Assembly: GCA_021824175.1 (NCBI GenBank)
Contig: JAKALP010000004.1
Span: 186,001-250,000, forward strand
DNA: 64,000 nt
DNA from: Deltaproteobacteria bacterium
GTDB lineage: Bacteria > Desulfobacterota > Desulfobacteria > Desulfobacterales > Desulfosarcinaceae
Direction of reading: 5' to 3'
Shown here: in pieces, positions 1-64,000 of the stretch
How the letters are laid out: each line of letters starts with the position of its first letter
Position numbering within the stretch: the first letter of the stretch is position 1
Program-made: the position numbers and the translations under genes
Notes under the pieces: generated by a model
What the model was told of the DNA's origin: nothing
The model's database searches: none
The model's input: the letters and a program-made list of their open reading frames with translations, nothing else

Positions 1-335
1 TGGCCGCCCTCCCAGCAAAATACTTTGCTGTCTTCAACCGCATAGGCATCGGCGATATAGGAGCGTTTACCGGTGTCCACAATGGCGGATATCCCAAAGG
101 ATTCACAGGGAAATACATCTTTGATGCGACATTGGGAGCTGGAGTTGATATTGAGCTCAAGGGTGATCTTGCCTTCAATGACGGCATAGAGCGAATCGGC
201 AAACTGGTTTTCCCGGAAGATGTAGTCACCGGCTTTGAATGTCTTGATATTGGTAATCTTTTCAATTCTTTTCAAAATAGTGTCATTCAAATCGGATAAA
301 ATTTTGATGGACTGCAAATCGGTGAACTTGGTCAT
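1..335 (-). CDS. Cyclic-nucleotide-binding domain protein (partial, C-terminus outside window)
   Basis: The gene reads leftward and leaves the window, so only about 111 N-terminal codons are visible. They form a cNMP-binding beta-roll as in Crp/PKA regulatory domains: residues about 34-60 contain FKAGDYIFRENQFADSLY followed by AVIEGKITL, the usual Gly-rich turn and strand pattern. The start at 335 is supported by a GGAG ribosome site seven bases upstream (reading CCAAAGGAG). The visible part cannot tell whether the missing C-terminus is a helix-turn-helix (Crp/Fnr regulator) or another output. The family call is firm; the function is not. Confidence 0.8.
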   Translation of the reverse strand, partial: MTKFTDLQSIKILSDLNDTILKRIEKITNIKTFKAGDYIFRENQFADSLYAVIEGKITLELNINSSSQCRIKDVFPCESFGISAIVDTGKRSYIADAYAVEDSKVFCWEGG

Positions 336-470
336 ATATTGCTCCTTTGGCCGTTGTTTAAACCCGGACCCTCCCACCTGGGCACCCATTTCCCTACCGC
401 GATGGTATGATATTAAATGAATAGAGGCAATTTAGACTGCGGGTCAAGAGAAAACTGGGGAAGGATAGGC

Positions 471-854
471 CTAAAGAGGTTTCTTCGCCAACCATGCCTG
501 GGCTTCGGTCATACCCCGGAAACTTTGAACCTGGGTGGCACCATTTTCCAGCTCGGCAAAGGTTTCGTACATTCGGCCCAGGCCAAACTGCAGATCACCG
601 GGGAGCACCAAGGCGGTTTTACTGTCAGGCCATGCTTTGGAATGTTTGTTGGCGGCCACGGCAATGGCCTGGATGTCTTCATCCCGGCATTGATTGAGTG
701 TGGCCGCTGTAAAATCCCAAATAATATGAGTAGTGGGCTGCCCCCGGTAGTACTCTTCGATGGTAGTGATGATATCGTTGCTGCTGATGGGGCCTTCCAG
801 GGTGTGGATGGTCAGATCGTTGCGCGCATCAATGTTGGTAATAATGGCGGACAT
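471..854 (-). CDS. SpoIIAA-like (STAS/SEC14-fold) small protein
   Basis: A 127-residue soluble protein with no signal peptide or membrane segment. The start has a GAGG ribosome site about six bases upstream. The pattern LEGPISSNDIITTIEEYY followed by HIIWDFTAATL resembles the SpoIIAA-like/DUF3478 fold, in which a 'leGpi' strand, a helix and a 'WDf' strand recur. Proteins of this fold are often stand-alone in Desulfobacterota with no assigned function. It is flanked by a cNMP-binding gene on the same strand and an unrelated crotonase on the other, so context gives no role. The fold call is an inference from motif resemblance. Confidence 0.6.
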   Translation of the reverse strand: MSAIITNIDARNDLTIHTLEGPISSNDIITTIEEYYRGQPTTHIIWDFTAATLNQCRDEDIQAIAVAANKHSKAWPDSKTALVLPGDLQFGLGRMYETFAELENGATQVQSFRGMTEAQAWLAKKPL

Positions 855-1062
855 GGGGTATCCTCATGGTTGCGCATTAAAAGTGAATTTGCAGCCTTTG
901 ACGGGGAGCGGATCTGGTAAATGAAAATGGAATCTGCCGGAAGGGAGCAAATAAAGCAAGATCTAATAGTACCGCGCTTCGAAGTCTATCTGCTCATGGG
1001 TAAGTGACCGTTAAGACCTGTTGGTATTCTTCAATAAATCGTCAAAACACGAGGAATTTGTC

Positions 1063-1845
1063 ATGAATTATCAAACTATCACCGTAGAAAAGAAAGGTCA
1101 GGTCGGCTTTCTCTTTCTCAACCGGCCGGAAGTACTCAATTCGCTGTCTGAGCAGATGGGCAATGAGCTGCTCCACTTCATGACCCATGCCATTGCGGAC
1201 AATGATTTGCGGGTGCTGATCTTATCCGGCAAAGGGCGTGCTTTCAGCGCCGGCGCGGACTTGAACATGTTTAAGGCGCGCTACCAGGCGTTCCGGGAAA
1301 CCGGCCAGAGTCAGAATGCGGCCCGGGCCGAGCTGCCCAAAGCATTTATCAATTTCCCCAAACCCATTATCGCCGTGATCAATGGCCCGGCCGTGGGCTT
1401 TGGAGCCACTCTGCCCTTGATTTGTGATCTGCGCCTGGCCTCGGACCAGGCCAAAATCAGCTTTGCCTTTGTACGCGTGGGTGTGACTCCTGAATTTTGC
1501 AGTTCTTACTTCCTGCCGCGCCTGGTGGGCTATGGCAAAGCCGCTGAGCTGGTCTTTACCGCCAAAATGATTCTGCCCCCGGAGGCCCTGGAGATCGGCC
1601 TGGTAAATCGGGTGATCCCCCATGATCGCTTGATGGAAGAAGCCGAGGCTCTGGCCCAGCAGATCGCCCAAATGCCCGCCGGCGCCATCCGCGCCGCCAA
1701 AGCTGTGCTGCGCCATGGCAGCCACTCCACCATCGAGCAGGTTGTGGCCTACGAATCCCTGGTCTTCCAAACCGCCACTCAAAGCCAGGAGCATTACGAT
1801 GCGGTCTGTCGGATTATGGAAGAACTGAAGGAGAAGAAAAAATAG
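1063..1845 (+). CDS. Enoyl-CoA hydratase/isomerase family protein, isomerase (ECI2)-like
   Basis: A 260-residue crotonase-fold protein. I chose ATG 1063 because GAGG lies eight bases upstream; an upstream TTG at 1021 has no ribosome site. The oxyanion motif AFSAGADL and the INGPAVGFGATL loop are present. Both glutamates of true hydratases are missing: the GGGxE position reads GFGAT, and the second falls in FVRVG. A Glu in VTPEFCSS aligns with the catalytic Glu of delta3,delta2-enoyl-CoA isomerases. It therefore probably shifts double bonds during beta-oxidation of unsaturated acyl-CoAs. It is convergent with the acyl-CoA ligase gene and they share a terminator. Confidence 0.82.
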   Translation: MNYQTITVEKKGQVGFLFLNRPEVLNSLSEQMGNELLHFMTHAIADNDLRVLILSGKGRAFSAGADLNMFKARYQAFRETGQSQNAARAELPKAFINFPKPIIAVINGPAVGFGATLPLICDLRLASDQAKISFAFVRVGVTPEFCSSYFLPRLVGYGKAAELVFTAKMILPPEALEIGLVNRVIPHDRLMEEAEALAQQIAQMPAGAIRAAKAVLRHGSHSTIEQVVAYESLVFQTATQSQEHYDAVCRIMEELKEKKK

Positions 1846-1904
1846 TCTACGCCCGTTTGGCGTACCAAAAGTGATCCGCCTCAGGAGAAGCTTTATAGGG
1901 TAAT

Positions 1905-1953
1905 AAAACAATTCAACCGTCCTGGGACTTTCCCAAGACGGTTGAATTGTTTT
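1905..1953. terminator. Bidirectional intrinsic terminator
   Basis: A perfect 17-bp inverted repeat, aaaacaattcaaccgtc at 1905-1921 and its complement at 1937-1953, with an inner tggga/tccca stem. The A-rich and T-rich ends make it a terminator in both directions. It lies between the convergent crotonase and acyl-CoA ligase genes, as expected. Confidence 0.85.
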
Positions 1954-2012
1954 AATTTCATGCCGTTTTTGGCCGGCAGGCGGAAAAGACAACCCGCCTG
2001 TTACCTCATGGC

Positions 2013-3641
2013 TTAGACGGTCGGTAGTTTGTAGTTCTTGTATTGTGAGCGCAGCTGGGTTTTCAGCAGCTTGCCGGTGGCCGTATGGGGCAGCTCGTTG
2101 ACAAAGACCACGTCGTCGGGCAGTTGCCATTTGGCCAGGGTTTTCTTCAGGTGGTTCAGCAGATCTTCTTTTGTGACCTGGGCATCCTTTTTCTTCACGG
2201 CGATTAACAGGGGCCGCTCGTCCCATTTGGGGTGGGGCACCGCAATGACGGCTGCTTCGGCAATGCCGGGGCAGCCCACGGCGCTGTTCTCCACATCGAT
2301 GGAGGAGATCCATTCGCCGCCGGATTTGATCACGTCCTTGGAGCGGTCGGTGATCTGCATGTACCCGTCGGGATCGATGGTGGCCACGTCCCCCGTGTCG
2401 AACCAGCCGTCTTTGGTGAGAATCTGACCGCCTTCGCCCTTGAAGTAGCCGGAAGTAATCCAGGGGCCGCGTACCAGCAGGTTGCCGAAGGCTTTGCCGT
2501 CCCAGGGCAGGTCTTGGCCTTCGCCATCCACGATCTTCATGTCCACGCCGTAGACGGCCCGGCCCTGCTTGAGCTGCAGCCGGAGTTTGTCTACAGCCGA
2601 TATGCTCTTGTGTGTTTTCTTCATGTTGCAGGCCGTGCCAATGGGGCTCATCTCGGTCATACCCCAGGCATGGATGACGCTGACCTTGAACTCCTTTTCA
2701 AAGGTTTCGATCATGGATTTGGGAGCGGCCGCGCCACCGATGATGGTGCGTTTCATGCTGGAGAATTTCTTGTTGTTCTCCTTCATATAGGCCAGCAGCA
2801 TCATCCAGACCGTGGGCACACCCAGGGATACGGTGACCTGTTCGGTTTCCATCAGCTCGTAAATCGAAGCGCCGTCCATCTTGGCGCCCGGCATGACCAT
2901 CTTGGCGCCGCACATGGCCGCGGCATACGGGGTGCCCCAGGCATTGACATGAAACATGGGTACTACCGGCAGTACGGTGTCCTCGTTGCACATGCCCACG
3001 CCGTCCTTGGTGCACACCGCAAAGCTGTGCAGCACGGTGGAACGGTGACTGAAAAGAACTCCTTTGGGATTACCCGTGGTGCCCGAGGTGTAGCATAGCA
3101 TGCAGGCCGTGCGTTCATCGAACAAGGGCCATTGGTAGTCGTCATCCACGCCGGCCATCAGCGTTTCATAGCAGAACATGTTGGGCAGATTGGCTTTGGG
3201 CATGTGGGCGTCGTCGGTCATGATGATGATGCCTTTGAGCTTCTGGATCTGACCGGCGATCTTCTCCAGCAGAGGCACAAAGGTCAGGTCGGTGAAAAGG
3301 TATTTGTCTTCGGCGTGGTTGACGATGTAGGCGATCTGCTCGGGAAACAGGCGCGGGTTGATGGTATGGCAGATGGCACCCATACCCGATATGCCGTAGT
3401 ACAGCTCCATATGCCGATAGCCGTTCCAGGCCAGGGTGGCCACACGGTCGCCCTGTCCCACGCCGAGCTTAATGAGGACCTTGGCCAACTGGCGAGAGCG
3501 CGCGGCGCAGTCTTTGAAGGTGTAGCGGTGGATCGGCCCTTCCACGGTGCGGGAGACAATCTCTTCCTTGGCGTGGTGGATCGCGGCAAACTCAATCAAA
3601 TCCGAAATCATCAATGGACGATCTTGCATCAAACCGAGCAT
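2013..3641 (-). CDS. Medium/long-chain fatty acyl-CoA ligase (AMP-binding family)
   Basis: A 542-residue ANL-superfamily adenylating enzyme, close in length and layout to AlkK-type medium-chain acyl-CoA ligases. The AMP/ATP P-loop [18 protein letters not shown] lies at residues 183-200. Further on are WGMTEMSP (A5-type motif), GWFDTGDVA (ATP ribose contact) and the C-terminal lysine region [13 protein letters not shown]. It makes acyl-CoA from a free acid, ATP and CoA in the cytoplasm. An AGGAGG site precedes the start. It is the last gene downstream of the ABC-transporter operon on the same strand, suggesting that it activates an acid taken up by that transporter. The chain length is not readable from sequence. 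Confidence 0.88.
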
Positions 3642-3683
3642 GGCTTTCCTCCTATGGGAAAAATGGTGTTTGGATTTAGGACC

Positions 3684-3811
3684 AAGTTTAGGTAGAAAGT
3701 TTTAAGTTTAAAGTGTAAAGTTTAAAGTTAAGGTGCGTCCTCGACGCGGGCATTGATATTTTTCATGGTAGAATTCCTCAACTTTAAACTTTAAACTCCA
3801 AACTTAAAACT
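3684..3811. repeat. Inverted pair of TTTAAAG-type 7-base repeats
   Basis: The left arm (3684-3733) is a degenerate tandem of tttaagt/ttaaagt heptads. The right arm (about 3780-3811) is its reverse complement (actttaaactttaaact). About 45 bases separate them. It fills the gap between livF and the acyl-CoA ligase. Related copies lie at 34314-34438, 56221-56360 and 57573-57608. Confidence 0.8.
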
Positions 3812-3819
3812 ATCCCCTA

Positions 3820-4515
3820 TCATACTTCCAGCCACTCCTTGCGGATGGCCTGGTTATTTTTGATATCATCCGGCGTGCCTTCGAAAACGATACGCCCCTG
3901 GCCCATGATATAGAGCCGCTGGGAAATCTTCAGGGCGATGCTCAGCTTTTGTTCCACCAGCAGCACCGAAATGCCGCGGTTGGCAATTTCTTCGATCAGG
4001 CGGCCGATGTGTTCCACCATCATGGGCGCCAGGCCCTCGGTGGGCTCATCAATCATGATAAAGTCCGGGTCGCCCATCAACGTGCGGCAAATGGTGAGCA
4101 TTTGCTTCTCGCCGCCGGAGATCAGACCGCCGTGCACGTTGGAGCGCTCGCCCAGGCGCGGGAAGAGATTGAACACATCTTCGATGCGCCAGCGGCCCTG
4201 CCGTTTGGCGCTCTTCTGGCCCAGTTGAAGATTTTGCAGCACCGTGAGGCCTGGAAAGATCCAGCGGTCTTCGGGCACGAAGCCGATGCCTTTACGGGCG
4301 ATCTCATGAGGCTTCAGGCCGGCGATCTCTTGGCCCTGGTAGCGGATCGAACCGTGGGGCGGCACCAGACCCATGATGGTCATGCAGGTGGTGGAGCGGC
4401 CCACGCCGTTGCGGCCCAGCAGGCTGACGATTTCTCCTTTGCCTACTTGCAGGTTGACTCCTTGTAGAATATGGCTGCGCCCATAGTAGGCATGCAATTC
4501 TTTTACTTCCAGCAT
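3820..4515 (-). CDS. livF: Branched-chain amino acid-type ABC transporter ATPase (LivF-like)
   Basis: A 231-residue ABC ATPase. The Walker A motif reads GRNGVGRSTT at residues 35-43, so the invariant lysine is Arg40. The signature is ISGGEKQML, Walker B is FIMIDEPTEGL, and the H-loop position reads VEQKLSIAL. Its size and the LLVEQ ending fit LivF. The start codon abuts the livG stop, so the two are translationally coupled. It powers the LivHM permease with LivG. Similar Lys-to-Arg changes are, from memory, known in LivF-like proteins, so the protein is probably not dead. The substrate may be an organic acid rather than an amino acid, given the neighbouring acyl-CoA genes. Confidence 0.88.
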   Translation of the reverse strand: MLEVKELHAYYGRSHILQGVNLQVGKGEIVSLLGRNGVGRSTTCMTIMGLVPPHGSIRYQGQEIAGLKPHEIARKGIGFVPEDRWIFPGLTVLQNLQLGQKSAKRQGRWRIEDVFNLFPRLGERSNVHGGLISGGEKQMLTICRTLMGDPDFIMIDEPTEGLAPMMVEHIGRLIEEIANRGISVLLVEQKLSIALKISQRLYIMGQGRIVFEGTPDDIKNNQAIRKEWLEV

Positions 4516-5268
4516 TTAGGCGCTCTCCTTTCCCAGATAGGCCTCTTGAACCTGGGGGTTTTGACGGATCTTGTCCGGATGATCCGTGGCCACAATTTCG
4601 CCGTAGACCAGGACTGAAATGCGGTCGGCCAAGTTAAAGACCACCTGCATATCGTGTTCGACCACCAGCAGGGTTTTGCCGGTCGTGACATCGCGGATCA
4701 ATTCCACGGCCCGTTCGGTTTCGCTCAGACTCATGCCGGCCGTGGGTTCGTCCAAAAGTATAACTTCCGCGTTGCCGGCAATGGTGATGCCGATCTCCAG
4801 GGCGCGTTGGTCGGCATAGGCCAGCAGACCGGCCGGGATATGACGGCGGTCGGCCAGATTGATGCGTTCCAGGATCTCTTCGGCCTTGGCGTTAATTTTT
4901 TTTAGTCGATCGCACAGGTGCCAGAAGGAATAGCCATATCCCATGGGCCACAGCAGGGCGCAGCGCACGTTCTCGAACACGCTCATCTTAGGGAAGATAT
5001 TGGTCACTTGAAAACTGCGACTCAGCCCCAGTCGATTGATACGGTGGGGCGGCAGATTGCTGATCATATGGCCATTGAGCTCGATATAACCGGCGCTGAG
5101 GGGATAGAACCCGCTGATCAAATTAAACAAGGTGGATTTGCCGGCACCGTTGGGGCCGATGATGGCATGGCGTTCGCCTTTGGCCACTGCCAGGTTGACG
5201 CCGTTGATGATTTTGCTGCTGCCAAAGCTTTTGTGGACATCCGCCAGTTTGAGGGCTGTCGTGCTCAT
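4516..5268 (-). CDS. livG: Branched-chain amino acid-type ABC transporter ATPase (LivG-like)
   Basis: A 250-residue ABC ATPase with an intact Walker A, GPNGAGKSTL, at residues 38-47, Walker B VILLDEPTAGMS and H-loop VVEHDMQVV. The signature is degenerate: YADQRALEIG stands where LSYGQQRxLEI is usual, which is common in LivG-like subunits but weaker here. It pairs with LivF to energise the permease. The start overlaps the livM stop by four bases (ATGA), and its own stop touches livF, so the genes are one translation-coupled operon. Confidence 0.9.
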   Translation of the reverse strand: MSTTALKLADVHKSFGSSKIINGVNLAVAKGERHAIIGPNGAGKSTLFNLISGFYPLSAGYIELNGHMISNLPPHRINRLGLSRSFQVTNIFPKMSVFENVRCALLWPMGYGYSFWHLCDRLKKINAKAEEILERINLADRRHIPAGLLAYADQRALEIGITIAGNAEVILLDEPTAGMSLSETERAVELIRDVTTGKTLLVVEHDMQVVFNLADRISVLVYGEIVATDHPDKIRQNPQVQEAYLGKESA

Positions 5269-6521
5269 CGCGTAAGCCCTCCTTTCAGGGTTTGGCTGAC
5301 TTCGCTCCAGCGTTCTTGAACCACGGAGCGGGCCTTGCGGAAGAAGAAAAATCCAGCGACCATCATAACCAGGGATAACCCCCAGGCAACGGGCGACTGG
5401 GCCCGGAAGGTGATGCCCAACAGATGCATGGGATTTTCCGGGTTGATGCTCAGCGAGAGGTGATAGTTGATTTCAATGAGGATCATGGCACCCAGGAACA
5501 TGATCAGGCAGGGCAAAGCGATCAGCCCGTAAGCTGGCAGCAGCCGTTTCATCAGGCGGGCTTTCCATACCGGCTCATGTACCATGATGATTCCGGATAA
5601 GCCATTGGGTGCCCACATGACCATGCCCACGAAGAGCAACCCGAAGTAGAGCAACCAGGCATGGGTAACCCCGGCCAGGGAAAGCTGCATGAAGGTTATC
5701 AGGATCGCGCCCAGAATCGGACCAAAGAAGTGACCCACGCCGCCGATGTAGGTCATCATCAGCACGCTGCCGGAAGCTTGCGCCCCTACGGTTTCAGCCG
5801 TGATGATTTCGTAGTTAATGGCGAACAGACCGCCGGCCGCACCCGCGAAAAAGGCGGCCAGGGTGAATTGCAGGGTGCGCACGGTGCGGGGGGCATAGCC
5901 AATAAAGGCCGCCCGTTCGGGGTTGTCGCGCACGGCGTTGGCGACGCGTCCAAGCGGCGTTTGAGTTAATAGATACATCAAGGCCACGCAGATCAACATC
6001 CAGACCGCGATCAGGTAGTAGACCTCGATCTGTTTGCCGAAGCGAAAGCCGGTAATGGTGAGTTTTACTACTCGGTCTCCGATGATGCCCTGTTCGCCGC
6101 CGAAGAAGCTGGGCAGCATAAGGGCACTGGCCGCGATCAGCTCACCGATACCCAAGGAGATTAACGCAAAGGTGGTGCTGGCCCGCGCCGTGGAGAGCCA
6201 GCCGAAAACAAGCCCGGCCAATACGCCCGCCACTCCGCCCACCAGTGGCAACAGCTCAATGGGTATCGGCAAAGTACCGGCGCCAATTCTATTCAAGGCG
6301 TGCATGGCCAGGAACCCGCCCAAGCCATAATACACGGCATGACCAAAGGAGAGCATGCCGCCCTGACCGAGAAGCATATTGTAGGAAAGGGCAAAGATAA
6401 TGGCGATGCCCATTTGGCTAAGCAACGAGATTGAAAATCCGGAACGGAAGATCAAAGGCAGCACAACACATATCAGCACGGCCGCAAGCCAGATTCCAAA
6501 TTTCTTTAAGAAGATAATCAT
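5265..6521 (-). CDS. livM: Branched-chain amino acid-type ABC transporter permease (LivM-like)
   Basis: A 418-residue inner-membrane permease with about ten hydrophobic segments. Family marks include SYNMLLGQGGMLSFGHAVYYG near residue 46 and the coupling-helix region TPLGRVANAVRDNPERAAFIG. It is longer than a typical 320-residue LivM because of a C-terminal extension with extra hydrophobic segments (MLLGITFRAQ..SLVMMVAGFFFF). It forms the translocation pore with LivH. The gap to livH is 37 bases, and it overlaps livG by four bases. Confidence 0.9.
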   Translation of the reverse strand: MIIFLKKFGIWLAAVLICVVLPLIFRSGFSISLLSQMGIAIIFALSYNMLLGQGGMLSFGHAVYYGLGGFLAMHALNRIGAGTLPIPIELLPLVGGVAGVLAGLVFGWLSTARASTTFALISLGIGELIAASALMLPSFFGGEQGIIGDRVVKLTITGFRFGKQIEVYYLIAVWMLICVALMYLLTQTPLGRVANAVRDNPERAAFIGYAPRTVRTLQFTLAAFFAGAAGGLFAINYEIITAETVGAQASGSVLMMTYIGGVGHFFGPILGAILITFMQLSLAGVTHAWLLYFGLLFVGMVMWAPNGLSGIIMVHEPVWKARLMKRLLPAYGLIALPCLIMFLGAMILIEINYHLSLSINPENPMHLLGITFRAQSPVAWGLSLVMMVAGFFFFRKARSVVQERWSEVSQTLKGGLTR

Positions 6522-6558
6522 AGCGTGAGCTTTTTCTCCAATGCATTAACAGTAAAAC

Positions 6559-7509
6559 TTAGGTCTCCCGTTTACCCATCAGCCCTTTGGGCCGGAACAT
6601 CAATATCAATACCATAAACAAATACGGCAGGATCGGTCCGGTGTGGGAGAGTTGAATGCGCCATAGGTCTTTTAAAATCCCGCCCACTTCGGCACGAATG
6701 CCCACCAGAGCCAGCAGATCGGAGAGAGAGTATTCGATGCCCACGGCAAAGGTCTGGATCGCCGCCAGCAGCAATGAGGCTACAAAGGCACCGGTCAGCG
6801 ATCCCATGCCGCCCACCACGATGACCACAAAGACGATGGGCCCCAGGGTAGCGGCCATGGCCGGCTCAGTGACCAGGAAGATGCCGCCGATGACCCCCGC
6901 CAGCCCCGCCAGAGCCGAGCCGCCGCCAAAGACCAACATGAAGACCGCCGGGACATTGTGCCCCAAGGCATTGACCATCTGGGGGTGGGTCAGGGCTGCC
7001 TGGATGATCAGGCCGATACGGGTGCGCGTCAAAATCCAGTACAGTGCGATGAAGATAGCCACGGAAATGAAAAGCATGAACATCCGGTAGGCGGAAAACT
7101 CAGTATTGAAGAGCGTGAAAATAGGAAAATCCAGAAGCTTGGGAATGGGATAGGTCACGGCATTACGCCCCCAGATCAGGTTGACGCCTTCCTCGATGAT
7201 AAAGGCCAGTCCCACGGTGAAGAGCAGTTCGGCCACATGGCCGTACTTATGGACATTGCGCAGCCCATAGCGTTCCACCAGGGCGCCAAAGAGACCCACC
7301 AGGGGCGGTGCGATGATCAAGGCCGGCCAAAACCCGATGGCCGTGCTGATCTGATAACCAAAATAGGCTCCCAGCATATAAAAACTGGCATGGGCAAAGT
7401 TGAGCACGCCCATCATGCTGAAGATCAGGGTCAGCCCGCTGGAGAGCATGAAGAGCAGCATGCCCAGCACCAGGCTGTTGAGGAGGGAGAAAATGATATA
7501 TTCGAGCAT
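6559..7509 (-). CDS. livH: Branched-chain amino acid-type ABC transporter permease (LivH-like)
   Basis: A 316-residue inner-membrane permease with about eight hydrophobic segments. It has the LivH pattern SGLTLIFSMMGVLNFAHASFYMLGAY near the N-terminus, then RTRIGLIIQAALTHPQMVNALG as the coupling helix, and VVGGMGSLTGAFVASLLL. It partners LivM. It follows the binding-protein gene after about 230 bases filled by an inverted repeat, which could let the binding protein be expressed at a higher level than the membrane parts. Confidence 0.9.
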   Translation of the reverse strand: MLEYIIFSLLNSLVLGMLLFMLSSGLTLIFSMMGVLNFAHASFYMLGAYFGYQISTAIGFWPALIIAPPLVGLFGALVERYGLRNVHKYGHVAELLFTVGLAFIIEEGVNLIWGRNAVTYPIPKLLDFPIFTLFNTEFSAYRMFMLFISVAIFIALYWILTRTRIGLIIQAALTHPQMVNALGHNVPAVFMLVFGGGSALAGLAGVIGGIFLVTEPAMAATLGPIVFVVIVVGGMGSLTGAFVASLLLAAIQTFAVGIEYSLSDLLALVGIRAEVGGILKDLWRIQLSHTGPILPYLFMVLILMFRPKGLMGKRET

Positions 7510-7585
7510 GGTTTGGATTTCCGTGGAATTGGATGAAGAATGGGTTTAAAATTTGTTTGGCATATTGAAAGCCTATAGTACCAGA

Positions 7586-7656
7586 GTATTCAGAATTCAG
7601 GAGTTAGAATTCAGAATTTTTTCATTCTGGCTCCTGAATTCTGACTCCTGAATACT
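7586..7656. repeat. Inverted pair of CAGAATT/CAGGAGT heptad repeats
   Basis: The left arm agtattcagaattcaggag with further cagaatt units is followed after a T-rich loop by the reverse complement (ctcctgaattctgactcctg, then aatact). The period is seven bases. It would form a long RNA hairpin between livK and livH. A short relative, cagtcagaattcagatc, occurs near 17241. Confidence 0.8.
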
Positions 7657-7741
7657 TGAAACCGACTTAGACTCTCACACCATCCAAGCGCACCCCGTCC
7701 ATAACCTCGGGGTGCCCTTGGTTCAAGGTTCAAGCAATGTT

Positions 7742-9016
7742 TTACTTCTTTTCCGGCCGCACCATTTTGCAGGTGGTGGGCATGGCGGTATCGGCCGCCT
7801 CAATGCGCTTGATCGTCTTGAAGCCGATGCCGGTGTTTTCCGAATCATACTTAACCGTGCCTTCACCGGCTTTGGCATAGGTGGAGATATACAGGGGTTG
7901 GATCAGTTGATGATCCTCGGCCCGCATGATCACTTTGCCGTAGGGCGTCTGATATTCCATGCCTTCCAGGGCAAAGGCGATGGCTTTGGGATCGGTGCTT
8001 TTGGCTTTTTCGATGGCCGCGGCCAGCATGGTCATTTCGGTGCGGATGCGGCCGTAGTAGTAGGGGACATCGCCATTATTGGAGTATTTTTTGTTATAGC
8101 CCAGAAAGAATTCTTCATCTTCTTTGTTCTTTTCTTCCTGGTTCAGGTCCAGATGCCACTCGGTGATGGAGTTCAGAACTCCCACGCCGGCGTCGCCAAT
8201 GGCCTTGGGCGCGCCCAGGCCGCTGCCGTAAAAGGTGAAGTACTGCACCTTGAGCCCCGCATCCTTGCCGGCTTTGACCAGCAGCGACATATCGGCGCCC
8301 CAGTTGCCAGTGATGACCGTATCCGCGCCCGAGGCTTGAATTTGGGCCACATAGGGGGAGAAGTCCTTTACTTTCCCCAGCGGCGTGAAGGTGTCACCCA
8401 CAATTTCGATGTCCGGGCGTTTTTCCTTGAGCATGGCCTTGGCGGAGTCGCTCACGGCATGGCCGAAGACATAATCCTGATTGATGAGGTACACTTTTTT
8501 GATGTTAGGCTGGGATTTAATATAATTGGTAATGGCCGCCAATTTCATGTCCACGTGGGCGTCAAAACGGAAGTGCCAGAAGCTGCACTGTTCATTGGTA
8601 AAGGCCGGGGTAATGGCCGCATAGTTCAAAAATAGCAAAGGCTTGTCCGGGTTGCGTTCGTTATGTTTATTGACCGCTTCGATCAAAGCCCCAGCCACGC
8701 TGGAGCCATTGCCCTGGGTGATGATCTGGATACCCTGGTCAATGGCCGCCTTGAGTTGAATCAAAGAGTCCTGGGGGCTTGTCTTGTTGTCAAAGGGAAC
8801 AATTTCAAACTTTTTGCCGCCCAGCACGCCCCCCTTGGCGTTGAGCAGTTCGGCATTGTATTGAAAATGTTTATAACCAGCATCGCCCACACCAGCCATG
8901 GCGCCTGATAGCGGATCGATATACGCAATTTTAATGGTGTCCGCGGCCATGGCCGGGAGGGACAGCAGGGTTAGAAACGCGATAATTAACAGAGAACGCA
9001 TCAGTGTGGTTTTCAT
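7742..9016 (-). CDS. ABC transporter periplasmic substrate-binding protein (LivK-like)
   Basis: A 424-residue secreted binding protein. I chose ATG 9016 because AAGGAGAGG precedes it; a longer in-frame start at 9076 would add 20 charged residues before the signal peptide. The signal peptide is MKTTLMRSLLIIAFLTLLS followed by LPAMA, with cleavage before ADTIKIAYIDP. The mature part has the type I periplasmic-binding fold (IKIAYIDPLSG, QGNGSSVAGALIEAVNKHN). It is the first gene of the operon and feeds LivHMGF. The ligand cannot be read from sequence; clustering with acyl-CoA ligase, CoA-transferase and thiolase favours an organic or fatty acid over leucine (inference). Confidence 0.88.
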   Translation of the reverse strand: MKTTLMRSLLIIAFLTLLSLPAMAADTIKIAYIDPLSGAMAGVGDAGYKHFQYNAELLNAKGGVLGGKKFEIVPFDNKTSPQDSLIQLKAAIDQGIQIITQGNGSSVAGALIEAVNKHNERNPDKPLLFLNYAAITPAFTNEQCSFWHFRFDAHVDMKLAAITNYIKSQPNIKKVYLINQDYVFGHAVSDSAKAMLKEKRPDIEIVGDTFTPLGKVKDFSPYVAQIQASGADTVITGNWGADMSLLVKAGKDAGLKVQYFTFYGSGLGAPKAIGDAGVGVLNSITEWHLDLNQEEKNKEDEEFFLGYNKKYSNNGDVPYYYGRIRTEMTMLAAAIEKAKSTDPKAIAFALEGMEYQTPYGKVIMRAEDHQLIQPLYISTYAKAGEGTVKYDSENTGIGFKTIKRIEAADTAMPTTCKMVRPEKK

Positions 9017-9490
9017 TGGACCTCTCCTTTTCCGAGATATTGGTAGGGTTAAGGGCCGTTTCGGCGGTTGCTTCATTTGCTCTTGCTAAGAGCGTTGGAT
9101 TCGCTGGTGCGGACGATCTTTAATGCGGTTCGCGTTTAAGCCTCACCTCCTTTGGTAAATTGATCCCGATGATGGAAGGGTGGTATGGCGCATGCCTTTT
9201 CAGGGATGGTTCGGGGTCTTCAGGATGGCTTGAAATGGGTGCGGAATTCGCGGAGTAGTAGTAGCAGGGGTCGGGGGGTAAAATGGCCATATTGGACAAA
9301 TCCTGTTCGTGTTCAAAACCAACTACGCCCAAACCGAATGTCGCTCAGATGGCACAAACAAAAACATACTGGCGTTTTGTTTTCAAGCTTAATTTTTGTA
9401 ATGAAAGATCGTCCGGTGTCCTGTCCATTGGTGGAGCAATCCTAACAGGGTCCAGCAACTCTGTAAACCTTAAAACCTTGGGAAAATAAT
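9017..9490. other. Divergent intergenic region, no gene seen
   Basis: About 470 bases between the livK start and the control region of the CoA-transferase gene. No convincing coding region was found on either strand. A strong ribosome-site-like AAAGGAGGTGAGG on the minus strand (about 9143-9155) is not followed by a usable start codon. The liv operon promoter must lie here, but no good -35/-10 pair could be picked. Confidence 0.4.
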
Positions 9491-9560
9491 AACGTTGTTC
9501 GTATTTGCCGAACAACCGTTGGGCTTGTACATTGACAGGCCTATGGCCTTCTGCCATATT
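9491..9560 (+). promoter_or_regulatory. Sigma-70-type promoter with upstream dyad for the CoA-transferase gene
   Basis: A perfect -35 TTGACA (9532-9537), a 17-base spacer and CATATT (9555-9560, four of six bases) lie about 100 bases before the CoA-transferase start. Just upstream, gttgttcg (9494-9501) and cgaacaac (9509-9516) form a dyad with a seven-base centre, a plausible operator. Both elements are read from sequence; their use is inferred. Confidence 0.55.
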
Positions 9561-9660
9561 TCGCAGGTATTGCAGCAAGTTTTCTCGCCATACCGATGCA
9601 AATATAAAAGAGACGCGAGCACATGACCCGCCCTCCAACGGGGGGTATCAGGAGATGATA

Positions 9661-11433
9661 ATGGATGCAGCCATTTTGCGATTGATTAAAGAGAAGATGC
9701 ATATTCCCATCGAGGAAGGCGAAGATAAACGCTGTACAATCGGGGAAGCGATTCAACGACATATCCAAAGCAAGATGGTTTTGAGTCTGTCCGCCGGCGT
9801 TGGCGCGCTGGTCTATGAACTGGTGAGGGCTTATTGGGACCGGCGGCCGGAGTTTACCGTCATCGCGCCCTCCATGAATCTGCACCTGGTGGCCTTGCTG
9901 CGAAACCGTATTGTGACAAAGGTTCAGGCCAGTTTTGCCGGCATCAACTATCCCAGCCCAAGGCCCTGCCCCGTGGTTCAAAACGCCGTGGCTTCGGGAG
10001 CGGTCCAGATGCAGAGCTGGACCATGCGCACCATTCCCCAGCGGTTTCTGGCCGGGGCCCTGGGATGGGATTTTATGCCCACTACTTCCTTGATCGGCAG
10101 CACCATGGCCGAAGAGAATCGGGAAGAATTCAAAGTTATCGACAACCCATTTTCCGGCCAGGGCCAGATCGGCCTGCTCAAAGCCATGCGACCGGATATC
10201 GCCCTGGTTCACGGGGCCGTGGCCGACCGCAGCGGCAATACCATTCTTACCTATCCGTTGGCGGGCGATGCTTACGGGGCCTGGGCCGCCAAGAAAGGCG
10301 TCATCGTCAGCGTGGATAAGATCGTTTCCACCGAATACATCCGCAAGCACGCCCACCTGGTGCGCATCCCGGCTTACTCGGTGCTGGCGGTATGCGAAGC
10401 GCCGTTCGGCGCCCATCCCCTCGGCGTCATGCAACATGGTCTGCCAGAGTTTGAAGCATACTTCCCGGACTATGATTTCATGACCGAGGTCAACAACGCC
10501 ACCAAAGATGAAGAGGCCTTCTCACGTTGGGTCCAGGAGTGGATCCTGGATGTCCGGGATCATGAGCACTATTTGGAAAAATTGGGCACCCAAAGGCTGA
10601 TGTATCTCAAAGGCAAGGCCGCGCCCGATGCCTGGTTCGGGGAGACCTTGACCGAAGCAAAGGGAATTGACTTCCAACAGCCGCCCAATGCCCTGGAGAG
10701 ATTGGTGATGGCCGCCGGCCGCATCATCGCCCAGCGCTGCAAAGCCTATGGGTATAAAAACATCTTGGCCGGCATCGGCTTGTCCAATCTGGCGGCCTGG
10801 CTGGCGGCCTACGCCTTAAGAGGCACGCCCCATGAAGTGGATTTAATGGCCGAAATCGGCATGTACGGCTATCTGCCCCGTACTTCTGATCCGGCCGTCT
10901 TCAGTTTTCATAACATGCATGCCTGTAAAATGCTTTCCAATATTGAAACCGTACTGGGCTACAATGTGGGCGGCGCCGACAACCGCTGCCTGGGCGTGCT
11001 GGGCGCAGGCATGCTCGATCCATATGGTAACGCCAACTCCACCAAAATCTCCGACAAACTCTATCTGGTGGGCTCGGGCGGCGCCAACGACATCGCCAAT
11101 ACCAACCAGGAATCGATAGTTGTGATGAATGCTGGCAAAACAAGAATGTTGGAAAAGCTGCCCTATATCACCTATTCGGGCGAGCGGGTGCGCACGGTGG
11201 TAACGGATTTGGGAGTATTTGAAAAAGATAAGGGCCGAAATAAGTTGAAGCTCACTGCCTACTTGCCGTCTCATCCCGAAGAGACGGAGACGCAATGCCT
11301 GGCCAAAATCAAGGAGAATGTGGGCTGGACCCTGGAGACAGCGCCCCAGATTAAACGTCTGCCCCCATGGGAGCAAGAAGAACTTCATCTGCTGAGGCTC
11401 TTTGATCCGCGCGGGTATTATATCGGGAAGTGA
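9661..11433 (+). CDS. Fused family I CoA-transferase (GctA/GctB- or IpdAB-like)
   Basis: A 590-residue protein joining the alpha and beta halves of a family I CoA-transferase. I chose ATG 9661 because AGGAG ends six bases before it. The N-terminal half (to about residue 320) has the Rossmann-like alpha part (LSLSAGVGALVYELVRAYW, MQSWTMRTIPQRFLAGALG). The C-terminal half has the beta part with MAEIGMYGY, LGVLGAGMLDPYGNAN and the GSGGANDIANTN motif typical of glutaconate CoA-transferase B and IpdB. It should move CoA between an acid and an acyl-CoA, although IpdAB relatives are hydrolases. Usually the halves are separate genes. It sits beside acyl-CoA genes, so the substrate is probably a beta-oxidation or dicarboxylic intermediate (inference). 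Confidence 0.75.
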   Translation: MDAAILRLIKEKMHIPIEEGEDKRCTIGEAIQRHIQSKMVLSLSAGVGALVYELVRAYWDRRPEFTVIAPSMNLHLVALLRNRIVTKVQASFAGINYPSPRPCPVVQNAVASGAVQMQSWTMRTIPQRFLAGALGWDFMPTTSLIGSTMAEENREEFKVIDNPFSGQGQIGLLKAMRPDIALVHGAVADRSGNTILTYPLAGDAYGAWAAKKGVIVSVDKIVSTEYIRKHAHLVRIPAYSVLAVCEAPFGAHPLGVMQHGLPEFEAYFPDYDFMTEVNNATKDEEAFSRWVQEWILDVRDHEHYLEKLGTQRLMYLKGKAAPDAWFGETLTEAKGIDFQQPPNALERLVMAAGRIIAQRCKAYGYKNILAGIGLSNLAAWLAAYALRGTPHEVDLMAEIGMYGYLPRTSDPAVFSFHNMHACKMLSNIETVLGYNVGGADNRCLGVLGAGMLDPYGNANSTKISDKLYLVGSGGANDIANTNQESIVVMNAGKTRMLEKLPYITYSGERVRTVVTDLGVFEKDKGRNKLKLTAYLPSHPEETETQCLAKIKENVGWTLETAPQIKRLPPWEQEELHLLRLFDPRGYYIGK

Positions 11434-11451
11434 AGTCGCATCCCGATCAAG

Positions 11452-11527
11452 ATTCCTCGTTCCCATGCTCTGCGTGGGAACGGCGTGGGGATGATAGGCA
11501 TTCCCACGCAGATCGTGGGAACGTGGG
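11452..11527. repeat. REP-like palindromic element
   Basis: The words cgttcccatgctctgcgtgg and ttcccacgcagatcgtggga form two opposed copies of a 'tcccacgcagag..gtgggaacg' palindrome. Similar REP-type elements are widespread between genes in Proteobacteria. It lies just after the CoA-transferase stop and may act as an mRNA-end hairpin. Confidence 0.7.
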
Positions 11528-11597
11528 GAAAACAAGTATAAGGAAGTAAATGGTGCATGGAATGCACCCTACTGGCACTGGTGTTATACTGTTACTT

Positions 11598-11685
11598 AAC
11601 GCAGAGTTCGCGGAGGTACGCAGAGAGTTTTGTCCATTATACTTCCTTTGCATTCCTCTGCGAGCTCTGCGCCACTGCGTTGAAG
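11598..11685. repeat. Inverted pair of CGCAGAG-type repeats
   Basis: The left arm (taacgcagagttcgcggagg, then tacgcagag) is answered by cctctgcgagctctgcgcc and actgcgttga about 30 bases later. It is an inverted pair of short degenerate repeats. A second copy of the same family is at 51231-51347. Confidence 0.75.
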
Positions 11686-11739
11686 CAAGAAAAGAGATAA
11701 GCTCATCAGTCGGCGATATTATGAATATGGAGCATTCGA

Positions 11740-12144
11740 ATGACCACATTGCAGGAGCATATCCAATCCTCCAAAAGAACGGGAACGATTGAATTCAGCA
11801 TCGAAGCGCGCGGCAAAGAGTGCGTCCTCAGCCGCATGCCCATTCAACCCGGCGTGCTTAACCCCTTTGGCGTGGTGCAGGCCGGCGCCATGTTATGGTT
11901 GGCGGATGTAACGGCTTCCATTCTCATTCTGGAAGCACAACCCGCCGACGAACGCGGCAAAGGCTTTCCCCTGGCCATTGACCTGCATACTTCACTATTC
12001 GGCAACCAGAAAGAGGGCGATATCAGAGCCGAAGCGCGTTTTGTGCGTCAAGGCAAAACCATCAGCATCGTGCGCACGCGCATTCTGGGAAAAGAAGACA
12101 AACTGTTGGCCGAGGTGACCAGCACCCACGTGGCGGCGGGATAA
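11740..12144 (+). CDS. Hotdog-fold acyl-CoA thioesterase (PaaI family)
   Basis: A 134-residue single-hotdog protein. The PaaI signature is visible: NPFGVVQAGAMLWLADVTAS around residues 41-60, with the N..G..hGg-type loop and an Asp in the following helix (LADVTA), then LHTSLFGNQKEGDIRAEA. It hydrolyses acyl- or aryl-CoA to the acid plus CoA in the cytoplasm. The start has GGAG about ten bases upstream. It follows the CoA-transferase on the same strand, separated by about 300 bases of repeats, and is convergent with the thiolase gene. A housekeeping role in freeing CoA fits the neighbourhood. Confidence 0.82.
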   Translation: MTTLQEHIQSSKRTGTIEFSIEARGKECVLSRMPIQPGVLNPFGVVQAGAMLWLADVTASILILEAQPADERGKGFPLAIDLHTSLFGNQKEGDIRAEARFVRQGKTISIVRTRILGKEDKLLAEVTSTHVAAG

Positions 12145-12260
12145 CTATGGTAAAATTATTTGGGAACCAGACTCGGTGCAGGCGCAAGGCGAACGCCCGC
12201 GCCAAGCATGAATGAAGATATTTCAGATTCTTTTTTCCCTTAGCAGCTTTGCGTGAGGAA

Positions 12261-13451
12261 CTACTTCATTAAATTCTCCCAGATCATCGTATATCCTTGT
12301 CCCCGGCCCACGCACATGGTGGTCAGGCCGTAGCGGGCTTTGGGATTTTCTTTGAATAATCCTTTCAAGAAAGCCACCAGGCGCGGTCCAGAAGCGGCCA
12401 GGGGATGGCCGTAGGCAATCGCGCCGCCCCAAGCATTGACCCTGGGATCTTCGGCCGGCATGCCGAAGTGGTCGAGGAAGTAAAGGGCCTGCACGGCAAA
12501 GGCTTCGTTGATCTCAAAGAGATCGATATTATTAATGGTCAGTCCAGCCTTGGCCAGCGCCTTTTCCGTGGCTGGCACCGGGGCGATGCCCATGACGCGA
12601 GGGTCCACTGCTGCCACACCCGAAGAGATCCAGCGCATGGCCGGGGTCACGCCCAGTTCGCGGGCCTTCTGGGCGCTCATCATCAAGACGGCCGCGGCGC
12701 CGTCATTCAGGCCCGAGGCATTGCCGGCCGTGACCCGACCGCCGCTCTCCCGGAAGGGGGTCTTGAGATTGGCCAGGCCGTCCAGGGTAGTTTCGGGCCG
12801 GGGTTGTTGATCTTTATCCGCTTTGATTTTTGTGCCGTCCAATAGCTCCACCTCAATGGGCACGATCATCTCTTTCATCTTGCCGGCTTTGATGGCCACA
12901 TCGGCCTTGCGCTGACATTCCAGGGCGTAGGCATCGGTCTTGGCTTTGGTCAGTTGGGGATAGCGGTCGTGGATATTTTCAGCGGTCATGCCCATATTGA
13001 AGGCCGAGGCGTCGCCCATCACCTGCTCGGAGCGCGGGTGGGGATCGCGCATGAACCCCATGGGCAGGTGGCCCATGTGTTCTACGCCGCCGCACACCAG
13101 AATGTCGGCCATGCCGCTGGCTATAGTGGAGACCCCCATGCCGATGGCGGTCAGGCCGCTGGCGCACATGCGGTCAATGGAGCAGCCCGGCACCTCCCAG
13201 CCCCAGTCAGCCAGCATGGAGATCATGCGGCCGATGGTGCCACCCTGCTCCTTGACCTGATTGGTGGCGCCCCAGTAGATATCTTCCACCAGCTTGGGCT
13301 GCACCTTGGGGTTGCGCGCCAGCAGCGCCTTAAGCACCGCCACGCAAAGATCATCGGCTCTCGTTTTCCAGAATATGCCCTTTTCACCGGCGCGCCCAAA
13401 GGCGGTCCGGACCGCATCCACAATCACAACTTCATTTAATGTTCTGGCCAT
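12261..13451 (-). CDS. Acetyl-CoA acyltransferase (thiolase)
   Basis: A 396-residue thiolase. The nucleophilic cysteine is Cys96 in SIDRMCASGLTAIG. The active-site elements NEAFAVQAL, GGAIAYGHPLAASGPR (His) and CVGRGQG (second Cys, with Gly-to-Arg in the usual CxGGG loop, as in many bacterial thiolases) are all present. It cleaves 3-ketoacyl-CoA with CoA, or runs in reverse to condense acetyl-CoA. A start at 13451 is consistent with the conserved N-terminus VVIVDAVRTAFGR. Neighbours (thioesterase, CoA-transferase, crotonase, acyl-CoA ligase) point to beta-oxidation. Confidence 0.92.
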   Translation of the reverse strand: MARTLNEVVIVDAVRTAFGRAGEKGIFWKTRADDLCVAVLKALLARNPKVQPKLVEDIYWGATNQVKEQGGTIGRMISMLADWGWEVPGCSIDRMCASGLTAIGMGVSTIASGMADILVCGGVEHMGHLPMGFMRDPHPRSEQVMGDASAFNMGMTAENIHDRYPQLTKAKTDAYALECQRKADVAIKAGKMKEMIVPIEVELLDGTKIKADKDQQPRPETTLDGLANLKTPFRESGGRVTAGNASGLNDGAAAVLMMSAQKARELGVTPAMRWISSGVAAVDPRVMGIAPVPATEKALAKAGLTINNIDLFEINEAFAVQALYFLDHFGMPAEDPRVNAWGGAIAYGHPLAASGPRLVAFLKGLFKENPKARYGLTTMCVGRGQGYTMIWENLMK

Positions 13452-13495
13452 GAGTTTCTCTCCTTTGATTTTTCTTCTTATCCCTTTAAAGATTG

Positions 13496-13531
13496 CCCCC
13501 TCACCCCGACCTTCTCCCCTGGGGGCGAGGG
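13496..13531. repeat. CCCCTCACCCCGACC-type dispersed element
   Basis: A short GC-rich element, ccccctcaccccgaccttct followed by cccctgggggcgaggg. Related text occurs inside the repeats at 24604-24690 and 44580-44631. It directly adjoins the large inverted repeat that begins at 13532. Confidence 0.6.
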
Positions 13532-13739
13532 CATAAGCGCTAACTTAAGTGAATATCGAATATCGAACAAGGAACAGCAAAATGTCGAAGCAACTTAGTG
13601 CCCTATCTTGATTTTTGTCGCAAGCATAAAAACGGCTAACCAGAACAATAAGAAAACTTTGTAATTCGATATTTGTTGTTCAATATTCGATATTCTTTTT
13701 TCAACAGAATTTAGTTGTCTATTTAAGTTAGCGCTTATG
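13532..13739. repeat. 208-bp element with 17-bp terminal inverted repeats and inner ATATCGAA repeats
   Basis: The ends are a perfect inverted pair: cataagcgctaacttaa (13532-13548) and ttaagttagcgcttatg (13723-13739). Inside lies a second inverted pair of gaatatc heptads: gaatatcgaatatcgaac on the left (from 13551), and gttcaatattcgatattc on the right (ending near 13694). There is no coding potential. It resembles a MITE-like or nested repeat insertion between the thiolase and flavoprotein genes. Confidence 0.75.
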
Positions 13740-13801
13740 GAGGGAGCAGCCCCTGTCTTGATGTTCAGCGGTATCTTAAGAAATTCTGCTTCCTTTAGCC
13801 T

Positions 13802-15502
13802 TCAGTCTGCCCCTAAGTCCAACCCCAACGTCCCCCCAGGATTCATGATGCCATGGGGGTCAAAATGGCGTTTCACGGCGCGCAGCGCGGCCATCTGCTC
13901 CGGTCCCAGGTGGCGTTGCATAAAAGGTCCCATCATTTTACCCACGCCATGATGATGGCTCAGCGAACCGCCACATTCCAGAATTTTGGAAATGATCCCG
14001 CTCACAAAGCGGCGATATTCTGCCACGGCCATTATGGGAGTAATAAAGATGAAGTAAAGATTGGTGCCCTGGGGGTAGAAATGGGAAGCGTGGGTTAGGC
14101 ACACGGTGCGCGGCCGAGAAGTAATGTAAGCGCGCACGCCGGCGTGCACTTCGGCCAGCCGATCCCAGCAGACCGCGGTTTCCAGAGTGTCGATGAGAAT
14201 GCCCATGTCGAAGAGATCGTCGCGCATATAAGGATCGAGAAAACGGCTGTGGGCCCAGCGCGCAGCCGGATAGCCGCTGAGACCCAATCCCCCCAGCCGG
14301 CGGCAGATGCGTTTGCTTTGGCGGGCCACATTGCGGCTAAAATGCTTCTCGCCGTCGCTTTGGCCGATAAGCAAACAGCGGCGTGCCGGAAGAAGACCGC
14401 GCAATCGGAAGAATTTGTCTACCAGGGGATGGTTCAAACCATAGATCTGAAGGGCGGCCTCGGTCTCCTCGGCGTCGGAGATGCGCAGCATGGAAGGCAT
14501 TCCGAATTCTGCCTGGGAGATCTCCTTGGCCGCGGCCGCGGCTTCTTGCCAGCCCGGCAGCATGAAGGCAAAACGCCGGCGGTTGTCGGGCAGCAGACGA
14601 AAGATGCGCAAGGTGGCGGCCGTCAATACGCCGAAGGCGCCTTCACTGCCCTTCATGAGATCGTTGATTTTGGGGCCGGTGGCCGTGGCCGCATACCCGC
14701 CCGTCGCCAAATCTCCGAGCGGCGTGACATAGCTTTGGCCCAGCACCAGATCACAGGCATCGCCGTAGTAGCTCGATTGCTGGCCTGAGCCCAGGGCCGC
14801 GATCCAGCCGCCCACGGTGGAGAACTCAAAGGATTGGGGAAAGTGGCCGCCGGTGTAGCGCTGGCGCGCCTTAAAGCGCTCCGGGGCTTGATTCAAGCAA
14901 GCCTCATATTCCGGCCCCAGCAAACCAGGCTCCACGGTGATGGTCTGATTGGTCTCATTGAATTCCAAGACGCGATGCATGTGGGTACGCATCACCAGAG
15001 TAATGCCACCCTTGGCCGACCGCACGCCCAGAGTGACCGAGGTGCCGCCACCAAAAGGCGTGATGGGAATATGGTGGTGGTGGCAGTAGTGGACTATGGC
15101 GCGCACATCGTCACTATTTCGGGGATGGAGCACCAGACCACTGGCCGCGGGAGGATTTCCCGAACGTAACAGTAATATTTCTTCGGCCGATTGGCCGCAG
15201 GCATAGCGTACACGTGAAAAGTCATCCGCCTGAGCGTTTTCCGGCCCCACGATGGCTGTCAGCGCTTGAAGATGACTGGCTTCCAATATTTCGCTTGAAG
15301 AAAGTTCTACCTTCTCCGCACCGATATCGCGGAGGGCGCCCCAATCCGCGGAGTCCAAACCCAGACGCGCGTTCAGATAGCGAATAAATCCCGGCTTGGG
15401 GTGATACCAGCGGTCGGGAGCTCCCCATTTGAAGATCGCCCGGCGCGAGCCCGCGAGAGGCGGCTGTTCCAGCCAGGCAGGAAGGATGGATGGCTTGGGC
15501 AT
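13802..15502 (-). CDS. FAD-binding oxidase, alkyldihydroxyacetonephosphate synthase (AGPS)-like
   Basis: A 566-residue VAO/PCMH flavoprotein. I chose ATG 15502 because AAGGAG lies six bases upstream. The FAD-binding loop ITPFGGGTSVTLGV is at residues 147-160, and the C-terminus carries GGSLSHHHGVG (His516-518), the triple-His motif of alkylglycerone-phosphate synthases. AGPS swaps an acyl for an alkyl chain on DHAP, making the ether bond of ether lipids. It lies divergent to glpD, which is followed by an FGGY kinase, so the trio may handle glycerol phosphates. Bacterial homologues with this motif sometimes serve other oxidations, so the ether-lipid role is inferred. Confidence 0.75.
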   Translation of the reverse strand: MPKPSILPAWLEQPPLAGSRRAIFKWGAPDRWYHPKPGFIRYLNARLGLDSADWGALRDIGAEKVELSSSEILEASHLQALTAIVGPENAQADDFSRVRYACGQSAEEILLLRSGNPPAASGLVLHPRNSDDVRAIVHYCHHHHIPITPFGGGTSVTLGVRSAKGGITLVMRTHMHRVLEFNETNQTITVEPGLLGPEYEACLNQAPERFKARQRYTGGHFPQSFEFSTVGGWIAALGSGQQSSYYGDACDLVLGQSYVTPLGDLATGGYAATATGPKINDLMKGSEGAFGVLTAATLRIFRLLPDNRRRFAFMLPGWQEAAAAAKEISQAEFGMPSMLRISDAEETEAALQIYGLNHPLVDKFFRLRGLLPARRCLLIGQSDGEKHFSRNVARQSKRICRRLGGLGLSGYPAARWAHSRFLDPYMRDDLFDMGILIDTLETAVCWDRLAEVHAGVRAYITSRPRTVCLTHASHFYPQGTNLYFIFITPIMAVAEYRRFVSGIISKILECGGSLSHHHGVGKMMGPFMQRHLGPEQMAALRAVKRHFDPHGIMNPGGTLGLDLGAD

Positions 15503-15549
15503 GATCAACTCCTTTGGATTCATCCTATCGCGCAAGGGTTTGGGTGTGG

Positions 15550-15555
15550 TATAAT
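15550..15555 (+). promoter_or_regulatory. glpD: Extended -10 promoter element for glpD
   Basis: A perfect TATAAT preceded by TGG (extended -10 pattern TGnTATAAT), 47 bases before the glpD start codon. The -35 region is poor. It lies in the 100-base gap between the divergent AGPS-like gene and glpD. Confidence 0.5.
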
Positions 15556-15602
15556 TCTGATTATTGGAAAGAACCTTACCATATCCCAACTCTGGAGTGT
15601 AG

Positions 15603-17219
15603 ATGCTCGATCTGCCCAAAGCGTGCGACCTGGTGATCATCGGCGGCGGTGTGACCGGCGCAGGCATTTTCCACGAGACCACCCGCCTGGGGTTGCGCGT
15701 AATACTGGTGGAGCAGCGCGATTTCGCCTGGGGCACCTCCAGCCGTTCCTCCAAGCTGATCCACGGCGGATTGCGCTATCTCAAAGAAGGCCATTTGGCC
15801 CTGACCCGGGATGCGGTCAAAGAGCGCGAGCGCTTGCTGCGTGAAGCGCCTGGTCTGGTTACCGCCATTCCTTTTCTGGTTCCGATCTATAAAGACCACG
15901 GCCCTGGCCGCTGGACCCTGGAAGCGGGGTTGTCGATTTACGATCTGCTGGCGCAGAAACGGCGCCACCGCTATCTTGGCCCGGAAGAGATGGCCACCCA
16001 TCTGCCCTTTATCCAGCGCAACGCTTTGAACGGCGGCTATGAGTTTTATGATGCCCAGGTGGATGACGCCCGCCTGGTGCTGCGTCTGATCAACGAAGGC
16101 CGGTCCGCCGGCGGCGTGGCGCTTAATTATACCGCGGCCACTTCCGTGGACCGCGATGATCAAGGCCGGGTGCGGGGGGTCACTCTGCAAGACACCGAAA
16201 CCCTTGCCAGCCGGTCCATCGAATGCCCGGCGGTCATTAATGCCACGGGTTGTTGGGCCGAACGACTGCATCTGAGCCCGCATAAAAAACATCTGCGGCC
16301 GTTGCGGGGTAGTCATTTGATCTTCCCCCATGATGCGCTGCCGGTCACGGTGGCCGTGTCCTTTACCCACCCCCAGGATCACCGCGCCATGTTTGTGATT
16401 CCCTGGGAAGGCGTGGTGTTGGTGGGCACCACCGATCTCGATCATAGCGGCAACCTCAATGAAGAGGCCGCCATCACGGCCCAGGAGGCCGACTACCTGC
16501 TGGACGGGGTGCGTTTTCTCTTCCCTTCGCTGGGGCTTTCCTTGCGCCAATGTATTGCTTCCATTGCCGGATTGCGGCCGGTGATCAGTAGCGGCGGCAA
16601 CCGCGCGCCCTCGGACGAATCCCGCGAACACGATATCTGGATTGACAATGGTTTGGTGACCATCGCCGGCGGTAAGTTGACCACCTACCGACGAGTGGCC
16701 CTGGATGCCCTCAAAGCGGTCCAGCCCTTCTTGTCGCCATTTGAAAGACCATCGGTGGATTCGATGGGCTTCGATGCCGCCGAACCCTTGCCTCTGGTGG
16801 GAGTAATTCATCCCGACGCCTGGTTGCGGTTGTGGGGCCGTTACGGGGCTGGAGTTTACCGTATCGCCGAAAACAAAGTCCCTGAAATGCTGCACTGCAT
16901 TCCCGGCACGTCCACCCTGTGGGCCGAGCTGCCATACGTGATCGAGCATGAATCGGTGCGGCACCTGGGTGATTTACTTCTGCGGCGAGTCCGCATTGGT
17001 CTGCTGCTGCCCGAAGGCGGACGGGATTTTTTACCACGCATTGAACAGACTTGCCGCCTCCCACTGGGCTGGGATCGGGCGCGCTGGCGCCGGGAAGTAA
17101 AAGAGTACCTGGCTCAGTGGCGCAAGGCTCACGGCTTCCCATGGCTCGAACCGCGCCAGAGGCTGTGGGTGAAGCTTTGGATCAAGGTGAAGGAATGGAT
17201 CGAAGCATTGGGAGGCTGA
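15603..17219 (+). CDS. glpD: Glycerol-3-phosphate dehydrogenase (FAD, quinone-linked)
   Basis: A 538-residue flavoenzyme with the N-terminal FAD-binding motif VIIGGGVTGAGIFHE at residues 11-25. The GlpD signatures TSSRSSKLIHGGLRYL and, later, GGKLTTYRRVA follow. It oxidises sn-glycerol-3-phosphate to DHAP at the inner membrane and passes electrons to quinone. A GGAG site lies just before ATG 15603. It faces an AGPS-like gene, whose family uses acyl-DHAP, and precedes an FGGY kinase on the same strand. The length is normal and no key residue is missing. Confidence 0.92.
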   Translation: MLDLPKACDLVIIGGGVTGAGIFHETTRLGLRVILVEQRDFAWGTSSRSSKLIHGGLRYLKEGHLALTRDAVKERERLLREAPGLVTAIPFLVPIYKDHGPGRWTLEAGLSIYDLLAQKRRHRYLGPEEMATHLPFIQRNALNGGYEFYDAQVDDARLVLRLINEGRSAGGVALNYTAATSVDRDDQGRVRGVTLQDTETLASRSIECPAVINATGCWAERLHLSPHKKHLRPLRGSHLIFPHDALPVTVAVSFTHPQDHRAMFVIPWEGVVLVGTTDLDHSGNLNEEAAITAQEADYLLDGVRFLFPSLGLSLRQCIASIAGLRPVISSGGNRAPSDESREHDIWIDNGLVTIAGGKLTTYRRVALDALKAVQPFLSPFERPSVDSMGFDAAEPLPLVGVIHPDAWLRLWGRYGAGVYRIAENKVPEMLHCIPGTSTLWAELPYVIEHESVRHLGDLLLRRVRIGLLLPEGGRDFLPRIEQTCRLPLGWDRARWRREVKEYLAQWRKAHGFPWLEPRQRLWVKLWIKVKEWIEALGG

Positions 17220-17408
17220 TTTTCGGAAGAAGATAGTATTGAGCAGTCAGAATTCAGATCGGTCTGTAGCAAGAGCATCCCGCAGTCGAAGATTTCGGTG
17301 CACAAAGTGCACCTTGCAATATCCGGGGCATTTACTGGGGAACGAAACTGAAAAATTGTTCCTCACTGTACCAATCAACTAATCAACCAATCGACGACCC
17401 AACCAGCC
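17220..17408. repeat. Intergenic spacer with partial repeat arms
   Basis: This spacer between glpD and the kinase gene holds a short cagaattcag word near 17246, ggtgcacaaagtgcacc (about 17299-17316, a small palindrome) and a lone right arm of the ATCAACC family, ccaatcaactaatcaacc (17371-17388). Together they look like remnants of several repeat families. Confidence 0.55.
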
Positions 17409-18986
17409 ATGACCACACGCGACCACATCCTGGCCATCGACAACGGCACCCAAAGCCTCAAAGCCATGATCTTTGATCTGCAGGGAAAAATGCGGGGCAA
17501 GGTCCAGGTGCCTTTTGAGCCCTATGTTTCTCCCCAACCCGGCTGGGCCGAGCAGGACCCGGCCCTCTTTTGGCGCACCTTGTGCGAAGCGTGTCAGCGG
17601 CTCTGGCAAAAGGGCACATTGTTCAAGGAGGCTATTGCCGGCGTTGCCTTGACTACCCAGCGCGCAACGGTGATCAACATGGGCGCGGACGGTCGCCCCC
17701 TGCGGCCGGCCATTGTCTGGCTGGACCAGCGCAAAGCCAAAGGCTTGGCGCCCATGAAAGGCCCCTGGGCCTGGATTTTCCGCCTGACCGGTCTGAGCGG
17801 TACAATTAACTATCTGCGCTCCGAAGCCGAGGCCCACTGGCTGGCGTTGCATGACGGCGATGTGTGGCGGCGCACCCATAAATATCTGCTGCTTTCCGGC
17901 TACCTGACCTTTCAGCTCACAGGGGAATATGTGGATTCCGTGGGCTGCCAGGTCGGATATATTCCATTCAACTATAAACTGCTGCGCTGGGCGCGCTGGT
18001 GGGATTGGCATTGGCCGGCCTTGCCGATTCAGGAAACCATGCTGCCCCGGCTGGTGGCGCCGGCCCAAGTCTTGGGCCAAATCTCGGCCCAGGCGGCCCG
18101 TGAAACCGGTATTCCCGCGGGATTGCCCCTTATTGCCGCGGCGGCGGATAAAGCATGCGAAGTCATCGGCTCAGGGGCCCTGGAAAACCACATCGGCTGT
18201 TTGAGTTACGGCACCACGGCCACCATCAATGTCACCCACCGGCGCTACGTGGAGCCCATCCGGCTGCTGCCGGCGTATCCTTCGGCCGTTCCCCAGCACT
18301 ACAATGTGGAAGTAGAAGTTTTTCGCGGCTACTGGATGGTGGAGTGGTTCAAGCAGCAATTCGGCCATCTGGAGCAAGAGGCCGCCAGGCAGCAAGGCGT
18401 GACGGCTGAAGCACTGTTTGAAAAATTGCTCGAACAGGTGCCGCCCGGCGCCATGGGCTTGATGCTGCAACCGTACTGGAGCCCTGGGCTCAAATTCCCT
18501 GGCCCCGAAGCAAAAGGAGCGGTGATTGGATTTGGCGACGTGCATACCCGCGCCCATCTTTACCGGGCTATCCTGGAAGGCTTGGCTTATGCCCTGCGCG
18601 AAGGCCGGGAGCGGCTGGAACGGCGCACCGGGACTCGCATTACTACCTTGCGGGTCTCGGGCGGCGGCAGTCAAAGCGACCAGGCCCTGCAACTTACCGC
18701 CGATATCTTCGGTCTGCCTACGGTCCGGCCCCACTTGTACGAAACCGCCGGTCTGGGTGCGGCCATCGACGCGGCCGTGGGCCTGGGACTTCACTCGGAT
18801 TTTACTTCCGCTGTTCAAGCCATGACCCATACCGGCCGCTTGTTTGAACCCGACCCGGTTCAGCAGCGCCAGTACGAACGTCTCTATCACGAAGTATACA
18901 AACAGATGTACAAGCGCCTGCGTCCGCTCTATGAACGCATCCGGAAGATCACGGGCTATCCGCCTGATCCGGCAGCACTCAAATAA
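17409..18986 (+). CDS. FGGY-family carbohydrate/polyol kinase
   Basis: A 525-residue sugar-kinase-fold protein. The phosphate-1 loop is [16 protein letters not shown] at residues 9-24, and [11 protein letters not shown] is the family's substrate-loop pattern. The ATP-site motifs [10 protein letters not shown] and [20 protein letters not shown] are clear. It should phosphorylate a polyol or sugar with ATP. It follows glpD, which suggests glycerol or a related polyol, but it differs from true GlpK: the substrate-loop region reads [15 protein letters not shown] where GlpK has a longer conserved 'VWqDrRT' block. Substrate therefore open; the family call is secure. Confidence 0.85.
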
Positions 18987-19364
18987 GAAGCGCTACCATC
19001 AGCAATTGCGGATGGGCGCGTGTAGGGTGCACTCTGCGCCCCCTTCTTTAAGTGGAGAACATGGATTACGATTGAGAGCGCGCAGAGCGCACCCTCTGGA
19101 TGAATCCAAATTGGGAAGAAGAAGATGTCTTGGAAATTAGCGTGGAATTTGAGGCCGGCCGCCCTCAAGGTTGGAAACAGGATCCGTTTCAGCGTACAGA
19201 GCAGAATCAGATTCAGCATCCGAAGAGTATAAGGGCATCCGTGTCAATCCAGTAGCGGGCATCAGTATCCAAAAACAAGCAACCTTGAGAGCATGCCGGT
19301 TAGGCCTTGAAGCCTACTGGTAGTTAAAGCAATTTGGATGCCATGGAGCATTGATGGCCAGAAT
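18987..19364. repeat. Non-coding spacer with a TAGGGTGCA inverted pair
   Basis: The word gtagggtgcactctgcgc (about 19022-19039) is mirrored by gcgcagagcgcaccct (about 19079-19094) with about 40 bases between. The remainder contains a 51-codon open frame (19100-19255) that I do not trust and no recognisable gene. Confidence 0.5.
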
Positions 19365-19382
19365 AAGCCCGCGCGGGCTTTT
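19365..19382 (+). terminator. Possible weak terminator hairpin
   Basis: The perfect palindrome aagcccgcgcgggctt (19365-19380) can fold into a six-pair stem with a GCGC loop and is followed by only a few T residues. It lies between the FGGY kinase and the BrkB-type gene. Confidence 0.35.
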
Positions 19383-19471
19383 CACAGGTCTGGGGAGCTT
19401 TTTGGCCCCATCTGTTGTGACGCAATTTGTCAGCTTTGTGACATTCTTCGTCTATGGGGGGCACCGAGTGC

Positions 19472-20395
19472 ATGACTTACCGCCTAAAAGTCAGGATTAA
19501 GTTCTTTTTTACCGCTTTTTGGATCGCGGGGCGCAATTTCATCTGGGATGATTGCCCCATCGTGGCCGCGTCCATCTCATTTGTTTTTCTGCTGGCCATT
19601 ATTCCATTTTCAGCCCTGTTCCTTTTTTTATTGAATGCGTTCAAGAATTTGTTTCTTCCCAAACTTTTTCCTCAAAATTTGGTGGCCATTCTGGTGGAGG
19701 ATATTCGGCGCTTCATCCCATTTGTTTCAACGGAATGGCTCCAGGCGCATCTGATCGATTCGGTAGGACTGGGCTCGTTTACCACCATCAATCTGCTGAT
19801 GCTGCCCATAATTAGTGGATTGTTGTTCAAAGCCTTGGAAGAATCTTTTCGCCGCTTGTTTCGCTTGCCGCGGCGCAATCTTTTAAAAGGCCACGCGCTT
19901 TATGCATTCTTAAGCGTATTCACCATCTTGCTCTTCTTCATGGCCAATTTCATCTGGACCGTGGCCGCCGATGCCCTTGAACCCTTGCAAGTCTACATCG
20001 ACCAAAGTCCATACACCCACGACTTTTATTCGGCGGTTATCAATTACTTCACCTTCAATCAAAACAACATCATTTCCGCTTTGCTTCTGATGATTTTCTT
20101 TCTGATTACCGTGCGGCTTTTTCTCGGAGTTTCCATCAAGCTTCACCACCGGCTGATGGCAGGGGCTCTATTTATAGCCTTGTGGATGTTGGCGCGCCAA
20201 TTCTTCGGTTACTATATTCAGCATGTTTCACGGATCAATGTGCTTTTCGGCTCGCTGAGTTCGGTGTGTATTATTCTGCTTTGGATTTACTACTCTTCCC
20301 TGGCTTTGCTGTACGCCGTGGCTCTGCTGTACGTGATCCACCGCGGACCCTTCGCGGAGTGGGAAAAAGCTCCGCGCCGCAATGGCGCGTCCTAA
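19472..20395 (+). CDS. YihY/BrkB-family inner-membrane protein
   Basis: About 307 residues, with six strongly hydrophobic segments. The N-terminal amphipathic stretch RIKFFFTAFWIAGRNFIWDD is followed by PIVAASISFVFLLAIIPFSALF, as in the YihY/BrkB (formerly 'RNase BN') family. FGSLSSVCIILLWIYYSSLALLYA is the conserved last pair of helices. The biochemical role of this family is not settled. An ATG at 19454 is an alternative start; neither has a strong ribosome site. It is convergent with the rlpA-like gene across a 144-bp palindrome. Confidence 0.85.
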   Translation: MTYRLKVRIKFFFTAFWIAGRNFIWDDCPIVAASISFVFLLAIIPFSALFLFLLNAFKNLFLPKLFPQNLVAILVEDIRRFIPFVSTEWLQAHLIDSVGLGSFTTINLLMLPIISGLLFKALEESFRRLFRLPRRNLLKGHALYAFLSVFTILLFFMANFIWTVAADALEPLQVYIDQSPYTHDFYSAVINYFTFNQNNIISALLLMIFFLITVRLFLGVSIKLHHRLMAGALFIALWMLARQFFGYYIQHVSRINVLFGSLSSVCIILLWIYYSSLALLYAVALLYVIHRGPFAEWEKAPRRNGAS

Positions 20396-20403
20396 GAAAG
20401 CTT

Positions 20404-20547
20404 ACAAGCTATCTCAAAATAAAGATTTTGGGCCAAAATCGCGGCGGAGGCAAATTTTAAACCGCAGACATACTGAAGTATTTCGAGGATTTAAAATTTG
20501 ACTCCAACAAAGAGTTTGGGTCAAAAGATTATTTTGAGATAGCTTGT
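20404..20547. repeat. 144-bp imperfect palindrome between convergent genes
   Basis: The ends are a perfect 17-bp pair: acaagctatctcaaaat (20404-20420) and attttgagatagcttgt (20531-20547). The complement continues inward with few mismatches through caaattttaaa/tttaaaatttg to a small centre at atactgaagtat (about 20470-20481). A transcript from either side would fold into one long hairpin. It may act as a bidirectional terminator or be a MITE-like insertion. It has no coding potential. Confidence 0.85.
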
Positions 20548-20564
20548 AGCCTGTTTTATTGGGC

Positions 20565-21041
20565 TCAAGGATCAATGGTGATGCGCACCTTGACAACGCC
20601 ATCCTGAATCATGCCCAATTTGTGGGCGGCGGCATAGGAAAGATCAATGATGCGCGTCTTGTCTTGCGGCCCTCGATCGTTTATCCGGACCTTCACGCTA
20701 CGGCTGTTTTTTAAATTTTTGACTGTGGCCATCGTGCCAAAAGGCAGTTGGGGGTGGGCGGCCGTCAAAGCCCGTTCATCATAACGCTCGCCGTTGGCAG
20801 TGCGCTTGCCGTTGAATTTGTGGGCGTAGAAGCTGGCCCAGCCGACCTGTTCAAACCCCGGTTCGGGTTTGGTCGGAATTTGGGAAGCGCAGCCTGTGAG
20901 GACGATCATGCAAAGAAGGAGAGGCCATCGGATGTTTCGGTCCCAACTTGGGTTTAATCCTCTGGATGACAGCTTTCGAAAGTACTTCGTTTGCGCCGGG
21001 AAGGTGGATGGCCAATGGCAAAGCAATGAACTGACATGCAT
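20565..21041 (-). CDS. rlpA: RlpA-like lipoprotein (double-psi beta-barrel)
   Basis: A lipoprotein with the lipobox LTGC ([17 protein letters not shown]), followed by the RlpA double-psi beta-barrel: [33 protein letters not shown] and VRINDRGP with the catalytic-type Asp. RlpA proteins are septal lytic transglycosylases acting on denuded peptidoglycan. There is no C-terminal SPOR domain, so it is the short form. The start is uncertain: ATG 21041 has GGAGG about ten to fourteen bases upstream but gives an unusually long 34-residue tail before the signal peptide. No nearer ATG in frame was found, so a non-ATG start is possible. Confidence 0.78.
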
Positions 21042-21079
21042 CGTTGGATTTCCCCTCCTTTCCTTCTCGTCCACGCGCC

Positions 21080-22045
21080 TTAAACCGTAATACGCCAGCA
21101 GCGGTGAATCGTTTTACGCTTGTGCTGGTAATCCTCCGGCATGGTCGCGGCGGTTATTTCTTCGATACGTGAAAATGGTAATTCTTCCATGCGCGGCGAG
21201 AAATCCTGATGGTTGGTGGAAAAGAAGATGGTGGCGCCCGGCCGCATCAAGTGCCCGGTGGCGCTGAGCAGGGCAGGGTGGTCGGCGACAATGTCGAAAT
21301 GGTCTCCGGAGCTGCGTAGGGTATAAAACGAAGGCGGGTCCACCACTGCCAGGTCAAAGCGTTGCTCTTTCTTCTGGGCTTGAGCCAGATACTCCCAGAT
21401 ATGGCTCTGGATCAGGCGATGACTGGCCGCGGGCAGATGGTTCAATTCCAGATTGCGCCGCGCCCATTGAATAGCGGTCTTGGAGCGATCCACGGAGACC
21501 GACAACCGGGCGCCACCCTTGGCCGCGTAACAGGTAAAGGCGCCCGTATAGCAAAACAAATTGAGAAACTCCTTGCCCGCGGCCATTTCGCGCACCATTT
21601 GGCGAGTGTCGCGATGATCGCCAAACAGGCCGGTATCCACATAATCCCAGGGATTGACATAAAATTTCAGATCCCTTTCGCATACTTCTATGAGTTGATT
21701 GGTGGTATCCAGCCGTTGATAGCGCATTCCATCTTTTTTGCCGTAAACCCTTTTTTTTAAATGGATCTTTTCCGGCGCTACGTCCAGGGCAGCACCCACG
21801 GCCTCCCCCATCAGGGGCAGCCATTCGGGCGTGGATTGGGTGCGCACATATTCGCCGATCACCAGGTGTCCAGCATACCAATCCACCACGGCGCGGATTT
21901 CGGGGATGTCCCAATCATAGATTCGGAAGACTTCGATGTTCTGCTTAGTCATGCGCTTACGTAAATGCTTGAATTTCTTAACGCACCGGTCCGCCAGCAT
22001 TCGGGCTTGGCGCTGGTGTTTGGCCTGTACCTTGGGATCGGTCAT
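21080..22045 (-). CDS. Class I SAM-dependent rRNA methyltransferase, RlmK-like
   Basis: A 321-residue methyltransferase resembling the C-terminal half of RlmL/RlmK (23S rRNA m7G2069) and RlmI. Marks are [17 protein letters not shown], the SAM-binding [19 protein letters not shown] around residues 161-179, and the catalytic motif VVDPPSFY. The N-terminal part ([17 protein letters not shown]) matches the RlmK-type insert before the Rossmann core. It would methylate rRNA in the cytoplasm. It runs on the same strand as the rlpA-like gene 38 bases downstream. The exact target base is not provable from sequence. Confidence 0.8.
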
Positions 22046-22443
22046 GATGGGGGTCCTTTAGGGTCTGGCCGTTGACAACATATCGTGTCGTCAGGCTGTC
22101 CCTACGGCTTATATCCTTGGGTTGCTGGCTGGGTCAAGGACGGGAATCGCTATGTGGCCAGAGTTGTTTGACATTTGGCCCACCGCCCTTAATGTCCGCA
22201 AGGAAAATGTGGCGGCCAGTATATCACAGACTGCATGGTCCGCCGCCCCCCAGGGGGTAATGCAGGTTATACAAACCTGTTTTTATATAGGAAATGATTT
22301 ACATATTTGTAAAAGCTAAAGTGTGTCCAGTTTACGGCCGATATAATGTATGCTACGGTAAATCAGGTAGTTGATCGATTGATGGGAAATGGCACGCTTA
22401 TTGATTACCTCCAGATAGAATTCAGCGAGCGAGGTTGATGACT
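22046..22443. other. Intergenic region without a recognised gene
   Basis: About 400 bases between the divergent methyltransferase and a small plus-strand gene. A TATAAT lies at 22342-22347, about 100 bases before the small gene, but without a convincing -35. No coding region or repeat family was recognised. Confidence 0.35.
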
Positions 22444-22629
22444 ATGACGACCAATGAAATCAAATGGAACGGTGAAATCTGGCGGAAAATTCTAAATAGT
22501 GTGGCCGGCAAATACGACTGTGGGGTTCGCTTTAAGATCGAAGAAGGCCGACTTGGCTTTGATGGAGATCGGGATTGTGCCGTTGAAATCATTAAAGAAA
22601 CCAAAGCCATGATTGGCACTCAAGAGTAA
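22444..22629 (+). CDS. Small hypothetical protein (61 aa)
   Basis: A 61-residue soluble protein of unrecognised family. I chose ATG 22444 because GAGG sits nine bases upstream; ATG 22438 is too close to it. Composition is ordinary and coding-like (WNGEIWRKIL, YDCGVRFKIEEG, DRDCAVEIIKETKAM), with two cysteines. A strong intrinsic terminator follows 40 bases after its stop, which supports it being a real, separately transcribed gene. No function can be assigned. Confidence 0.55.
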   Translation: MTTNEIKWNGEIWRKILNSVAGKYDCGVRFKIEEGRLGFDGDRDCAVEIIKETKAMIGTQE

Positions 22630-22668
22630 TAGGCTTCACCAAAAAGATTACTAAACCAGCTTCACAAG

Positions 22669-22702
22669 TACCCTCCGGCGGCAGCCCGGGGGGTATTTTT
22701 TT
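22669..22702 (+). terminator. Intrinsic terminator after the small gene
   Basis: The stem taccctccgg (22669-22678) pairs with ccggggggta (22686-22695, one G-T wobble) and is followed by seven T residues. Confidence 0.85.
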
Positions 22703-22816
22703 CAAAGCCGTCATACGTTGGTTTGGGCACCATATCGGGGACTGTGACCGGCATGGCTTTCGGATGTCACAACCTTGTAACTTCTCCGGATTTGGGCCGG
22801 ATCATCTTATGGCAAT

Positions 22817-23728
22817 TCACTGTGGGAGCGCTTCCTGTTCTTGAGCTGGCTTGGCCCTATTGCTGACGGGCGTGGGCCCGCTGGATTCTCCCCAATGGAT
22901 GACCTGGCGCTCAAAGTCGATTTCGTACTTCAATCCCCTTAGAAAATTCATTCCCAGCAAGCCGTGGAATCCATCGTTGGGTTCCCCTTTGTACTCCACT
23001 ATAGCGACCCGAAGATTGTTTTTTTCATAGGGGCCGACCTGAACCGATTCCAACTGGGCCACCTTGGCTTCAATTTCCATGCCGCCCACGCCTTTGGCCT
23101 TGGCGGGGTTGGTATCGTATATTCCCAACTTGTCCGCCACTTCCTGGTGCAGCACGATGCTGGTGGCCCCAGTATCGAATATCAGCTGGGTTTCCACCCT
23201 GCGGCCATCATAGGTGAGCACCACGGGCACAAAAACGCGGTTGGCCTTGATGATCACCGGGGTTTCGAAGCGGCTGGGATTTGTGCGGTCCTCATCGGGC
23301 AACTGGGCCGCGGCTTGATCCGGTTCTTCTTCCAGGTTAACCATGCGGTCCTTCTGGCCGGGCTTGAAGATTTGAATCTCATTGAGCCGCAGGTCGTCAG
23401 CGGCAGCATGATCCTCCTGAGGAGTTCCGTTTCGCCAGATAAATACGGTGTTGAGCTGCCGCAAGATGGATTTCAGCCCTTCATCCAAAGCCTTATCTTT
23501 GAAATTGGCGGTGACCGTGGTGTTGATTTCTGGGTCAATGCGCACCGTGATGCCACGCTCAGACAGCCGCCGCAACACCTCGCGCAGCGGCACGCTGTTG
23601 GCCTGGATGCTTATTTTGTCGCCGTTGATCTGCAAATCAAAGGGGGTGGCAAATGCCGCTGGGATCATCATTGCCGCGGTGAGCATGATAACCAGTACCC
23701 AAAGAATCGTCCGGATGTTCCGCTCCAT
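22817..23728 (-). CDS. Periplasmic retropepsin-like aspartic protease with an N-terminal STN-like domain
   Basis: A 303-residue exported protein. The signal peptide spans about residues 1-28 (ILWVLVIMLTAAMMIPAAFA). Residues 36-100 (ISIQANSVPLREVLRRLSER, then ITVRIDP) look like a secretin/TonB short N-terminal (STN) domain. Residues 160-285 are a retropepsin-type domain with the active-site motif IFDTGATS (Asp185) and GLLGMNFL. Single-domain retropepsins act as dimers, so this should be a periplasmic protease. The STN-retropepsin pairing is unusual. The neighbours (a small gene and a Nudix gene) give no hint of substrate. Confidence 0.8.
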   Translation of the reverse strand: MERNIRTILWVLVIMLTAAMMIPAAFATPFDLQINGDKISIQANSVPLREVLRRLSERGITVRIDPEINTTVTANFKDKALDEGLKSILRQLNTVFIWRNGTPQEDHAAADDLRLNEIQIFKPGQKDRMVNLEEEPDQAAAQLPDEDRTNPSRFETPVIIKANRVFVPVVLTYDGRRVETQLIFDTGATSIVLHQEVADKLGIYDTNPAKAKGVGGMEIEAKVAQLESVQVGPYEKNNLRVAIVEYKGEPNDGFHGLLGMNFLRGLKYEIDFERQVIHWGESSGPTPVSNRAKPAQEQEALPQ

Positions 23729-23938
23729 GGGGAGTTGCCTCTCAACTTCACAAACTGGATTACAGAAGGCGATGGGGGGGCGCTACTGTTTCGCGAATCC
23801 TCATATGCCTTCTTTTATAATTGATTCAGCGTCGCTTTGGCAAGCGCTGGAATATCACGCCAGCCGGGGTTGTATAAATGAAAATTGCTGGTATCATAGC
23901 CCCGTGACCAACTCATAATCTTTTATTTCTGGAGTGCC

Positions 23939-24475
23939 ATGAAATATTGTTCTGAGTGCGGTGCCCCGGTTCAGCTGCGGGTGCCAACCGACGATGACCG
24001 GCCGCGATACATTTGCGATGGGTGCGGACGAATTCACTATGAGAATCCCAAAATGGTGGTGGGCTGCGTCCCGGAGTGGGAAGACCGCATATTGTTGTGC
24101 CGCCGTAATATAGAACCCCAAAAGGATCTATGGACGTTGCCAGCCGGCTATCTTGAAAACGGCGAGGGGGTAGCGGATGGGGCCCGGCGCGAGACCCTGG
24201 AAGAGAGCGGTGCGATCGTAGATCATCTTGAACCCTATCTACTCATTGATATTGTCCATATTCGCCAAATCTACTTGATGTTTCGGGGCAGAATGCAGAC
24301 CCCGGAATTCAAGGTCACACCGGAGAGCGCAGAAGTGGTCCTGATGCGTGAAGACCAGATCCCTTGGGATCAACTCGCGTTCCGGGCCATTGAAAAGACA
24401 TTGCGCTACTACTTCCGGGATCGCGCCGAAGGTCGCTTTCCATTCCGTGTTCGACCGGTTGGGAAGAGGGACTAA
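23939..24475 (+). CDS. NUDIX hydrolase with N-terminal zinc ribbon
   Basis: A 178-residue protein. The N-terminal zinc ribbon uses Cys4 and Cys7 (YCSECG) plus ICDGCG near residue 24. The Nudix box is complete: GYLENGE, seven residues, then RETLEESGA (GX5EX7REUXEEXGU), at about residues 66-88. Layout resembles NudC-like or ADP-ribose/NADH pyrophosphatases with a ribbon. It hydrolyses a nucleoside diphosphate linked to X, using Mg2+. The start follows a CTGGAG site. It is divergent from the retropepsin gene and followed by AGGGACTA repeats. Confidence 0.88.
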   Translation: MKYCSECGAPVQLRVPTDDDRPRYICDGCGRIHYENPKMVVGCVPEWEDRILLCRRNIEPQKDLWTLPAGYLENGEGVADGARRETLEESGAIVDHLEPYLLIDIVHIRQIYLMFRGRMQTPEFKVTPESAEVVLMREDQIPWDQLAFRAIEKTLRYYFRDRAEGRFPFRVRPVGKRD

Positions 24476-24500
24476 GGGACAAAGGGACTAAGGGACTGAG
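24465..24500. repeat. GGGACTAA-type tandem repeat (left arm)
   Basis: Degenerate 8-base units (agggacta/agggacaa) begin within the last codons of the Nudix gene and continue past its stop. The reverse complement (cccttagtccctttgtccct) is at 24723-24742, 220 bases further on, so the two form an inverted pair around the 24604-24690 element. Confidence 0.75.
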
Positions 24501-24603
24501 TAGTACATGGCCGAAGATTTTCGATTTTTCCAATACCTGCATTGGGGAAAAATCTGAATCTTCGAGGTGCAACAAGGAATGTAGAAAAAACGGATATACC
24601 GCT

Positions 24604-24690
24604 TAAGGAAGTGCACCCTCTCCCCTGGGGGGGGGTGTATGTATAGACAGGGGAGTTAGGTAGAGCGTCGGGGTGAGGGGGCTGCGCCCC
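24604..24690. repeat. GC-rich dispersed element (copy 1)
   Basis: This holds tcccctggggggggg, then tatagacaggggagttaggt, then cggggtgaggggg. The tatagac-(c/a)ggggag-(a/t)taggta core and the 'ccctcaccccg' end are shared with 44580-44631. It contains a run of nine or more G residues. It sits between two arms of the GGGACTAA pair, so repeats are nested. Confidence 0.6.
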
Positions 24691-24720
24691 ATCTTTTAAA
24701 CGGTATATCGGATTTTTCTC

Positions 24721-24750
24721 CATCCCTTAGTCCCTTTGTCCCTTTATCTA
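24721..24750. repeat. GGGACTAA-type tandem repeat (right arm)
   Basis: The reverse complement of the arm at 24465-24500, immediately after the stop of the lipoprotein gene that ends at 24752 on the minus strand. Confidence 0.75.
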
Positions 24751-24751
24751 C

Positions 24752-25153
24752 TCATTCAAACACGGGCAGCCCGCTCTCCATAATCCAGCCCTTGGCGGTC
24801 TCGTTATATTTCCACGCCTGCTTATACTGCATGGCACGCAAAATGTTGCGATCTACTAGAAAGTATTGCAGATCTACTTCCCGTTTGGCGCTGAGCTTGT
24901 CTTCGGAGACAATCATACGGGCTGTTTTGCAATCGACGACCTTGATTTTTTTGTATTGATCAAAATTGATATCCGCTTGCCGCTTGGAGGGATCAATGAA
25001 ATCGGCCGCTCGACGCCAATCCGCGCGCATCATGGCGTAATCAAATGAACGGATGATCTCGTCCAAATCTTCCATCCGGCCTTTATCGGTGACCGAGGCG
25101 CAAGCCGAAAGAATGAGAAACAAAACACATGTCGCAAGGAATAGTTTGTTCAT
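24752..25153 (-). CDS. Small lipoprotein of unknown function
   Basis: A 133-residue lipoprotein. I chose ATG 25153 because AAGGA lies eight bases upstream. The signal peptide ends in the lipobox LSACAS (MNKLFLATCVLFLILSAC), so the mature protein begins at that Cys and is membrane-anchored. The mature part is helical and charged (MEDLDEIIRSFDYAMMRADW, then VDLQYFLVD). Aromatic-rich 'AWKYNETAKGWIMES' near the end recalls NTF2-like lipoproteins in this phylum, but I cannot prove the fold. No partner is evident. Confidence 0.7.
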   Translation of the reverse strand: MNKLFLATCVLFLILSACASVTDKGRMEDLDEIIRSFDYAMMRADWRRAADFIDPSKRQADINFDQYKKIKVVDCKTARMIVSEDKLSAKREVDLQYFLVDRNILRAMQYKQAWKYNETAKGWIMESGLPVFE

Positions 25154-25238
25154 CACTTTGTCCTTTTATTTGGTTGTCGGCATTGATTCCAGGTTAGGAT
25201 TGCTTTTCGAAATAACGGGACAACAAGAGCGAGTCAGT

Positions 25239-26378
25239 CTATGACCTCGGCAGACGGAAAGTGAAAGTAGTGCCGGTGCTCAATTCGGAAGTAAATGAGA
25301 CCTGCCCCCTTAAACACAGCTCCCCCAGCAGTTTCATGGAATAGGTGCCCAAGCCTCGGCCGAATTTGGATTTGGTGCTGAAATGGCGCTGGAAAATCCG
25401 TTTCTGAAGCGATTCATGAATATGGGCCTGATTCCAGACATGCCAGACAATGGCATCGGTTTGTGCTTCCGTGGTCAGGCGCACGGTGCCTTCCGCTGGC
25501 GAGGCTTCCAAGGCGTTGATCAGCATATTGCCGAGCACCCGCGACACCAGGATAGGATCTGTGTTCAGGGTCTGGGGCGTTTGCGGCCACTCTTCAATCA
25601 GATGCTTCTGTCGCAACTGCTGGTGACCTTTGATAATCAGATCGACTTCTCTTTTTATCTCCGCGGTCGTGCAGGGACCCTTACGAATCAACCCTTGGAC
25701 ATCTTTATGCTTGGAAAGACTGCGCTGCAAGGCGATTTCGCTGTGGATTCGCGCCGCGGCATCCCGCACCTGCAACGCGGTTTCATTGTGCGGCAGATCC
25801 GAAACCAGCAACTCGCTATAGCCGATCAAGGAGGAAAGGGCGTTGTTGATGTCGTGGAAGAACACCCGTTCGAGGTTGATCCAGAATTGCTGCTGGGTGA
25901 CGTCCTGGGCGTAGATGAGAATCCAACGTTGATCGTCGATAAGCACGGGCTGTCCCTTGATCAAAAGGCAGACATCATTGACCGTGCCGTCGGATTGGGT
26001 GCTGAGGGCGCAAACCTGCTCCTGGGTCTGATTATCCTTGATCGCAGCCATGGTGGCAATGGCCGCACCGCAAGTTCCACAATGGGGCGTTGTGCCGCAG
26101 CCGTTGGGGGGCGCTTGGGCGTGCACGCAGCGCAGACTTTCCCCCAGGCGCAGACCGAGCACTTCCTCGGGGTCGCCGACGCCGATGGCGGCCAGGAATG
26201 CATCGTTGATGGCCACGATCTGGCGCTCTTCATTCAGCACCACCAGCAAGCCAGCCAGTGTCTTGAGCAGCGTACTCATGATCATATTGTTGCTGAGGGC
26301 GGCAATTTGATCTTTCAGGCGCCGGCGCTCGGTGCGCTCCGCGGGGGCATAATAGGTTTCAATCACTTGGGGGTTCAT
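25239..26378 (-). CDS. PAS-domain sensor histidine kinase with a cysteine cluster
   Basis: A 379-residue soluble kinase with no membrane segment. ATG 26378 begins MNPQVIE; upstream in-frame text is not protein-like. The PAS domain covers about residues 38-165 and carries Cys84, Cys94, Cys100 and Cys103 (CVHAQAPPNGCGTTPHCGTC), a spacing that could hold a metal or cofactor. His175 in FFHDINNALSSLIGYSELL is the phospho-acceptor. The C-terminal ATPase has N- and G-box motifs (NMLINALEASP, GRGLGTYSMKLLGE). It lies divergent to a hybrid kinase gene, so they may belong to one signalling circuit (inference). Output regulator not in the window. Confidence 0.82.
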   Translation of the reverse strand: MNPQVIETYYAPAERTERRRLKDQIAALSNNMIMSTLLKTLAGLLVVLNEERQIVAINDAFLAAIGVGDPEEVLGLRLGESLRCVHAQAPPNGCGTTPHCGTCGAAIATMAAIKDNQTQEQVCALSTQSDGTVNDVCLLIKGQPVLIDDQRWILIYAQDVTQQQFWINLERVFFHDINNALSSLIGYSELLVSDLPHNETALQVRDAAARIHSEIALQRSLSKHKDVQGLIRKGPCTTAEIKREVDLIIKGHQQLRQKHLIEEWPQTPQTLNTDPILVSRVLGNMLINALEASPAEGTVRLTTEAQTDAIVWHVWNQAHIHESLQKRIFQRHFSTKSKFGRGLGTYSMKLLGELCLRGQVSFTSELSTGTTFTFRLPRS

Positions 26379-26703
26379 CCGCGCTATCCCATTGCTTTTT
26401 TCGATGCTGACATATTGTTTTCTACCATAGGCCCGAGTTTCAAAGGATCTTAAGGCGAGCTCCGGCGCAGGGCGCCAGAGGGAGCTTATTTGAAAGTGAA
26501 TATACCATATGGCATGGTCTAAGCAAGCCGGTAGATCGACAGGAGTACAAGACCTGGGCGGTATGAAAACCACTATCTGATCTGGCTTTGGACCTGAAAT
26601 TGTTATTTGGGGTGCTTCGATGCTCGATCATGGGCGCGGCCTGTGCTATAAACGCTTCGATAGGGTTTCTAATACGTAATATCTATTACAATCCGGTGTT
26701 TTT

Positions 26704-29298
26704 ATGATCTGGATGTGGTGTCTTTCTCAGCTGCAGCTGGTGGCGCTGATTGTCTATATCAGTTTGGGCCTCTATGTGTGGAGCCGCAATCCGACCAGTC
26801 GCATCAACCGATCGCTAACGGTCTTCATCGCCTGCCTTGCGATCTGGAGCTTTGAGCAACTTCTTTACACGATTCCAAATATCGGACCGGAGCAGGCCAG
26901 GCTCAGCGGGACCATCGGCGGCATCGGCTGGGTCGGCATGTCGCCCTCATTCCTGTGGTTTGTCCAAAACCTTACCGGGCAAGCCCATTTAGGCCGAAGC
27001 CGGTGGGCCCTGGGACTGGCCGTGGCCGCCGGCGTAGCGTTGTACATCGCCCACTGGAATCATTTGCTGGTCGATAATTATACCTTGATGCCGTATGGAT
27101 GGACGAACAGTTGGCTGAACAACCTTTGGTCCAAAGCCTTTTTTGCTTACTATACGATCTGCGTTCTCACTGGCCTGATAATTTTGATCAGGTATATCCG
27201 GCATTCACAAAATTCTCCCAATCGACGCAATGCCAAGCGGCTGCTGGTTTTTACTTTGATTGGGCTGGGAACCGGTACGCTCAGCGACATCCTGGCTCCA
27301 ATTATAGGCCTGCATGATATACTTCCGCCCGTGGGCAATGCCTTTTGCCTGATATGGGCCGTGGCCTTGGGATACTCCATCGCCAAACACCGCTTTCTGG
27401 CCATTTCGCCCGCCATGGCCGCCGAGAATATCATTCGGACCATGTCGGACTTGTTGATTCTGACGGACACCAAAGGACGCATCGTGCGGGTAAATCGGGC
27501 CGTGGAGAAGTGCCTGGAATGGGAGCGCGGCGCGTTGGAGGGACTCGCCATTGCGGAAGTGTTTGCGCCAGAAGAACTGTTTGCTGGTCGGGAATTGGAT
27601 TTGATTGAAAACCGGCGCGTGGCGCTGAAGACCCGCACCGGTCGCGGCGTCCCCGCCATTTTATCCAGTTCCCGGCTCATGGATGAGGAACAGCCCATTG
27701 GCACTGTGATGGTCATCAAAGATGTCTCCCACCTCCAATTGGCCGAAAAGGCGCTGAAGATAAGCGAGGCGCGCTACCGCGAGCTGGTGGAAACCATCAA
27801 TGAGGTGGTTTTCTCCCTGGATGCCAATGGGTTCGTTACTTACATCAGCCCAAGTTTTGAAAATCTGACCGGCTATAAAATCAGGGAAGTGGTCGGTCAA
27901 CCCAGCACTACCTTTATTCATCCCGACGAACAGGCTGGATGGCGCGATCAGCAGCAAAAGCTGCTTGAAGGAAGCGTCAAAATCTCCCGTTTTCGGCTGC
28001 ACAAAAAAGGTGGGGGCTTTTGTTGGGCCCAGGTATCCACTAAACCCATCATTGTCGATGGCCGCGTTATGGGCGCCAACGGTATTCTGACCGACATCAC
28101 CGAGCAGGTATATGCCCAGGAGGAGAAAGAGGCTTTGGTGGCGAGACTGGCAAGGGCCGAGAAGATGGAGGCCATCGGCACTCTGGCCGGAGCTGTGGCT
28201 CACGATTTGAACAATGTGCTTTCCGGCCTGGTGACCTATCCGGAGCTGATGATGCTGAAGCTGCCCGCCAAAAGCAAGTTGCGCGACATGGCCCAGACCA
28301 TCAAGACCTCCGGACTTAAAGCCGCCGCCATCGTGGAAGATCTGCTGACCCTGGCCCGCCGCGGCGTTATCACCACCGAACTGGTGGATCTCAACCAGAT
28401 CGTCCGGGAGTATTTAACCAGCCCGGAATATCTCAAGCTCAAATCCTTTTACCCTGCGGTGCGGGTCAACATCAACCTCGCGCAGGACCTGGATGCGATT
28501 ATGGGGTCCCCTATCCATCTGTCCAAAACGCTCATGAACCTGATGTCCAATGCCTTTGAAGCCACGCCGGCCAAAGGCGGCCAGATCTCGGTCCGAACCC
28601 ACAACGACATGATGATCCCGATCCAGGACGACCACCGCACCGTGGTACCGGCCAAAGCATGTGTGGTCTTGAAGGTTAAAGATACCGGGCACGGCATCGC
28701 GCCCGAAGATCAGGAACGGATCTTCGAACCTTTTTTCACCCGCAAGGTGATGGGCCGTAGCGGCACCGGATTAGGCATGGCGGTGGTTTGGGGGGCAGTG
28801 CAGGACCACCAGGGCCATATCGAACTGCAAAGCGAGCTGGGCAAAGGCACGGAGTTTACCCTGTTCTTTCCTTCGGTCCAGGGTAAACAATTGGCGGAGA
28901 AAGATTTGGTGGGGCTGGAGGCCTATCTTGGTCAGGGCGAGAGCATTTTGCTGGTCGATGATGTGGCCGATCAGCGCAAGATCGCCAGTGATATTCTCAT
29001 ACGTATGGGGTACAGCGTGCATGAGGTTCCCAGCGGGGAGCGCGCGGTTGAATATTTAAAGGGCCAACCCGCCGATCTGGTGGTTCTGGACATGATTTTG
29101 GATGGCGGCATGGACGGCCTGGACACGTACCGGGAGATTAAAAAAATCAGGCCCGAGCAGAAAGTAATTATTGCCAGCGGCTACTCCAAGTCCGAGCGCA
29201 TTCACATTGCGCTTCAAAGCGGAGTGATTGCCAGCCTCAAAAAACCTTATCTGATTAAGGAACTCGGCAGCGCGGTACGCGGTGCCTTGAAGAGCTGA
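26704..29298 (+). CDS. Membrane hybrid sensor histidine kinase (7TM-PAS-PAS-HisKA-HATPase-REC)
   Basis: 864 residues. Residues 1-230 are seven hydrophobic segments of the 7TM histidine-kinase N-terminal type. Two PAS domains follow (about 240-335 and 350-465). HisKA has His500 in GAVAHDLNNVLSGLVTYPEL. The HATPase domain shows the N-box LMSNAFEATPA, DTGHGIAPEDQ and SGTGLGMAVVWG. A C-terminal receiver (about 740-860) has phospho-acceptor Asp796 in VVLDMILDGGMDGLD and the conserved Lys of the SLKKPY motif. ATG 26704 lacks a strong ribosome site. Signal unknown; the cytoplasmic PAS pair suggests redox or small-ligand sensing. Confidence 0.9.
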   Translation: MIWMWCLSQLQLVALIVYISLGLYVWSRNPTSRINRSLTVFIACLAIWSFEQLLYTIPNIGPEQARLSGTIGGIGWVGMSPSFLWFVQNLTGQAHLGRSRWALGLAVAAGVALYIAHWNHLLVDNYTLMPYGWTNSWLNNLWSKAFFAYYTICVLTGLIILIRYIRHSQNSPNRRNAKRLLVFTLIGLGTGTLSDILAPIIGLHDILPPVGNAFCLIWAVALGYSIAKHRFLAISPAMAAENIIRTMSDLLILTDTKGRIVRVNRAVEKCLEWERGALEGLAIAEVFAPEELFAGRELDLIENRRVALKTRTGRGVPAILSSSRLMDEEQPIGTVMVIKDVSHLQLAEKALKISEARYRELVETINEVVFSLDANGFVTYISPSFENLTGYKIREVVGQPSTTFIHPDEQAGWRDQQQKLLEGSVKISRFRLHKKGGGFCWAQVSTKPIIVDGRVMGANGILTDITEQVYAQEEKEALVARLARAEKMEAIGTLAGAVAHDLNNVLSGLVTYPELMMLKLPAKSKLRDMAQTIKTSGLKAAAIVEDLLTLARRGVITTELVDLNQIVREYLTSPEYLKLKSFYPAVRVNINLAQDLDAIMGSPIHLSKTLMNLMSNAFEATPAKGGQISVRTHNDMMIPIQDDHRTVVPAKACVVLKVKDTGHGIAPEDQERIFEPFFTRKVMGRSGTGLGMAVVWGAVQDHQGHIELQSELGKGTEFTLFFPSVQGKQLAEKDLVGLEAYLGQGESILLVDDVADQRKIASDILIRMGYSVHEVPSGERAVEYLKGQPADLVVLDMILDGGMDGLDTYREIKKIRPEQKVIIASGYSKSERIHIALQSGVIASLKKPYLIKELGSAVRGALKS

Positions 29299-29322
29299 TG
29301 TTCAACCAATCCGAATAAAAAG

Positions 29323-29347
29323 CCCAGGCCTTGGCCGGCCTGGGTTT
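29323..29347 (+). terminator. Terminator hairpin after the hybrid kinase
   Basis: cccaggcc (29323-29330) and ggcctggg (29337-29344) form an eight-pair stem, preceded by AAAAA and followed by TTTA. It lies between convergent genes, so it probably serves both directions. Confidence 0.7.
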
Positions 29348-29364
29348 ATGGCTTGCACCACCAA

Positions 29365-29940
29365 CTAAAAATTGTATCCGATGTTCAGAGTAAATTTGGA
29401 ATACTCAATATCGATACTGCCTGGAGGAAATTTTGCTTTGCCATAGTCCTTGGAGTAAAGAAGTTCTACGATGAAATGCTTCTTAATCAGCAGACCTCCG
29501 CCGATGCCATAATACAGGCCACCTTCCAACTCAGCATCCCCGTAAGAAGAACTCTTATAGGAAGAGTTGGAGAGAAAAAAATTATATCCGATCTGCGCAA
29601 TGGCGTAAGGCGCCACGTTCGGCGATGTTGATTTGACTCTGACCATACCGTAAATGGGTACGAAATTAAATTCATCCGAGGAATACCCTTTTAATGACCG
29701 CGGCATTTGATATTGGATGCCGCCGCCGAGATCAAAATGGTCATCGATGTCGGTGAACAGCTCGCCGGTCAATGATATGCCGGTATCCACATCCGTGGAA
29801 ACGCTCTGCCCGTTGGCCGAGGCATCGTGATCCCCATTGAAGTCGACGCCCAGCTTTACCGCGCCGCTGGCCAGCGCTTGATTGGCCGTGCAAAGCATTA
29901 GCAAGACCGTAGAAATCGCCAATATCCGAATAATTTTCAT
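29365..29940 (-). CDS. Outer-membrane beta-barrel protein (OmpA/OmpX-like porin family)
   Basis: A 191-residue exported protein. The signal peptide is MKIIRILAISTVLLMLCTAN, ending in QALASGA. The rest alternates hydrophobic and polar residues in strand-length blocks (VKLGVDFNGDHDAS, FDLGGGIQYQMPRS, YAIAQIGYNFFLSN, YYGIGGGLLIKKHFIVELLYS) and ends in NIGYNF, a typical C-terminal aromatic for BAM recognition. The length fits an eight-stranded barrel. An AGGAGA site precedes the start. Function beyond the outer-membrane location is unknown. Confidence 0.82.
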   Translation of the reverse strand: MKIIRILAISTVLLMLCTANQALASGAVKLGVDFNGDHDASANGQSVSTDVDTGISLTGELFTDIDDHFDLGGGIQYQMPRSLKGYSSDEFNFVPIYGMVRVKSTSPNVAPYAIAQIGYNFFLSNSSYKSSSYGDAELEGGLYYGIGGGLLIKKHFIVELLYSKDYGKAKFPPGSIDIEYSKFTLNIGYNF

Positions 29941-30154
29941 AAGATCTCCTTTCTATGGTTCGATCCTCGGGTTGGCAACAATAGGCCAATTGCCAGCTCC
30001 GTGTTGGTAACAAGTAGTGATTTTTAGTAGAACTTTCTTAATAGGTCAATACCGACCATTGCCCCTATCAATCATGAATATTGACTTGCCACCCCCGGCC
30101 CGCTAAGGTGGGGTCGTCCATCACACCATTGCCACCCATTTTAAGGAGCCTGCC

Positions 30155-31018
30155 TTGGCCAGAATTCTATTCTCAATTTTGCTTGTCTTGGTATCCTGGG
30201 CCAATCTCTGGGCGGACGATTTTGACCGCTTCAAGACCACCACGCGCTTGTTCGTGGAAGCCGCGGATTTTTATTGGGAAGAGCGTATCGATGGAAGTAA
30301 AGTGCTGGACGAAAAGGGTGCCCTGTACGGGATAGGGTTGGCGGTGAGCGATATCTGTACTGCTTCTAAGAGTATTAACCCAGATCTTTATCGCCTGACC
30401 TTTGGCGGTTATTTGAAATACACTTTTGGTACCATGGATTATGATGGCCAAGCCCAGCGTCTGAGCGAAGACGGCCAAACCCTTGAAGCGATTCCTGCCA
30501 AAACGAAGGTAGACTACTCGGGTTTTACCTTCGAACCTTATGTGGGGGCGCTTTTTAAGACGAGAAGTCTCAATTGGTTCATAGAGCCCAAATTGGCATT
30601 GGGTTATCGCAACTGGACCCGTAATCTCAAAACCACGGCCCAGGCCCAGGGATATGAGGAGCATTGGCAAACGCTGTACGGCAAGCTCGGTGCGACCGCC
30701 ATCTTTCTATTTCACGAAGCATATCGATTGGATCTGTCCGGTGGTGCTATCGTTCCTCTGTGGGCTGCCAATGATGTGGATCTCGTCAGCCATATCAGTT
30801 TGTCGCCCAAGGCATTTCATCCAACGCCATATGCCGATGCGACCTTACAATACAAAAGGGTTGAATTGACCATTTATTTCGAAGCTTTCGCGTATGGTCA
30901 GTCTGATCCCGTAAATGGGTATGTGCAATTCGGCGACCAGATATACAGCGCGCAGATCAGCCAGCCAGACTCCTATGAAGAGAGGATCGGGGCCAGGCTT
31001 TCGATCGCATTTTACTAG
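30155..31018 (+). CDS. Predicted outer-membrane barrel protein
   Basis: A 287-residue exported protein starting at TTG 30155, chosen because AAGGAG lies six bases before it; an in-frame ATG close by is lacking. The signal peptide is ARILFSILLVLVSWANLWA. The mature part has alternating strands (LYRLTFGGYLKYTFGTMDYD, GFTFEPYVGALFKTRSLNWF, YRLDLSGGAIVPLW) and ends in LSIAFY, a beta-barrel C-terminal signal. No family was recognised. It is next to, but divergent from, the smaller barrel gene, which suggests a local envelope group. Confidence 0.7.
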   Translation: MARILFSILLVLVSWANLWADDFDRFKTTTRLFVEAADFYWEERIDGSKVLDEKGALYGIGLAVSDICTASKSINPDLYRLTFGGYLKYTFGTMDYDGQAQRLSEDGQTLEAIPAKTKVDYSGFTFEPYVGALFKTRSLNWFIEPKLALGYRNWTRNLKTTAQAQGYEEHWQTLYGKLGATAIFLFHEAYRLDLSGGAIVPLWAANDVDLVSHISLSPKAFHPTPYADATLQYKRVELTIYFEAFAYGQSDPVNGYVQFGDQIYSAQISQPDSYEERIGARLSIAFY

Positions 31019-31109
31019 TTCGCTCAATAGTTCTTTTATTTAGTCGCGATGCTCCGATAATCTCGCTATCCCACTTATATACGCCACTTAATTGCTTAGC
31101 AGGCAGCGG

Positions 31110-32834
31110 TTATTTTCTACACACCCCACAGATTTGACATTTCTCCGGATCAGCCGGACACGGCTTGGTTTCCTTGGCTTGCAGGGCCCGCTGGTATTCA
31201 TTCCATAAAAACATTTTATCCAGTCCTTGATCGATGCAATCCCAAGGCAGTAATTCTTCCATCGGCCTTTCTCTGTGAATGTAAAAGGAAGGATTGAGGG
31301 CCGCGGTCTTGAACACCTGGGGCCAGTTGCCCTGATTGGCATGGGCTGCCAGCAGCAGTTGAGCCACGCGGCGATCACCGCGCGACAGCAGGGCCTGAAT
31401 TTGGGCCCAGCGCGGCACGTCGGCATTGACCCGCACATTGGGGATTTTGCGCAAATTGGATTGGATGGTTTTGATTTTATTCTTAAGCGTACTTATCTCT
31501 TCCATGGCCACCCATTGGAAGGGCGTAAACGGCTTGGGCACGAAGGAATTCAAGCTGATGGTGATCTCTCCCATGCGGCCGCGGGCTTGACTGGAGCGCA
31601 GGAAGTGGTGTTTGATCTTCTTCACCAGCTCGATAATCGCAACCACATCTTCTTCCATCTCCGTGGGCAAGCCAATCATGAAGTAGAGTTTCAGATTGGG
31701 AATGCCGCTGTTTACCAGCATTTCAGCCGCTTTCAAAATGGTCGTTTCATCCAAGCCTTTGTTGATGACCTGACGCAGGCGCTGGGAGCCGGCTTCGGGC
31801 GCGATGGTGGCCGTTTTCAGCCGTCCGGTTTTCAAGGCTGTCACCAGGGATTCATCCAGGGCATCGGCCCGCAGGGAGCTGAAGGAGAGTTGCAAATCGT
31901 GCTGGCGGCCAAAATCACACAGATCCCGTAATTCAGGTAGATCCGACACGGCCGCGCCGAGCAAACCGATTTTGCCGCTAAGGCCGGCGCCATGTTCCAT
32001 GGCTTCACATAACTGTGGCAAGGGCCGGAAGCGGGGCGGGCGAAAGACATAGCCCGCGGCGCAGAAGCGGCAGCCATGGGGGCAGCCGCGGCTGACTTCT
32101 ATCAGGAAAGCATCCTCAAAACTGGTTTGGCTGGTCACAACCGTGCTGTGGGTAGAAAAAGCGCTGATATCTTCGGCCCGGACGCGATGAATGGTGGCCG
32201 GAACATCTTCCGTCGTTGTGAAGGCCGATAGGGTGCCGTCCTGCGCATAGCGCGGCTCATAGAAGCACGGCACGTAGACTCCCAGAATTTCGCGGGCCGC
32301 GGCGAGCAGGAATTGGCGCCGATCCTGGCTTGGATCGAAGCGGGTAAAAAAGGCCGACAACAGGGCTTCGGCTTCACCCAGAAGTAGACAATCGAAGAAG
32401 TCGGCGATGGGTTCGGGATTGAGAAAAACGGAGACTCCCCCCGCCAAAATAAGGGGGAGGGGGAGGGAGGCGCCACGACGCGTGGCCAGCAGGGGAAGTC
32501 CCGTTTTTTCCAGAATGGTCAGTACATTGCTGTAATCGTTCTCATAGGCAATGGAAAAGGCCAGACAATCAAAATCCGCCAGGGGCTTGCCGGATTCCAA
32601 AGATACGAGCGGGCCGGCCTGTTCTTCTGGCGGAAGAAAAGCGCGCTCGCACACCACATGCTCCAAGGCATTGAGCTGCTGGTAGACCGTCTGAAAGCCC
32701 AGACTGGCCATGCCCACGGCGTAGTAATTGGGATAAACCAGCGCGACCCGGACTCGATCTCCCCATGGTTTACGAATCGTACCGCTTTCCGCCGCCAGCA
32801 GCGCCTTGCGGTGTTTATCTGATGGCCGCCCCAT
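31110..32834 (-). CDS. B12-binding radical SAM protein (TIGR03960-like)
   Basis: 574 residues. The N-terminal part (RVALVYPNYYAVGMASLGFQ) resembles a B12-binding-type Rossmann domain. The radical SAM cluster motif is CPHGCRFC (CX3CX2C) within VSRGCPHGCRFCAAGYVFR, near residue 245. The C-terminus has a second Cys set, CPADPEKCQICGVCRK, suggesting an extra FeS site. Layout and length match the TIGR03960 family, whose reaction is not known. It starts 20 bases after the ftsZ stop, so it belongs to the tail of the division operon. ATG 32834 has a weak GCGGA-type site. Confidence 0.82.
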   Translation of the reverse strand: MGRPSDKHRKALLAAESGTIRKPWGDRVRVALVYPNYYAVGMASLGFQTVYQQLNALEHVVCERAFLPPEEQAGPLVSLESGKPLADFDCLAFSIAYENDYSNVLTILEKTGLPLLATRRGASLPLPLILAGGVSVFLNPEPIADFFDCLLLGEAEALLSAFFTRFDPSQDRRQFLLAAAREILGVYVPCFYEPRYAQDGTLSAFTTTEDVPATIHRVRAEDISAFSTHSTVVTSQTSFEDAFLIEVSRGCPHGCRFCAAGYVFRPPRFRPLPQLCEAMEHGAGLSGKIGLLGAAVSDLPELRDLCDFGRQHDLQLSFSSLRADALDESLVTALKTGRLKTATIAPEAGSQRLRQVINKGLDETTILKAAEMLVNSGIPNLKLYFMIGLPTEMEEDVVAIIELVKKIKHHFLRSSQARGRMGEITISLNSFVPKPFTPFQWVAMEEISTLKNKIKTIQSNLRKIPNVRVNADVPRWAQIQALLSRGDRRVAQLLLAAHANQGNWPQVFKTAALNPSFYIHRERPMEELLPWDCIDQGLDKMFLWNEYQRALQAKETKPCPADPEKCQICGVCRK

Positions 32835-32854
32835 TCATGCATTCCGCGGACCCG

Positions 32855-34057
32855 CTAATCGGCCTTGCGACGCAAGAAGGTCGGCACATCCAGGTCGGTC
32901 TGGTCGATGGTCATGCCTTTATACCCCTTTTGGACCGACCCCTGAGAAGGATTGGCGGCCGCCTGTTTATTTTGGCGGAAACGGATATAGGCCGGTATGT
33001 CAAGGTCATCGGTCATGGCGGGGAGGTCGTTGGCGGTAATATCCCGGACCTTGCCGCCATAAGTAGGGTCCATGGTAGGCGCCGGCGCCTTGGCCTCCTC
33101 TTCCGTACCAATACCGGTGGCGATGACGGTGACGCGCATTTCTTCGCCCATATCGTCGTCAATGACCGCGCCCCAGATGATATCTGCGTCTTCACCCACC
33201 TCATTGTAGATGCGATCCGAAGCTTCGGTCATTTCTTCCATGGTGATGTCGCTGCTGCTGGTGATATTCATCAACACGCCCTTGGCGCCGCGGATGTTGA
33301 TATCTTCCAGCAGCGGGTGGGAAATGGCCCGCTCGGCCGCGTCAATGGCGCGGTTTTCGCCGCTGGCCACGCCGATGCCCATAATGGCCATGCCGGCCTT
33401 GGACATGGTGGTCTTGACATCGGCGAAATCCAGGTTGACCAGGCCCGGCCGGATGATCAGATCGGTGATGCCCTTGACCGAATGCAGGAGAATTTCGTCG
33501 GCCTTGCGGAACATGTCGATCATGCGGGCATTCTTGGAGGCCAGGCCGCGCAAGCGGTCATTGGGGATGGTGATGACCGTGTCAGCCACGCGTTTGAGTT
33601 CGTTGAGCCCCTCGTCGGCCTGGCGGCTGCGTTTCTTGCCTTCAAAGGAGAAAGGCCGCGTGACCACCGCCACGGTGAGGATGCCCATCTCTTTGCACAA
33701 CCCGGCGATAACCGGAGCCGCGCCAGTGCCCGTGCCGCCGCCCAAGCCGGCCGTGATGAAGATCATGTGGCTCTCGGTCAGGGCCGCCTTGAGGGCCTGG
33801 CTGCTTTCGAGAGCCGCATCGCGGCCGATCTGAGGATTGGCGCCGGCGCCCAACCCTTCGGTGAGCCTTTCACCCAGCTGGATTTTAATCTCCGCCCTGG
33901 AGATGTCCAGGGCCTGGGTGTCGGTGTTGGCGGCGATGAACTTGACCCCGGTCAGGTTGCTGGCGATCATGTTGTTGATCGCGTTGCCGCCGGCGCCTCC
34001 CACGCCGATCACCTTGATCTTTGCCGATTTTTCCGATTCGATTAAAGAAAACATCAT
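32855..34057 (-). CDS. ftsZ: Cell division protein FtsZ
   Basis: A 400-residue tubulin-like GTPase. The N-terminal KVIGVGGAGGNAINNM starts the GTP-binding fold, and the tubulin signature AGLGGGTGTGAAP is at about residues 103-115. T7 and other loops (RPGLVNLDFADVKTTM) are standard. The C-terminal tail ends in LDVPTFLRRKAD, the conserved peptide that binds FtsA and ZipA-like partners. It polymerises into the division ring. The start uses GGGGG five bases upstream. It is separated from ftsA by 375 bases containing an inverted repeat, so it may have its own promoter. Confidence 0.97.
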   Translation of the reverse strand: MMFSLIESEKSAKIKVIGVGGAGGNAINNMIASNLTGVKFIAANTDTQALDISRAEIKIQLGERLTEGLGAGANPQIGRDAALESSQALKAALTESHMIFITAGLGGGTGTGAAPVIAGLCKEMGILTVAVVTRPFSFEGKKRSRQADEGLNELKRVADTVITIPNDRLRGLASKNARMIDMFRKADEILLHSVKGITDLIIRPGLVNLDFADVKTTMSKAGMAIMGIGVASGENRAIDAAERAISHPLLEDINIRGAKGVLMNITSSSDITMEEMTEASDRIYNEVGEDADIIWGAVIDDDMGEEMRVTVIATGIGTEEEAKAPAPTMDPTYGGKVRDITANDLPAMTDDLDIPAYIRFRQNKQAAANPSQGSVQKGYKGMTIDQTDLDVPTFLRRKAD

Positions 34058-34313
34058 AGATTCCCCCTTTTGGTATGTTAAAGGTGCTCCCTCTTATTTC
34101 AGTTGATTTTAATGTACCCCGTAGGGGAGGGCCGGAGCAGCAATGTCTTCAGTGTTCGCTTTCATTTTCGCTCCCTTGTGCTGTGGCCGATGAATATGGA
34201 AGTCAGGTCGAGTTCCCTTTTATGTGAGCTATCTCCCGCTTCCGGCCTTCCTCCTACTTGGTGCTCGTCCCACTTGCCTTTGGACCCAAACGTTGTCTCC
34301 GCTGTGCGGAGGA

Positions 34314-34438
34314 GTTTTAAGTTTAAAGTATTAAAGATTAAAGTTAAGGTATTCTGCCTTCAACCTTTTATCTCTCCATCCAATCCGCCGGAACTCTACA
34401 ACTTAAAACTTTACTACTTTCAACTTTAAACTTTAAAT
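34314..34438. repeat. Inverted pair of TTTAAAG-type repeats between ftsA and ftsZ
   Basis: The left arm gttttaagtttaaag with further ttaaag units (34314-34349) faces acttaaaac...actttaaact (34400-34438). The right arm runs into ftsA: its TAA stop (34433-34435) lies in the repeat. The rest of the 34058-34313 gap holds no gene. Confidence 0.78.
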
Positions 34439-35662
34439 CACTTCCTTAAACCATTTCTTCATCCGCTGCATGATGCTGTTGAAGATATTCTTATCGCGGA
34501 TGCGGAATTTCTTGATCGGTGCCTTGCGCGCGCCATAGAGCACCAGGCCGACGCCGGTGGCGTACATGGGGTTGTTGACCACATCGGTCAAACCCGTGAT
34601 GCCTTGAGGTTTGCCCAACCGGGTGGGTAGTCCCAGGATTGCTTCGGCGATATCCGTAACGCCCTCCAATAGGGCTGTACCGCCGGTGACCACCAGCCCG
34701 GCTGATATAAGATGTTCCATCTCGGCCCGCCGAATTTCCCGCTTGATGAGACTGAATATCTCTTCCATGCGCGGTTCGAGGATTTCGGCCAGAATCTGAC
34801 GCGGCAGCTTGCGCGCCTTGCGGCCGCCCATGCCAGGCACCTCAATGGCTTCATCGCCTTTGATGGTAGTGGAAAGGCAGGTGCCGTATTTTTTTTTGAT
34901 CTTCTCCGCTTCCACCAGGGGTGCCCGCAGACCCACGGCAATGTCATTGGTCAAATTGTCGCCGCCCAAGGCCAACACAAAGGTGTGTTTGATATTCTGC
35001 CCGGCGAAAATGGCCAGATCCGAAGTGCCGCCGCCCAAGTCGATGAGGGCCGTGCCCAATTGCTTCTCTTCTTCGGTGAGCACCGCTTCGCCCGAAGCCA
35101 GGGATTCGAGCACGATATCGCATACATCCAGACCGGCCCGGTTGGCGCATTTGACAATGTTATGAGCCGAAGTGACCGCGCCGGTGACAATATGGATCTT
35201 GGATTCCAGCCGCACGCCAGCCATGCCGATGGGGTTCTGGATGCCGGCCTGATCATCCACGATATACTCCTGGGGCAGTACATGGATCACTTCCCGGTCC
35301 ATTGGTATAGCCACGGCCCGGGCCGCGTCGATCACCCGTTCCACGTCCGCCTGGGTGATTTCCGGCCCTTTGATGGCCACGATGCCCCGGCTGTTGAATC
35401 CGGTGATGTGGCCGCCCGCAATACCGGCATAAACCGAGGAAATTTCACAGCCGGCCATCAGCTCAGCTTCTTCCACGGCTTTTTTAATGGATTCCACCGT
35501 GGATTCGATGTTGACCACCACCCCTTTGCGCAATCCGACCGAAGGGTGGGTGCCGATGCCGATGATATTGACTTCCGGCCCTCGTACTTCGCCCACCACG
35601 CAGCAGATTTTGGTGGTTCCGATATCGAGCCCGACGACGATGTTGTCCTTTTCTTGTGCCAT
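34433..35662 (-). CDS. ftsA: Cell division protein FtsA
   Basis: A 409-residue actin-like protein. The phosphate-1 loop VGLDIGTTKICCVVGEV opens the fold, and GTALIDLGGGTSDLAIFAG is phosphate 2. The C-terminal RMKKWFKEVI is the amphipathic membrane-targeting helix. It tethers FtsZ to the membrane. I chose ATG 35662; GGGAGG is only three bases away, so a TTG at 35683 is an alternative. The gene follows ftsQ after a 158-base gap. The stop codon is within a repeat arm. Confidence 0.95.
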   Translation of the reverse strand: MAQEKDNIVVGLDIGTTKICCVVGEVRGPEVNIIGIGTHPSVGLRKGVVVNIESTVESIKKAVEEAELMAGCEISSVYAGIAGGHITGFNSRGIVAIKGPEITQADVERVIDAARAVAIPMDREVIHVLPQEYIVDDQAGIQNPIGMAGVRLESKIHIVTGAVTSAHNIVKCANRAGLDVCDIVLESLASGEAVLTEEEKQLGTALIDLGGGTSDLAIFAGQNIKHTFVLALGGDNLTNDIAVGLRAPLVEAEKIKKKYGTCLSTTIKGDEAIEVPGMGGRKARKLPRQILAEILEPRMEEIFSLIKREIRRAEMEHLISAGLVVTGGTALLEGVTDIAEAILGLPTRLGKPQGITGLTDVVNNPMYATGVGLVLYGARKAPIKKFRIRDKNIFNSIMQRMKKWFKEVI

Positions 35663-35820
35663 GTGCCTCCCGCGCAGCTTCAACGCCTTTTTTATACCAT
35701 GAGTAGCGTGAAGGGCATGACCTTGTAATCCAATTTTCTTTGGAATGCCTTCATGGCCTTCAAGCTCTTCAGGGTGATATGATTACTTCTCACCGATCCA
35801 TTGAATTCAATAAATTAAAC

Positions 35821-36663
35821 CTAAACCTTCTTGCCCATTTTCTCCAAGCGCACCACGACGCGGTCCGGGTTGCTCAGGTCCAGCGCGCGGTAGGCGCGCC
35901 ACTGTTCATTGCCTTCCAGCCGCGGGCGCAGGCGCGCCATGCGTTCAAACTTCGTTTCGTATTGATCCAGGCCCAGGTTGATCGTCAAATGGTTTTTTAA
36001 ATTTGCGATGATACCGATTTCCTTATCCACATCCAGCCGTTCAATATCCTGCCAGGCTATGGCGCTTTGCGGTTTTTGGCTGATCGTCAGCACTTGGCAA
36101 ACCGCGGCTACCATGGGCTTGAGGGTGTCTTCGTTCATGCTGATGTCGTTATAGGTTAAACCGCTCACCAGCGGCAGATCATCCATGGTGTGCTTTTTTA
36201 CTTCTTTGAAGATCCGTCCTTGGGCATTCATCAGGAAAATCCGGCCCAGATCCACGCGCGCCAGGGGGGCCTGCTCCTGGACCTGGATGGTAATGGCGCC
36301 GGGAATCTCGCGGCTGACCCGCGCCTGGGCAATCCACTCATGAGCCAGCAGGCGTTGCCGCACCAGCCGCAGATTCAACGCCAATAAATTATCGCCTTCG
36401 TGAACGCCGGCCTGGGCCATGATCTCTTCTTCGGTCAGTCGTACATTACCGCTAACTTTGATCGCTCGCGCCTGAAAATACTCCGACCGGGTGACGGCCG
36501 CATAGCCCATGACAAATAGCGCGCTGGTGGCGGACAAGATGAGGATCAAGGCGCTCAGCTTCAACCCACGGCGAACCCGAGCCATCCATAAGCCCTTTTT
36601 GCGGCGGACGTTTTTCTTATAACGATTTTTACGCGTACTCCGCGTCGAAGAATTTGCGGTCAC
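35821..36663 (-). CDS. ftsQ: Cell division protein FtsQ
   Basis: About 280 residues starting at GTG 36663, which overlaps the murC stop by four bases (gTGA) and has GGAG seven bases upstream. There is a basic N-terminal tail, one transmembrane helix (LSALILILSATSALFVMGYA), then a POTRA domain (YFQARAIKVSGNVRLTEEEI) and the FtsQ/DivIB beta domain (VQEQAPLARVDLG). It recruits FtsL-FtsB and later septal proteins. Length and topology are normal. Confidence 0.93.
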   Translation of the reverse strand: MTANSSTRSTRKNRYKKNVRRKKGLWMARVRRGLKLSALILILSATSALFVMGYAAVTRSEYFQARAIKVSGNVRLTEEEIMAQAGVHEGDNLLALNLRLVRQRLLAHEWIAQARVSREIPGAITIQVQEQAPLARVDLGRIFLMNAQGRIFKEVKKHTMDDLPLVSGLTYNDISMNEDTLKPMVAAVCQVLTISQKPQSAIAWQDIERLDVDKEIGIIANLKNHLTINLGLDQYETKFERMARLRPRLEGNEQWRAYRALDLSNPDRVVVRLEKMGKKV

Positions 36664-38054
36664 TTCTCTTCTCCTCGCGTCGCGGGTTTGAGGCGTTCCA
36701 CCAGCTGTTCGCCCAATCGATACACATTGCCGGCGCCCAGGGTCAGTACCACATCGCCGGGCTGTACTGTCTTTTCCAGTAAAGCCAGAGCTTCTTCCAT
36801 GCCGGCCACATAACTGACATCCTTGTGACCGCGGGCGCGGATGCTGTCGCACAAGGCGCGGCTGTCCACGCCTTCGATGGGCCGTTCGCTGGCCGCGTAT
36901 ATGGGCAGCACCAGCAGCACATCCGAGCGATAAAAGCTGCGGGCAAAGTCATCGAACAGCGCCTTGGTGCGGCTGTAGCGGTGCGGCTGGAAGACCACCA
37001 CCTTGCGCCGGGCCGGCCAGCCGTGATCCATGGCTTCCAATGTGGTTTTGATCTCCGTGGGGTGATGGCCATAGTCATCCACCACGGTAATCTTCTTTAC
37101 TTCACCTTTGATCTCCAAGCGCCGCTGTACGCCTTCGGCTTTTTCCAGAGCTTTTTTGATGCGATCAAAAGAAATTCCCAGCTCCAGGCCCACGGCGATA
37201 CCGGCCAGAGCGTTGTAAACATTGTGCTCGCCGGGCAGGGTGAGCAGGACTTGTCCCAAGACTTGCCCCTGGCGCACCACGCTAAAACTGCTGCTCAGAC
37301 CGCTCAGGACCACTTCCTTGGCTTGCAGATCGGCTTGGGGATTGGTGCCGTAGGTCACGAAGCGTTTGCGCACCTGGGGGATCAGGTCCTGCACGGCTTC
37401 ATTGTCCAGGCATAACACCGCCAAACCATAGAAGGGGATGCGATCGATGAAGTTGAGAAATACGCGCTTGATATCATCCAAGTCTTTGTAGAAGTCCAAG
37501 TGCTCGCGGTCGATGTTGGTAACCACGGCAATGGCCGGCGAATACTTCAAGAACGATCCATCGCTTTCATCGGCCTCGGCCACGATGTAATCGCCTTTGC
37601 CCAGCACGGCGTTGGTGCCGATGCTCTTGATTTTGCCGCCGATGACCACCGTGGGGTCCAGTCCGCCGGCGGCCAGGATGGAAGCCACCAATGAAGTCGT
37701 AGATGTTTTGCCATGGGCCCCGGCAATGGCCACGCTGTACTTCAGGCGCATCAACTCGGCCAGCATCTCGGCCCGCGGAATGACCGGCACCGAAGCCTGG
37801 ATGGCGGCATGCACTTCGGGATTGGAGGGATCAATGGCCGAAGAGACCACCACCACATCAGCGCCCGCAATCTGCTCGGCGCCATGGCCTTCAAATACCT
37901 TGGCGCCCAGCCGCGCCAGGCGCTCGGTGATGTCCGAGCCGCGCAGATCCGAGCCCGACACCTTATAATTCAGGTTGAGCAGCAGCTCGGCAATGCCGCT
38001 CATGCCGATGCCGCCGATGCCTACGAAGTGAATGTGGTATTGATTGCGATACAT
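36660..38054 (-). CDS. murC: UDP-N-acetylmuramate--L-alanine ligase
   Basis: A 464-residue Mur ligase. The N-terminal domain has HFVGIGGIGMSGIAELL; the ATP loop is GAHGKTSTTSLVASIL (about residues 111-126); DDYGHHPTEIKTTL and QPHRYSRTKALFDDF mark MurC. It adds L-Ala to UDP-MurNAc with ATP. It is followed directly by ftsQ (four-base overlap) without murB between, which is the usual order elsewhere. The 210-base gap upstream is filled with CCCGTTG repeats. Confidence 0.96.
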   Translation of the reverse strand: MYRNQYHIHFVGIGGIGMSGIAELLLNLNYKVSGSDLRGSDITERLARLGAKVFEGHGAEQIAGADVVVVSSAIDPSNPEVHAAIQASVPVIPRAEMLAELMRLKYSVAIAGAHGKTSTTSLVASILAAGGLDPTVVIGGKIKSIGTNAVLGKGDYIVAEADESDGSFLKYSPAIAVVTNIDREHLDFYKDLDDIKRVFLNFIDRIPFYGLAVLCLDNEAVQDLIPQVRKRFVTYGTNPQADLQAKEVVLSGLSSSFSVVRQGQVLGQVLLTLPGEHNVYNALAGIAVGLELGISFDRIKKALEKAEGVQRRLEIKGEVKKITVVDDYGHHPTEIKTTLEAMDHGWPARRKVVVFQPHRYSRTKALFDDFARSFYRSDVLLVLPIYAASERPIEGVDSRALCDSIRARGHKDVSYVAGMEEALALLEKTVQPGDVVLTLGAGNVYRLGEQLVERLKPATRGEEK

Positions 38055-38056
38055 TG

Positions 38057-38264
38057 TTCCGTTGTCCGTTTGCCCGTTTGCCCGTTGCCCGTTGCCCGTG
38101 TGCCCGTTGCCCGTGTGCCCGTTAGCCCGTGTGCCCGTTTGCGCGTATTTCTTTTTTCGTTTTACTTCTCCGTTTGACTGCTTGATTCAGCGTTCAACCA
38201 ATGTGTTTTGATTCCCCGTTTTTCTCCTTAACGGGCGAACGGGCAACGGGCAAACGGGCGAACG
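38057..38264. repeat. Inverted pair of CCCGTTG/CCCGTGT repeats between murG and murC
   Basis: The left arm (38057-38143) is about a dozen 7-8-base units such as cccgttg, cccgtgtg and cccgttt. The right arm (38230-38264) reads acgggcgaacgggcaacggg, then caaacggg, its reverse complement. Spacer about 85 bases. The left arm begins within three bases of the murC start codon. Confidence 0.85.
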
Positions 38265-38265
38265 C

Positions 38266-39387
38266 TTATCTTCCAATCAACTGGTAAAGATCATCCACAA
38301 TCGTCAGCGCCGCCTCGGGCCGGCCCAGGGTCATGGCCTTGCCGGCCATGTCGGCCAGGCGCGTCCGGTCTTGCATATACGCCAAAATGGTTTTGGCCAG
38401 AATCTCTCCATTGAGATCTTTCTGGGCGATCATTTCCGCCGCGCCGGTTGTCACCAGGGCCTGGGCATTGCTGGTCTGATGATCATCGGCCGCGTGGGGG
38501 AAAGGTACGAATACGGCCGCCCGCCCCACGGCGGTGATTTCGGCCACGGTGGTGGCGCCGGCCCGGCAGATGATCAAATCCGCCTGCAGGTAGAGTTCGG
38601 CCACTTCGTTAAAAAAGGCCTTTACCTGGGCTGAAATTCCAGCTTCGGCATAAGCTTTGGCCACATCGGCTTCGTCTTCGGTGCCGGTTTGATGGACCAC
38701 ATGCAATTCGGTTTGATCTTTCAATAGCGGCAATGCTTCCATCATGGCTTGATTGATGGCATGGGCTCCCTGGCTGCCACCCAGAAGTAAAAGATCGAAC
38801 CGTCTCTTTTCTTTTATAGCGGGTTGCTGATCGCCCAGGGCGATGATCTCATCGCGCACCGGGTTGCCGGTAATTACAGTCTTGTGAGGATTAAAACGGC
38901 GCCCAGTGTCTTTAAAAGTCAAATACACGCGCTTGACGATCCTTCGCAGCAACCGGTTGGTCAGACCTGGGAGCTGGTTTTGCTCATGCAAGGCCGTGGG
39001 AATTCCTTTGAGCCAGGCCGCAACTACTACCGGCCCGGCCGAGTAGCCACCCACTCCTAATACTACGTGAGGAGCAAACTCCCGCAAAATGGCCGCCGAA
39101 CAGCTAATGGCGCGCGGGATCTTGAACAAAGCGCGCAATTGCTTCCAGGCGCCGCGGTGCTTGATTCCTTCGATGGGGATGGTTTTATATGGCCAGCCCA
39201 GTCGGTTGAGCACATTGGTATCCAGGGGCCGTCCGGAATTGATAAACATCACTTTGTTATGGCTGTGCCGGGCCAGGAAGGCCTGGGCCACAGCCACGCC
39301 CGGAAACAGATGACCCCCTGTGCCGCCACCGGCCACGATCAGGCGCTGGCCGTTGCCAGCCCCGTATGGTTCAAGCACGTTGGTCAT
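38266..39387 (-). CDS. murG: UDP-GlcNAc--MurNAc-(pentapeptide) pyrophosphoryl-undecaprenol GlcNAc transferase
   Basis: A 373-residue GT-B glycosyltransferase. The glycine loop GGGTGGHLFPGVAVAQAF is at the N-terminus, LGVGGYSAGPVVVAAWL follows near residue 90, and LLLGGSQGAHAIN plus ICRAGATTVAEI form the UDP-GlcNAc site. It makes lipid II at the inner membrane face. I chose ATG 39387 because GGGG is six bases upstream; it overlaps ftsW by 17 bases. A TTG at 39399 is an alternative. Confidence 0.95.
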   Translation of the reverse strand: MTNVLEPYGAGNGQRLIVAGGGTGGHLFPGVAVAQAFLARHSHNKVMFINSGRPLDTNVLNRLGWPYKTIPIEGIKHRGAWKQLRALFKIPRAISCSAAILREFAPHVVLGVGGYSAGPVVVAAWLKGIPTALHEQNQLPGLTNRLLRRIVKRVYLTFKDTGRRFNPHKTVITGNPVRDEIIALGDQQPAIKEKRRFDLLLLGGSQGAHAINQAMMEALPLLKDQTELHVVHQTGTEDEADVAKAYAEAGISAQVKAFFNEVAELYLQADLIICRAGATTVAEITAVGRAAVFVPFPHAADDHQTSNAQALVTTGAAEMIAQKDLNGEILAKTILAYMQDRTRLADMAGKAMTLGRPEAALTIVDDLYQLIGR

Positions 39388-40495
39388 GTCGGGCCCCAAT
39401 GTTCATCAAAATACCGATGCTGGCCATGTTAAGCACCAGCGATGTCCCGCCGTAACTTAAAAACGGCAGAGCCAGCCCCTTGGTGGGCAGCATTCCCAGA
39501 CAGACCCCCATGTTGATGGAGACTTGCAGGGCCAATGCGAAAGTGATGCCGGTCGCCATCAGCATGCCGAACGTGTCGGTGCACGTGTTGGCAATGCGGA
39601 TGCCGCGCCACAAAATCGTGCTGTACAATCCTATTACGAGCAAAACGCCCCACAACCCCAATTCTTCGCCGATGACGGCGAAGATAAAGTCGGTGTGCGG
39701 TTCAGGCAGGTAGAAGAGCTTTTGGCTGCCTTTGCCGATGCCCGCGCCCCATACGCCGCCCGTGCCAAAGGCCATCATGGCGTGAATGATTTGATAGCCT
39801 TTATCGGTGGGGTCATTCCAGGGGTTGAGGAAGGCCATCAACCGTTCAAAACGATAAGGCTTGCTGATTACAAGATAGGCGAAAATAGCGATCACCGGCG
39901 CCAGCGGTGCGAGCAAGTGGCGCAAGGGGACACCGCCCACGAACATCATCAGCCAGGTCAGGGCAGCGAAAATCACGGTGGAGCCAAAATCCGGCTGCAG
40001 CATCAACAATACGCTGAAGACCAGCAGGACAATGGCATGGGGCACGAAGCCGATACTGAAAATTTTTACTGCCTCCTGCTTTTTGGTCAGGGAGTAAGCC
40101 AGGAAGATAATCAATGCCAGGCGCGCCACTTCCGAGGGCTGGAAGGAGGCCGGCCCCAGCCGTAGCCAACGCGCCGAACCGCCGGCGGTCATGCCCGCGC
40201 CGTCGAACTGAACGGCAACGAGCAATCCGAAGGAGACAAAGAGCAAAGGATAAGTGAATACACGGTAGATGCGGTATGGGATGTGGCTGAAGATCACCAA
40301 CGCCAGAATTCCCAGAAAACAGAAAATGGTTTGCTTCTTCAGGAAGAAAAGATCGCTGCTGAATTTCTTCAAAGCCACGGCCGAACTGGCGCTATACACC
40401 ATGATCACGCCGATGCCCACCAGAATAAAGACGGCGAACAGCATGCCTGGATCATAGGTTTGGGGTGCCAGGCCCCTGGCTGAAGACTTGATCAC
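39371..40495 (-). CDS. ftsW: Septal peptidoglycan polymerase FtsW (SEDS family)
   Basis: A 374-residue integral membrane protein with about ten hydrophobic segments. SEDS signatures include VMVYSASSAVALKKF, GSARWLRLGPASFQPSEVA (which precedes the catalytic Asp loop), KPYRFERLMAFLNPW and GLALPFLSYGGTSLVLNM. It polymerises lipid II at the septum with FtsI. The start overlaps the murD stop by four bases (ATGA) and the end overlaps murG, so translation is coupled. Confidence 0.95.
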   Translation of the reverse strand: MIKSSARGLAPQTYDPGMLFAVFILVGIGVIMVYSASSAVALKKFSSDLFFLKKQTIFCFLGILALVIFSHIPYRIYRVFTYPLLFVSFGLLVAVQFDGAGMTAGGSARWLRLGPASFQPSEVARLALIIFLAYSLTKKQEAVKIFSIGFVPHAIVLLVFSVLLMLQPDFGSTVIFAALTWLMMFVGGVPLRHLLAPLAPVIAIFAYLVISKPYRFERLMAFLNPWNDPTDKGYQIIHAMMAFGTGGVWGAGIGKGSQKLFYLPEPHTDFIFAVIGEELGLWGVLLVIGLYSTILWRGIRIANTCTDTFGMLMATGITFALALQVSINMGVCLGMLPTKGLALPFLSYGGTSLVLNMASIGILMNIGARHDQRA

Positions 40496-41859
40496 TTCAA
40501 CTCTCCCACGGCGCGGCGAAAAGTCGCGCCGCGCTCGGCATAGTTGGCGAACATGTCAAAACTGGCGCAGGCCGGTGATAGCAGCACGGTATCGCCTGGC
40601 TGGGCCGCGGCAAAAGCGCGCCGAACCGCCTCGGGCAAGTCGACCGCGGTTTCGGTGCCTTGGGCCGGCGCCTGGGCCACGGCCTCCAGGATTTCATCAC
40701 GGGCTTCGCCGATCACAATCAGCTTTTTGGCCCGTCTACGGATATGATCAAACAGGGGCGCAAAATCATAACCCTTGTTGCGTCCGCCCATGATCAGCAC
40801 CACCGGCCGGTCAAAGCACTCCAGGGCCCGAATGACCGCATCCACATTGGTAGCCTTGGAATCGTTGATGAATTGCACGCCGTTGACCGTGCCCACCGGC
40901 TCCAGGCGGTGCGCCAAGGTCTGGAATTCGTTGATGGTGCGCTGCACGGCCGCCAGATCGGCATCCACGGCCATGGCGGCCAGGGTGGCGGCGGCGATGT
41001 TTTCACGGTTGTGGGGGCCCATCAGCGGCGCCTGGCTCAAATCGATGCGGCCTTCGGCCTTGCCCGGAATGTGAATGGCAATCTGTTTGGGCGTGATGAT
41101 GGCGCCAATGCCGGGCCCGCCGTTGGCCGGCGGCTGGGGGTAGAAATTCAACAGGCAAGCGCGGAGGTCCCGGCACTGGGCCTGAACCAGGGGATCGCCG
41201 CCATGGCAAATGGCATAGTCTTCGGGACCCTGGTTGCGGAACAGCCGTCCTTTGGAATCAGCGTAGGCCGCCACCGAATCGTAACGGTCCAGATGGTCGG
41301 GAGAGATGTTGAGCAGCACCGCGACATGGGGCCTGAAGGTTTCGGTGGTGTCGAGCTGAAAGCTGCTGATCTCGGCCACGATCGCATCCAGTTCAGCATC
41401 GCGTCCGGCGATTGCGATCAGCGGATTGCCGATATTGCCGCCCACGAAGACCCGCTTGCCCGAGGCCGCCAGCATGCGGCCCAGCAATTCGGTGGTGGTG
41501 GTTTTACCGTTGGTGCCGCTGATGGCCACAATGGGGGCCTTGATAAAACGGGCCGAGAGCTCGATTTCGCCGATCACCGGAATGCCTTTGCGCCGGGCCT
41601 CTTCCAGGGGCGCGATGGTATGGGGCACGCCCGGACTGATGACAATCATATGGGCCGCCGCCAAGGTATCCGGCCGGTGGCCGCCCAGTTCCAAGGCCAC
41701 TTCCAGACTGCGCACTTCCTGGGCAAAATGACCCAGCCCCTTTTCGGTGGCTTGATCCGTGACCGTTACCCGCGCCCCCTGGGATTTTAAAAAGCGGGCC
41801 ACGGCCAAACCGGTCCGGGCCAACCCCATCACCACCACATGTTTGTCTCTAAGGTCCAT
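40492..41859 (-). CDS. murD: UDP-N-acetylmuramoyl-L-alanine--D-glutamate ligase
   Basis: A 455-residue Mur ligase. I chose ATG 41859 (MDLRDKHVVVMGLARTGLA), five bases after the mraY stop, with TAGG before it. The ATP loop VAISGTNGKTTTTELLGRM is near residue 115, followed by NISPDHLDRY and FINDSKATNVDAVI. It adds D-Glu to UDP-MurNAc-L-Ala. It overlaps ftsW by four bases. Confidence 0.96.
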   Translation of the reverse strand: MDLRDKHVVVMGLARTGLAVARFLKSQGARVTVTDQATEKGLGHFAQEVRSLEVALELGGHRPDTLAAAHMIVISPGVPHTIAPLEEARRKGIPVIGEIELSARFIKAPIVAISGTNGKTTTTELLGRMLAASGKRVFVGGNIGNPLIAIAGRDAELDAIVAEISSFQLDTTETFRPHVAVLLNISPDHLDRYDSVAAYADSKGRLFRNQGPEDYAICHGGDPLVQAQCRDLRACLLNFYPQPPANGGPGIGAIITPKQIAIHIPGKAEGRIDLSQAPLMGPHNRENIAAATLAAMAVDADLAAVQRTINEFQTLAHRLEPVGTVNGVQFINDSKATNVDAVIRALECFDRPVVLIMGGRNKGYDFAPLFDHIRRRAKKLIVIGEARDEILEAVAQAPAQGTETAVDLPEAVRRAFAAAQPGDTVLLSPACASFDMFANYAERGATFRRAVGELK

Positions 41860-41864
41860 GTCGC

Positions 41865-42944
41865 CTACCGTAATTTGAGGGTGCTCATGCTTAGCAAAGC
41901 CAAGGCAATGGCGATGATCCAGAAGCGCACGATCACCTTGGGTTCCGGCCATCCCTTGAGTTCAAAGTGGTGATGCAAGGGGGCCATGCGAAAGATGCGT
42001 TTGCCGTGGGTCATTTTGAAGTAGCCCACCTGAAAGATGACCGAGAGTGCTTCCATCACAAACAGGCCGCCCACCAGGACCAGCACGATCTCCTGCTTGG
42101 TGGCCACGGCCACGGCACCCAGGCTGCCGCCCAGGGAGAGTGAGCCCACATCGCCCATGAAGACCTGCGCCGGGTAGGCGTTGAACCATAAAAAGCCCAG
42201 GCCCGCGCCGATCAAGGCTCCGCAAAAGATGGTGACCTCGCCGCAACCGGCCACATACTGAATCTGAAGGTATTCGGCCAGCTTCACATTGCCGGCCACA
42301 TAGGCGAAGATCATGTACGCCCCGGACGCGATGGTGACCGGCCCGATGGCCAGGCCATCCAGACCATCGGTCAGATTCACGGCGTTGGAGGCCCCCACGA
42401 TTACCAAAACAGCGAACAGCACATACCACCACCCCAGATCGCGGGTCAGGTATTTGAAGAACGGCACGGTCAGCTGGGTGTTGAATTCGGCATGCGTCAC
42501 TAGCAAAATCCCGATGATGGTGGCCACGATGGTTTGTAAAATCAGTTTGCCGCGGCCGCTCAGCCCCTTGCTGCGTTTCACTACTTGCTTGAGGTAGTCG
42601 TCGATAAAACCGATCAAGCCAAAACCGATAAGCACCAGCATCATGATCCAGACAAAGAAGTTGGTCAGGTCGGCCCAAAGCAAGGTGGCGGCGGCCACGG
42701 CCGAAATGATCAAGGTGCCGCCCATGGTGGGCGTGCCCGCTTTTTTAAGATGGGTTTGAGGACCGTCATCGCGCACATATTGGCCCACCTGCATCTGGGA
42801 GAGCTTGCGGATCATCCACGGTCCCAGGAAAAAACTGATGATGAAAGCGGTCAGCACGGCGTAAATGGTCCGGAAAGTGATGTACCGGAACACATTGAAC
42901 GCCGAGATGGTTGTGTGCAGCGGATAGAGAAGATGATAAAGCAT
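41865..42944 (-). CDS. mraY: Phospho-N-acetylmuramoyl-pentapeptide transferase
   Basis: A 359-residue inner-membrane enzyme with ten helices. Catalytic-region marks are [20 protein letters not shown] (adjacent Asp pair), [15 protein letters not shown] and the C-terminal [22 protein letters not shown] split by the HHH motif. It forms lipid I from UDP-MurNAc-pentapeptide. Upstream lies a TTATTGG inverted repeat instead of direct coupling to murF. Confidence 0.97.
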
Positions 42945-42952
42945 GGGTTACT

Positions 42953-43090
42953 CGTTTATTGGTTTATTGGTTTATTGGTTGAGTGGATCATGGTTCAACC
43001 TGCGCTCCATACCGTCTTTGTCTCTTCCGAATGGGTCATTGGCATTGGGCCTCTCACCGAATGACCGAATCAACCAATCAACGATTAGAC
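42953..43090. repeat. Inverted pair of TTGATTGG/TTTATTGG repeats between murF and mraY
   Basis: The left arm (42953-42986) repeats gtttattg three times then gttgagtg. The right arm (43060-43090) reads gaatcaaccaatcaacgatt. It covers the murF stop: the final codons and TGA (43078-43080) are repeat sequence. Confidence 0.85.
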
Positions 43091-44496
43091 GAATCCCCAT
43101 CGGCCCACTCCCGGATCGCCTTGACCACGGTCTCCATGGTCATCCCCCTGGAGCCCTTGACCAGAACCCAGGTGCCCGGCTCAAGGCGGCTGATAAGATC
43201 CTGGGCAATCTCTTCTTTACTTCCCGCAAGAAGCTGTTCCGCGCGCATGCCCGCGCCGCGCGCACCCTGGACCACCGCCTGGGCGTTGGGACCGTAGGCA
43301 TAGAGCCGATCAGGTCCGGCTTGGGCCGCCTTCTGGCCCACTTCGCGGTGCAGCGCTTCGGCCTGGGGCCCCAGTTCGCGCATGTCGCCCAGCACAATCA
43401 CGGCCGGCGCGGTTTTGCGCAAGGCCTTCAGTGTCTCAAAGGCTACGGCCATGGAAGAGGGGTTGGCATTATAGGTGTCGTCGATGATCTGAATTCCTTT
43501 GGCCGTACCAAGCACCTGCAGCCGGCCCTTGGTGGGCGCAAAGGCTTCCAGACCGGCTTTGATCTGGGAACCGGATACGCCGCTAAGATGGCCCACTGCC
43601 GCGGCCGCCAGGGCGTTAAGGACCATAAATCGGCCGGGCGTATGAAGCGCCACCGGCACCCGGTCGCCGGGCAGAACCAGCTCAAAAGCAACTCCGTCAC
43701 CGGTTTCGGCGATCTTTTCAGCGCGCACCATGGCTTGGGGCGACAGGCCGAAGAAAAAGACCCGGCGTTCGGTTTTAGCGGCCAGGGCCGCCACATGGGG
43801 ATTGTCCCGGTTCAATACCACCGTGCCCTTGGGATCGACTTGGGCCATCAATTCCCCTTTGGCCTGGGCCACCCCTTCCAGACTGCCCAGAAACTCCAAA
43901 TGCGCCGGCCCCACGTTGGTGATGACCCCGATGGTGGGGCGGCAGATGGCGCCCAGACGGGTGATTTCGCCGTGATGGTTCATGCCCAGCTCCAGGACCG
44001 CGGCCTGATGCTCGGGCGTGAGCTGGAACAGGGTCAGGGGCAGACCGATCTCATTGTTGAAGTTGCCATGGGTGGAGAGCGTGTTGAAGCGTTGGGCCAT
44101 CACCAGGCTGGTCATCTGGCGCGTGCTGGTTTTACCGTTGGAGCCGGTAATGGCTACCACGGGGATGTGGGCCTGACCGCGTTGAAAGCGAGCCAGGGCG
44201 CCCAGGGCCTTAACCGTATTGTCCACCGCGATGCAGGTCACGCCTTGGGCTCGCCACGCTTCATGATCCTGCGCAACAGTGGTGCCTTGTTCGATGACAA
44301 CCCCTTTGACCCCCATTTGAATCACCTGCGCCGTAAAAGTGTGCCCGTCGTGGGTTTCGCCGCGAATGGCCACAAAGAGCTGGTCGCGGCCGATGGTGCG
44401 CGAATCAATGCCCACGCCGTTAAAGCCGGCGCCGGACGGGCCATATAGCAGGCGGCCGCCGGTGGCTTGCAGGATTTGGTCAGGCGTCCAGTGCAT
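43078..44496 (-). CDS. murF: UDP-N-acetylmuramoyl-tripeptide--D-alanyl-D-alanine ligase
   Basis: A 472-residue Mur ligase. The ATP loop VVAITGSNGKTSTRQMTSLV is near residue 115; VLELGMNHHGEITRL and IIDDTYNANPSSM are MurF marks. It adds D-Ala-D-Ala to the UDP-tripeptide. The C-terminus ends DGDSSNR, where the last codons and stop come from a TTGATTGG-type repeat. The start at 44496 abuts another repeat of the same family. Confidence 0.96.
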   Translation of the reverse strand: MHWTPDQILQATGGRLLYGPSGAGFNGVGIDSRTIGRDQLFVAIRGETHDGHTFTAQVIQMGVKGVVIEQGTTVAQDHEAWRAQGVTCIAVDNTVKALGALARFQRGQAHIPVVAITGSNGKTSTRQMTSLVMAQRFNTLSTHGNFNNEIGLPLTLFQLTPEHQAAVLELGMNHHGEITRLGAICRPTIGVITNVGPAHLEFLGSLEGVAQAKGELMAQVDPKGTVVLNRDNPHVAALAAKTERRVFFFGLSPQAMVRAEKIAETGDGVAFELVLPGDRVPVALHTPGRFMVLNALAAAAVGHLSGVSGSQIKAGLEAFAPTKGRLQVLGTAKGIQIIDDTYNANPSSMAVAFETLKALRKTAPAVIVLGDMRELGPQAEALHREVGQKAAQAGPDRLYAYGPNAQAVVQGARGAGMRAEQLLAGSKEEIAQDLISRLEPGTWVLVKGSRGMTMETVVKAIREWADGDSSNR

Positions 44497-44497
44497 T

Positions 44498-44692
44498 TCG
44501 TTATTCGTTATTGGTTTATTGGTTATCGGTTGATCTGTTAATCGGTTAAATGGTTGTTGCTGTTTATTCGTTGTTTACTCCCCTCACCCCGGCGCTCTCC
44601 CCAGTGTATAGACCGGGGAGATAGGTAACAGACGTTCTAGGACATAGGTAATCCACTCAACGAATCAACCACTCAACGATTCAACGTTTCCA
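44498..44692. repeat. Inverted pair of TTATTGG/TTGATTCG repeats between murE and murF
   Basis: The left arm (44498-44580) contains ttcgttattcgttattggtt and related units. The right arm (44649-44692) reads ccactcaacgaatcaaccac, then tcaacgattcaacg. The right arm runs into murE and contains its TGA stop (44673-44675). Between the arms lies a GC-rich dispersed element (44580-44631). Confidence 0.85.
44580..44631. repeat. GC-rich dispersed element (copy 2)
   Basis: ccctcaccccggcgctctcc, then ccagtgtatagaccggggag and ataggta. It shares the tatagac-ggggag-taggta core with 24604-24690. It contains a small ctcccc/ggggag hairpin. Confidence 0.6.
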
Positions 44693-46217
44693 ACGCCTTC
44701 CCCGCTTCGATGCGGTCATCGAAGGGGAACTTCTCTTTGCCAATGATCTGGTACGGCTCATGACCTTTGCCGGCGATCAAAATGGTGTCACCAGGGCTGG
44801 CCGCCCGGATACCCAGGGCAATCGCTTTGCGCCGGTCCGCTTCCACCACATAGCCTTTGCCGGTGTAGTCATCGGGCAGCGCCGAAGGCATATAAAACCG
44901 CAGCCCCTGCTGGCGCACGCCTTCCACGATCTGGGTGATGATCTGTTCGGGGCGCTCGGTGCGCGGGTTGTCCGAGGTCACCACTACCAAGTCGCTGAAG
45001 CGCGCGGCAATGGCGCCCATGAGAGATCGTTTGGAGCGATCCCGGTCCCCGCCGCAGCCGAAGACGCAGATGATGCGCTGTTGGGTCAGGGTGCGCAGGG
45101 CGCTCAACACCTTTTCCAGTGCATCCGGCTTATGGGCATAATCCACGTAAACAAAGCGCCGGCCGCCAGGATCGACGACCCGCTCCAACCGGCCAGGTAC
45201 ATTGCCCAAGTGCTGGATGCCGGCCTGAATGGCCTGGGTCCCCAGATCCAGGGCCAGGGCCACGCCTACGGCATTGAGGATATTTTCCAAATTATGGTGG
45301 CCCACCAGGGCTGAATGGATTTTTAAATCGCCTTTGGGGGTACGAATCAGCGCCTCGATGCCTTCCAAACCGCATTGGGCCGAGAGCGCTTGGATATCTG
45401 CCGGGCCGGTCTGCCCAGTGGTCAAGCGCGGCAGATTGAGCTGCCCGGATAATTCCCGGCCCCGTTGATCATCGCTGTTGATCACGGCCCGCAGGGCGAC
45501 TTTGCCCACCGAAGCCGGCAGGTACCGCGTAAAAAGCGTGCGTTTGCTTTGCCAGTACTGCTCCATGTCGTGGTGGAAATCGAGATGGTCCTGGCTCAGG
45601 TTGGTGAAGACCGCCACATCCACATCGCAGGCATGCACACGGCTCAGATCCAAGGCGTGGGAAGAGATCTCCATGGCCACATGGGTGACGCCCGCGGCCT
45701 GCATCTGCGCCAGAATGCGCTGCAAATCGAGCGACTCCGGGGTGGTCACGGGGTTATCGAATACCTGGTCGTTGTAACGGTAGTTGACCGTGCCGATCAC
45801 CCCGACCTTCAGACCAGCGGCCCGCAGAATACTTTCAATCAGGTAGCAGGTGGTGGTTTTTCCGCTGGTGCCGGTGATGCCGACAATGGTCATGCGCCGG
45901 GAGGGATGACCGAAAAATTCAGCCCCCAATTGAGCCAGCGCCTTACGCGAGTCGCTGACCACAATTTCAGGAGCTTTGGCGCCAGTGGAATGCTCGCACA
46001 CTACGGCCGCGGCCCCGCGCTGGACCGCCTGGCCGATGAATTCATGGCCGTCGGCGGCAAACCCTTTAACGGCCACAAACAGACCGGCCGGTGTCACGGC
46101 CTGGGCGCGATAGAACACTTCGGTCACTTCCATTGCGCCGAGGGCCGCATCGCTGGTTCGACTTTTGCCGGCCGACCGCAAATTTTCAATGGCGTTAAGC
46201 AATTGCACCATTTTCAT
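44673..46217 (-). CDS. murE: UDP-N-acetylmuramoyl-L-alanyl-D-glutamate--2,6-diaminopimelate ligase
   Basis: A 514-residue Mur ligase. ATG 46217 overlaps the ftsI stop by four bases (ATGA). The ATP loop is VGITGTSGKTTTCYLIESI, and SHALDLSRVHACDVDVAVFTN and FGCGGDRDRSKR are family marks. DNPRTERP carries the DNPR motif that selects meso-diaminopimelate, so the cell wall is the usual Gram-negative type. It adds the third residue of the stem peptide. The C-terminus ends LETLNR, with the last codons and stop lying in a repeat arm. Confidence 0.97.
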   Translation of the reverse strand: MKMVQLLNAIENLRSAGKSRTSDAALGAMEVTEVFYRAQAVTPAGLFVAVKGFAADGHEFIGQAVQRGAAAVVCEHSTGAKAPEIVVSDSRKALAQLGAEFFGHPSRRMTIVGITGTSGKTTTCYLIESILRAAGLKVGVIGTVNYRYNDQVFDNPVTTPESLDLQRILAQMQAAGVTHVAMEISSHALDLSRVHACDVDVAVFTNLSQDHLDFHHDMEQYWQSKRTLFTRYLPASVGKVALRAVINSDDQRGRELSGQLNLPRLTTGQTGPADIQALSAQCGLEGIEALIRTPKGDLKIHSALVGHHNLENILNAVGVALALDLGTQAIQAGIQHLGNVPGRLERVVDPGGRRFVYVDYAHKPDALEKVLSALRTLTQQRIICVFGCGGDRDRSKRSLMGAIAARFSDLVVVTSDNPRTERPEQIITQIVEGVRQQGLRFYMPSALPDDYTGKGYVVEADRRKAIALGIRAASPGDTILIAGKGHEPYQIIGKEKFPFDDRIEAGKALETLNR

Positions 46218-47944
46218 CCGTTGACCCCGGTTTCCCTGGCTACCCTTAACCGTTGCCACTCTTCGGAGGGCATCACATTCATGTAGCCTAAAGTCTCACG
46301 CACAATGCGACTAAAGGCCGGCGCCGCCACCAAGCCGCCGTAATAAATATTTTGGGGCTCATCCACCACCACGAGCACTGCGATGGCCGGCCGCTCAAAT
46401 GGCGCAAAACCCACAAAGGAAGCCACATAGCGGTGGCGGGAGTAACTGCCGTCCGGTTCAATCTTTTGGGCGGTACCGGTTTTGCCGCAGGCTGAATAGC
46501 CATCCACTTCGGCCTTGACGCCCGTGCCGCCTTCGGTCACCACCGAGCGCATGATCTGGCGCACGGTCTTGGCCGTATCGGGCGCTACGACCTGGCCCAC
46601 TATCTGCGGCGCCACGGCGCGCAACAGTTTCCCGTTGGGGTCGAGCACCGATTGCACCACATAGGGACGCATCATCAAACCATCGTTGGCCAAGGCGGCC
46701 GTGGCCGTGATGAGCTGCAACGCCGTGACCGATACACCTTGCCCAAAAGCAATGGCACCAGTGTCCACGCTGGTCCAGCGCTTGAAGTTAGCCAGGCTGC
46801 CGGGCGACTCGCCCGGCGAATCCACGCCGGTGCGCAGGCCAAACCCAAAGCGATTCAGGTGGTCATACAGGACATGGGGGCCAATTTGTTGCGCCAGCTT
46901 CACCGCGCCGATGTTGCTGGAGTATTTGACAACCTGCTGCAAGGAGAGCCAGCCGTAGGGTTTGGTGTCGTGGACGGTGTGGCCGCCGACCATGTAAATG
47001 CCGTTTTCGCAGTAGAAGATGGTGTTGGAATCGAGCTTGCCGCTTTCAAGGCCTGCCGCGGCGCTGAAGATCTTCATGGTGGAGCCGGGTTCAAACGGAT
47101 CGGTTACGGCCCGATTGCGCCAATCATCCTGATCGTGCTTGTTTTGGGCATTGGGATTAAAAAATGGGTAGTTGGCCACCGCCAGCAAGGCCCCGGTCTG
47201 GGGCACCATCACCAGGGCCATGCCGGAACGCGCTTTATGGTCGATCACGGCCTCGGCCAGGGCTTGCTCGGCAATATATTGCACCTGGCCATCGATGGTG
47301 AGCAGCAGGCTGTTGCCGGCTTGGTTCAGGCCGGCCAGACGATCGGCGTCCAGATTGCGGCCCAAGGCGTCTTTAAAAACCGTGATGGTGTTTTCACTCC
47401 CCTGGAGGTCTTTGTCATAGTAAAACTCCACGCCTTCCAGGCCATGACCGTCAATACCGGCAAAGCCCATCACTTGGGAACAGAGGGTTTTGCCGGGGTA
47501 AAAGCGGCTGTATTCGGGTACAAAGTCGATTCCCTTGATCGCCAGTTTTTTTACAGCCGCCACCTCATTGGGTGTGGCCTGGCGTTTGATCCAGACAAAG
47601 GCGCGTTTGGTGTTCAAATGTGTTTTTATGTAGGAGACCGGAACCCCCACGGCCTTGGCCAGTTGGGACGCTGCTTTATTTTTGTCCGTCATTACCCGCG
47701 GATTGGCCGTGATGGAGGTGGTTTCGATACTCACCGCCAGGGCCTCCTGCCGGCTGTCATAGATGGTGCCACGCTTGCCGCGCAGGATGAGCTCCTGCTC
47801 GGATTGGTCCGCGGCCTTCTTGGAAAGCCAGGCCCCTTTCACAATTTGCAGGTAGCCGGCGCGCACGCCAACGGCTCCGAACCAGAGCAGAAAAAAGATG
47901 CTCACGACAACGATGCGGACCACATGCGGATTTTTTCGCTTCAT
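46214..47944 (-). CDS. ftsI: Septal transpeptidase FtsI (penicillin-binding protein 3 type)
   Basis: A 576-residue class B penicillin-binding protein. ATG 47944 overlaps the ftsL stop by four bases. One N-terminal transmembrane helix (VVRIVVVSIFFLLWFGAVGV) is followed by the dimerisation domain (ELILRGKRGTIYDSR). The transpeptidase motifs are STMK (in FEPGSTMKIFSAA), SSN (VKYSSNIGAVKLA) and KTG (ACGKTGTAQK). No PASTA domain is seen. It cross-links septal peptidoglycan with FtsW. Confidence 0.96.
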   Translation of the reverse strand: MKRKNPHVVRIVVVSIFFLLWFGAVGVRAGYLQIVKGAWLSKKAADQSEQELILRGKRGTIYDSRQEALAVSIETTSITANPRVMTDKNKAASQLAKAVGVPVSYIKTHLNTKRAFVWIKRQATPNEVAAVKKLAIKGIDFVPEYSRFYPGKTLCSQVMGFAGIDGHGLEGVEFYYDKDLQGSENTITVFKDALGRNLDADRLAGLNQAGNSLLLTIDGQVQYIAEQALAEAVIDHKARSGMALVMVPQTGALLAVANYPFFNPNAQNKHDQDDWRNRAVTDPFEPGSTMKIFSAAAGLESGKLDSNTIFYCENGIYMVGGHTVHDTKPYGWLSLQQVVKYSSNIGAVKLAQQIGPHVLYDHLNRFGFGLRTGVDSPGESPGSLANFKRWTSVDTGAIAFGQGVSVTALQLITATAALANDGLMMRPYVVQSVLDPNGKLLRAVAPQIVGQVVAPDTAKTVRQIMRSVVTEGGTGVKAEVDGYSACGKTGTAQKIEPDGSYSRHRYVASFVGFAPFERPAIAVLVVVDEPQNIYYGGLVAAPAFSRIVRETLGYMNVMPSEEWQRLRVARETGVNG

Positions 47945-48246
47945 GGCTGAGGCACCCAAATAATTTGTTGCGGATCCGGCATGGCCAGGGCCAGTTTCTG
48001 GCGGGCAATGCGTGAAATATTTTCCGGCGTCTTTAAGCGCGCCAGCTCGATATTCAAACTGTTTTCGCGGGCGGCAAGTTCCTTGTGTTTGGTCAGATCA
48101 TCGTAGATGAGATACCGGGTGCGGGTGCATTGAACCCGGCACCAGGTGTAAAAAAGCAGCTCCGCCACAAATAGGGATAACACCGCAACCCAAACCAGTC
48201 CCATGCGCTTCATGGCAGGTTTGCGATCTTTTGGGGGGGGCGCCAT
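47941..48246 (-). CDS. ftsL: Cell division protein FtsL
   Basis: About 101 residues, starting at ATG 48246 with AAGGAG ten bases upstream. A short N-terminal tail, one transmembrane helix (MGLVWVAVLSLFVAELLFYTW) and a coiled-coil (LTKHKELAARENSLNIELARL) match bitopic FtsL. It forms a complex with FtsQ and FtsB. The position between rsmH and ftsI is diagnostic, since the sequence family is poorly conserved. Codons 3-5 include a run of eight C (48233-48240 as G on the plus strand). Confidence 0.85.
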   Translation of the reverse strand: MAPPPKDRKPAMKRMGLVWVAVLSLFVAELLFYTWCRVQCTRTRYLIYDDLTKHKELAARENSLNIELARLKTPENISRIARQKLALAMPDPQQIIWVPQP

Positions 48247-48260
48247 AGTGATTGTGCTCC

Positions 48261-49202
48261 TTAAGCCAGCTTTTCCGCGCACCGCAGGCGAGTGCTGCGC
48301 GCCATGGGGTTGGCCGCCGCCTCCTGGGGCGTGGGGCGCAAGGCTTTTTTGGTAATCAGCTTGAGCTTGGCCTGGCCGCCGCATATACACTGGGGCAGTT
48401 GGGGCGGGCAGGTGCATTTACGGGCCAATTGGCTGAAGCATTGCTTGACCAGACGATCTTCCAGACTGTGAAAAGACAATACACAAATCCGGCCGCCCCC
48501 CTTGAGCAGATCCAAGGCAGCGGCGAGAAATTGGGCCAATACACTCAGTTCCTGATTTACCGCAATTCTCAAGGCCATGAAAACGCGGGTGGCCGGGTGA
48601 ATCTTTTGTTCCGCCGCAGCCCGGGCCGGCACCGCGCCTTTGATTAAGGACACCAGCTGTCCCGTCGAGCGGACCGGGTTGGTGCTGCGTTCGTCACAAA
48701 TGGCCCGGGCAATGCGTTTGGCCCAGCGTTCCTCACCATACTTCTGGAAAATTTCGGTCAGCTGCGCCTCAGTGGACCCATTGATCAGGTCTTCCGCCCG
48801 GGTGGGCCCACGGGTGTCCATTCGCATATCGAGCGGTTCATCTTTTTGAAAAGTAAAACCCCGGCCGCTGGCTTCAAGGTGATGCTGCGAAAGGCCGAGG
48901 TCCATGAGAATGCCGTCCACGGCATCGATGTGCAGTTGGTTCAGATAGTCGGGCAGTTGGATGAAATTGCCATGAAACAGGCGAACATTGGCGGCAAAGG
49001 GGGCCAGAACATTTCTTGCGTTTTCAACAGCATCCAGATCCTGATCAATGCCGATCAAGAGACCATCCGGTACAATTCGCTCGCAAATGGCACGCGCATG
49101 ACCAGCACCTCCAAGGGTACAATCCGCATAGATCCCTCCTGGCCGGCAGGCCAGACAGGTCATCACTTCATGCGGCATCGCGCTGACATGCCGGTATGTC
49201 AT
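48261..49202 (-). CDS. rsmH: 16S rRNA (cytosine(1402)-N(4))-methyltransferase
   Basis: A 313-residue methyltransferase. The N-terminal HEVMTCLACRPGGIYADCTLG, with the SAM-binding LGGAGHARAI and GIDQDLDA, is typical. ILMDLGLSQHH and FHSLEDRLVKQ are family motifs, and there is a Cys-rich stretch (KCTCPPQLPQCICGG) as seen in RsmH. It methylates N4 of C1402 in the ribosomal P-site region. It starts four bases after the mraZ stop, so the two are coupled. Confidence 0.96.
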   Translation of the reverse strand: MTYRHVSAMPHEVMTCLACRPGGIYADCTLGGAGHARAICERIVPDGLLIGIDQDLDAVENARNVLAPFAANVRLFHGNFIQLPDYLNQLHIDAVDGILMDLGLSQHHLEASGRGFTFQKDEPLDMRMDTRGPTRAEDLINGSTEAQLTEIFQKYGEERWAKRIARAICDERSTNPVRSTGQLVSLIKGAVPARAAAEQKIHPATRVFMALRIAVNQELSVLAQFLAAALDLLKGGGRICVLSFHSLEDRLVKQCFSQLARKCTCPPQLPQCICGGQAKLKLITKKALRPTPQEAAANPMARSTRLRCAEKLA

Positions 49203-49206
49203 AGAC

Positions 49207-49656
49207 CTATAATCCTAATCTGATAATGTCGTTGCGGACCTCCGGTTTTTGCAAATCCAATTCCACCTGCTCAGCTTCCTTGGCCCACCCTTCCAGGGAC
49301 CATATTTCGAAATGATCGATCATGCCTAGTAGCCTGATATCTTTTCCTAATTTAGCAAAATCCCGCAACTCCAGGGGAATAAGCACTCGTCCTTGTTTGT
49401 CGCAGGTGCACACTTGTGCGCTGCCAACAACTAGTCTAATAAAGTTGTGGAACCCCTCGCTCATGCTGGTCATGGCCTTGATTTTGTCTTCGAACTTGCC
49501 CCAAGCCTGCATTGAATAGCCACGGAGGCTTTTTTCCCAGCGCGTCAGCATCAGGTCATCCCCCCCACCCGCTTGCAGGGCTGTCCGGAAGCGGGCCGGG
49601 ATAATTAAGCGCCCCTTGTCATCAAGGGTATGCGGGGAGGTGCCTCTAAACTCCAT
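49207..49656 (-). CDS. mraZ: Transcriptional regulator MraZ
   Basis: A 149-residue protein with two SpoVT-AbrB-type MraZ repeats: FRGTSPHTLDDKGRLIIPAR at the N-terminus and VCTCDKQGRVLIPLELRDF near residue 85. It binds repeats upstream of its own operon and represses the dcw genes in other bacteria. The start is supported by AGGA six bases upstream. Ten-base direct repeats matching MraZ boxes lie directly upstream (49669-49698), so autoregulation is likely. Confidence 0.95.
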   Translation of the reverse strand: MEFRGTSPHTLDDKGRLIIPARFRTALQAGGGDDLMLTRWEKSLRGYSMQAWGKFEDKIKAMTSMSEGFHNFIRLVVGSAQVCTCDKQGRVLIPLELRDFAKLGKDIRLLGMIDHFEIWSLEGWAKEAEQVELDLQKPEVRNDIIRLGL

Positions 49657-49668
49657 GTTTCATCCTAA

Positions 49669-49723
49669 TGCCATTCTACATCCACTTTGCTCCACCTTAT
49701 TTAATTCTTAACGAAATTGTCAA
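49669..49723 (-). promoter_or_regulatory. mraZ: dcw promoter and MraZ-box operator
   Basis: Read on the minus strand, aaggtggagc, aaagtggatg and a weaker tagaatggca follow each other with a 10-base period at 49698 to 49669, matching the AAAGTG(G/T)N4 MraZ-box pattern described in other bacteria. Upstream is a perfect -35 TTGACA (49723-49718) and an AT-rich ttaaat -10 region 14-15 bases on. The boxes lie between promoter and mraZ start, fitting autorepression. Confidence 0.75.
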
Positions 49724-49787
49724 GATTTAATTAGAGCTTTAAAAATAATTAATTTTAATTTTATTTTTAATTAAAGTTAGTTAAGAT

Positions 49788-49807
49788 CTGGTGGATGAAA
49801 GTGGTGA
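49788..49807 (+). promoter_or_regulatory. Second pair of MraZ-like boxes in opposite orientation
   Basis: ctggtggatg and aaagtggtga (49788-49807) are two adjacent 10-base boxes on the plus strand, about 90 bases upstream of the first cluster and pointing away from it. No plus-strand gene follows, so they may be a distal operator arm for looping (inference). Confidence 0.55.
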
Positions 49808-50131
49808 AAATATTATGATCGTCTGGCGATAGTATCGCATCAACATCTCGACAGGCGCCTTTCGGAAGGATCATGCTGACCAGGGGATTCTTGGTCAGCA
49901 CTAAAGACATCGCTCTTTTTAATAATGGCAAGATTGTTTTTTATATCAGTCGGTTAGTTGATTGGTAATGGGGGGCGGTGCTGATGCGGATGGGCTGATA
50001 TGTTGTCGGTTGAGGTGATTCGTGTTGTGAAGAGCAGAAATATATTCAAATTTTAACTTGTTCCATGACTGAGCATCTGAGGTTTTGCGCTGGAATGCGA
50101 TGCGCGGCCTTCCGGCGCTCCTTTCCCATTC
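49808..50131. other. Spacer between murB and the dcw promoter
   Basis: About 320 bases with no gene. A hairpin, tgctgacca/tggtcagca with a nine-base loop, lies near 49874-49900 but is not followed by a clear T-run on either strand. The region just left of it (49725-49785) is very AT-rich. Confidence 0.4.
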
Positions 50132-51148
50132 CTATATTACCTGCGGTTCAATTTCCAAATGCACCTTGAATCGTTGGAAAACGCTGTGTTGAATGGCTTC
50201 GGCCAGCGCCAGCACTTGCCTCCCGGTGGCGCCGCCGCGGTTGATCAGGACCAGGGACTGCTGGTCATAGACCCCCACATGATCCCTGATTTGGCCTTTC
50301 CAGCCGCAGGCTTCGATGAGCCAGCCGGCTGAAAGTTTGAAGCGGTCATCGGGAGTGGCGAAACTGACCAATCCAGGTGCCTGGCACCGAATGGCATCCA
50401 GTTGGTTTTGATTCACTATTGGATTTTTAAAAAAGCTGCCAGCATTGCCCCATACCATTGGATCGGGCAGTTTGGTGCGCCGCACTTCGCAGACCCAATC
50501 GAAGATCTGCCGGGCATTGGGTTCGGCATCCGCGCCTTCCAGTCGGCGGCGCTTTAGATCAGGATACTCTAAAACGGGTCGCCACGGTTTGGGCAACCGC
50601 AGGCGCAGGCGCGTGATGACGGCTTTACCGGCCAACTCTGCTTTGAAGATGCTGTGGCGATAGCTGAATCGGCAGCCGGCGGCGTCTAAGGAAAAGGAGC
50701 GGCCGGTGGCGAGCTCCACGGCATCCAGGGCATCGAACCGATCCCTCAACTCCACCCCATAGGCCCCGATGTTCTGAACCGGCGCCGCACCCACTGTGCC
50801 GGGAATCAGAGCCAGGTTTTCCAGGCCGGGCCAGCCCTGGGCCAAAGTCCACACAACAAGGTCGTGCCAGGTTTCCCCGGCGCCGGTTTCTATGATCCAG
50901 GCATCAGCCGACTCCCCGAGCAAACGGCGGCCCATGATTTCAATTTTGAGCACCACGGCGTTTATGTCTTGGGTAAGCACCAGATTGCTGCCGCCGCCCA
51001 AAACCAATTTGGCTTTAGAGCCATATACGGGATGAGCCAGGACCTCTCGCAAATCATCCTCACTGGAAATGTGAATCAACGTGGCAGCCCTGGCCGGCAA
51101 GCCAAAGGTATTCAATGGCTGGAGATCAATGTCGGTTTCAATATGCAT
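50132..51148 (-). CDS. murB: UDP-N-acetylmuramate dehydrogenase
   Basis: A 338-residue type I MurB flavoprotein. LQPLNTFGLPARAATLIHIS opens the protein; LVLGGGSNLVLTQDINAVVL is the FAD loop; LALIPGTVGAAPVQNIGAYG is the family hallmark; and VWGNAGSFFKNPIV contains the catalytic Ser. It reduces enolpyruvyl-UDP-GlcNAc to UDP-MurNAc with NADPH. It lies about 480 bases upstream of mraZ on the same strand instead of between murC and ftsQ, so it is displaced within the neighbourhood. Confidence 0.95.
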   Translation of the reverse strand: MHIETDIDLQPLNTFGLPARAATLIHISSEDDLREVLAHPVYGSKAKLVLGGGSNLVLTQDINAVVLKIEIMGRRLLGESADAWIIETGAGETWHDLVVWTLAQGWPGLENLALIPGTVGAAPVQNIGAYGVELRDRFDALDAVELATGRSFSLDAAGCRFSYRHSIFKAELAGKAVITRLRLRLPKPWRPVLEYPDLKRRRLEGADAEPNARQIFDWVCEVRRTKLPDPMVWGNAGSFFKNPIVNQNQLDAIRCQAPGLVSFATPDDRFKLSAGWLIEACGWKGQIRDHVGVYDQQSLVLINRGGATGRQVLALAEAIQHSVFQRFKVHLEIEPQVI

Positions 51149-51230
51149 GGTGGGGTTCTATCAAAGGGCGTGAGGGAGAATCAACGCTAAAACCGGAACT
51201 ATCTTTGTTCTGCGCAATGCTCATTTCAAC

Positions 51231-51347
51231 GCAGAGTTCGCGCTGAGAATCGCAGAGGCCTGCTGCGGCAACCGCTTCCTGAGAAATAAGCAAGGAAAAA
51301 TGAAACCTCTGCGGCCCATTGCGCCCCCCGCGAACCCTGCGTTGAAT
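51231..51347. repeat. Inverted pair of CGCAGAG-type repeats
   Basis: caacgcagagttcgcgctga (51231-51250), with agaatcgcagagg following, is answered by cctctgcggcccattgcgcc and cgcgaaccctgcgttga about 50 bases on. The same family as 11598-11685. Confidence 0.75.
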
Positions 51348-51373
51348 ATTTAGATTTCGTAGAAGCCCGCTTC

Positions 51374-51415
51374 GGGCTTACGGGCACACGGGCTAACGGG
51401 CCACGGGCTAACGGC
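51374..51415. repeat. CCCGTTG-family repeat, single arm
   Basis: Units such as acgggca, cacgggcta and acgggcca in tandem, directly before the icmF stop. It matches the right-arm orientation of 38230-38264; no full left arm was found nearby. Confidence 0.65.
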
Positions 51416-51416
51416 A

Positions 51417-54400
51417 CTACATATTCCTCCGATACTTCCCCCCCACCTCATACAGCGCCTGGGTAATCTGCCCAAGGCTGCAATAGCGCACGCACTCCAT
51501 CAATGCCGTGAAGATATTGCCGCCGGCAAGAGCGGTTTGCCGCAATTGCTCCAAGGCCTGGGGCGCGCGTGCGGCGTGGCGCTGGTGGAAGGCGGCCAGA
51601 CGTGCCAGTTGGGACTCTTTCTCTTCAGGTGTGGAGCGGGCCAGGGTAATGGGGAGGGCTTCTCTCGTGGGGCCTTGGGCCGCATGGGGATTGCGAAAGA
51701 CATTGACGCCCACGATGGGCAGGTCGCCGGTATGCTTGAGGGTTTCGTAGTAAATGGACTCTTCCTGGATTTTACTTCTTTGGTACCCGGTCTCCATGGC
51801 GCCCAGCACGCCGCCGCGGCTGGTGATGCGGTCGAATTCGGCCAGCACGGCCTCTTCCACCAGGTCGGTGAGCTGCTCTACGATAAAGCTGCCCTGCAGC
51901 GGGTTTTCGTTCTTAGCCAGGCCCCACTCGCGGTTGATGATCAATTGAATGGCCAGGGCCCGGCGCACGGACTCTTCGGTGGGCGTTGTAATGGCTTCGT
52001 CATAGGCATTGGTGTGCAGGCTCTGGCAATTGTCGTAGATGGCGCACAAGGCTTGCAAGGTGGTGCGAGTGTCGTTGAATTGAATCTCCTGGCTGTGCAG
52101 GGAGCGGCCCGAAGTTTGGATATGGTATTTGAGCATCTGGGCGCGTGGTCCGGCGCCGTACAGATCGCGCAGGGCAATGGCCCAGATGCGCCGCGCCACC
52201 CGGCCGATGACCGTGTACTCCGGGTCCATGCCGTTGGAGAAGAAAAAGGAGAGATTGGGCGCAAAATCGTCCACGGCCATGCCTCTGGAAAGGTAGTACT
52301 CCAGGTAGGTAAAGCCATTGGCTAGAGTGAACGCCAGTTGGGAGATGGGATTGGCGCCCGCCTCGGCGATGTGGTAGCCCGAGACCGAAACGCTGTAGAA
52401 GTTGCGCACGTTGTTTTCCACGAAGTACTGCTGGATATCGCCCATCATCTTGAGAGCGAAATCGATGGAGAAGATGCAGGTGTTCTGGCCCTGGTCTTCT
52501 TTTAAAATATCGGCCTGCACCGTGCCGCGCACAGTGGCGAGCGTTTCCGCCTTTAAGGCTGCATACTCCTGGGCATCGGGCGCCCGGCCGCTCTCAGCGC
52601 TAAAACGCGCCACCTGCTGATCAATGGCGGCGTTGAAGAACATGGCCAGCATGATGGGGGCTGGTCCGTTGATGGTCATGGAAACCGACGTGTTCGGGCT
52701 GCACAGATCAAACCCGTCGTAGAGCGTCTTAACGTCGTCTAAGGAGCAGACACTCACCCCGGCATTGCCGATCTTGCCGTAGATGTCCGGCCGCCGCTCC
52801 GGATCGAACCCGTAGAGGGTCACCGAGTCAAAAGCCGTGGAGAGCCGCTTGGCATCGCTGTCGGCCGACAGCAGCTTGAAGCGCTGGTTGGTGCGGGCCG
52901 GGTCACCCTCGCCGGCGAACATGCGGGTGGGATCTTCGCCCGTGCGTTTGAGCGGAAAGACCCCGGCCGTGTAAGGGAAGAAGCCCGGCAGATGCTCGCG
53001 CCGCAGCCAGCGAAAGAGTGTCCCCGGCTCGTCAAAGCCGGGCAGGGCGATCTTGGGAATGGCGCTGCGAGCCAGGGATTCGCTGCGTAGCTCGGCGCGC
53101 ACCTCGCCATCGCGTACGGGGTAAACCAGCTCCGGCTGGGCGTAAGCCTGCCGAATCTTCTGCCATTCGGCCAGGAGCCGCTCATTGGCCGGATCAACCG
53201 CCTGGCGGGCCTGCTCCACGGCCTGATGCAGCTCGCCCAGCAATTGGTCACGGTTTCCGCTCGTCAAGTTTTGTTTCAACGTCGCGACCGCTTGCTCCAG
53301 ATGGGTCACGTTGCGCAGGGAAGCAGTTTGTTGTTCGGTGGTTTCGTGATAGCGGCGCACGCATTGGGCGATCTCAGCCAGGTAGCGGGTGCGCTCGGCC
53401 GGGATAATGATGGCCGGGCTGCTGGATACCCGGCCGGCCGGTTTGGCAAGTCCTGAGGCAAAGCTCACAGCGGTTTTGGCGGCAATGCGGTCCAGCAAGG
53501 CATGGTAGAGCGCCGTCACCCCGTCATCATTGAAACGGGCCGCGATGGTGCCGAAAACAGGCATCTCCTCAGGGGCGAGTTCAAACGCCTTGCGGTTGCG
53601 CTGCACCTGCTTGCGCACGTCGCGCAGGGCATCCTCACTACCCCGTTTCTCAAATTTGTTGATCACCACCAGATCGGCGAAATCCAGCATGTCGATTTTT
53701 TCCAGCTGGGAGGCGGCGCCGAAGTCGCTGGTCATGACATAAATGGAGAGATCGGCCAGATCCGTGATGCTGGAGTCGCCCTGGCCAATGCCCGCGGTTT
53801 CGAGGATCACCAGATCAAAGCCCGCGGCCTTGGCGGCCAGCACGATGTCTGGCATGGCTTCGGGTATCTCATTGCGCGATTGCCGGGTGGCCAGAGAGCG
53901 CATATAGACCCGCTCGCTGTCGATGGCATTCATGCGGATGCGGTCGCCCAGAAGCGCTCCGCCGCTTTTGCGGCGCGAGGGGTCGGCACTGAAAACCGCC
54001 ACGCGGATTTGTTTCAGGTCGAGCAACAGGCGCTGGACCAGCTCATCGGTCAGCGACGATTTGCCCGAGCCGCCGGTGCCGGTGATGCCCACCACGGGCA
54101 CCGGCCGTTGGTTGGCCAAGGATTGCAGTTGAGCTCTCAAAGGAGAAATGGCTGTGGTGAGGGCGTAATGTTCGATGGCCGTAATCCAATTGGCCAATAG
54201 AAGAGGGTTGTTGGGAGACAGCCCCTGCAAGCTGATCTGGTCCGAAGCAGGGATTCTGGAAAAATCGAGCTGCTCCACCATGTGGTTGACAATGCCCTGC
54301 AAACCCATCCGGGTCCCGTCCTCGGGCGTATAGATCTTGGCCACGCCATAGGCTTCCAGTTCCCGAACCTCGGTGGGCACAATGACGCCACCACCACCCC

Positions 54401-54698
54401 CAAACACCTTTATGTGGGGCGCGCTGGCCTTTCGTAAGAGATCGACCAGATATTTGAAAAATTCCAGATGGCCGCCCTGGTAGGAGGAGACCGCCACCCC
54501 CTGGACATCCTCCTGGACGGCCGCCTGGACAATCTCCTGCACGGAGCGGTTGTGGCCCAGATGGATCACCTCCACCCCATTGGCCTGCAGCATGCGGCGG
54601 TAAATGTTGATGGCCGCATCATGGCCATCGAACAGGGAGGTGGCCGTGACCACCCGGACGGCGTTTTTGGGGGTATAAACGACGTTTTGAATCGACAT
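51417..54698 (-). CDS. icmF: Fused isobutyryl-CoA mutase (B12 domain + G-protein chaperone + mutase)
   Basis: 1093 residues, the usual IcmF length. The N-terminal B12-binding domain has DGHDAAINIYRRM with His26 as the lower cobalt ligand. A MeaB-type GTPase follows, Walker A GTGGSGKSS at about residues 207-215. The C-terminal mutase barrel has TRMFAGEGDPARTNQRFKLL and PNTSVSMTINGPAP. It interconverts isobutyryl- and n-butyryl-CoA, and relatives can act on isovaleryl/pivalyl-CoA; the GTPase loads B12. It sits divergent to acyl-CoA dehydrogenase and hydratase genes, so it may feed branched acyl-CoAs to beta-oxidation. A methylmalonyl-CoA mutase role is less likely given the fusion. Confidence 0.93.
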   Translation of the reverse strand: MSIQNVVYTPKNAVRVVTATSLFDGHDAAINIYRRMLQANGVEVIHLGHNRSVQEIVQAAVQEDVQGVAVSSYQGGHLEFFKYLVDLLRKASAPHIKVFGGGGGVIVPTEVRELEAYGVAKIYTPEDGTRMGLQGIVNHMVEQLDFSRIPASDQISLQGLSPNNPLLLANWITAIEHYALTTAISPLRAQLQSLANQRPVPVVGITGTGGSGKSSLTDELVQRLLLDLKQIRVAVFSADPSRRKSGGALLGDRIRMNAIDSERVYMRSLATRQSRNEIPEAMPDIVLAAKAAGFDLVILETAGIGQGDSSITDLADLSIYVMTSDFGAASQLEKIDMLDFADLVVINKFEKRGSEDALRDVRKQVQRNRKAFELAPEEMPVFGTIAARFNDDGVTALYHALLDRIAAKTAVSFASGLAKPAGRVSSSPAIIIPAERTRYLAEIAQCVRRYHETTEQQTASLRNVTHLEQAVATLKQNLTSGNRDQLLGELHQAVEQARQAVDPANERLLAEWQKIRQAYAQPELVYPVRDGEVRAELRSESLARSAIPKIALPGFDEPGTLFRWLRREHLPGFFPYTAGVFPLKRTGEDPTRMFAGEGDPARTNQRFKLLSADSDAKRLSTAFDSVTLYGFDPERRPDIYGKIGNAGVSVCSLDDVKTLYDGFDLCSPNTSVSMTINGPAPIMLAMFFNAAIDQQVARFSAESGRAPDAQEYAALKAETLATVRGTVQADILKEDQGQNTCIFSIDFALKMMGDIQQYFVENNVRNFYSVSVSGYHIAEAGANPISQLAFTLANGFTYLEYYLSRGMAVDDFAPNLSFFFSNGMDPEYTVIGRVARRIWAIALRDLYGAGPRAQMLKYHIQTSGRSLHSQEIQFNDTRTTLQALCAIYDNCQSLHTNAYDEAITTPTEESVRRALAIQLIINREWGLAKNENPLQGSFIVEQLTDLVEEAVLAEFDRITSRGGVLGAMETGYQRSKIQEESIYYETLKHTGDLPIVGVNVFRNPHAAQGPTREALPITLARSTPEEKESQLARLAAFHQRHAARAPQALEQLRQTALAGGNIFTALMECVRYCSLGQITQALYEVGGKYRRNM

Positions 54699-54825
54699 GC
54701 GGATTCCACTCCTGGGTTATGGTTGCGGCCGCCGGCAGCTTCCAAATCAAATATCGCCCGGCGCGGGAGGAAATCTGAGTGCTCTATTCATCATTTCCGT
54801 TTTTGGGGTCGGCGTCAACTGGACC

Positions 54826-54984
54826 GTTGATTCGTTGATTGGTTGATTCGTTGATTGGTCGATTTGTTTCCAAGATCCGCGTAGCAATGGCGCGATAAAG
54901 TTATGCATTCCTTTGCAGGCGTGAGAACGAGGGAAATGATGAAAAAACGAATCAACCAATCAACGAATCAACGAATCAACGAAC
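54826..54984. repeat. Inverted pair of TTGATTGG/TTGATTCG repeats
   Basis: The left arm ttgattcgttgattggttga, then ttcgttgattgg (54828-54858), faces aatcaaccaatcaacgaatc, then aacgaatcaacga (54950-54982), with about 90 bases between. It fills the gap between divergent icmF and the acyl-CoA dehydrogenase gene, where their promoters must lie. Confidence 0.88.
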
Positions 54985-55069
54985 ACCCAGCTTGACACCC
55001 CAACAAAGCCGATGGGATACTCAATTTCGAATTGACCTTTCCTCTCAAACCCCCAATGGAGGAGATTCA

Positions 55070-56215
55070 GTGGACTTTGACTTAACCCGCGAGCAGGAGA
55101 TGATCCGCAGGGAGGTGCGCTCTTTTGCCGAAAAAGAGATTGCGCCCCTGGCAGTGGAACTGGATGAACGCGAGCATTTCTCCGCCGAGCTCACCCGCAA
55201 AATGGGCGAAATCGGACTTTTTGGCATGTTCGTTTCCGAACCCTATGAGGGCCAGGCCCTGGATTATCTCTCCTATATTATCGCCGTGGAGGAGATCGCC
55301 CGCGTGGACGGCTCCCAGGCCGCCACCATTGCGGCCGGCAACTCCTTAGGAATAGGACCGCTTTACTACTTCGGCACCGAGGAGCAGAAGAAAAGATTAC
55401 TGCCGCCCCTGTGCCGGGGCGAAGCCTTGTGGGGTTTTGGCCTGACCGAACCCACGGCCGGCTCGGATGCCGGTGGCAGCAAGACCACGGCGGTCAAGGA
55501 CGGCGGCCACTGGGTGCTCAACGGATCGAAGATCTTCATCACCAATGCGGCTTGTGATCTGACCCTGGGCGTTACCGTACAGGCCGTCACCGGCCAGCGC
55601 GGCGGCAAACCCGAGTACACCTGCTTTCTGGTAGAAGCCGGCATGCCCGGATTCAAGGCCGTGGCCATGAAGGGCAAGATGATGTGGCGCGCCTCCAATA
55701 CCGCCGAACTCTACTTCGACGACGTGCGCGTGCCCGAGAAGAATATCCTGGGCCAGCCCGGCGATGGCTTTCATCAGATGCTGCAGACTCTGGATGGCGG
55801 CCGTCTCTCCATCGGCGCCATGGGCTTGGGGGGTGCCGTGGGCGCTTATGAGGCAGCCTTGCGTTATGCCAAAACCCGTGTCCAGTTTGACCAGCCCATC
55901 TCCAAGTTCCAGGCTGTGGCCTTCAAACTGGCCGATTGCGCTACCGAAATCGAATGCGGCCGCAATTTGCTCTACAAAGCCTGCTGGCTGCGGGACCACC
56001 ATCGCCCCTTTGCCAAGGAAGCGGCCATGGCCAAGCTGTACTGCTCCGAACTGATGGGCCGCGTGGCCGACCACGCCGTGCAAATCCACGGCGGCTACGG
56101 CCTCATGAAGGATTACCACGTGGAGCGATTCTACCGCGATCATAAACTGCTGGAGATCGGCGAGGGGACATCGGAAGTACAGCGGATTGTGATTTCGAGG
56201 CATATTGGCTGTTAG
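55070..56215 (+). CDS. Acyl-CoA dehydrogenase
   Basis: 381 residues starting at GTG 55070, which has GGAGGA six bases upstream and gives the standard ACAD N-terminus (DFDLTREQEMIRREVRSFAE). FAD and substrate motifs are GFGLTEPTAGSDAGG, WVLNGSKIFITNA and MKDYHVERFYRDHKLLEIGEGTSEVQR (shown in part). The Glu in 'YGLMKDYHVERFYRD..EIGEGTSE' fits the short-chain type. It oxidises acyl-CoA to the 2-enoyl form and passes electrons to ETF. First gene of a plus-strand run facing icmF. Confidence 0.92.
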   Translation: MDFDLTREQEMIRREVRSFAEKEIAPLAVELDEREHFSAELTRKMGEIGLFGMFVSEPYEGQALDYLSYIIAVEEIARVDGSQAATIAAGNSLGIGPLYYFGTEEQKKRLLPPLCRGEALWGFGLTEPTAGSDAGGSKTTAVKDGGHWVLNGSKIFITNAACDLTLGVTVQAVTGQRGGKPEYTCFLVEAGMPGFKAVAMKGKMMWRASNTAELYFDDVRVPEKNILGQPGDGFHQMLQTLDGGRLSIGAMGLGGAVGAYEAALRYAKTRVQFDQPISKFQAVAFKLADCATEIECGRNLLYKACWLRDHHRPFAKEAAMAKLYCSELMGRVADHAVQIHGGYGLMKDYHVERFYRDHKLLEIGEGTSEVQRIVISRHIGC

Positions 56216-56220
56216 AGGAA

Positions 56221-56360
56221 AAGTTTTAAGTTTTAAGTTTAAAGTTTTAAGTTGAGGAATGCTGTCGATTAGATATTGCTTTACATAAATGTTCTGCTTG
56301 ATATCCAATAAGATGCAACACCTTAACTTAAAACTTAAAACATTGAACTTTAAACTTAAA
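56221..56360. repeat. Inverted pair of TTTAAAG-type repeats
   Basis: aagttttaagttttaagttt (from 56221) with more units to 56256 faces ccttaacttaaaacttaaaa (56321-56340) and the following ttgaactttaaacttaaagg. The last aaagga of the right arm is the ribosome site of the enoyl-CoA hydratase gene. Confidence 0.85.
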
Positions 56361-56370
56361 GGATCACCCT

Positions 56371-57153
56371 ATGGAAGAACAACTGATCATCAGTGAAGTA
56401 AAAGACAACATCGCCACCCTGACCCTCAACCGCCCTGAGGTGATGAATTCGTTCAATGTGGCCATGGTCAATGCTTTGGGCGAACGCATGGCGGCCCTGC
56501 GCTTTGATCCAGCCGCGCGGGTGGTGATCATCACTGGCGCCGGTGACAAAGCCTTCAGCGCCGGGGCTGATCTCAAGGAGCGCGCCGGCATGAGCCCAGA
56601 GCAGGTCAAAGCCTTTATCTTCAACATCCGGCGTTTGATGGACGAAGTGGAACAGTTCCCCAAGCCGGTAATTGCCGCCGTCAACGGTGTGGCCCTGGGC
56701 GGGGGCACCGAGCTGGCCCTGGCCGCCGATATCCGCCTGGCATCGGAAACCGCCACCATGGGGCTGACCGAAACGCGGCTGGCCATCATTCCCGGCGCCG
56801 GCGGCACCCAGCGGTTACCGCGCCTGGTGGGCAGGGGCATTGCCAAGGAGCTGATCTTCACCGGCCGACGCATCGATGCCCGCGAAGCATTGCGAATCGG
56901 TCTGGTCAATCATGTATATCCAGCCCAGGAGCTGATGCCGCGGTGCCGGGCCCTGGCCGAAGAGATCTGCCAGTCCGGCCCCATTGCCGTGGAGCAGGCC
57001 AAGTACGCCATCAACCGCGGCCTGGAGACCGATCTGGCCACCGGCCTGGCCATCGAGTCCAATGCGTATTGGCTGTGCATTCCCACCGAGGATCGCCTGG
57101 AGGGATTGGCGGCGTTTCGAGAGAAGCGCAAGCCGGTGTATAAGGGGAAGTAA
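56371..57153 (+). CDS. Enoyl-CoA hydratase (crotonase)
   Basis: A 260-residue crotonase. Both hydratase glutamates are present: GGGTE in VALGGGTELALAADIRLA and the Glu of TMGLTETRLAIIPGAGGTQRL (shown in part). The oxyanion loop AFSAGADLKERA is standard. It adds water to 2-enoyl-CoA. AAAGGA, part of a repeat arm, is its ribosome site seven bases upstream. It follows the dehydrogenase, giving two successive beta-oxidation steps. The stop runs into GAAGGTA repeats. Confidence 0.93.
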   Translation: MEEQLIISEVKDNIATLTLNRPEVMNSFNVAMVNALGERMAALRFDPAARVVIITGAGDKAFSAGADLKERAGMSPEQVKAFIFNIRRLMDEVEQFPKPVIAAVNGVALGGGTELALAADIRLASETATMGLTETRLAIIPGAGGTQRLPRLVGRGIAKELIFTGRRIDAREALRIGLVNHVYPAQELMPRCRALAEEICQSGPIAVEQAKYAINRGLETDLATGLAIESNAYWLCIPTEDRLEGLAAFREKRKPVYKGK

Positions 57154-57243
57154 GGGGAAGGTAGAAGGTAGAAGGCTGAAGGCCGAAGACTGAAGGCAGA
57201 AGTTGGAAGCGTTGATTGGTTGATTCGTTGATTGGTTGATTGG
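57154..57243. repeat. GAAGGTA heptads followed by TTGATTGG octamers
   Basis: gtagaaggtagaaggctgaa continues as about seven gaaggcN heptads to 57208, and then switches without a gap to gttgattggttgattcgttg and related octamers (57210-57243). Two families stand head to tail, each without its partner arm nearby. A short GAAGGTA copy occurs at 58764-58788. Confidence 0.8.
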
Positions 57244-57261
57244 GTAAATAGCACGTTGGGC

Positions 57262-57549
57262 GTAGGTCGCGTTAACGGTCCACCAACGCGACAGAATAGA
57301 TCGAAGCGGTATGGATAAAATAGAAAAGCGTGTTGGTCATGGAATATTGGGTGCCATTTTGGGCGCGGGCACGACTTGCACTGCACAGGCCATATTAGGA
57401 CAAATTTCTATTCCGCCGATAATAATTGTTGCTGTACTGTGTTTTGTCGCCGCATTCTTTGGTGGAATTAAAGTTATTGATTATCTTTTGAAGCTAGATG
57501 ACTACATTTAGGAAGAACATCGCGTTGATAGAATATCAACGCGACCTAC
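57262..57549. repeat. Inverted pair of GTAGGTCGCGTT hairpins around a small gene
   Basis: gtaggtcgcgttaac (57262-57276) is mirrored by atcaacgcgacctac (57535-57549). Each arm is also a hairpin: gtcgcgtt/aacgcgac on the left and cgcgttgat/atcaacgcg (57521-57543) on the right. They bracket the 66-residue gene at 57311-57511. Confidence 0.75.
57311..57511 (+). CDS. Small hydrophobic membrane protein (66 aa), unknown function
   Basis: A 66-residue protein with two hydrophobic stretches, HGILGAILGAGTTCTAQAIL and PPIIIVAVLCFVAAFF, and charged ends (MDKIEKR, LLKLDDYI). It resembles small two-helix inner-membrane proteins; no family was recognised. The ribosome site is weak. It lies between inverted hairpin repeats and among several repeat families, so it may be a transferred or mobile cassette, or a chance frame. 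The regular hydrophobic pattern argues for real coding. Confidence 0.45.
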   Translation: MDKIEKRVGHGILGAILGAGTTCTAQAILGQISIPPIIIVAVLCFVAAFFGGIKVIDYLLKLDDYI

Positions 57550-57572
57550 TTCCATAGCCAATCGGCAGTATT

Positions 57573-57608
57573 CCTTAACTTTAAACTTAAGACTTTAAAC
57601 TTAAAATT
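57573..57608. repeat. TTTAAAG-family repeat, right arm only
   Basis: ccttaactttaaacttaaga followed by ctttaaacttaaaattt. Orientation matches the right arms at 3780-3811 and 56321-56360; no left arm was found within about 350 bases. Confidence 0.75.
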
Positions 57609-57639
57609 TTTATTTAACGAACCAACGAAAGGCCCCCCA

Positions 57640-58764
57640 ATGACCGAATACGATTACTGGAAGATCTTCCCGCGCATGCCGCGCAAGGTGACCATCGGCG
57701 ACATCACCATCCGTGACGGGTTCCAGCATCTGGAGAAGTTCATCTCCACCCGGGCTAAGATCTTCTACCTGGAAGAGTTGATCTTCGCCGGCTGCCACAA
57801 CATTGAAGTGACCAATCTGGGCAACCCTTTCCTCATGCCCCAATTCGAGGATGCCGAAACCCTCTTTAAGCACCTGCGCAGCGACCGCTTCAGGGAGCGC
57901 TGCGCCCGCAAAGGCATCAAGTATGATGAACTGGTGCTCACGGCCATCACCATCCGCGAACCGGCCGTGGACCGCGCCATCCAGCTAAAAGCCCAGGGCA
58001 TCGGCCCGGACCGGGTCCTGATGATGGTCTCCACCGAAGAAGAACATCACTTCGCCAACTCCGGCTGCACCCTGCCCGAGTATTGGGCCGAGGCCGAACG
58101 CTGCATCAAAAAGTGCAAGGATGCCGGCATCCAGATGTGCGGCACGGTCTCCACCATCTGGGGCAGCCCCATCGGCGGGGCGACCAAGCTGGAAGATGCG
58201 GTGGAATTCACCAAACACTTCCTGGCCATCGGCGCCGATGATATCGAGCACGCCGACCACGACGGCAGCGCCTCGGCGCCCGAAGTCTACCGGTACTTTT
58301 CCATGATCCTGGACGCCATCCCCGATGCCCGCCTGCACATCGCCCATTTCCACGAAACCAAGCGCGTGGCTTCGGCTTCGATTTTGGCTGCCCTGCAGGC
58401 CGGCATCTGCCACTTCGAAGCCACCCTGGGCGGCCTGGGCGGCCAGCCGGCCAATTTCCTGGATGACTGCCCGGTGCCCGGCACCGGCGAGTACTACTAT
58501 GACGATCCCCGCTATGTGGGCTTGGTGTGCCTGGAAGATTTGCTGGTGCAGGTCGACGAAATGGGCATCACACACGGTTATGACGTAGATCGCATTCTCT
58601 GGTTGGGGCGCCAGCTGGAGAAAACCGTGGGGCACCGCCTGCGCTCCGAAGCTGTGATCAACGGTCGCACCCTCAAAGCGGGCCATCCCCGCTATGCACG
58701 GCCGGGGCTCAAGGAACGCAAGGCCAAACGCAAGGAGCAGCCGGGGCAGAAGTTTCCGGAGTAG
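57640..58764 (+). CDS. HMG-CoA lyase-like / pyruvate carboxyltransferase-domain enzyme (DRE-TIM family)
   Basis: A 374-residue DRE-TIM metallolyase barrel. The N-terminal GDITIRDGFQHLEKF (RDGFQ in place of LRDGLQ) supplies the metal and catalytic Arg-Asp; EVTNLGNPF, TIWGSPIGG and HFHETKRVASAS (HxH metal site) follow, then ATLGGLGGQP. It may cleave a 3-hydroxy-3-methylacyl-CoA, or condense an acyl-CoA. AAAGG lies seven bases upstream of ATG 57640. Placement after acyl-CoA dehydrogenase and hydratase, facing icmF, suggests branched-chain acyl-CoA breakdown. Confidence 0.82.
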   Translation: MTEYDYWKIFPRMPRKVTIGDITIRDGFQHLEKFISTRAKIFYLEELIFAGCHNIEVTNLGNPFLMPQFEDAETLFKHLRSDRFRERCARKGIKYDELVLTAITIREPAVDRAIQLKAQGIGPDRVLMMVSTEEEHHFANSGCTLPEYWAEAERCIKKCKDAGIQMCGTVSTIWGSPIGGATKLEDAVEFTKHFLAIGADDIEHADHDGSASAPEVYRYFSMILDAIPDARLHIAHFHETKRVASASILAALQAGICHFEATLGGLGGQPANFLDDCPVPGTGEYYYDDPRYVGLVCLEDLLVQVDEMGITHGYDVDRILWLGRQLEKTVGHRLRSEAVINGRTLKAGHPRYARPGLKERKAKRKEQPGQKFPE

Positions 58765-58788
58765 ACTGAAGGTGGAAGGTAGAAGGAG
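58764..58788. repeat. Short GAAGGTA repeat overlapping a ribosome site
   Basis: actgaaggtggaaggtagaa followed by ggag just before the cupin regulator gene. Units match the 57159-57208 family. The last unit, aaggag, is the ribosome site of the next gene. Confidence 0.65.
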
Positions 58789-58795
58789 AGCAAAA

Positions 58796-59431
58796 ATGGC
58801 ATCCGAAGAAAAACCCCCCATTCATATGGATTACTTCGAAGATCTCACCGGTGATATCAGCGCTTGCGATAGCCCTTGCCAGGAGCAGATCGGCGACCGC
58901 ATCAGGCGGTTGCGGGAAGAAAAGGGGATCTCCATCGCCGAACTGTCCCATTTGACCGGCTTCGAAGAAAAGCTTTTACAAGAGATTGAGCACAACGCCG
59001 TCAGTCCCCAACTGGGCACCATCATCAAACTCAGCAAAGCCCTGGACAGCGCCTTGCAGCGGCTCATCGCCGGTGAAGGCCAAAAGCTTTATGCCATCAC
59101 GCGCAAGGATGAACGTAAAGTGGTGACGCGTTCGTCATCCGCCCATGGCCAGCGCTCCGCCTACACCTACATGAGCCTGGCGCCCGAAGTCAAAGGCCGC
59201 CACATGGAAGCATTGATGGTGCAACTGGAAGAAATCCAGAGCGACGAGCGTTCCGTGCACGCCGGCGAAGAGTTTATCTATGTGGTGGAAGGCATCGTGG
59301 CGCTCGATATCGGCCAGGAACATTTTGAGCTGCTGCCCGGCGACAGCGCCTACTATCTCTCCACCACCCCCCATCTGCTCAAGGCCAAACAGGGCCGGGC
59401 GCGCATCCTAGCGGTGATCTACAGTGAGTAG
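58796..59431 (+). CDS. XRE-family regulator with C-terminal cupin domain
   Basis: A 211-residue regulator. ATG 58796 has AAGGAG seven bases upstream. The helix-turn-helix spans about residues 31-85 (IGDRIRRLREEKGISIAELS, HLTGFEEKLLQEIEH). The C-terminal half is a small cupin (VHAGEEFIYVVEGIVALDIG, LLPGDSAYYLSTTPHLLKA). Such XRE-cupin proteins sense a small ligand, often acyl-CoA or amino-acid derived, and control nearby operons. Being the last gene after the lyase-like gene, it probably controls this acyl-CoA cluster and perhaps icmF (inference). Confidence 0.9.
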   Translation: MASEEKPPIHMDYFEDLTGDISACDSPCQEQIGDRIRRLREEKGISIAELSHLTGFEEKLLQEIEHNAVSPQLGTIIKLSKALDSALQRLIAGEGQKLYAITRKDERKVVTRSSSAHGQRSAYTYMSLAPEVKGRHMEALMVQLEEIQSDERSVHAGEEFIYVVEGIVALDIGQEHFELLPGDSAYYLSTTPHLLKAKQGRARILAVIYSE

Positions 59432-59546
59432 CCGTTTTGCGAATGCCCCTGGCATTGTAGGAATAATAGCCCTAATAGCGAACCATCTGTTCGCCCTTGA
59501 TGGGGGTGTGGGTGATCAGTTCGGCGAGCGCTTGCATTTCGCTGCT
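59432..59546 (-). pseudogene. Remnant of an IS91-type (Y2) transposase C-terminal region
   Basis: Reading the minus strand from 59537 gives MQALAELITHTPIKGEQMVR, then Y, a stop (TAG), then GYYSYNARGIRK. The pattern 'GEQMVRYYGYYSN.RG' is, from memory, characteristic of Y2/IS91-like transposases; here a Tyr codon has become TAG. Upstream frames are broken, so only a fossil remains. It lies just beyond the cupin gene, overlapping its end. Confidence 0.5.
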
Positions 59547-59614
59547 TTATTGGCGGGGGCCCGTCATGTTTCGATGATTTTGTTTTAGGCTTTGAGTATT
59601 TTGAACACTTCAGG

Positions 59615-59670
59615 GCCGGAGCATACGCGCTGTACCTCATATGCTCCGGCAGGAGCATGTTGTTTGCTCC
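59615..59670. repeat. Tandem hairpins next to the transposase remnant
   Basis: gccggagcata (59615-59625) pairs with tatgctccggc (59640-59650); a second hairpin ggagca/tgctcc follows (59652-59670). It lies just after the esterase stop on the minus strand. There is no T-run, so it is either a processing hairpin or an end of the lost mobile element. Confidence 0.45.
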
Positions 59671-59689
59671 AGGGGGGGGCTGCCATCTG

Positions 59690-61522
59690 CTAGTCAAAGC
59701 AGGCATCGGTGTTCCCATCATTCCATATGCCATTCCAGCAGGCGCAACGGTGGGTCGCGTCGAAATCGACCTCACTCGAAGCAGCTGGGCCGGTTGCCGC
59801 AAGATTCAGCACAAATTCGCCCATTGTAAAGGGATCCCATTGGACCCCGCCAGCGTAATTGGGATCACCGTTTTTGGCAAATGCTGTCCAGTACTTGGTC
59901 ATGGCGGTGGAGAGAGCGATTTGATCCGCGCTGCCGCCTCGCGCTTCCACCTTGCCGAAGACATAGGGAATTTCATTGGCATGGGTCGCTCCCAGGCTGA
60001 ATACATCCGTCGTGGCATAGCTCACACCTGCATAATAGGCCAGTATTCCTGCGATGCTGGTGGTCAGCGGCGTTCCACCGGGAGCGCTGGGCAAGGCCGC
60101 CGAAGTGGTATCGGTAAACCAATACTTATAAATCGGATGGGAACCACCGGTCAGGTAGTTCACCAGGCGCGAAGAATTGCAGGCAAAGCGGAAGTCGGTG
60201 TCCATATCCGATAAGGCTTTGCGATAGCGGTGGTTCGCATCAGTCGCATAATTGGCCAGGTATCGATCACCAATGGATGTGTAGAGCGATCCATCCACAC
60301 GGGCATCGGTGGCCAGCAATTTGAACACCCCATAACCTTTTTCGCTGGTGCCGCCGCCTCTGTATTCGTCTTCGGTTTCGTAATAACTGCCGCCACCCGG
60401 ATAGGAAATCTTTTGATAGACATAACGCCCCACAATGTCCAAGGCGGTAAACAGCGTGCCTTCATTCAGGGTACTGCCAAGCATTACGGGCACGGGTGCA
60501 ACATTACCACCGGCCAAGGCGGTTTCGATGGATTGCGGCAAAAAGGTACTGCCATAGGTCGGCAGCGGCCAGACATTGCCTTGGGCGGCCAGAATTTTCT
60601 CGACGGTGGTGGCCGAGCCTCTCAGGCAGGCGCGGATCTCCGCATCGCTGCCGGTACAGCCCAGCGCCGTAACCATGTGGTCATAGAATGCGGTGCGGGC
60701 TACGGCCACGGACATTTGCGTCGGGTTGTAGGCGCCGCTTTCCACAATCGCCTTGTGAAACAGGCCCTCATCCGCCACCGGGGAGACCAACAGCGATAGC
60801 ACGCTATGGCCGCCCGCAGATTGCCCGAAAATGGTCACATTGTCCGGATTGCCATCAAAGCTCGCAATGTTGGCCTTAATCCAGCGCAGGGCCTGGACCT
60901 GATCCTTTAAGCCATAGTTGCCGCTGTCATCGCCCAATGCAGCATTGGTTAAAAAGCCCAAGGCGCCCAGACGGTAATTCAGCGTCACCACGATCACGCC
61001 GTCGTTGACCAGTGCGGGCAGATCATAGCCCGGTTCGCTGCCGCTGCCGATAATCAGCGCGCCGCCGTGAATCCAAACCATCACGGGATAGGCCCCGCTT
61101 TCAGGTTTCGCTGTGGGTTTGAAGATATTGAGATAGAGACAATCCTCAGTAGTGCTGCCGGTATTGCCGAAGGTGCCGGCGGTCTGGGGGCAGATATTGC
61201 CGAAGGTCGTGGCATTCAGCGTGCTGGTGTGCACAACCGGATCCCGTGGGTCGGCAAACCGCAAATCCCCCACTGGCGGCGCGGCATAGGGAATCCCCCG
61301 GCAGGCGACCATGGTAGTCTCATCGGCGCACTCGACATCGCCCTGTTGAGTGCCGTAGATCAACGCCTCGCCACTGCTACTGCTGCTACTGCTGGCCGAA
61401 TTGCTGACGGGGTCATTCTTACTGTCAAACATGCCGCAGCCTCCCAAGGAAGCAATAATCAAAGATAGAAAGCAAATTGCGGCGCAACGGTTCCATTTCA
61501 ACGAATATCGAATTGCGGTCAT
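59690..61522 (-). CDS. Carboxylesterase, type B, secreted lipoprotein
   Basis: 610 residues. Lipobox LGGC with Cys29 (LSLIIASLGGCGMF), then a Ser-rich linker (residues 41-50). The alpha/beta-hydrolase domain has the oxyanion HGGALIIGSG, nucleophile Ser235 in FGQSAGGHSVL, acid Glu in LGSTLNEGTLF and His in GATHANEIPYVFG. It hydrolyses carboxyl esters at the cell surface or periplasm. GGGAGG precedes the start. A sigma-54-type promoter and paired palindromes lie upstream, and the next gene is a sigma-54 activator, so it is probably its target. Confidence 0.9.
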   Translation of the reverse strand: MTAIRYSLKWNRCAAICFLSLIIASLGGCGMFDSKNDPVSNSASSSSSSSGEALIYGTQQGDVECADETTMVACRGIPYAAPPVGDLRFADPRDPVVHTSTLNATTFGNICPQTAGTFGNTGSTTEDCLYLNIFKPTAKPESGAYPVMVWIHGGALIIGSGSEPGYDLPALVNDGVIVVTLNYRLGALGFLTNAALGDDSGNYGLKDQVQALRWIKANIASFDGNPDNVTIFGQSAGGHSVLSLLVSPVADEGLFHKAIVESGAYNPTQMSVAVARTAFYDHMVTALGCTGSDAEIRACLRGSATTVEKILAAQGNVWPLPTYGSTFLPQSIETALAGGNVAPVPVMLGSTLNEGTLFTALDIVGRYVYQKISYPGGGSYYETEDEYRGGGTSEKGYGVFKLLATDARVDGSLYTSIGDRYLANYATDANHRYRKALSDMDTDFRFACNSSRLVNYLTGGSHPIYKYWFTDTTSAALPSAPGGTPLTTSIAGILAYYAGVSYATTDVFSLGATHANEIPYVFGKVEARGGSADQIALSTAMTKYWTAFAKNGDPNYAGGVQWDPFTMGEFVLNLAATGPAASSEVDFDATHRCACWNGIWNDGNTDACFD

Positions 61523-61574
61523 GATTGATCCTCCCGAAGGTGAAGATGGTTAGTGAAGTCAACGCTTCAGGCAC

Positions 61575-61590
61575 TTCACGAACTGTGCCA
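61575..61590 (-). promoter_or_regulatory. Candidate sigma-54 (-24/-12) promoter for the esterase gene
   Basis: Minus strand tggcacagttcgtgaa: a perfect -24 TGGCAC (61590-61585) and a weaker -12 gtgaa (61579-61575) in place of ttgca, at the right spacing. It lies 53 bases before the esterase start. The -12 mismatch lowers certainty. Confidence 0.5.
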
Positions 61591-61673
61591 CGACGGGACG
61601 ATTTCATCATGCTTAAATTTATTTTAAATTCAATTGATTATGACAAAACCGGGCATGCGCCGGCGGCGGCACC

Positions 61674-61723
61674 GTGTGGCATGCCACACATCAGGTGCAC
61701 CACACATATGTGGCATGCCACAT
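61674..61723. promoter_or_regulatory. Paired palindromic activator-binding sites (UAS)
   Basis: gtgtggcatgccacac (61674-61689) and atgtggcatgccacat (61708-61723) are 16-base perfect palindromes with the same core tgtggcatgccaca, 34 bases centre to centre. A weaker related tcaggtgcaccaca lies between (61691-61704). They are about 85-135 bases upstream of the candidate sigma-54 promoter, the normal place for activator sites. Confidence 0.75.
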
Positions 61724-61783
61724 GCGGTTGGCTTGGGGTGCTTGCGATGGATAGTCAGCCAGTGGTTGATTGATAATGATCAT

Positions 61784-61916
61784 TCAGATGGAGGTCAATT
61801 TGCGGTACAGGGTGCGCCGGTGGATGCCCAGGAGCCGGGCCGCTTTGGCTTTATTACCGTCGGTTTGCTTCAACATGGCATGGATATCATCGACACCTAT
61901 GGATCTCTTGGCCGAA
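61784..61916 (-). pseudogene. Detached Fis-type helix-turn-helix of the sigma-54 activator (out of frame)
   Basis: Reading the minus strand in the frame one base away from the preceding gene gives GVDDIHAMLKQTDGNKAKAA, then RLLGIHRRTLYRKLTSI and a TGA stop at 61784-61786. This is the standard Fis-like DNA-binding end of sigma-54 activators. It is separated from the AAA+ domain by a frameshift at seven G (61917-61923). Adding one base there, or removing two, would rejoin it. Confidence 0.85.
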
Positions 61917-63498
61917 GGGGGGGCGGTGAGTTGCCGGTTTTTTTCGAGTTGTAATCGCGAATGGCGGCAGGCAAGTGGGCCAGAGTGATCAGGTGGCCCC
62001 GGCAGAGGATAAAGGCGTGCTCGATGGCATGTTCCAATTCGCGCACATTGCCTGGCCAGGGGTAAAGCATGAGTTGGGTGAGCACCTCCTGGGAAATGCC
62101 CTCGACCACTTTTTTGAAGCGGTGATTGAAATCGCCCAGGAAATGATCCACCAGCAGCGGGATGTCCTCCAGCCGCTCGCGCAGCGGCGGCAATGCTACC
62201 TCAACGACCATGAGGCGGTAGTAAAGATCTTCCCGGAACTCTCCCACTCGAACCTTTTCCTTTAAATCCTTGTTGGTGCAGGCGATCACCCGGACGTCCA
62301 CCTTGCGGGGCGTGGACTCTCCCACCCGCTCCAATATCTTTTCCTGAAGCACTCGCAGCAGCTTGAGCTGGATCAGCGGCGAGATATCACCGATCTCATC
62401 GAGCAGGATGGTCCCGCCATCGGCGGCTTCGAAACGCCCCTGCTTGTCTTTGATTGCCCCAGTAAAGGCGCCTCGTACATGACCGAAGAGTTCGCTTTCC
62501 AGAAGATTTTCGGCCAGGGCCGTGCAGTTGACAGTGACAAAGGGTTTGAAGGCGCGCTGACCACAATAATGCAGGGCCCTGGCCACCAGCTCTTTGCCGG
62601 TGCCGCTTTCTCCAGTAACGAGCACTGTAGTTTCGAGATTGGTCAGATCTTCCAACAGAGTGTAGATTTGCTGCATGCGTTTGCTGCGACCGATGAGGTT
62701 CTGAAACTGGTTGCGTTCACGCAGTTCCCGCTGAAGATCATTGAGCATTGTGATATCGCGGATCACCAGGACAGCGCCGGCCGTATGGCCCTGGTCGCCC
62801 AGAATCAGGGAGCTGTTGACGCTGACGATCTGGTGATCCCGTTGATGATGGCCGCATTCGATCCGGTGGCCGAGAATGTTCTTTTTCATATCAATGGATT
62901 GCTTCAGGATTTCACGGCACCCCTTGTTGCACGGCCCTGGGGCTTCGCTCAGGATCATGCCTCTGATTTCCCGGATGCCGATACCGCAGATGCTTTCCAT
63001 GCTTGGATTGGCTTCAATGGCCCGTCGGGCCGGATCTACAAGGATAATGGCGTCCTGGACCCCTTCGAAAATGGCCTCCAATCTTGCCCGGTGCTCATTA
63101 ATTTCCCGCTGGGCCTTTTCCTGTGCGGTGACGTCGCGTTGGACAGATCGAAAACCGGTGATGGTGCCATCCTCAGCGCGAATCGGCGATACGGAATCCT
63201 CCACCAGAATGCGTTGGCCGTCTTTACGGATTACTTCGTGTACGAACCGGGTCGGAGTGCCGCTGCGGTAGACCTTCGAATATTCCCGGCGCAGCAGCTC
63301 CGCTTCTTTCTCATCCACATAGGTTCTGTAGCTGGAACCGATCAGCTCCTTGCGGCGATACCCCCATATCCGGCAGCCGGCATCGTTAATGTAAGTCAGG
63401 TGGCCTTTAAGATCGGTTTCGCCGACGCCATCATCGATTTCATTGAGAATCGCCTGGTATTTTTTAAGGGCTTCATGCAGGGATTTCTTGGAATTCAT
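61897..63498 (-). CDS. PAS-PAS-AAA+ sigma-54-dependent activator, truncated by frameshift before the HTH
   Basis: About 533 residues as read. Two PAS domains (about 15-125 and 140-250), then an AAA+ domain with Walker A GESGTGKE, the sigma-54-contact loop GAFTGA (in HVRGAFTGAIKD), Walker B ILLDEIGD and WPGNVRELEHAIEHAF. The frame then ends in unrelated GNSPPPLRPRDP at 61897, while the HTH lies in another frame just downstream. The start is uncertain: 63498 (MNSKK) or 63534; neither has a clear ribosome site. Sensory PAS domains suggest a redox or ligand signal. Without the HTH it cannot bind its sites. This could be phase variation at the homopolymer, decay or a sequencing error. Confidence 0.88.
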   Translation of the reverse strand: MNSKKSLHEALKKYQAILNEIDDGVGETDLKGHLTYINDAGCRIWGYRRKELIGSSYRTYVDEKEAELLRREYSKVYRSGTPTRFVHEVIRKDGQRILVEDSVSPIRAEDGTITGFRSVQRDVTAQEKAQREINEHRARLEAIFEGVQDAIILVDPARRAIEANPSMESICGIGIREIRGMILSEAPGPCNKGCREILKQSIDMKKNILGHRIECGHHQRDHQIVSVNSSLILGDQGHTAGAVLVIRDITMLNDLQRELRERNQFQNLIGRSKRMQQIYTLLEDLTNLETTVLVTGESGTGKELVARALHYCGQRAFKPFVTVNCTALAENLLESELFGHVRGAFTGAIKDKQGRFEAADGGTILLDEIGDISPLIQLKLLRVLQEKILERVGESTPRKVDVRVIACTNKDLKEKVRVGEFREDLYYRLMVVEVALPPLRERLEDIPLLVDHFLGDFNHRFKKVVEGISQEVLTQLMLYPWPGNVRELEHAIEHAFILCRGHLITLAHLPAAIRDYNSKKTGNSPPPLRPRDP

Positions 63499-63823
63499 AT
63501 GCCGTATTTTATCATGAATATTAATTAAGGCCATTACCGAATTGCAGCCTTCAGCCTATGGCTTCCCGTTCCCTTGGGGAATATTGGGGACCTATGTGAT
63601 TTAATGCTTTTCTCTCTAAATTATGGACTGACGGCAGTTTAAGGCTCAACCCCAACATTCGAACGACCAGGGATCATCTGTGCGTAACTGCATAAAAAAC
63701 AGGGTTTTTTATCTCCCCAAAGAAGATGATTTCAACATCCGTGAAATACGGGGGGGGCATTTGAACAGAAATCTACATTTACGGCTCCATCCCCTGCCGC
63801 CGCCGTAAGCGGATTAAAGATCT
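63499..63823. other. Spacer without a recognised gene
   Basis: About 320 bases with no credible gene. It has a perfect AT hairpin ataaaaaac/gttttttat with an AGG loop (63692-63712) and a run of eight G near 63750. Neither could be tied to a function. Confidence 0.35.
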
Positions 63824-64000
63824 TTAGGATGCAGTTGTTTTGTTTTCGCCAATAGACGAAAAGTTTGTAATTTTCACTGCGCCGTCTGGGAACCGCGCTA
63901 CAATATCAAGCTCTCCCCCCATAGCCTCAATAGTCGAACGCAAAGTGGAAATGTAGATATCGGTGCGTTTTTCCAGTTTGGCTACATTCGGTTGTTTGAT
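63824..64000 (-). CDS. XRE-family antitoxin-like protein (partial, N-terminus outside window)
   Basis: The C-terminal 58 codons of a gene entering from the right. They read QPNVAKLEKRTDIYISTLRS, then TIEAMGGELDIVARFPDGA, then VKITNFS. This is the end of a helix-turn-helix and the 'STLRSxIEAMGGELxIVARFPDG' tail of HigA-like XRE antitoxins, in which the toxin gene is normally adjacent. The partner would lie outside the window, so the toxin-antitoxin role is inferred. Confidence 0.75.
   Translation of the reverse strand: MKQPNVAKLEKRTDIYISTLRSTIEAMGGELDIVARFPDGAVKITNFSSIGENKTTAS

What the first reader, a model, noticed from the sequence alone, without database searches (positions are those of the whole stretch)
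3684..58788. Many intergenic spacers are built from locus-specific 7-8-base repeats, mostly as inverted pairs
Seen directly: at least nine repeat 'words' (tttaaag, ttgattgg, cccgttg, gaaggta, gggactaa, caggagt/cagaatt, gaatatc, cgcagag, taggtcgcg) occur as degenerate tandems, usually as word ... reverse-complement around a 30-220-base spacer. For a given family the word arm is always on the left and the complement on the right, so either strand's RNA begins with the same word and folds into a long hairpin. Different loci use different words but share period and layout. That the two arms within a locus still match although the units are degenerate suggests copying between arms (inference). Heptamer repeats are known in cyanobacteria (STRR), but I know of no described multi-word inverted system like this.
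Basis: partly seen in the sequence, partly recalled or inferred. Interest (0 to 1): 0.75.

Follow-up and report, generated by a model that had tools for sequence, protein, structure and literature searches.

The report
Foldback-like repeat-word hairpins between genes
Many gaps between genes in this bacterium hold mirror-image stretches built from a small set of 6-9-letter DNA words that often begin right where genes stop; they look like old, spreading hairpin elements, and one of the words occurs in the same layout in bacteria of other phyla.

Summary
In 1.024 Mb of the 6.07-Mb genome, 74 of 623 intergenic regions carry word clusters; one shuffle of the intergenic DNA had no period-7/8 arrays, coding DNA 2 clusters. 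In all 33 regions holding both orientations the word comes first and its complement last; in 31 of 33 the outermost arms share a word family (chance 7). Arms hug genes, stop codons above all, and are rare in divergent gaps. Families look instead like dispersed foldback/MITE-like units: D has a shared core in 16 copies, absent from 39 relatives, often between matching CTNAG pentamers; A arms have a fixed size and border. Orthologous gaps are shorter in 48 of 52 cases. TTGATTSG in inverted, stop-abutting layout occurs in genomes titled Chloroflexi, Bacteroidetes and Thermoanaerobaculia kinds. Inverted heptamer pairs at ORF ends were described for one word in Xanthomonas (Rehm 2015), so this is a multi-word, cross-phylum variant. 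Origin of the words and function remain unproven.

The parts
3684..3734 (+). family A (TTTAAAG) left arm, upstream of a minus-strand gene start
   Evidence: TRF period 7 and 21; sequence; inner border TTAAGG
3780..3811 (-). family A right arm, 8 nt outside the stop of the minus-strand gene 3820-4515
7588..7618 (+). family F (CAGGAGT/CAGAATT) left arm
   Evidence: TRF; fold of 7585-7660 z -6.2
7624..7653 (-). family F right arm
   Evidence: TRF
11598..11627 (+). family H (CGCAGAG) left arm
   Evidence: word positions; sequence; fold z -5.6
11656..11681 (-). family H right arm
13551..13576 (+). family G (GAATATC) left arm; lies inside a further inverted flank (AAGCGCTAACTTAA / TTAAGTTAGCGCTT)
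   Evidence: fold of 13545-13694 z -3.7
13664..13704 (-). family G right arm
17370..17407 (-). family B right-type arm without a clear partner, directly before the gene starting at 17409
   Evidence: TRF 17370-17392; sequence
24467..24500 (+). family D (GGGACTAA) left arm, overlapping the stop end of 23939-24475
   Evidence: TRF
24723..24748 (-). family D right arm, 3 nt outside the stop of 24752-25153
   Evidence: TRF
34313..34345 (+). family A left arm
   Evidence: TRF
34392..34437 (-). family A right arm, reaching the stop of the gene 34433-35662; sister G008 has a decayed ACTTT-type stretch here
38059..38146 (+). family C (CCCGTTG/CCCGTGTG) left arm; G001 and G009 keep 31-44 nt of CCCGTT-like sequence in this gap
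   Evidence: TRF
38230..38264 (-). family C right arm, directly outside the stop of 38266-39387
   Evidence: TRF; fold of 38120-38265 z -3.9
42945..42986 (+). family B (TTTATTGG) left arm
   Evidence: TRF; fold of 42945-43077 not better than shuffles (z -0.5)
43060..43085 (-). family B right arm, overlapping the stop end of 43078-44496
   Evidence: sequence
44497..44555 (+). family B (TTATTGG) left arm
   Evidence: TRF
44653..44695 (-). family B right arm, overlapping the stop end of 44673-46217
   Evidence: TRF
51228..51260 (+). family H left arm
   Evidence: word positions 51230 and 51251; sequence
51307..51343 (-). family H right arm
51373..51414 (-). family C right-type arm without partner, 2 nt outside the stop of 51417-54698 (icmF)
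54825..54868 (+). family B (TTGATTSG) left arm in a divergent gap
54933..54983 (-). family B right arm
   Evidence: fold of 54840-54988 z -5.8
56221..56253 (+). family A left arm, 5 nt after the stop of 55070-56215
   Evidence: fold of 56216-56365 z -6.4
56325..56360 (-). family A right arm, 10 nt before the gene at 56371
57141..57202 (+). family E (GAAGGTA) arm, its repeat beginning inside the last codons of 56371-57153
57210..57243 (+). family B arm following the E arm
57263..57549 (.). single inverted pair TAGGTCGCGTT ... AACGCGACCTA (not an array)
   Evidence: sequence
57577..57610 (-). family A right-type arm before the gene at 57640
58768..58786 (+). family E arm, 3 nt after the stop of 57640-58764
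   Evidence: TRF

Best explanation
The inverted word pairs are the arms of several families of dispersed, non-coding foldback-like (MITE/REP-like) elements. Each family has its own 6-9-base word; a unit is word array - spacer or core - complementary array. Units settled in ordinary short gaps between genes; because the arms are the ends of the unit and the gaps are short, the arms end up against the flanking genes, and the word reads away from each gene on both sides. They are tolerated after stop codons (words such as TTGATT, CCCGTTAG or TTTAAAG can themselves supply the stop) and outside the Shine-Dalgarno region, and are removed from promoter-bearing divergent gaps. After arrival each arm drifts by slippage and substitution, so arms keep the word but not the unit order. 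SHOWN: layout, orientation, placement, family-level arm identity, dispersal of one family (D) with a shared core, absence of that core from 39 relatives. INFERRED: that all families disperse as units (B and C have no known core), that a transposase acts in trans, slippage as the source of units, and selective removal from divergent gaps. The origin of the shared vocabulary is not explained.
For: Dispersal: a 120-bp core between D arms has 16 matches in this genome (E<=1e-4, the query's own place included) and none in 39 relatives, 10 of them same-genus. 7 of 16 copies have both outer ends, 5 one, 4 none; in 6 of the 7 the same pentamer stands on both sides (CTTAG five times, CTGAG in L171), in L174 TTTAG and CTTAG. 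Fixed borders: 13 of 17 A arms are exactly 28 nt (four heptads) and 11 of 17 are followed directly by TTRAGG; many H and F arms share their outer start. Unit gain: gaps of 213, 249 and 320 bp here are 13, 0 and 11 bp in G006; 48 of 52 orthologous gaps are shorter; the 211-bp murC-murG gap is 2-70 bp in 12 of 13 relatives. The gap left outside the element (median 52, 21 co-directional pairs) is like sister gaps (median 77, n=319, p=0.15); the whole gap is not (p=2e-6). Placement: co-directional 63 of 413 gaps, convergent 8 of 98, divergent 3 of 112; 19 of 21 co-directional pairs nearer the stop. Independent drift.
Against: For B (8 of 26 pairs) and C (4 of 26) no shared core and no target duplication were found. 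Since CTTAG is nearly constant, the D pentamer may be a fixed end sequence rather than a duplication. Many arms lack a clear partner: 54 solo family-locus cases against 26 pairs at the 20-nt threshold; only 13 of 48 tested have a significantly complementary partner. Sisters keep decayed sequence of the same family at some loci (own family scored highest in G009 at 3 of 7 and in G006 at 2 of 6 loci, at some only weakly), which suggests growth in place from an old arm. 4 of 52 orthologous gaps are longer than here. No transposase family tested tracks the arrays: Y1_Tnp 7 here but 6 and 5 in G004 and G003, which have no B array; RVT_1 one partial match; none of seven Y1 regions bears the D ends. 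Abutting stop codons so often is tighter than random insertion suggests.
Confidence: 0.5

Rival explanations
1. The arrays grow in place: slippage of DNA synthesis expands a short word next to a gene end, and template switching at the fork writes the complement across the gap, giving inverted arms without any mobile unit. Growth stops at coding sequence, which is why arms touch stop codons.
For: Decayed sequence of the same word family at the same locus in some sisters; in other phyla the stop codon lies inside the array in 22 of 56 stop-facing ends and 0-10 nt before it in 21 (ends beyond 45 nt not counted); the L196 arms hold long nearly identical stretches; slight own-arm excess in other phyla.
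Against: A word shared across phyla is not expected from local growth; arms in this genome do not match within loci; the D core is dispersed with its arms; A arms have fixed length and border.
Confidence: 0.27
2. The hairpins are selected RNA elements: transcribed between genes they form long stems that protect the upstream mRNA 3' end, mark a processing site (RNase III) or insulate neighbours, as proposed for REP/BIME elements.
For: Stable predicted folds in six of seven stretches; placement after stops and rarity in divergent gaps; most Xanthomonas repeats are transcribed (Rehm 2015).
Against: Arms of a locus do not match better than chance within the family; arms are mostly absent at the same cell-wall/division operon in sister species; no Rfam match in the window; no stable fold at 42945-43077. 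Placement is also what neutral tolerance would give.
Confidence: 0.15
3. The arrays are plain simple-sequence repeats (LSSR/STRR) and the inverted layout is incidental.
For: Periods 7-8 and restriction to intergenic DNA match long simple sequence repeats (background).
Against: 33 of 33 order and 31 of 33 family match of the outermost arms.
Confidence: 0.02

Closest known systems
Inverted GGGAATC heptamer arrays of Xanthomonas (and GGGGA(C/T)T arrays of Nostoc), Rehm et al. 2015, PMC4692102
   Same: Heptamer arrays, intergenic; two arrays in convergent orientation on opposite strands (70 and 75 cases); most within 50 bp of the stop on the sense strand or upstream of the start on the antisense strand; rare between divergent ORFs; mostly transcribed; no function found (section 13 and passages read).
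   Different: One word studied per genome and few inverted pairs in Nostoc; here about eight words plus hexamer and nonamer forms in one genome, arms matched by family, one family with a dispersed core, and a word shared across phyla. Rehm et al. found repeat loci more stable than controls between Xcc and Xac and generally not linked to mobile elements; here sampled relatives mostly lack them.
TAACTGA repeats of Beggiatoaceae, Cyanobacteria and Bacteroidetes, MacGregor 2015, PMC4679880
   Same: Intergenic heptamer arrays near gene ends, patchy across phyla, mixed with other heptamers in some genomes (abstract, introduction and sections 8 and 10 read).
   [quoted passage not shown] one word studied; mostly just upstream of start codons there.
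BrickBuilt MITE of Porphyromonas gingivalis, Klein et al. 2015, PMC4596501
   Same: Bacterial MITE that contains a tandem repeat, always intergenic (abstract and outline seen).
   Different: A 23-nt minisatellite between small inverted ends; one element type, not inverted word arrays.
Drosophila Foldback and Galileo elements
   Same: Long terminal inverted repeats that are internally repetitive (Galileo: search listing of PMC3573991 only; Foldback anatomy recalled).
   Different: Eukaryotic and, as recalled, kilobase-sized; arms here are mostly 20-120 nt and no transposase is identified.
REP/BIME/REPIN with RAYT transposases
   Same: Dispersed extragenic palindromes, often after genes (recalled; only listings of PMC3116915 and PMC2817692 seen).
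   Different: REPs are single short palindromes (20-40 bp in the listing of PMC3733652); six of the seven Y1 regions here hold no array and the counts do not track the arrays.

Membership tests
Inverted heptamer arrays (Rehm type) | tandem 7-nt (here 7-8-nt) units, intergenic | tested here: met
Inverted heptamer arrays (Rehm type) | convergent pairs, word reading away from the gene, rare between divergent genes | tested here: met
   99 of 109 clusters nearer the expected gene end; 3 of 112 divergent gaps; 33 of 33 order. The 10 exceptions are H 5, F 2, B, C and D 1 each.
Inverted heptamer arrays (Rehm type) | G-rich, quadruplex-forming unit | tested here: not met
   Words such as TTTAAAG, TTGATTGG and CAGAATT have no run of three G (sequence); family D words do. 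Outward strand is G>C in 99 of 127 arrays; family C is the exception with 11 of 16 C>G.
MITE | dispersed non-coding unit with inverted ends | tested here: met
   For D only: core in 16 copies with D arrays around it. For B and C no common core appeared among the spacers compared within 1.02 Mb.
MITE | target-site duplication | tested here: inconclusive
   D: same pentamer on both sides in 6 of 7 copies with both ends, but it is CTTAG in five of these; no near-identical empty site was available. None seen for A by eye.
MITE | parent transposase with the same ends | tested here: not met
   D ends absent from the seven Y1 transposase regions; other transposase families were not tested.
REP/BIME | association with RAYT (Y1) transposase | tested here: not met
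   Counts do not track arrays among 11 genomes of the genus, though 7 here is the highest; arrays in 1 of 7 Y1 regions.
STRR/LSSR simple repeats | head-to-tail short units without partner | tested here: not met
   Paired, family-matched arms; but 54 solo cases exist.
Known RNA family | Rfam match | tested here: not met
   No match at gathering score in the window.

The most novel reading that the evidence does not exclude
A horizontally spread machinery (for example a template-directed or terminal polymerase) writes a limited vocabulary of 6-9-base words onto exposed ends next to gene 3' ends, producing word...complement pairs with the same words, orientation and stop-codon abutment in unrelated phyla; genomes like this one are in an active phase while their sister species are not.
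Probability: 0.07. Interest if true: 0.92.

Novelty: new variant of a known kind. Interest (0 to 1): 0.6.

Why it matters
Short-word repeats in bacterial intergenic DNA are usually treated as isolated microsatellites. Here several word families in one genome obey one layout rule, and one word occurs with the same layout in other phyla while most sampled close relatives lack it. That makes them a patchy class of foldback-like elements that fills space between genes, touches stop codons, changes gap lengths in a cell-wall/division operon and can be followed by strain sequencing. It turns the question of why heptamer repeats are common in bacteria into one about element dispersal, and gives concrete loci for testing whether intergenic hairpins matter for mRNA ends.

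Tried and rejected
Copying between arms: rejected for this genome at unit level, slight signal elsewhere. Cyanobacterial origin: no HIP1 site in the window. RAYT or reverse transcriptase as the generator: counts do not separate this genome from its sisters and no D ends lie at the Y1 regions; a role is not excluded. One general composition rule (outward strand G-rich): 99 of 127 arrays here and 18 of 20 pairs without TTGATT elsewhere (some of these, as in L072, are variants of that word), but it fails for family C. Word co-occurrence in the phylum as proof of a common generator: B in 1, D in 12 and C in 0 of 296 other genomes, the one B genome without D, so too sparse; the reversed-pattern control was 0 except for C in the own genome (28 against 103), where the reversed word resembles the array in another register. 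Stop codons in the word as the cause of orientation: the main F, G and H words carry none outward, so not general (sequence reasoning). Known RNA: none in the window. Literature: six exact word motifs occur in 0 papers; topic searches gave Rehm 2015 and MacGregor 2015 as nearest. The fold of 24601-24750 (z -0.05) omitted the left arm and is no test.

Limits: genes were called by a home-made script; word lists A-H were written after looking at the data; the shuffle control is a single shuffle; the named loci of other phyla were selected for the word-left layout, so they test placement, not orientation, and their genes are longest ORFs of at least 90 codons; may leave out records close to the window's genome. 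Orthologue scoring left out families E and F and gaps under 25 nt.

Changed on checking (odds): confidence in the best explanation 0.52 to 0.50 and in growth-in-place 0.25 to 0.27, because the pentamer at the D ends is nearly constant and the sister scores had been stated too loosely.
Full report
WHAT IS THERE. Tandem Repeats Finder and direct reading confirm short-word arrays between genes, mostly as inverted pairs. An 864-kb sample (plus window) was given genes by a simple hexamer-score caller. Period-8 and period-7 self-matches in intergenic DNA number 60 and 18, with 0 in one shuffle of the intergenic DNA and 0 in coding DNA; periods 14, 15, 16, 23 and 24 are likewise raised (13, 16, 41, 8, 25) with 0, 2, 1, 0, 4 in coding DNA; periods 6, 9, 12, 18 also occur in both. 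At a looser threshold 76 of 536 intergenic stretches carry 109 arrays.

VOCABULARY. In a 1.024-Mb sample (plus window) 109 word clusters fall in 74 of 623 intergenic regions and 2 in coding DNA: B (TTGATTSG) 29, D (GGGACAAA/GGCACAAA) 25, A (TTTAAAG) 17, H (CGCAGAG) 16, C (CCCGTTKG) 14, F (CAGGAGT/CAGAATT) 5, E (GAAGGTA) 3. Some H clusters lie inside D arrays, because the lists share similar words. G (GAATATC) reached the cluster threshold nowhere but gave 2 lag-detected arrays. Besides these there are inverted hexamer arrays (TACGAG, 29 of 34 lag-6 arrays) and nonamer arrays (CACGGATTA, 13 regions with two or more copies).

LAYOUT. Regions with both orientations of words: 33. The first word cluster lies left of the last complement cluster in 33 of 33, every word left of every complement in 32; the exception, C29:65545-65955, holds two H hairpins in a row. 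Outermost arms are of the same family in 31 of 33; shuffling gives 7.0 on average and at most 16. 99 of 109 clusters lie nearer the gene end from which the word reads away; median distance 10.5 nt to a stop (n=66) and 45 nt to a start (n=43); co-directional gaps 63 of 413, convergent 8 of 98, divergent 3 of 112. 28 of 66 stop-facing arms begin within 8 nt of the stop. Several arms supply the stop codon themselves, and on the start side many arms end 10-20 nt before the start codon, outside the Shine-Dalgarno stretch where one is visible (by eye).

ARMS DO NOT COPY EACH OTHER HERE. For 25 of 26 paired loci (the single F pair was dropped) own arms score 0.571 and arms shuffled within family 0.592, p=0.92. 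Arms keep the family but not the unit order. This speaks against recent copying and gives no support to selection for base pairing at individual loci.

UNITS. Spacers of several D loci share about 110 bp. This core has 16 matches in the genome, 72-100% identical, and none in 39 relatives. Around it lie D arrays and, in 7 of 16 copies on both sides and 5 on one, outer ends; the flanking pentamer is the same on both sides in 6 of 7 (CTTAG five times, CTGAG in L171), which can be read as a CTNAG target duplication or as a fixed end sequence; in L174 the left one is TTTAG. In L171 the ends are swapped relative to the core. Of 17 A arms 13 are exactly 28 nt and 11 are followed directly by TTRAGG; many H and F arms share their outer start. 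B, C and E arrays vary in length and lack such borders, apart from a GGGGAAGGC inner end shared by two B arms. Other spacers carry nested palindromes, GGATTCCCGC...GCGGGAATGACG and GGTGCATTCCATGCACC types.

RELATIVES. The cell-wall/division cluster of the window is syntenic in 14 fetched relatives, one of them (G004) only partly covered. The murC-murG gap is 211 bp here and 2-70 bp in 12 of 13 relatives, 201 bp without obvious words in G015. Over 13 of 74 array loci that found orthologues, 48 of 52 gaps are shorter than here, for example 13, 0 and 11 bp in G006 against 213, 249 and 320; 4 are longer (G009 149 against 111 and against 95, G015 365 and G011 247 against 133) and some are nearly equal (G009 132 against 136, 380 against 434). 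Sampled sisters hold 2, 0 and 1 word clusters in 240, 300 and 100 kb, and 11, 2 and 1 arrays of any word. Yet sisters keep decayed words of the same family at some loci: own family scored highest in G009 at 3 of 7 loci (z 2.4, 1.7, 5.0) and in G006 at 2 of 6 (1.5, 3.2); at the murC-murG gap of G009 family C scored 4.7 but D 7.0. So some arms probably predate the split.

BEYOND THE GENUS. A triple TTGATTSG array has 190 matches here and occurs in 3 of 39 relatives (G005 13, G015 1, G031 1) and in 1 of 296 other genomes drawn from the phylum; the D array in 12 of 296; the C array in none. The paired pattern TTGATTSG...complement was found in 54 stretches of named genomes, titled Anaerolineae/Anaerolineales, Caldilineaceae, Chloroflexi, Thermoflexus, Litorilinea; Bacteroidetes, Saprospiraceae, Chitinophagaceae, Flavobacterium, Mucilaginibacter, Phaeodactylibacter; and Thermoanaerobaculia (assignment to Chloroflexota, Bacteroidota and Acidobacteriota is recalled). 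There, element ends sit at a median of +2 nt from a stop (n=67) and 35 nt from a longest-ORF start (n=33); contexts are convergent 18, co-directional 24, divergent 4, incomplete 8. Among 56 ends within 45 nt of a stop, the stop codon lies inside the array in 22, often as the TGA of TTGATT, and 0-10 nt before it in 21. The same loci hold 20 further inverted array pairs without TTGATT. In genomes of other families of the phylum, G220 and G078 share nearly the same D arm with an outer CTGAATAGTTAC or CTGAGTAGTTAC, G147 a longer version of it, and G071 has a giant mirrored hairpin of several words with long nearly identical arm stretches.

FUNCTION. Six of seven window stretches with both arms fold far better than shuffles, one does not. 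No Rfam family matches in the window. I found no evidence of selection on pairing; the placement is compatible with neutral tolerance or with a REP-like role.

PRIOR ART. Rehm et al. 2015 described the inverted, ORF-hugging layout for GGGAATC in Xanthomonas and reported few inverted pairs in Nostoc; most repeats were transcribed and no function was found. MacGregor 2015 described TAACTGA direct repeats, patchy across phyla. Six exact word motifs occur in no paper of the library. As far as the listings show, the multi-word, family-matched system and its spread over phyla with one layout is not described there.

VERDICT. Real, genome-wide, and an extension of a known kind. The best reading is a set of foldback-like dispersed elements, shown well for D and partly for A, inferred for the others. 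The origin of the shared vocabulary is open.

Noticed in passing
C10:4618-4690, C29:81219-81299 and further intergenic regions of the own genome, 23 in all: Hexamer element TCGTACTCGTACTCGTACGCG...TTCGAGTACGAGTACG; both arms detected in 6 of the 23 regions, mostly about 20 nt apart; also in divergent gaps, unlike most 7-8-base words.
   Followed up: partly
C41:77910, C47:40359, C29:75003 and others: Nonamer arrays ATCCGTGTA...CACGGATTA in 13 regions; in all 8 with both sides ATCCGTG is left and CACGGAT right.
   Followed up: no
window 24610-24670, 44575-44625; C29:135894, C29:141549, C47:177958: Other palindromic repeats nested in the spacers: CCCCTCACCCC...GGGGAGATAGG and GGATTCCCGC...GCGGGAATGACG (resembles Neisseria dRS3, recalled).
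   Followed up: partly
L171 (G000:C22:209898-210013): D-element copy whose outer ends are swapped relative to its core, as if the core had inverted between the arms.
   Followed up: no
L196 (G071:C38:4600-5652): Giant mirrored hairpin made of at least four different words in mirrored order, with long nearly identical arm stretches.
   Followed up: partly
L202, L205, L207 (G220, G147, G078): Very similar D-type arm with outer CTGAATAGTTAC or CTGAGTAGTTAC in genomes of two families: a candidate element shared between families.
   Followed up: no
window 57141-57160 and C29:117693 (numbering of the 1.02-Mb sample): Two genes end with the same AAGGGGAAGTA(A/G) running into a GAAGGTA array, as if the element replaced the last codons.
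   Followed up: no
window 61675-61722: Tandem TGTGGCATGCCACA-type repeat, period 16 with indels.
   Followed up: no
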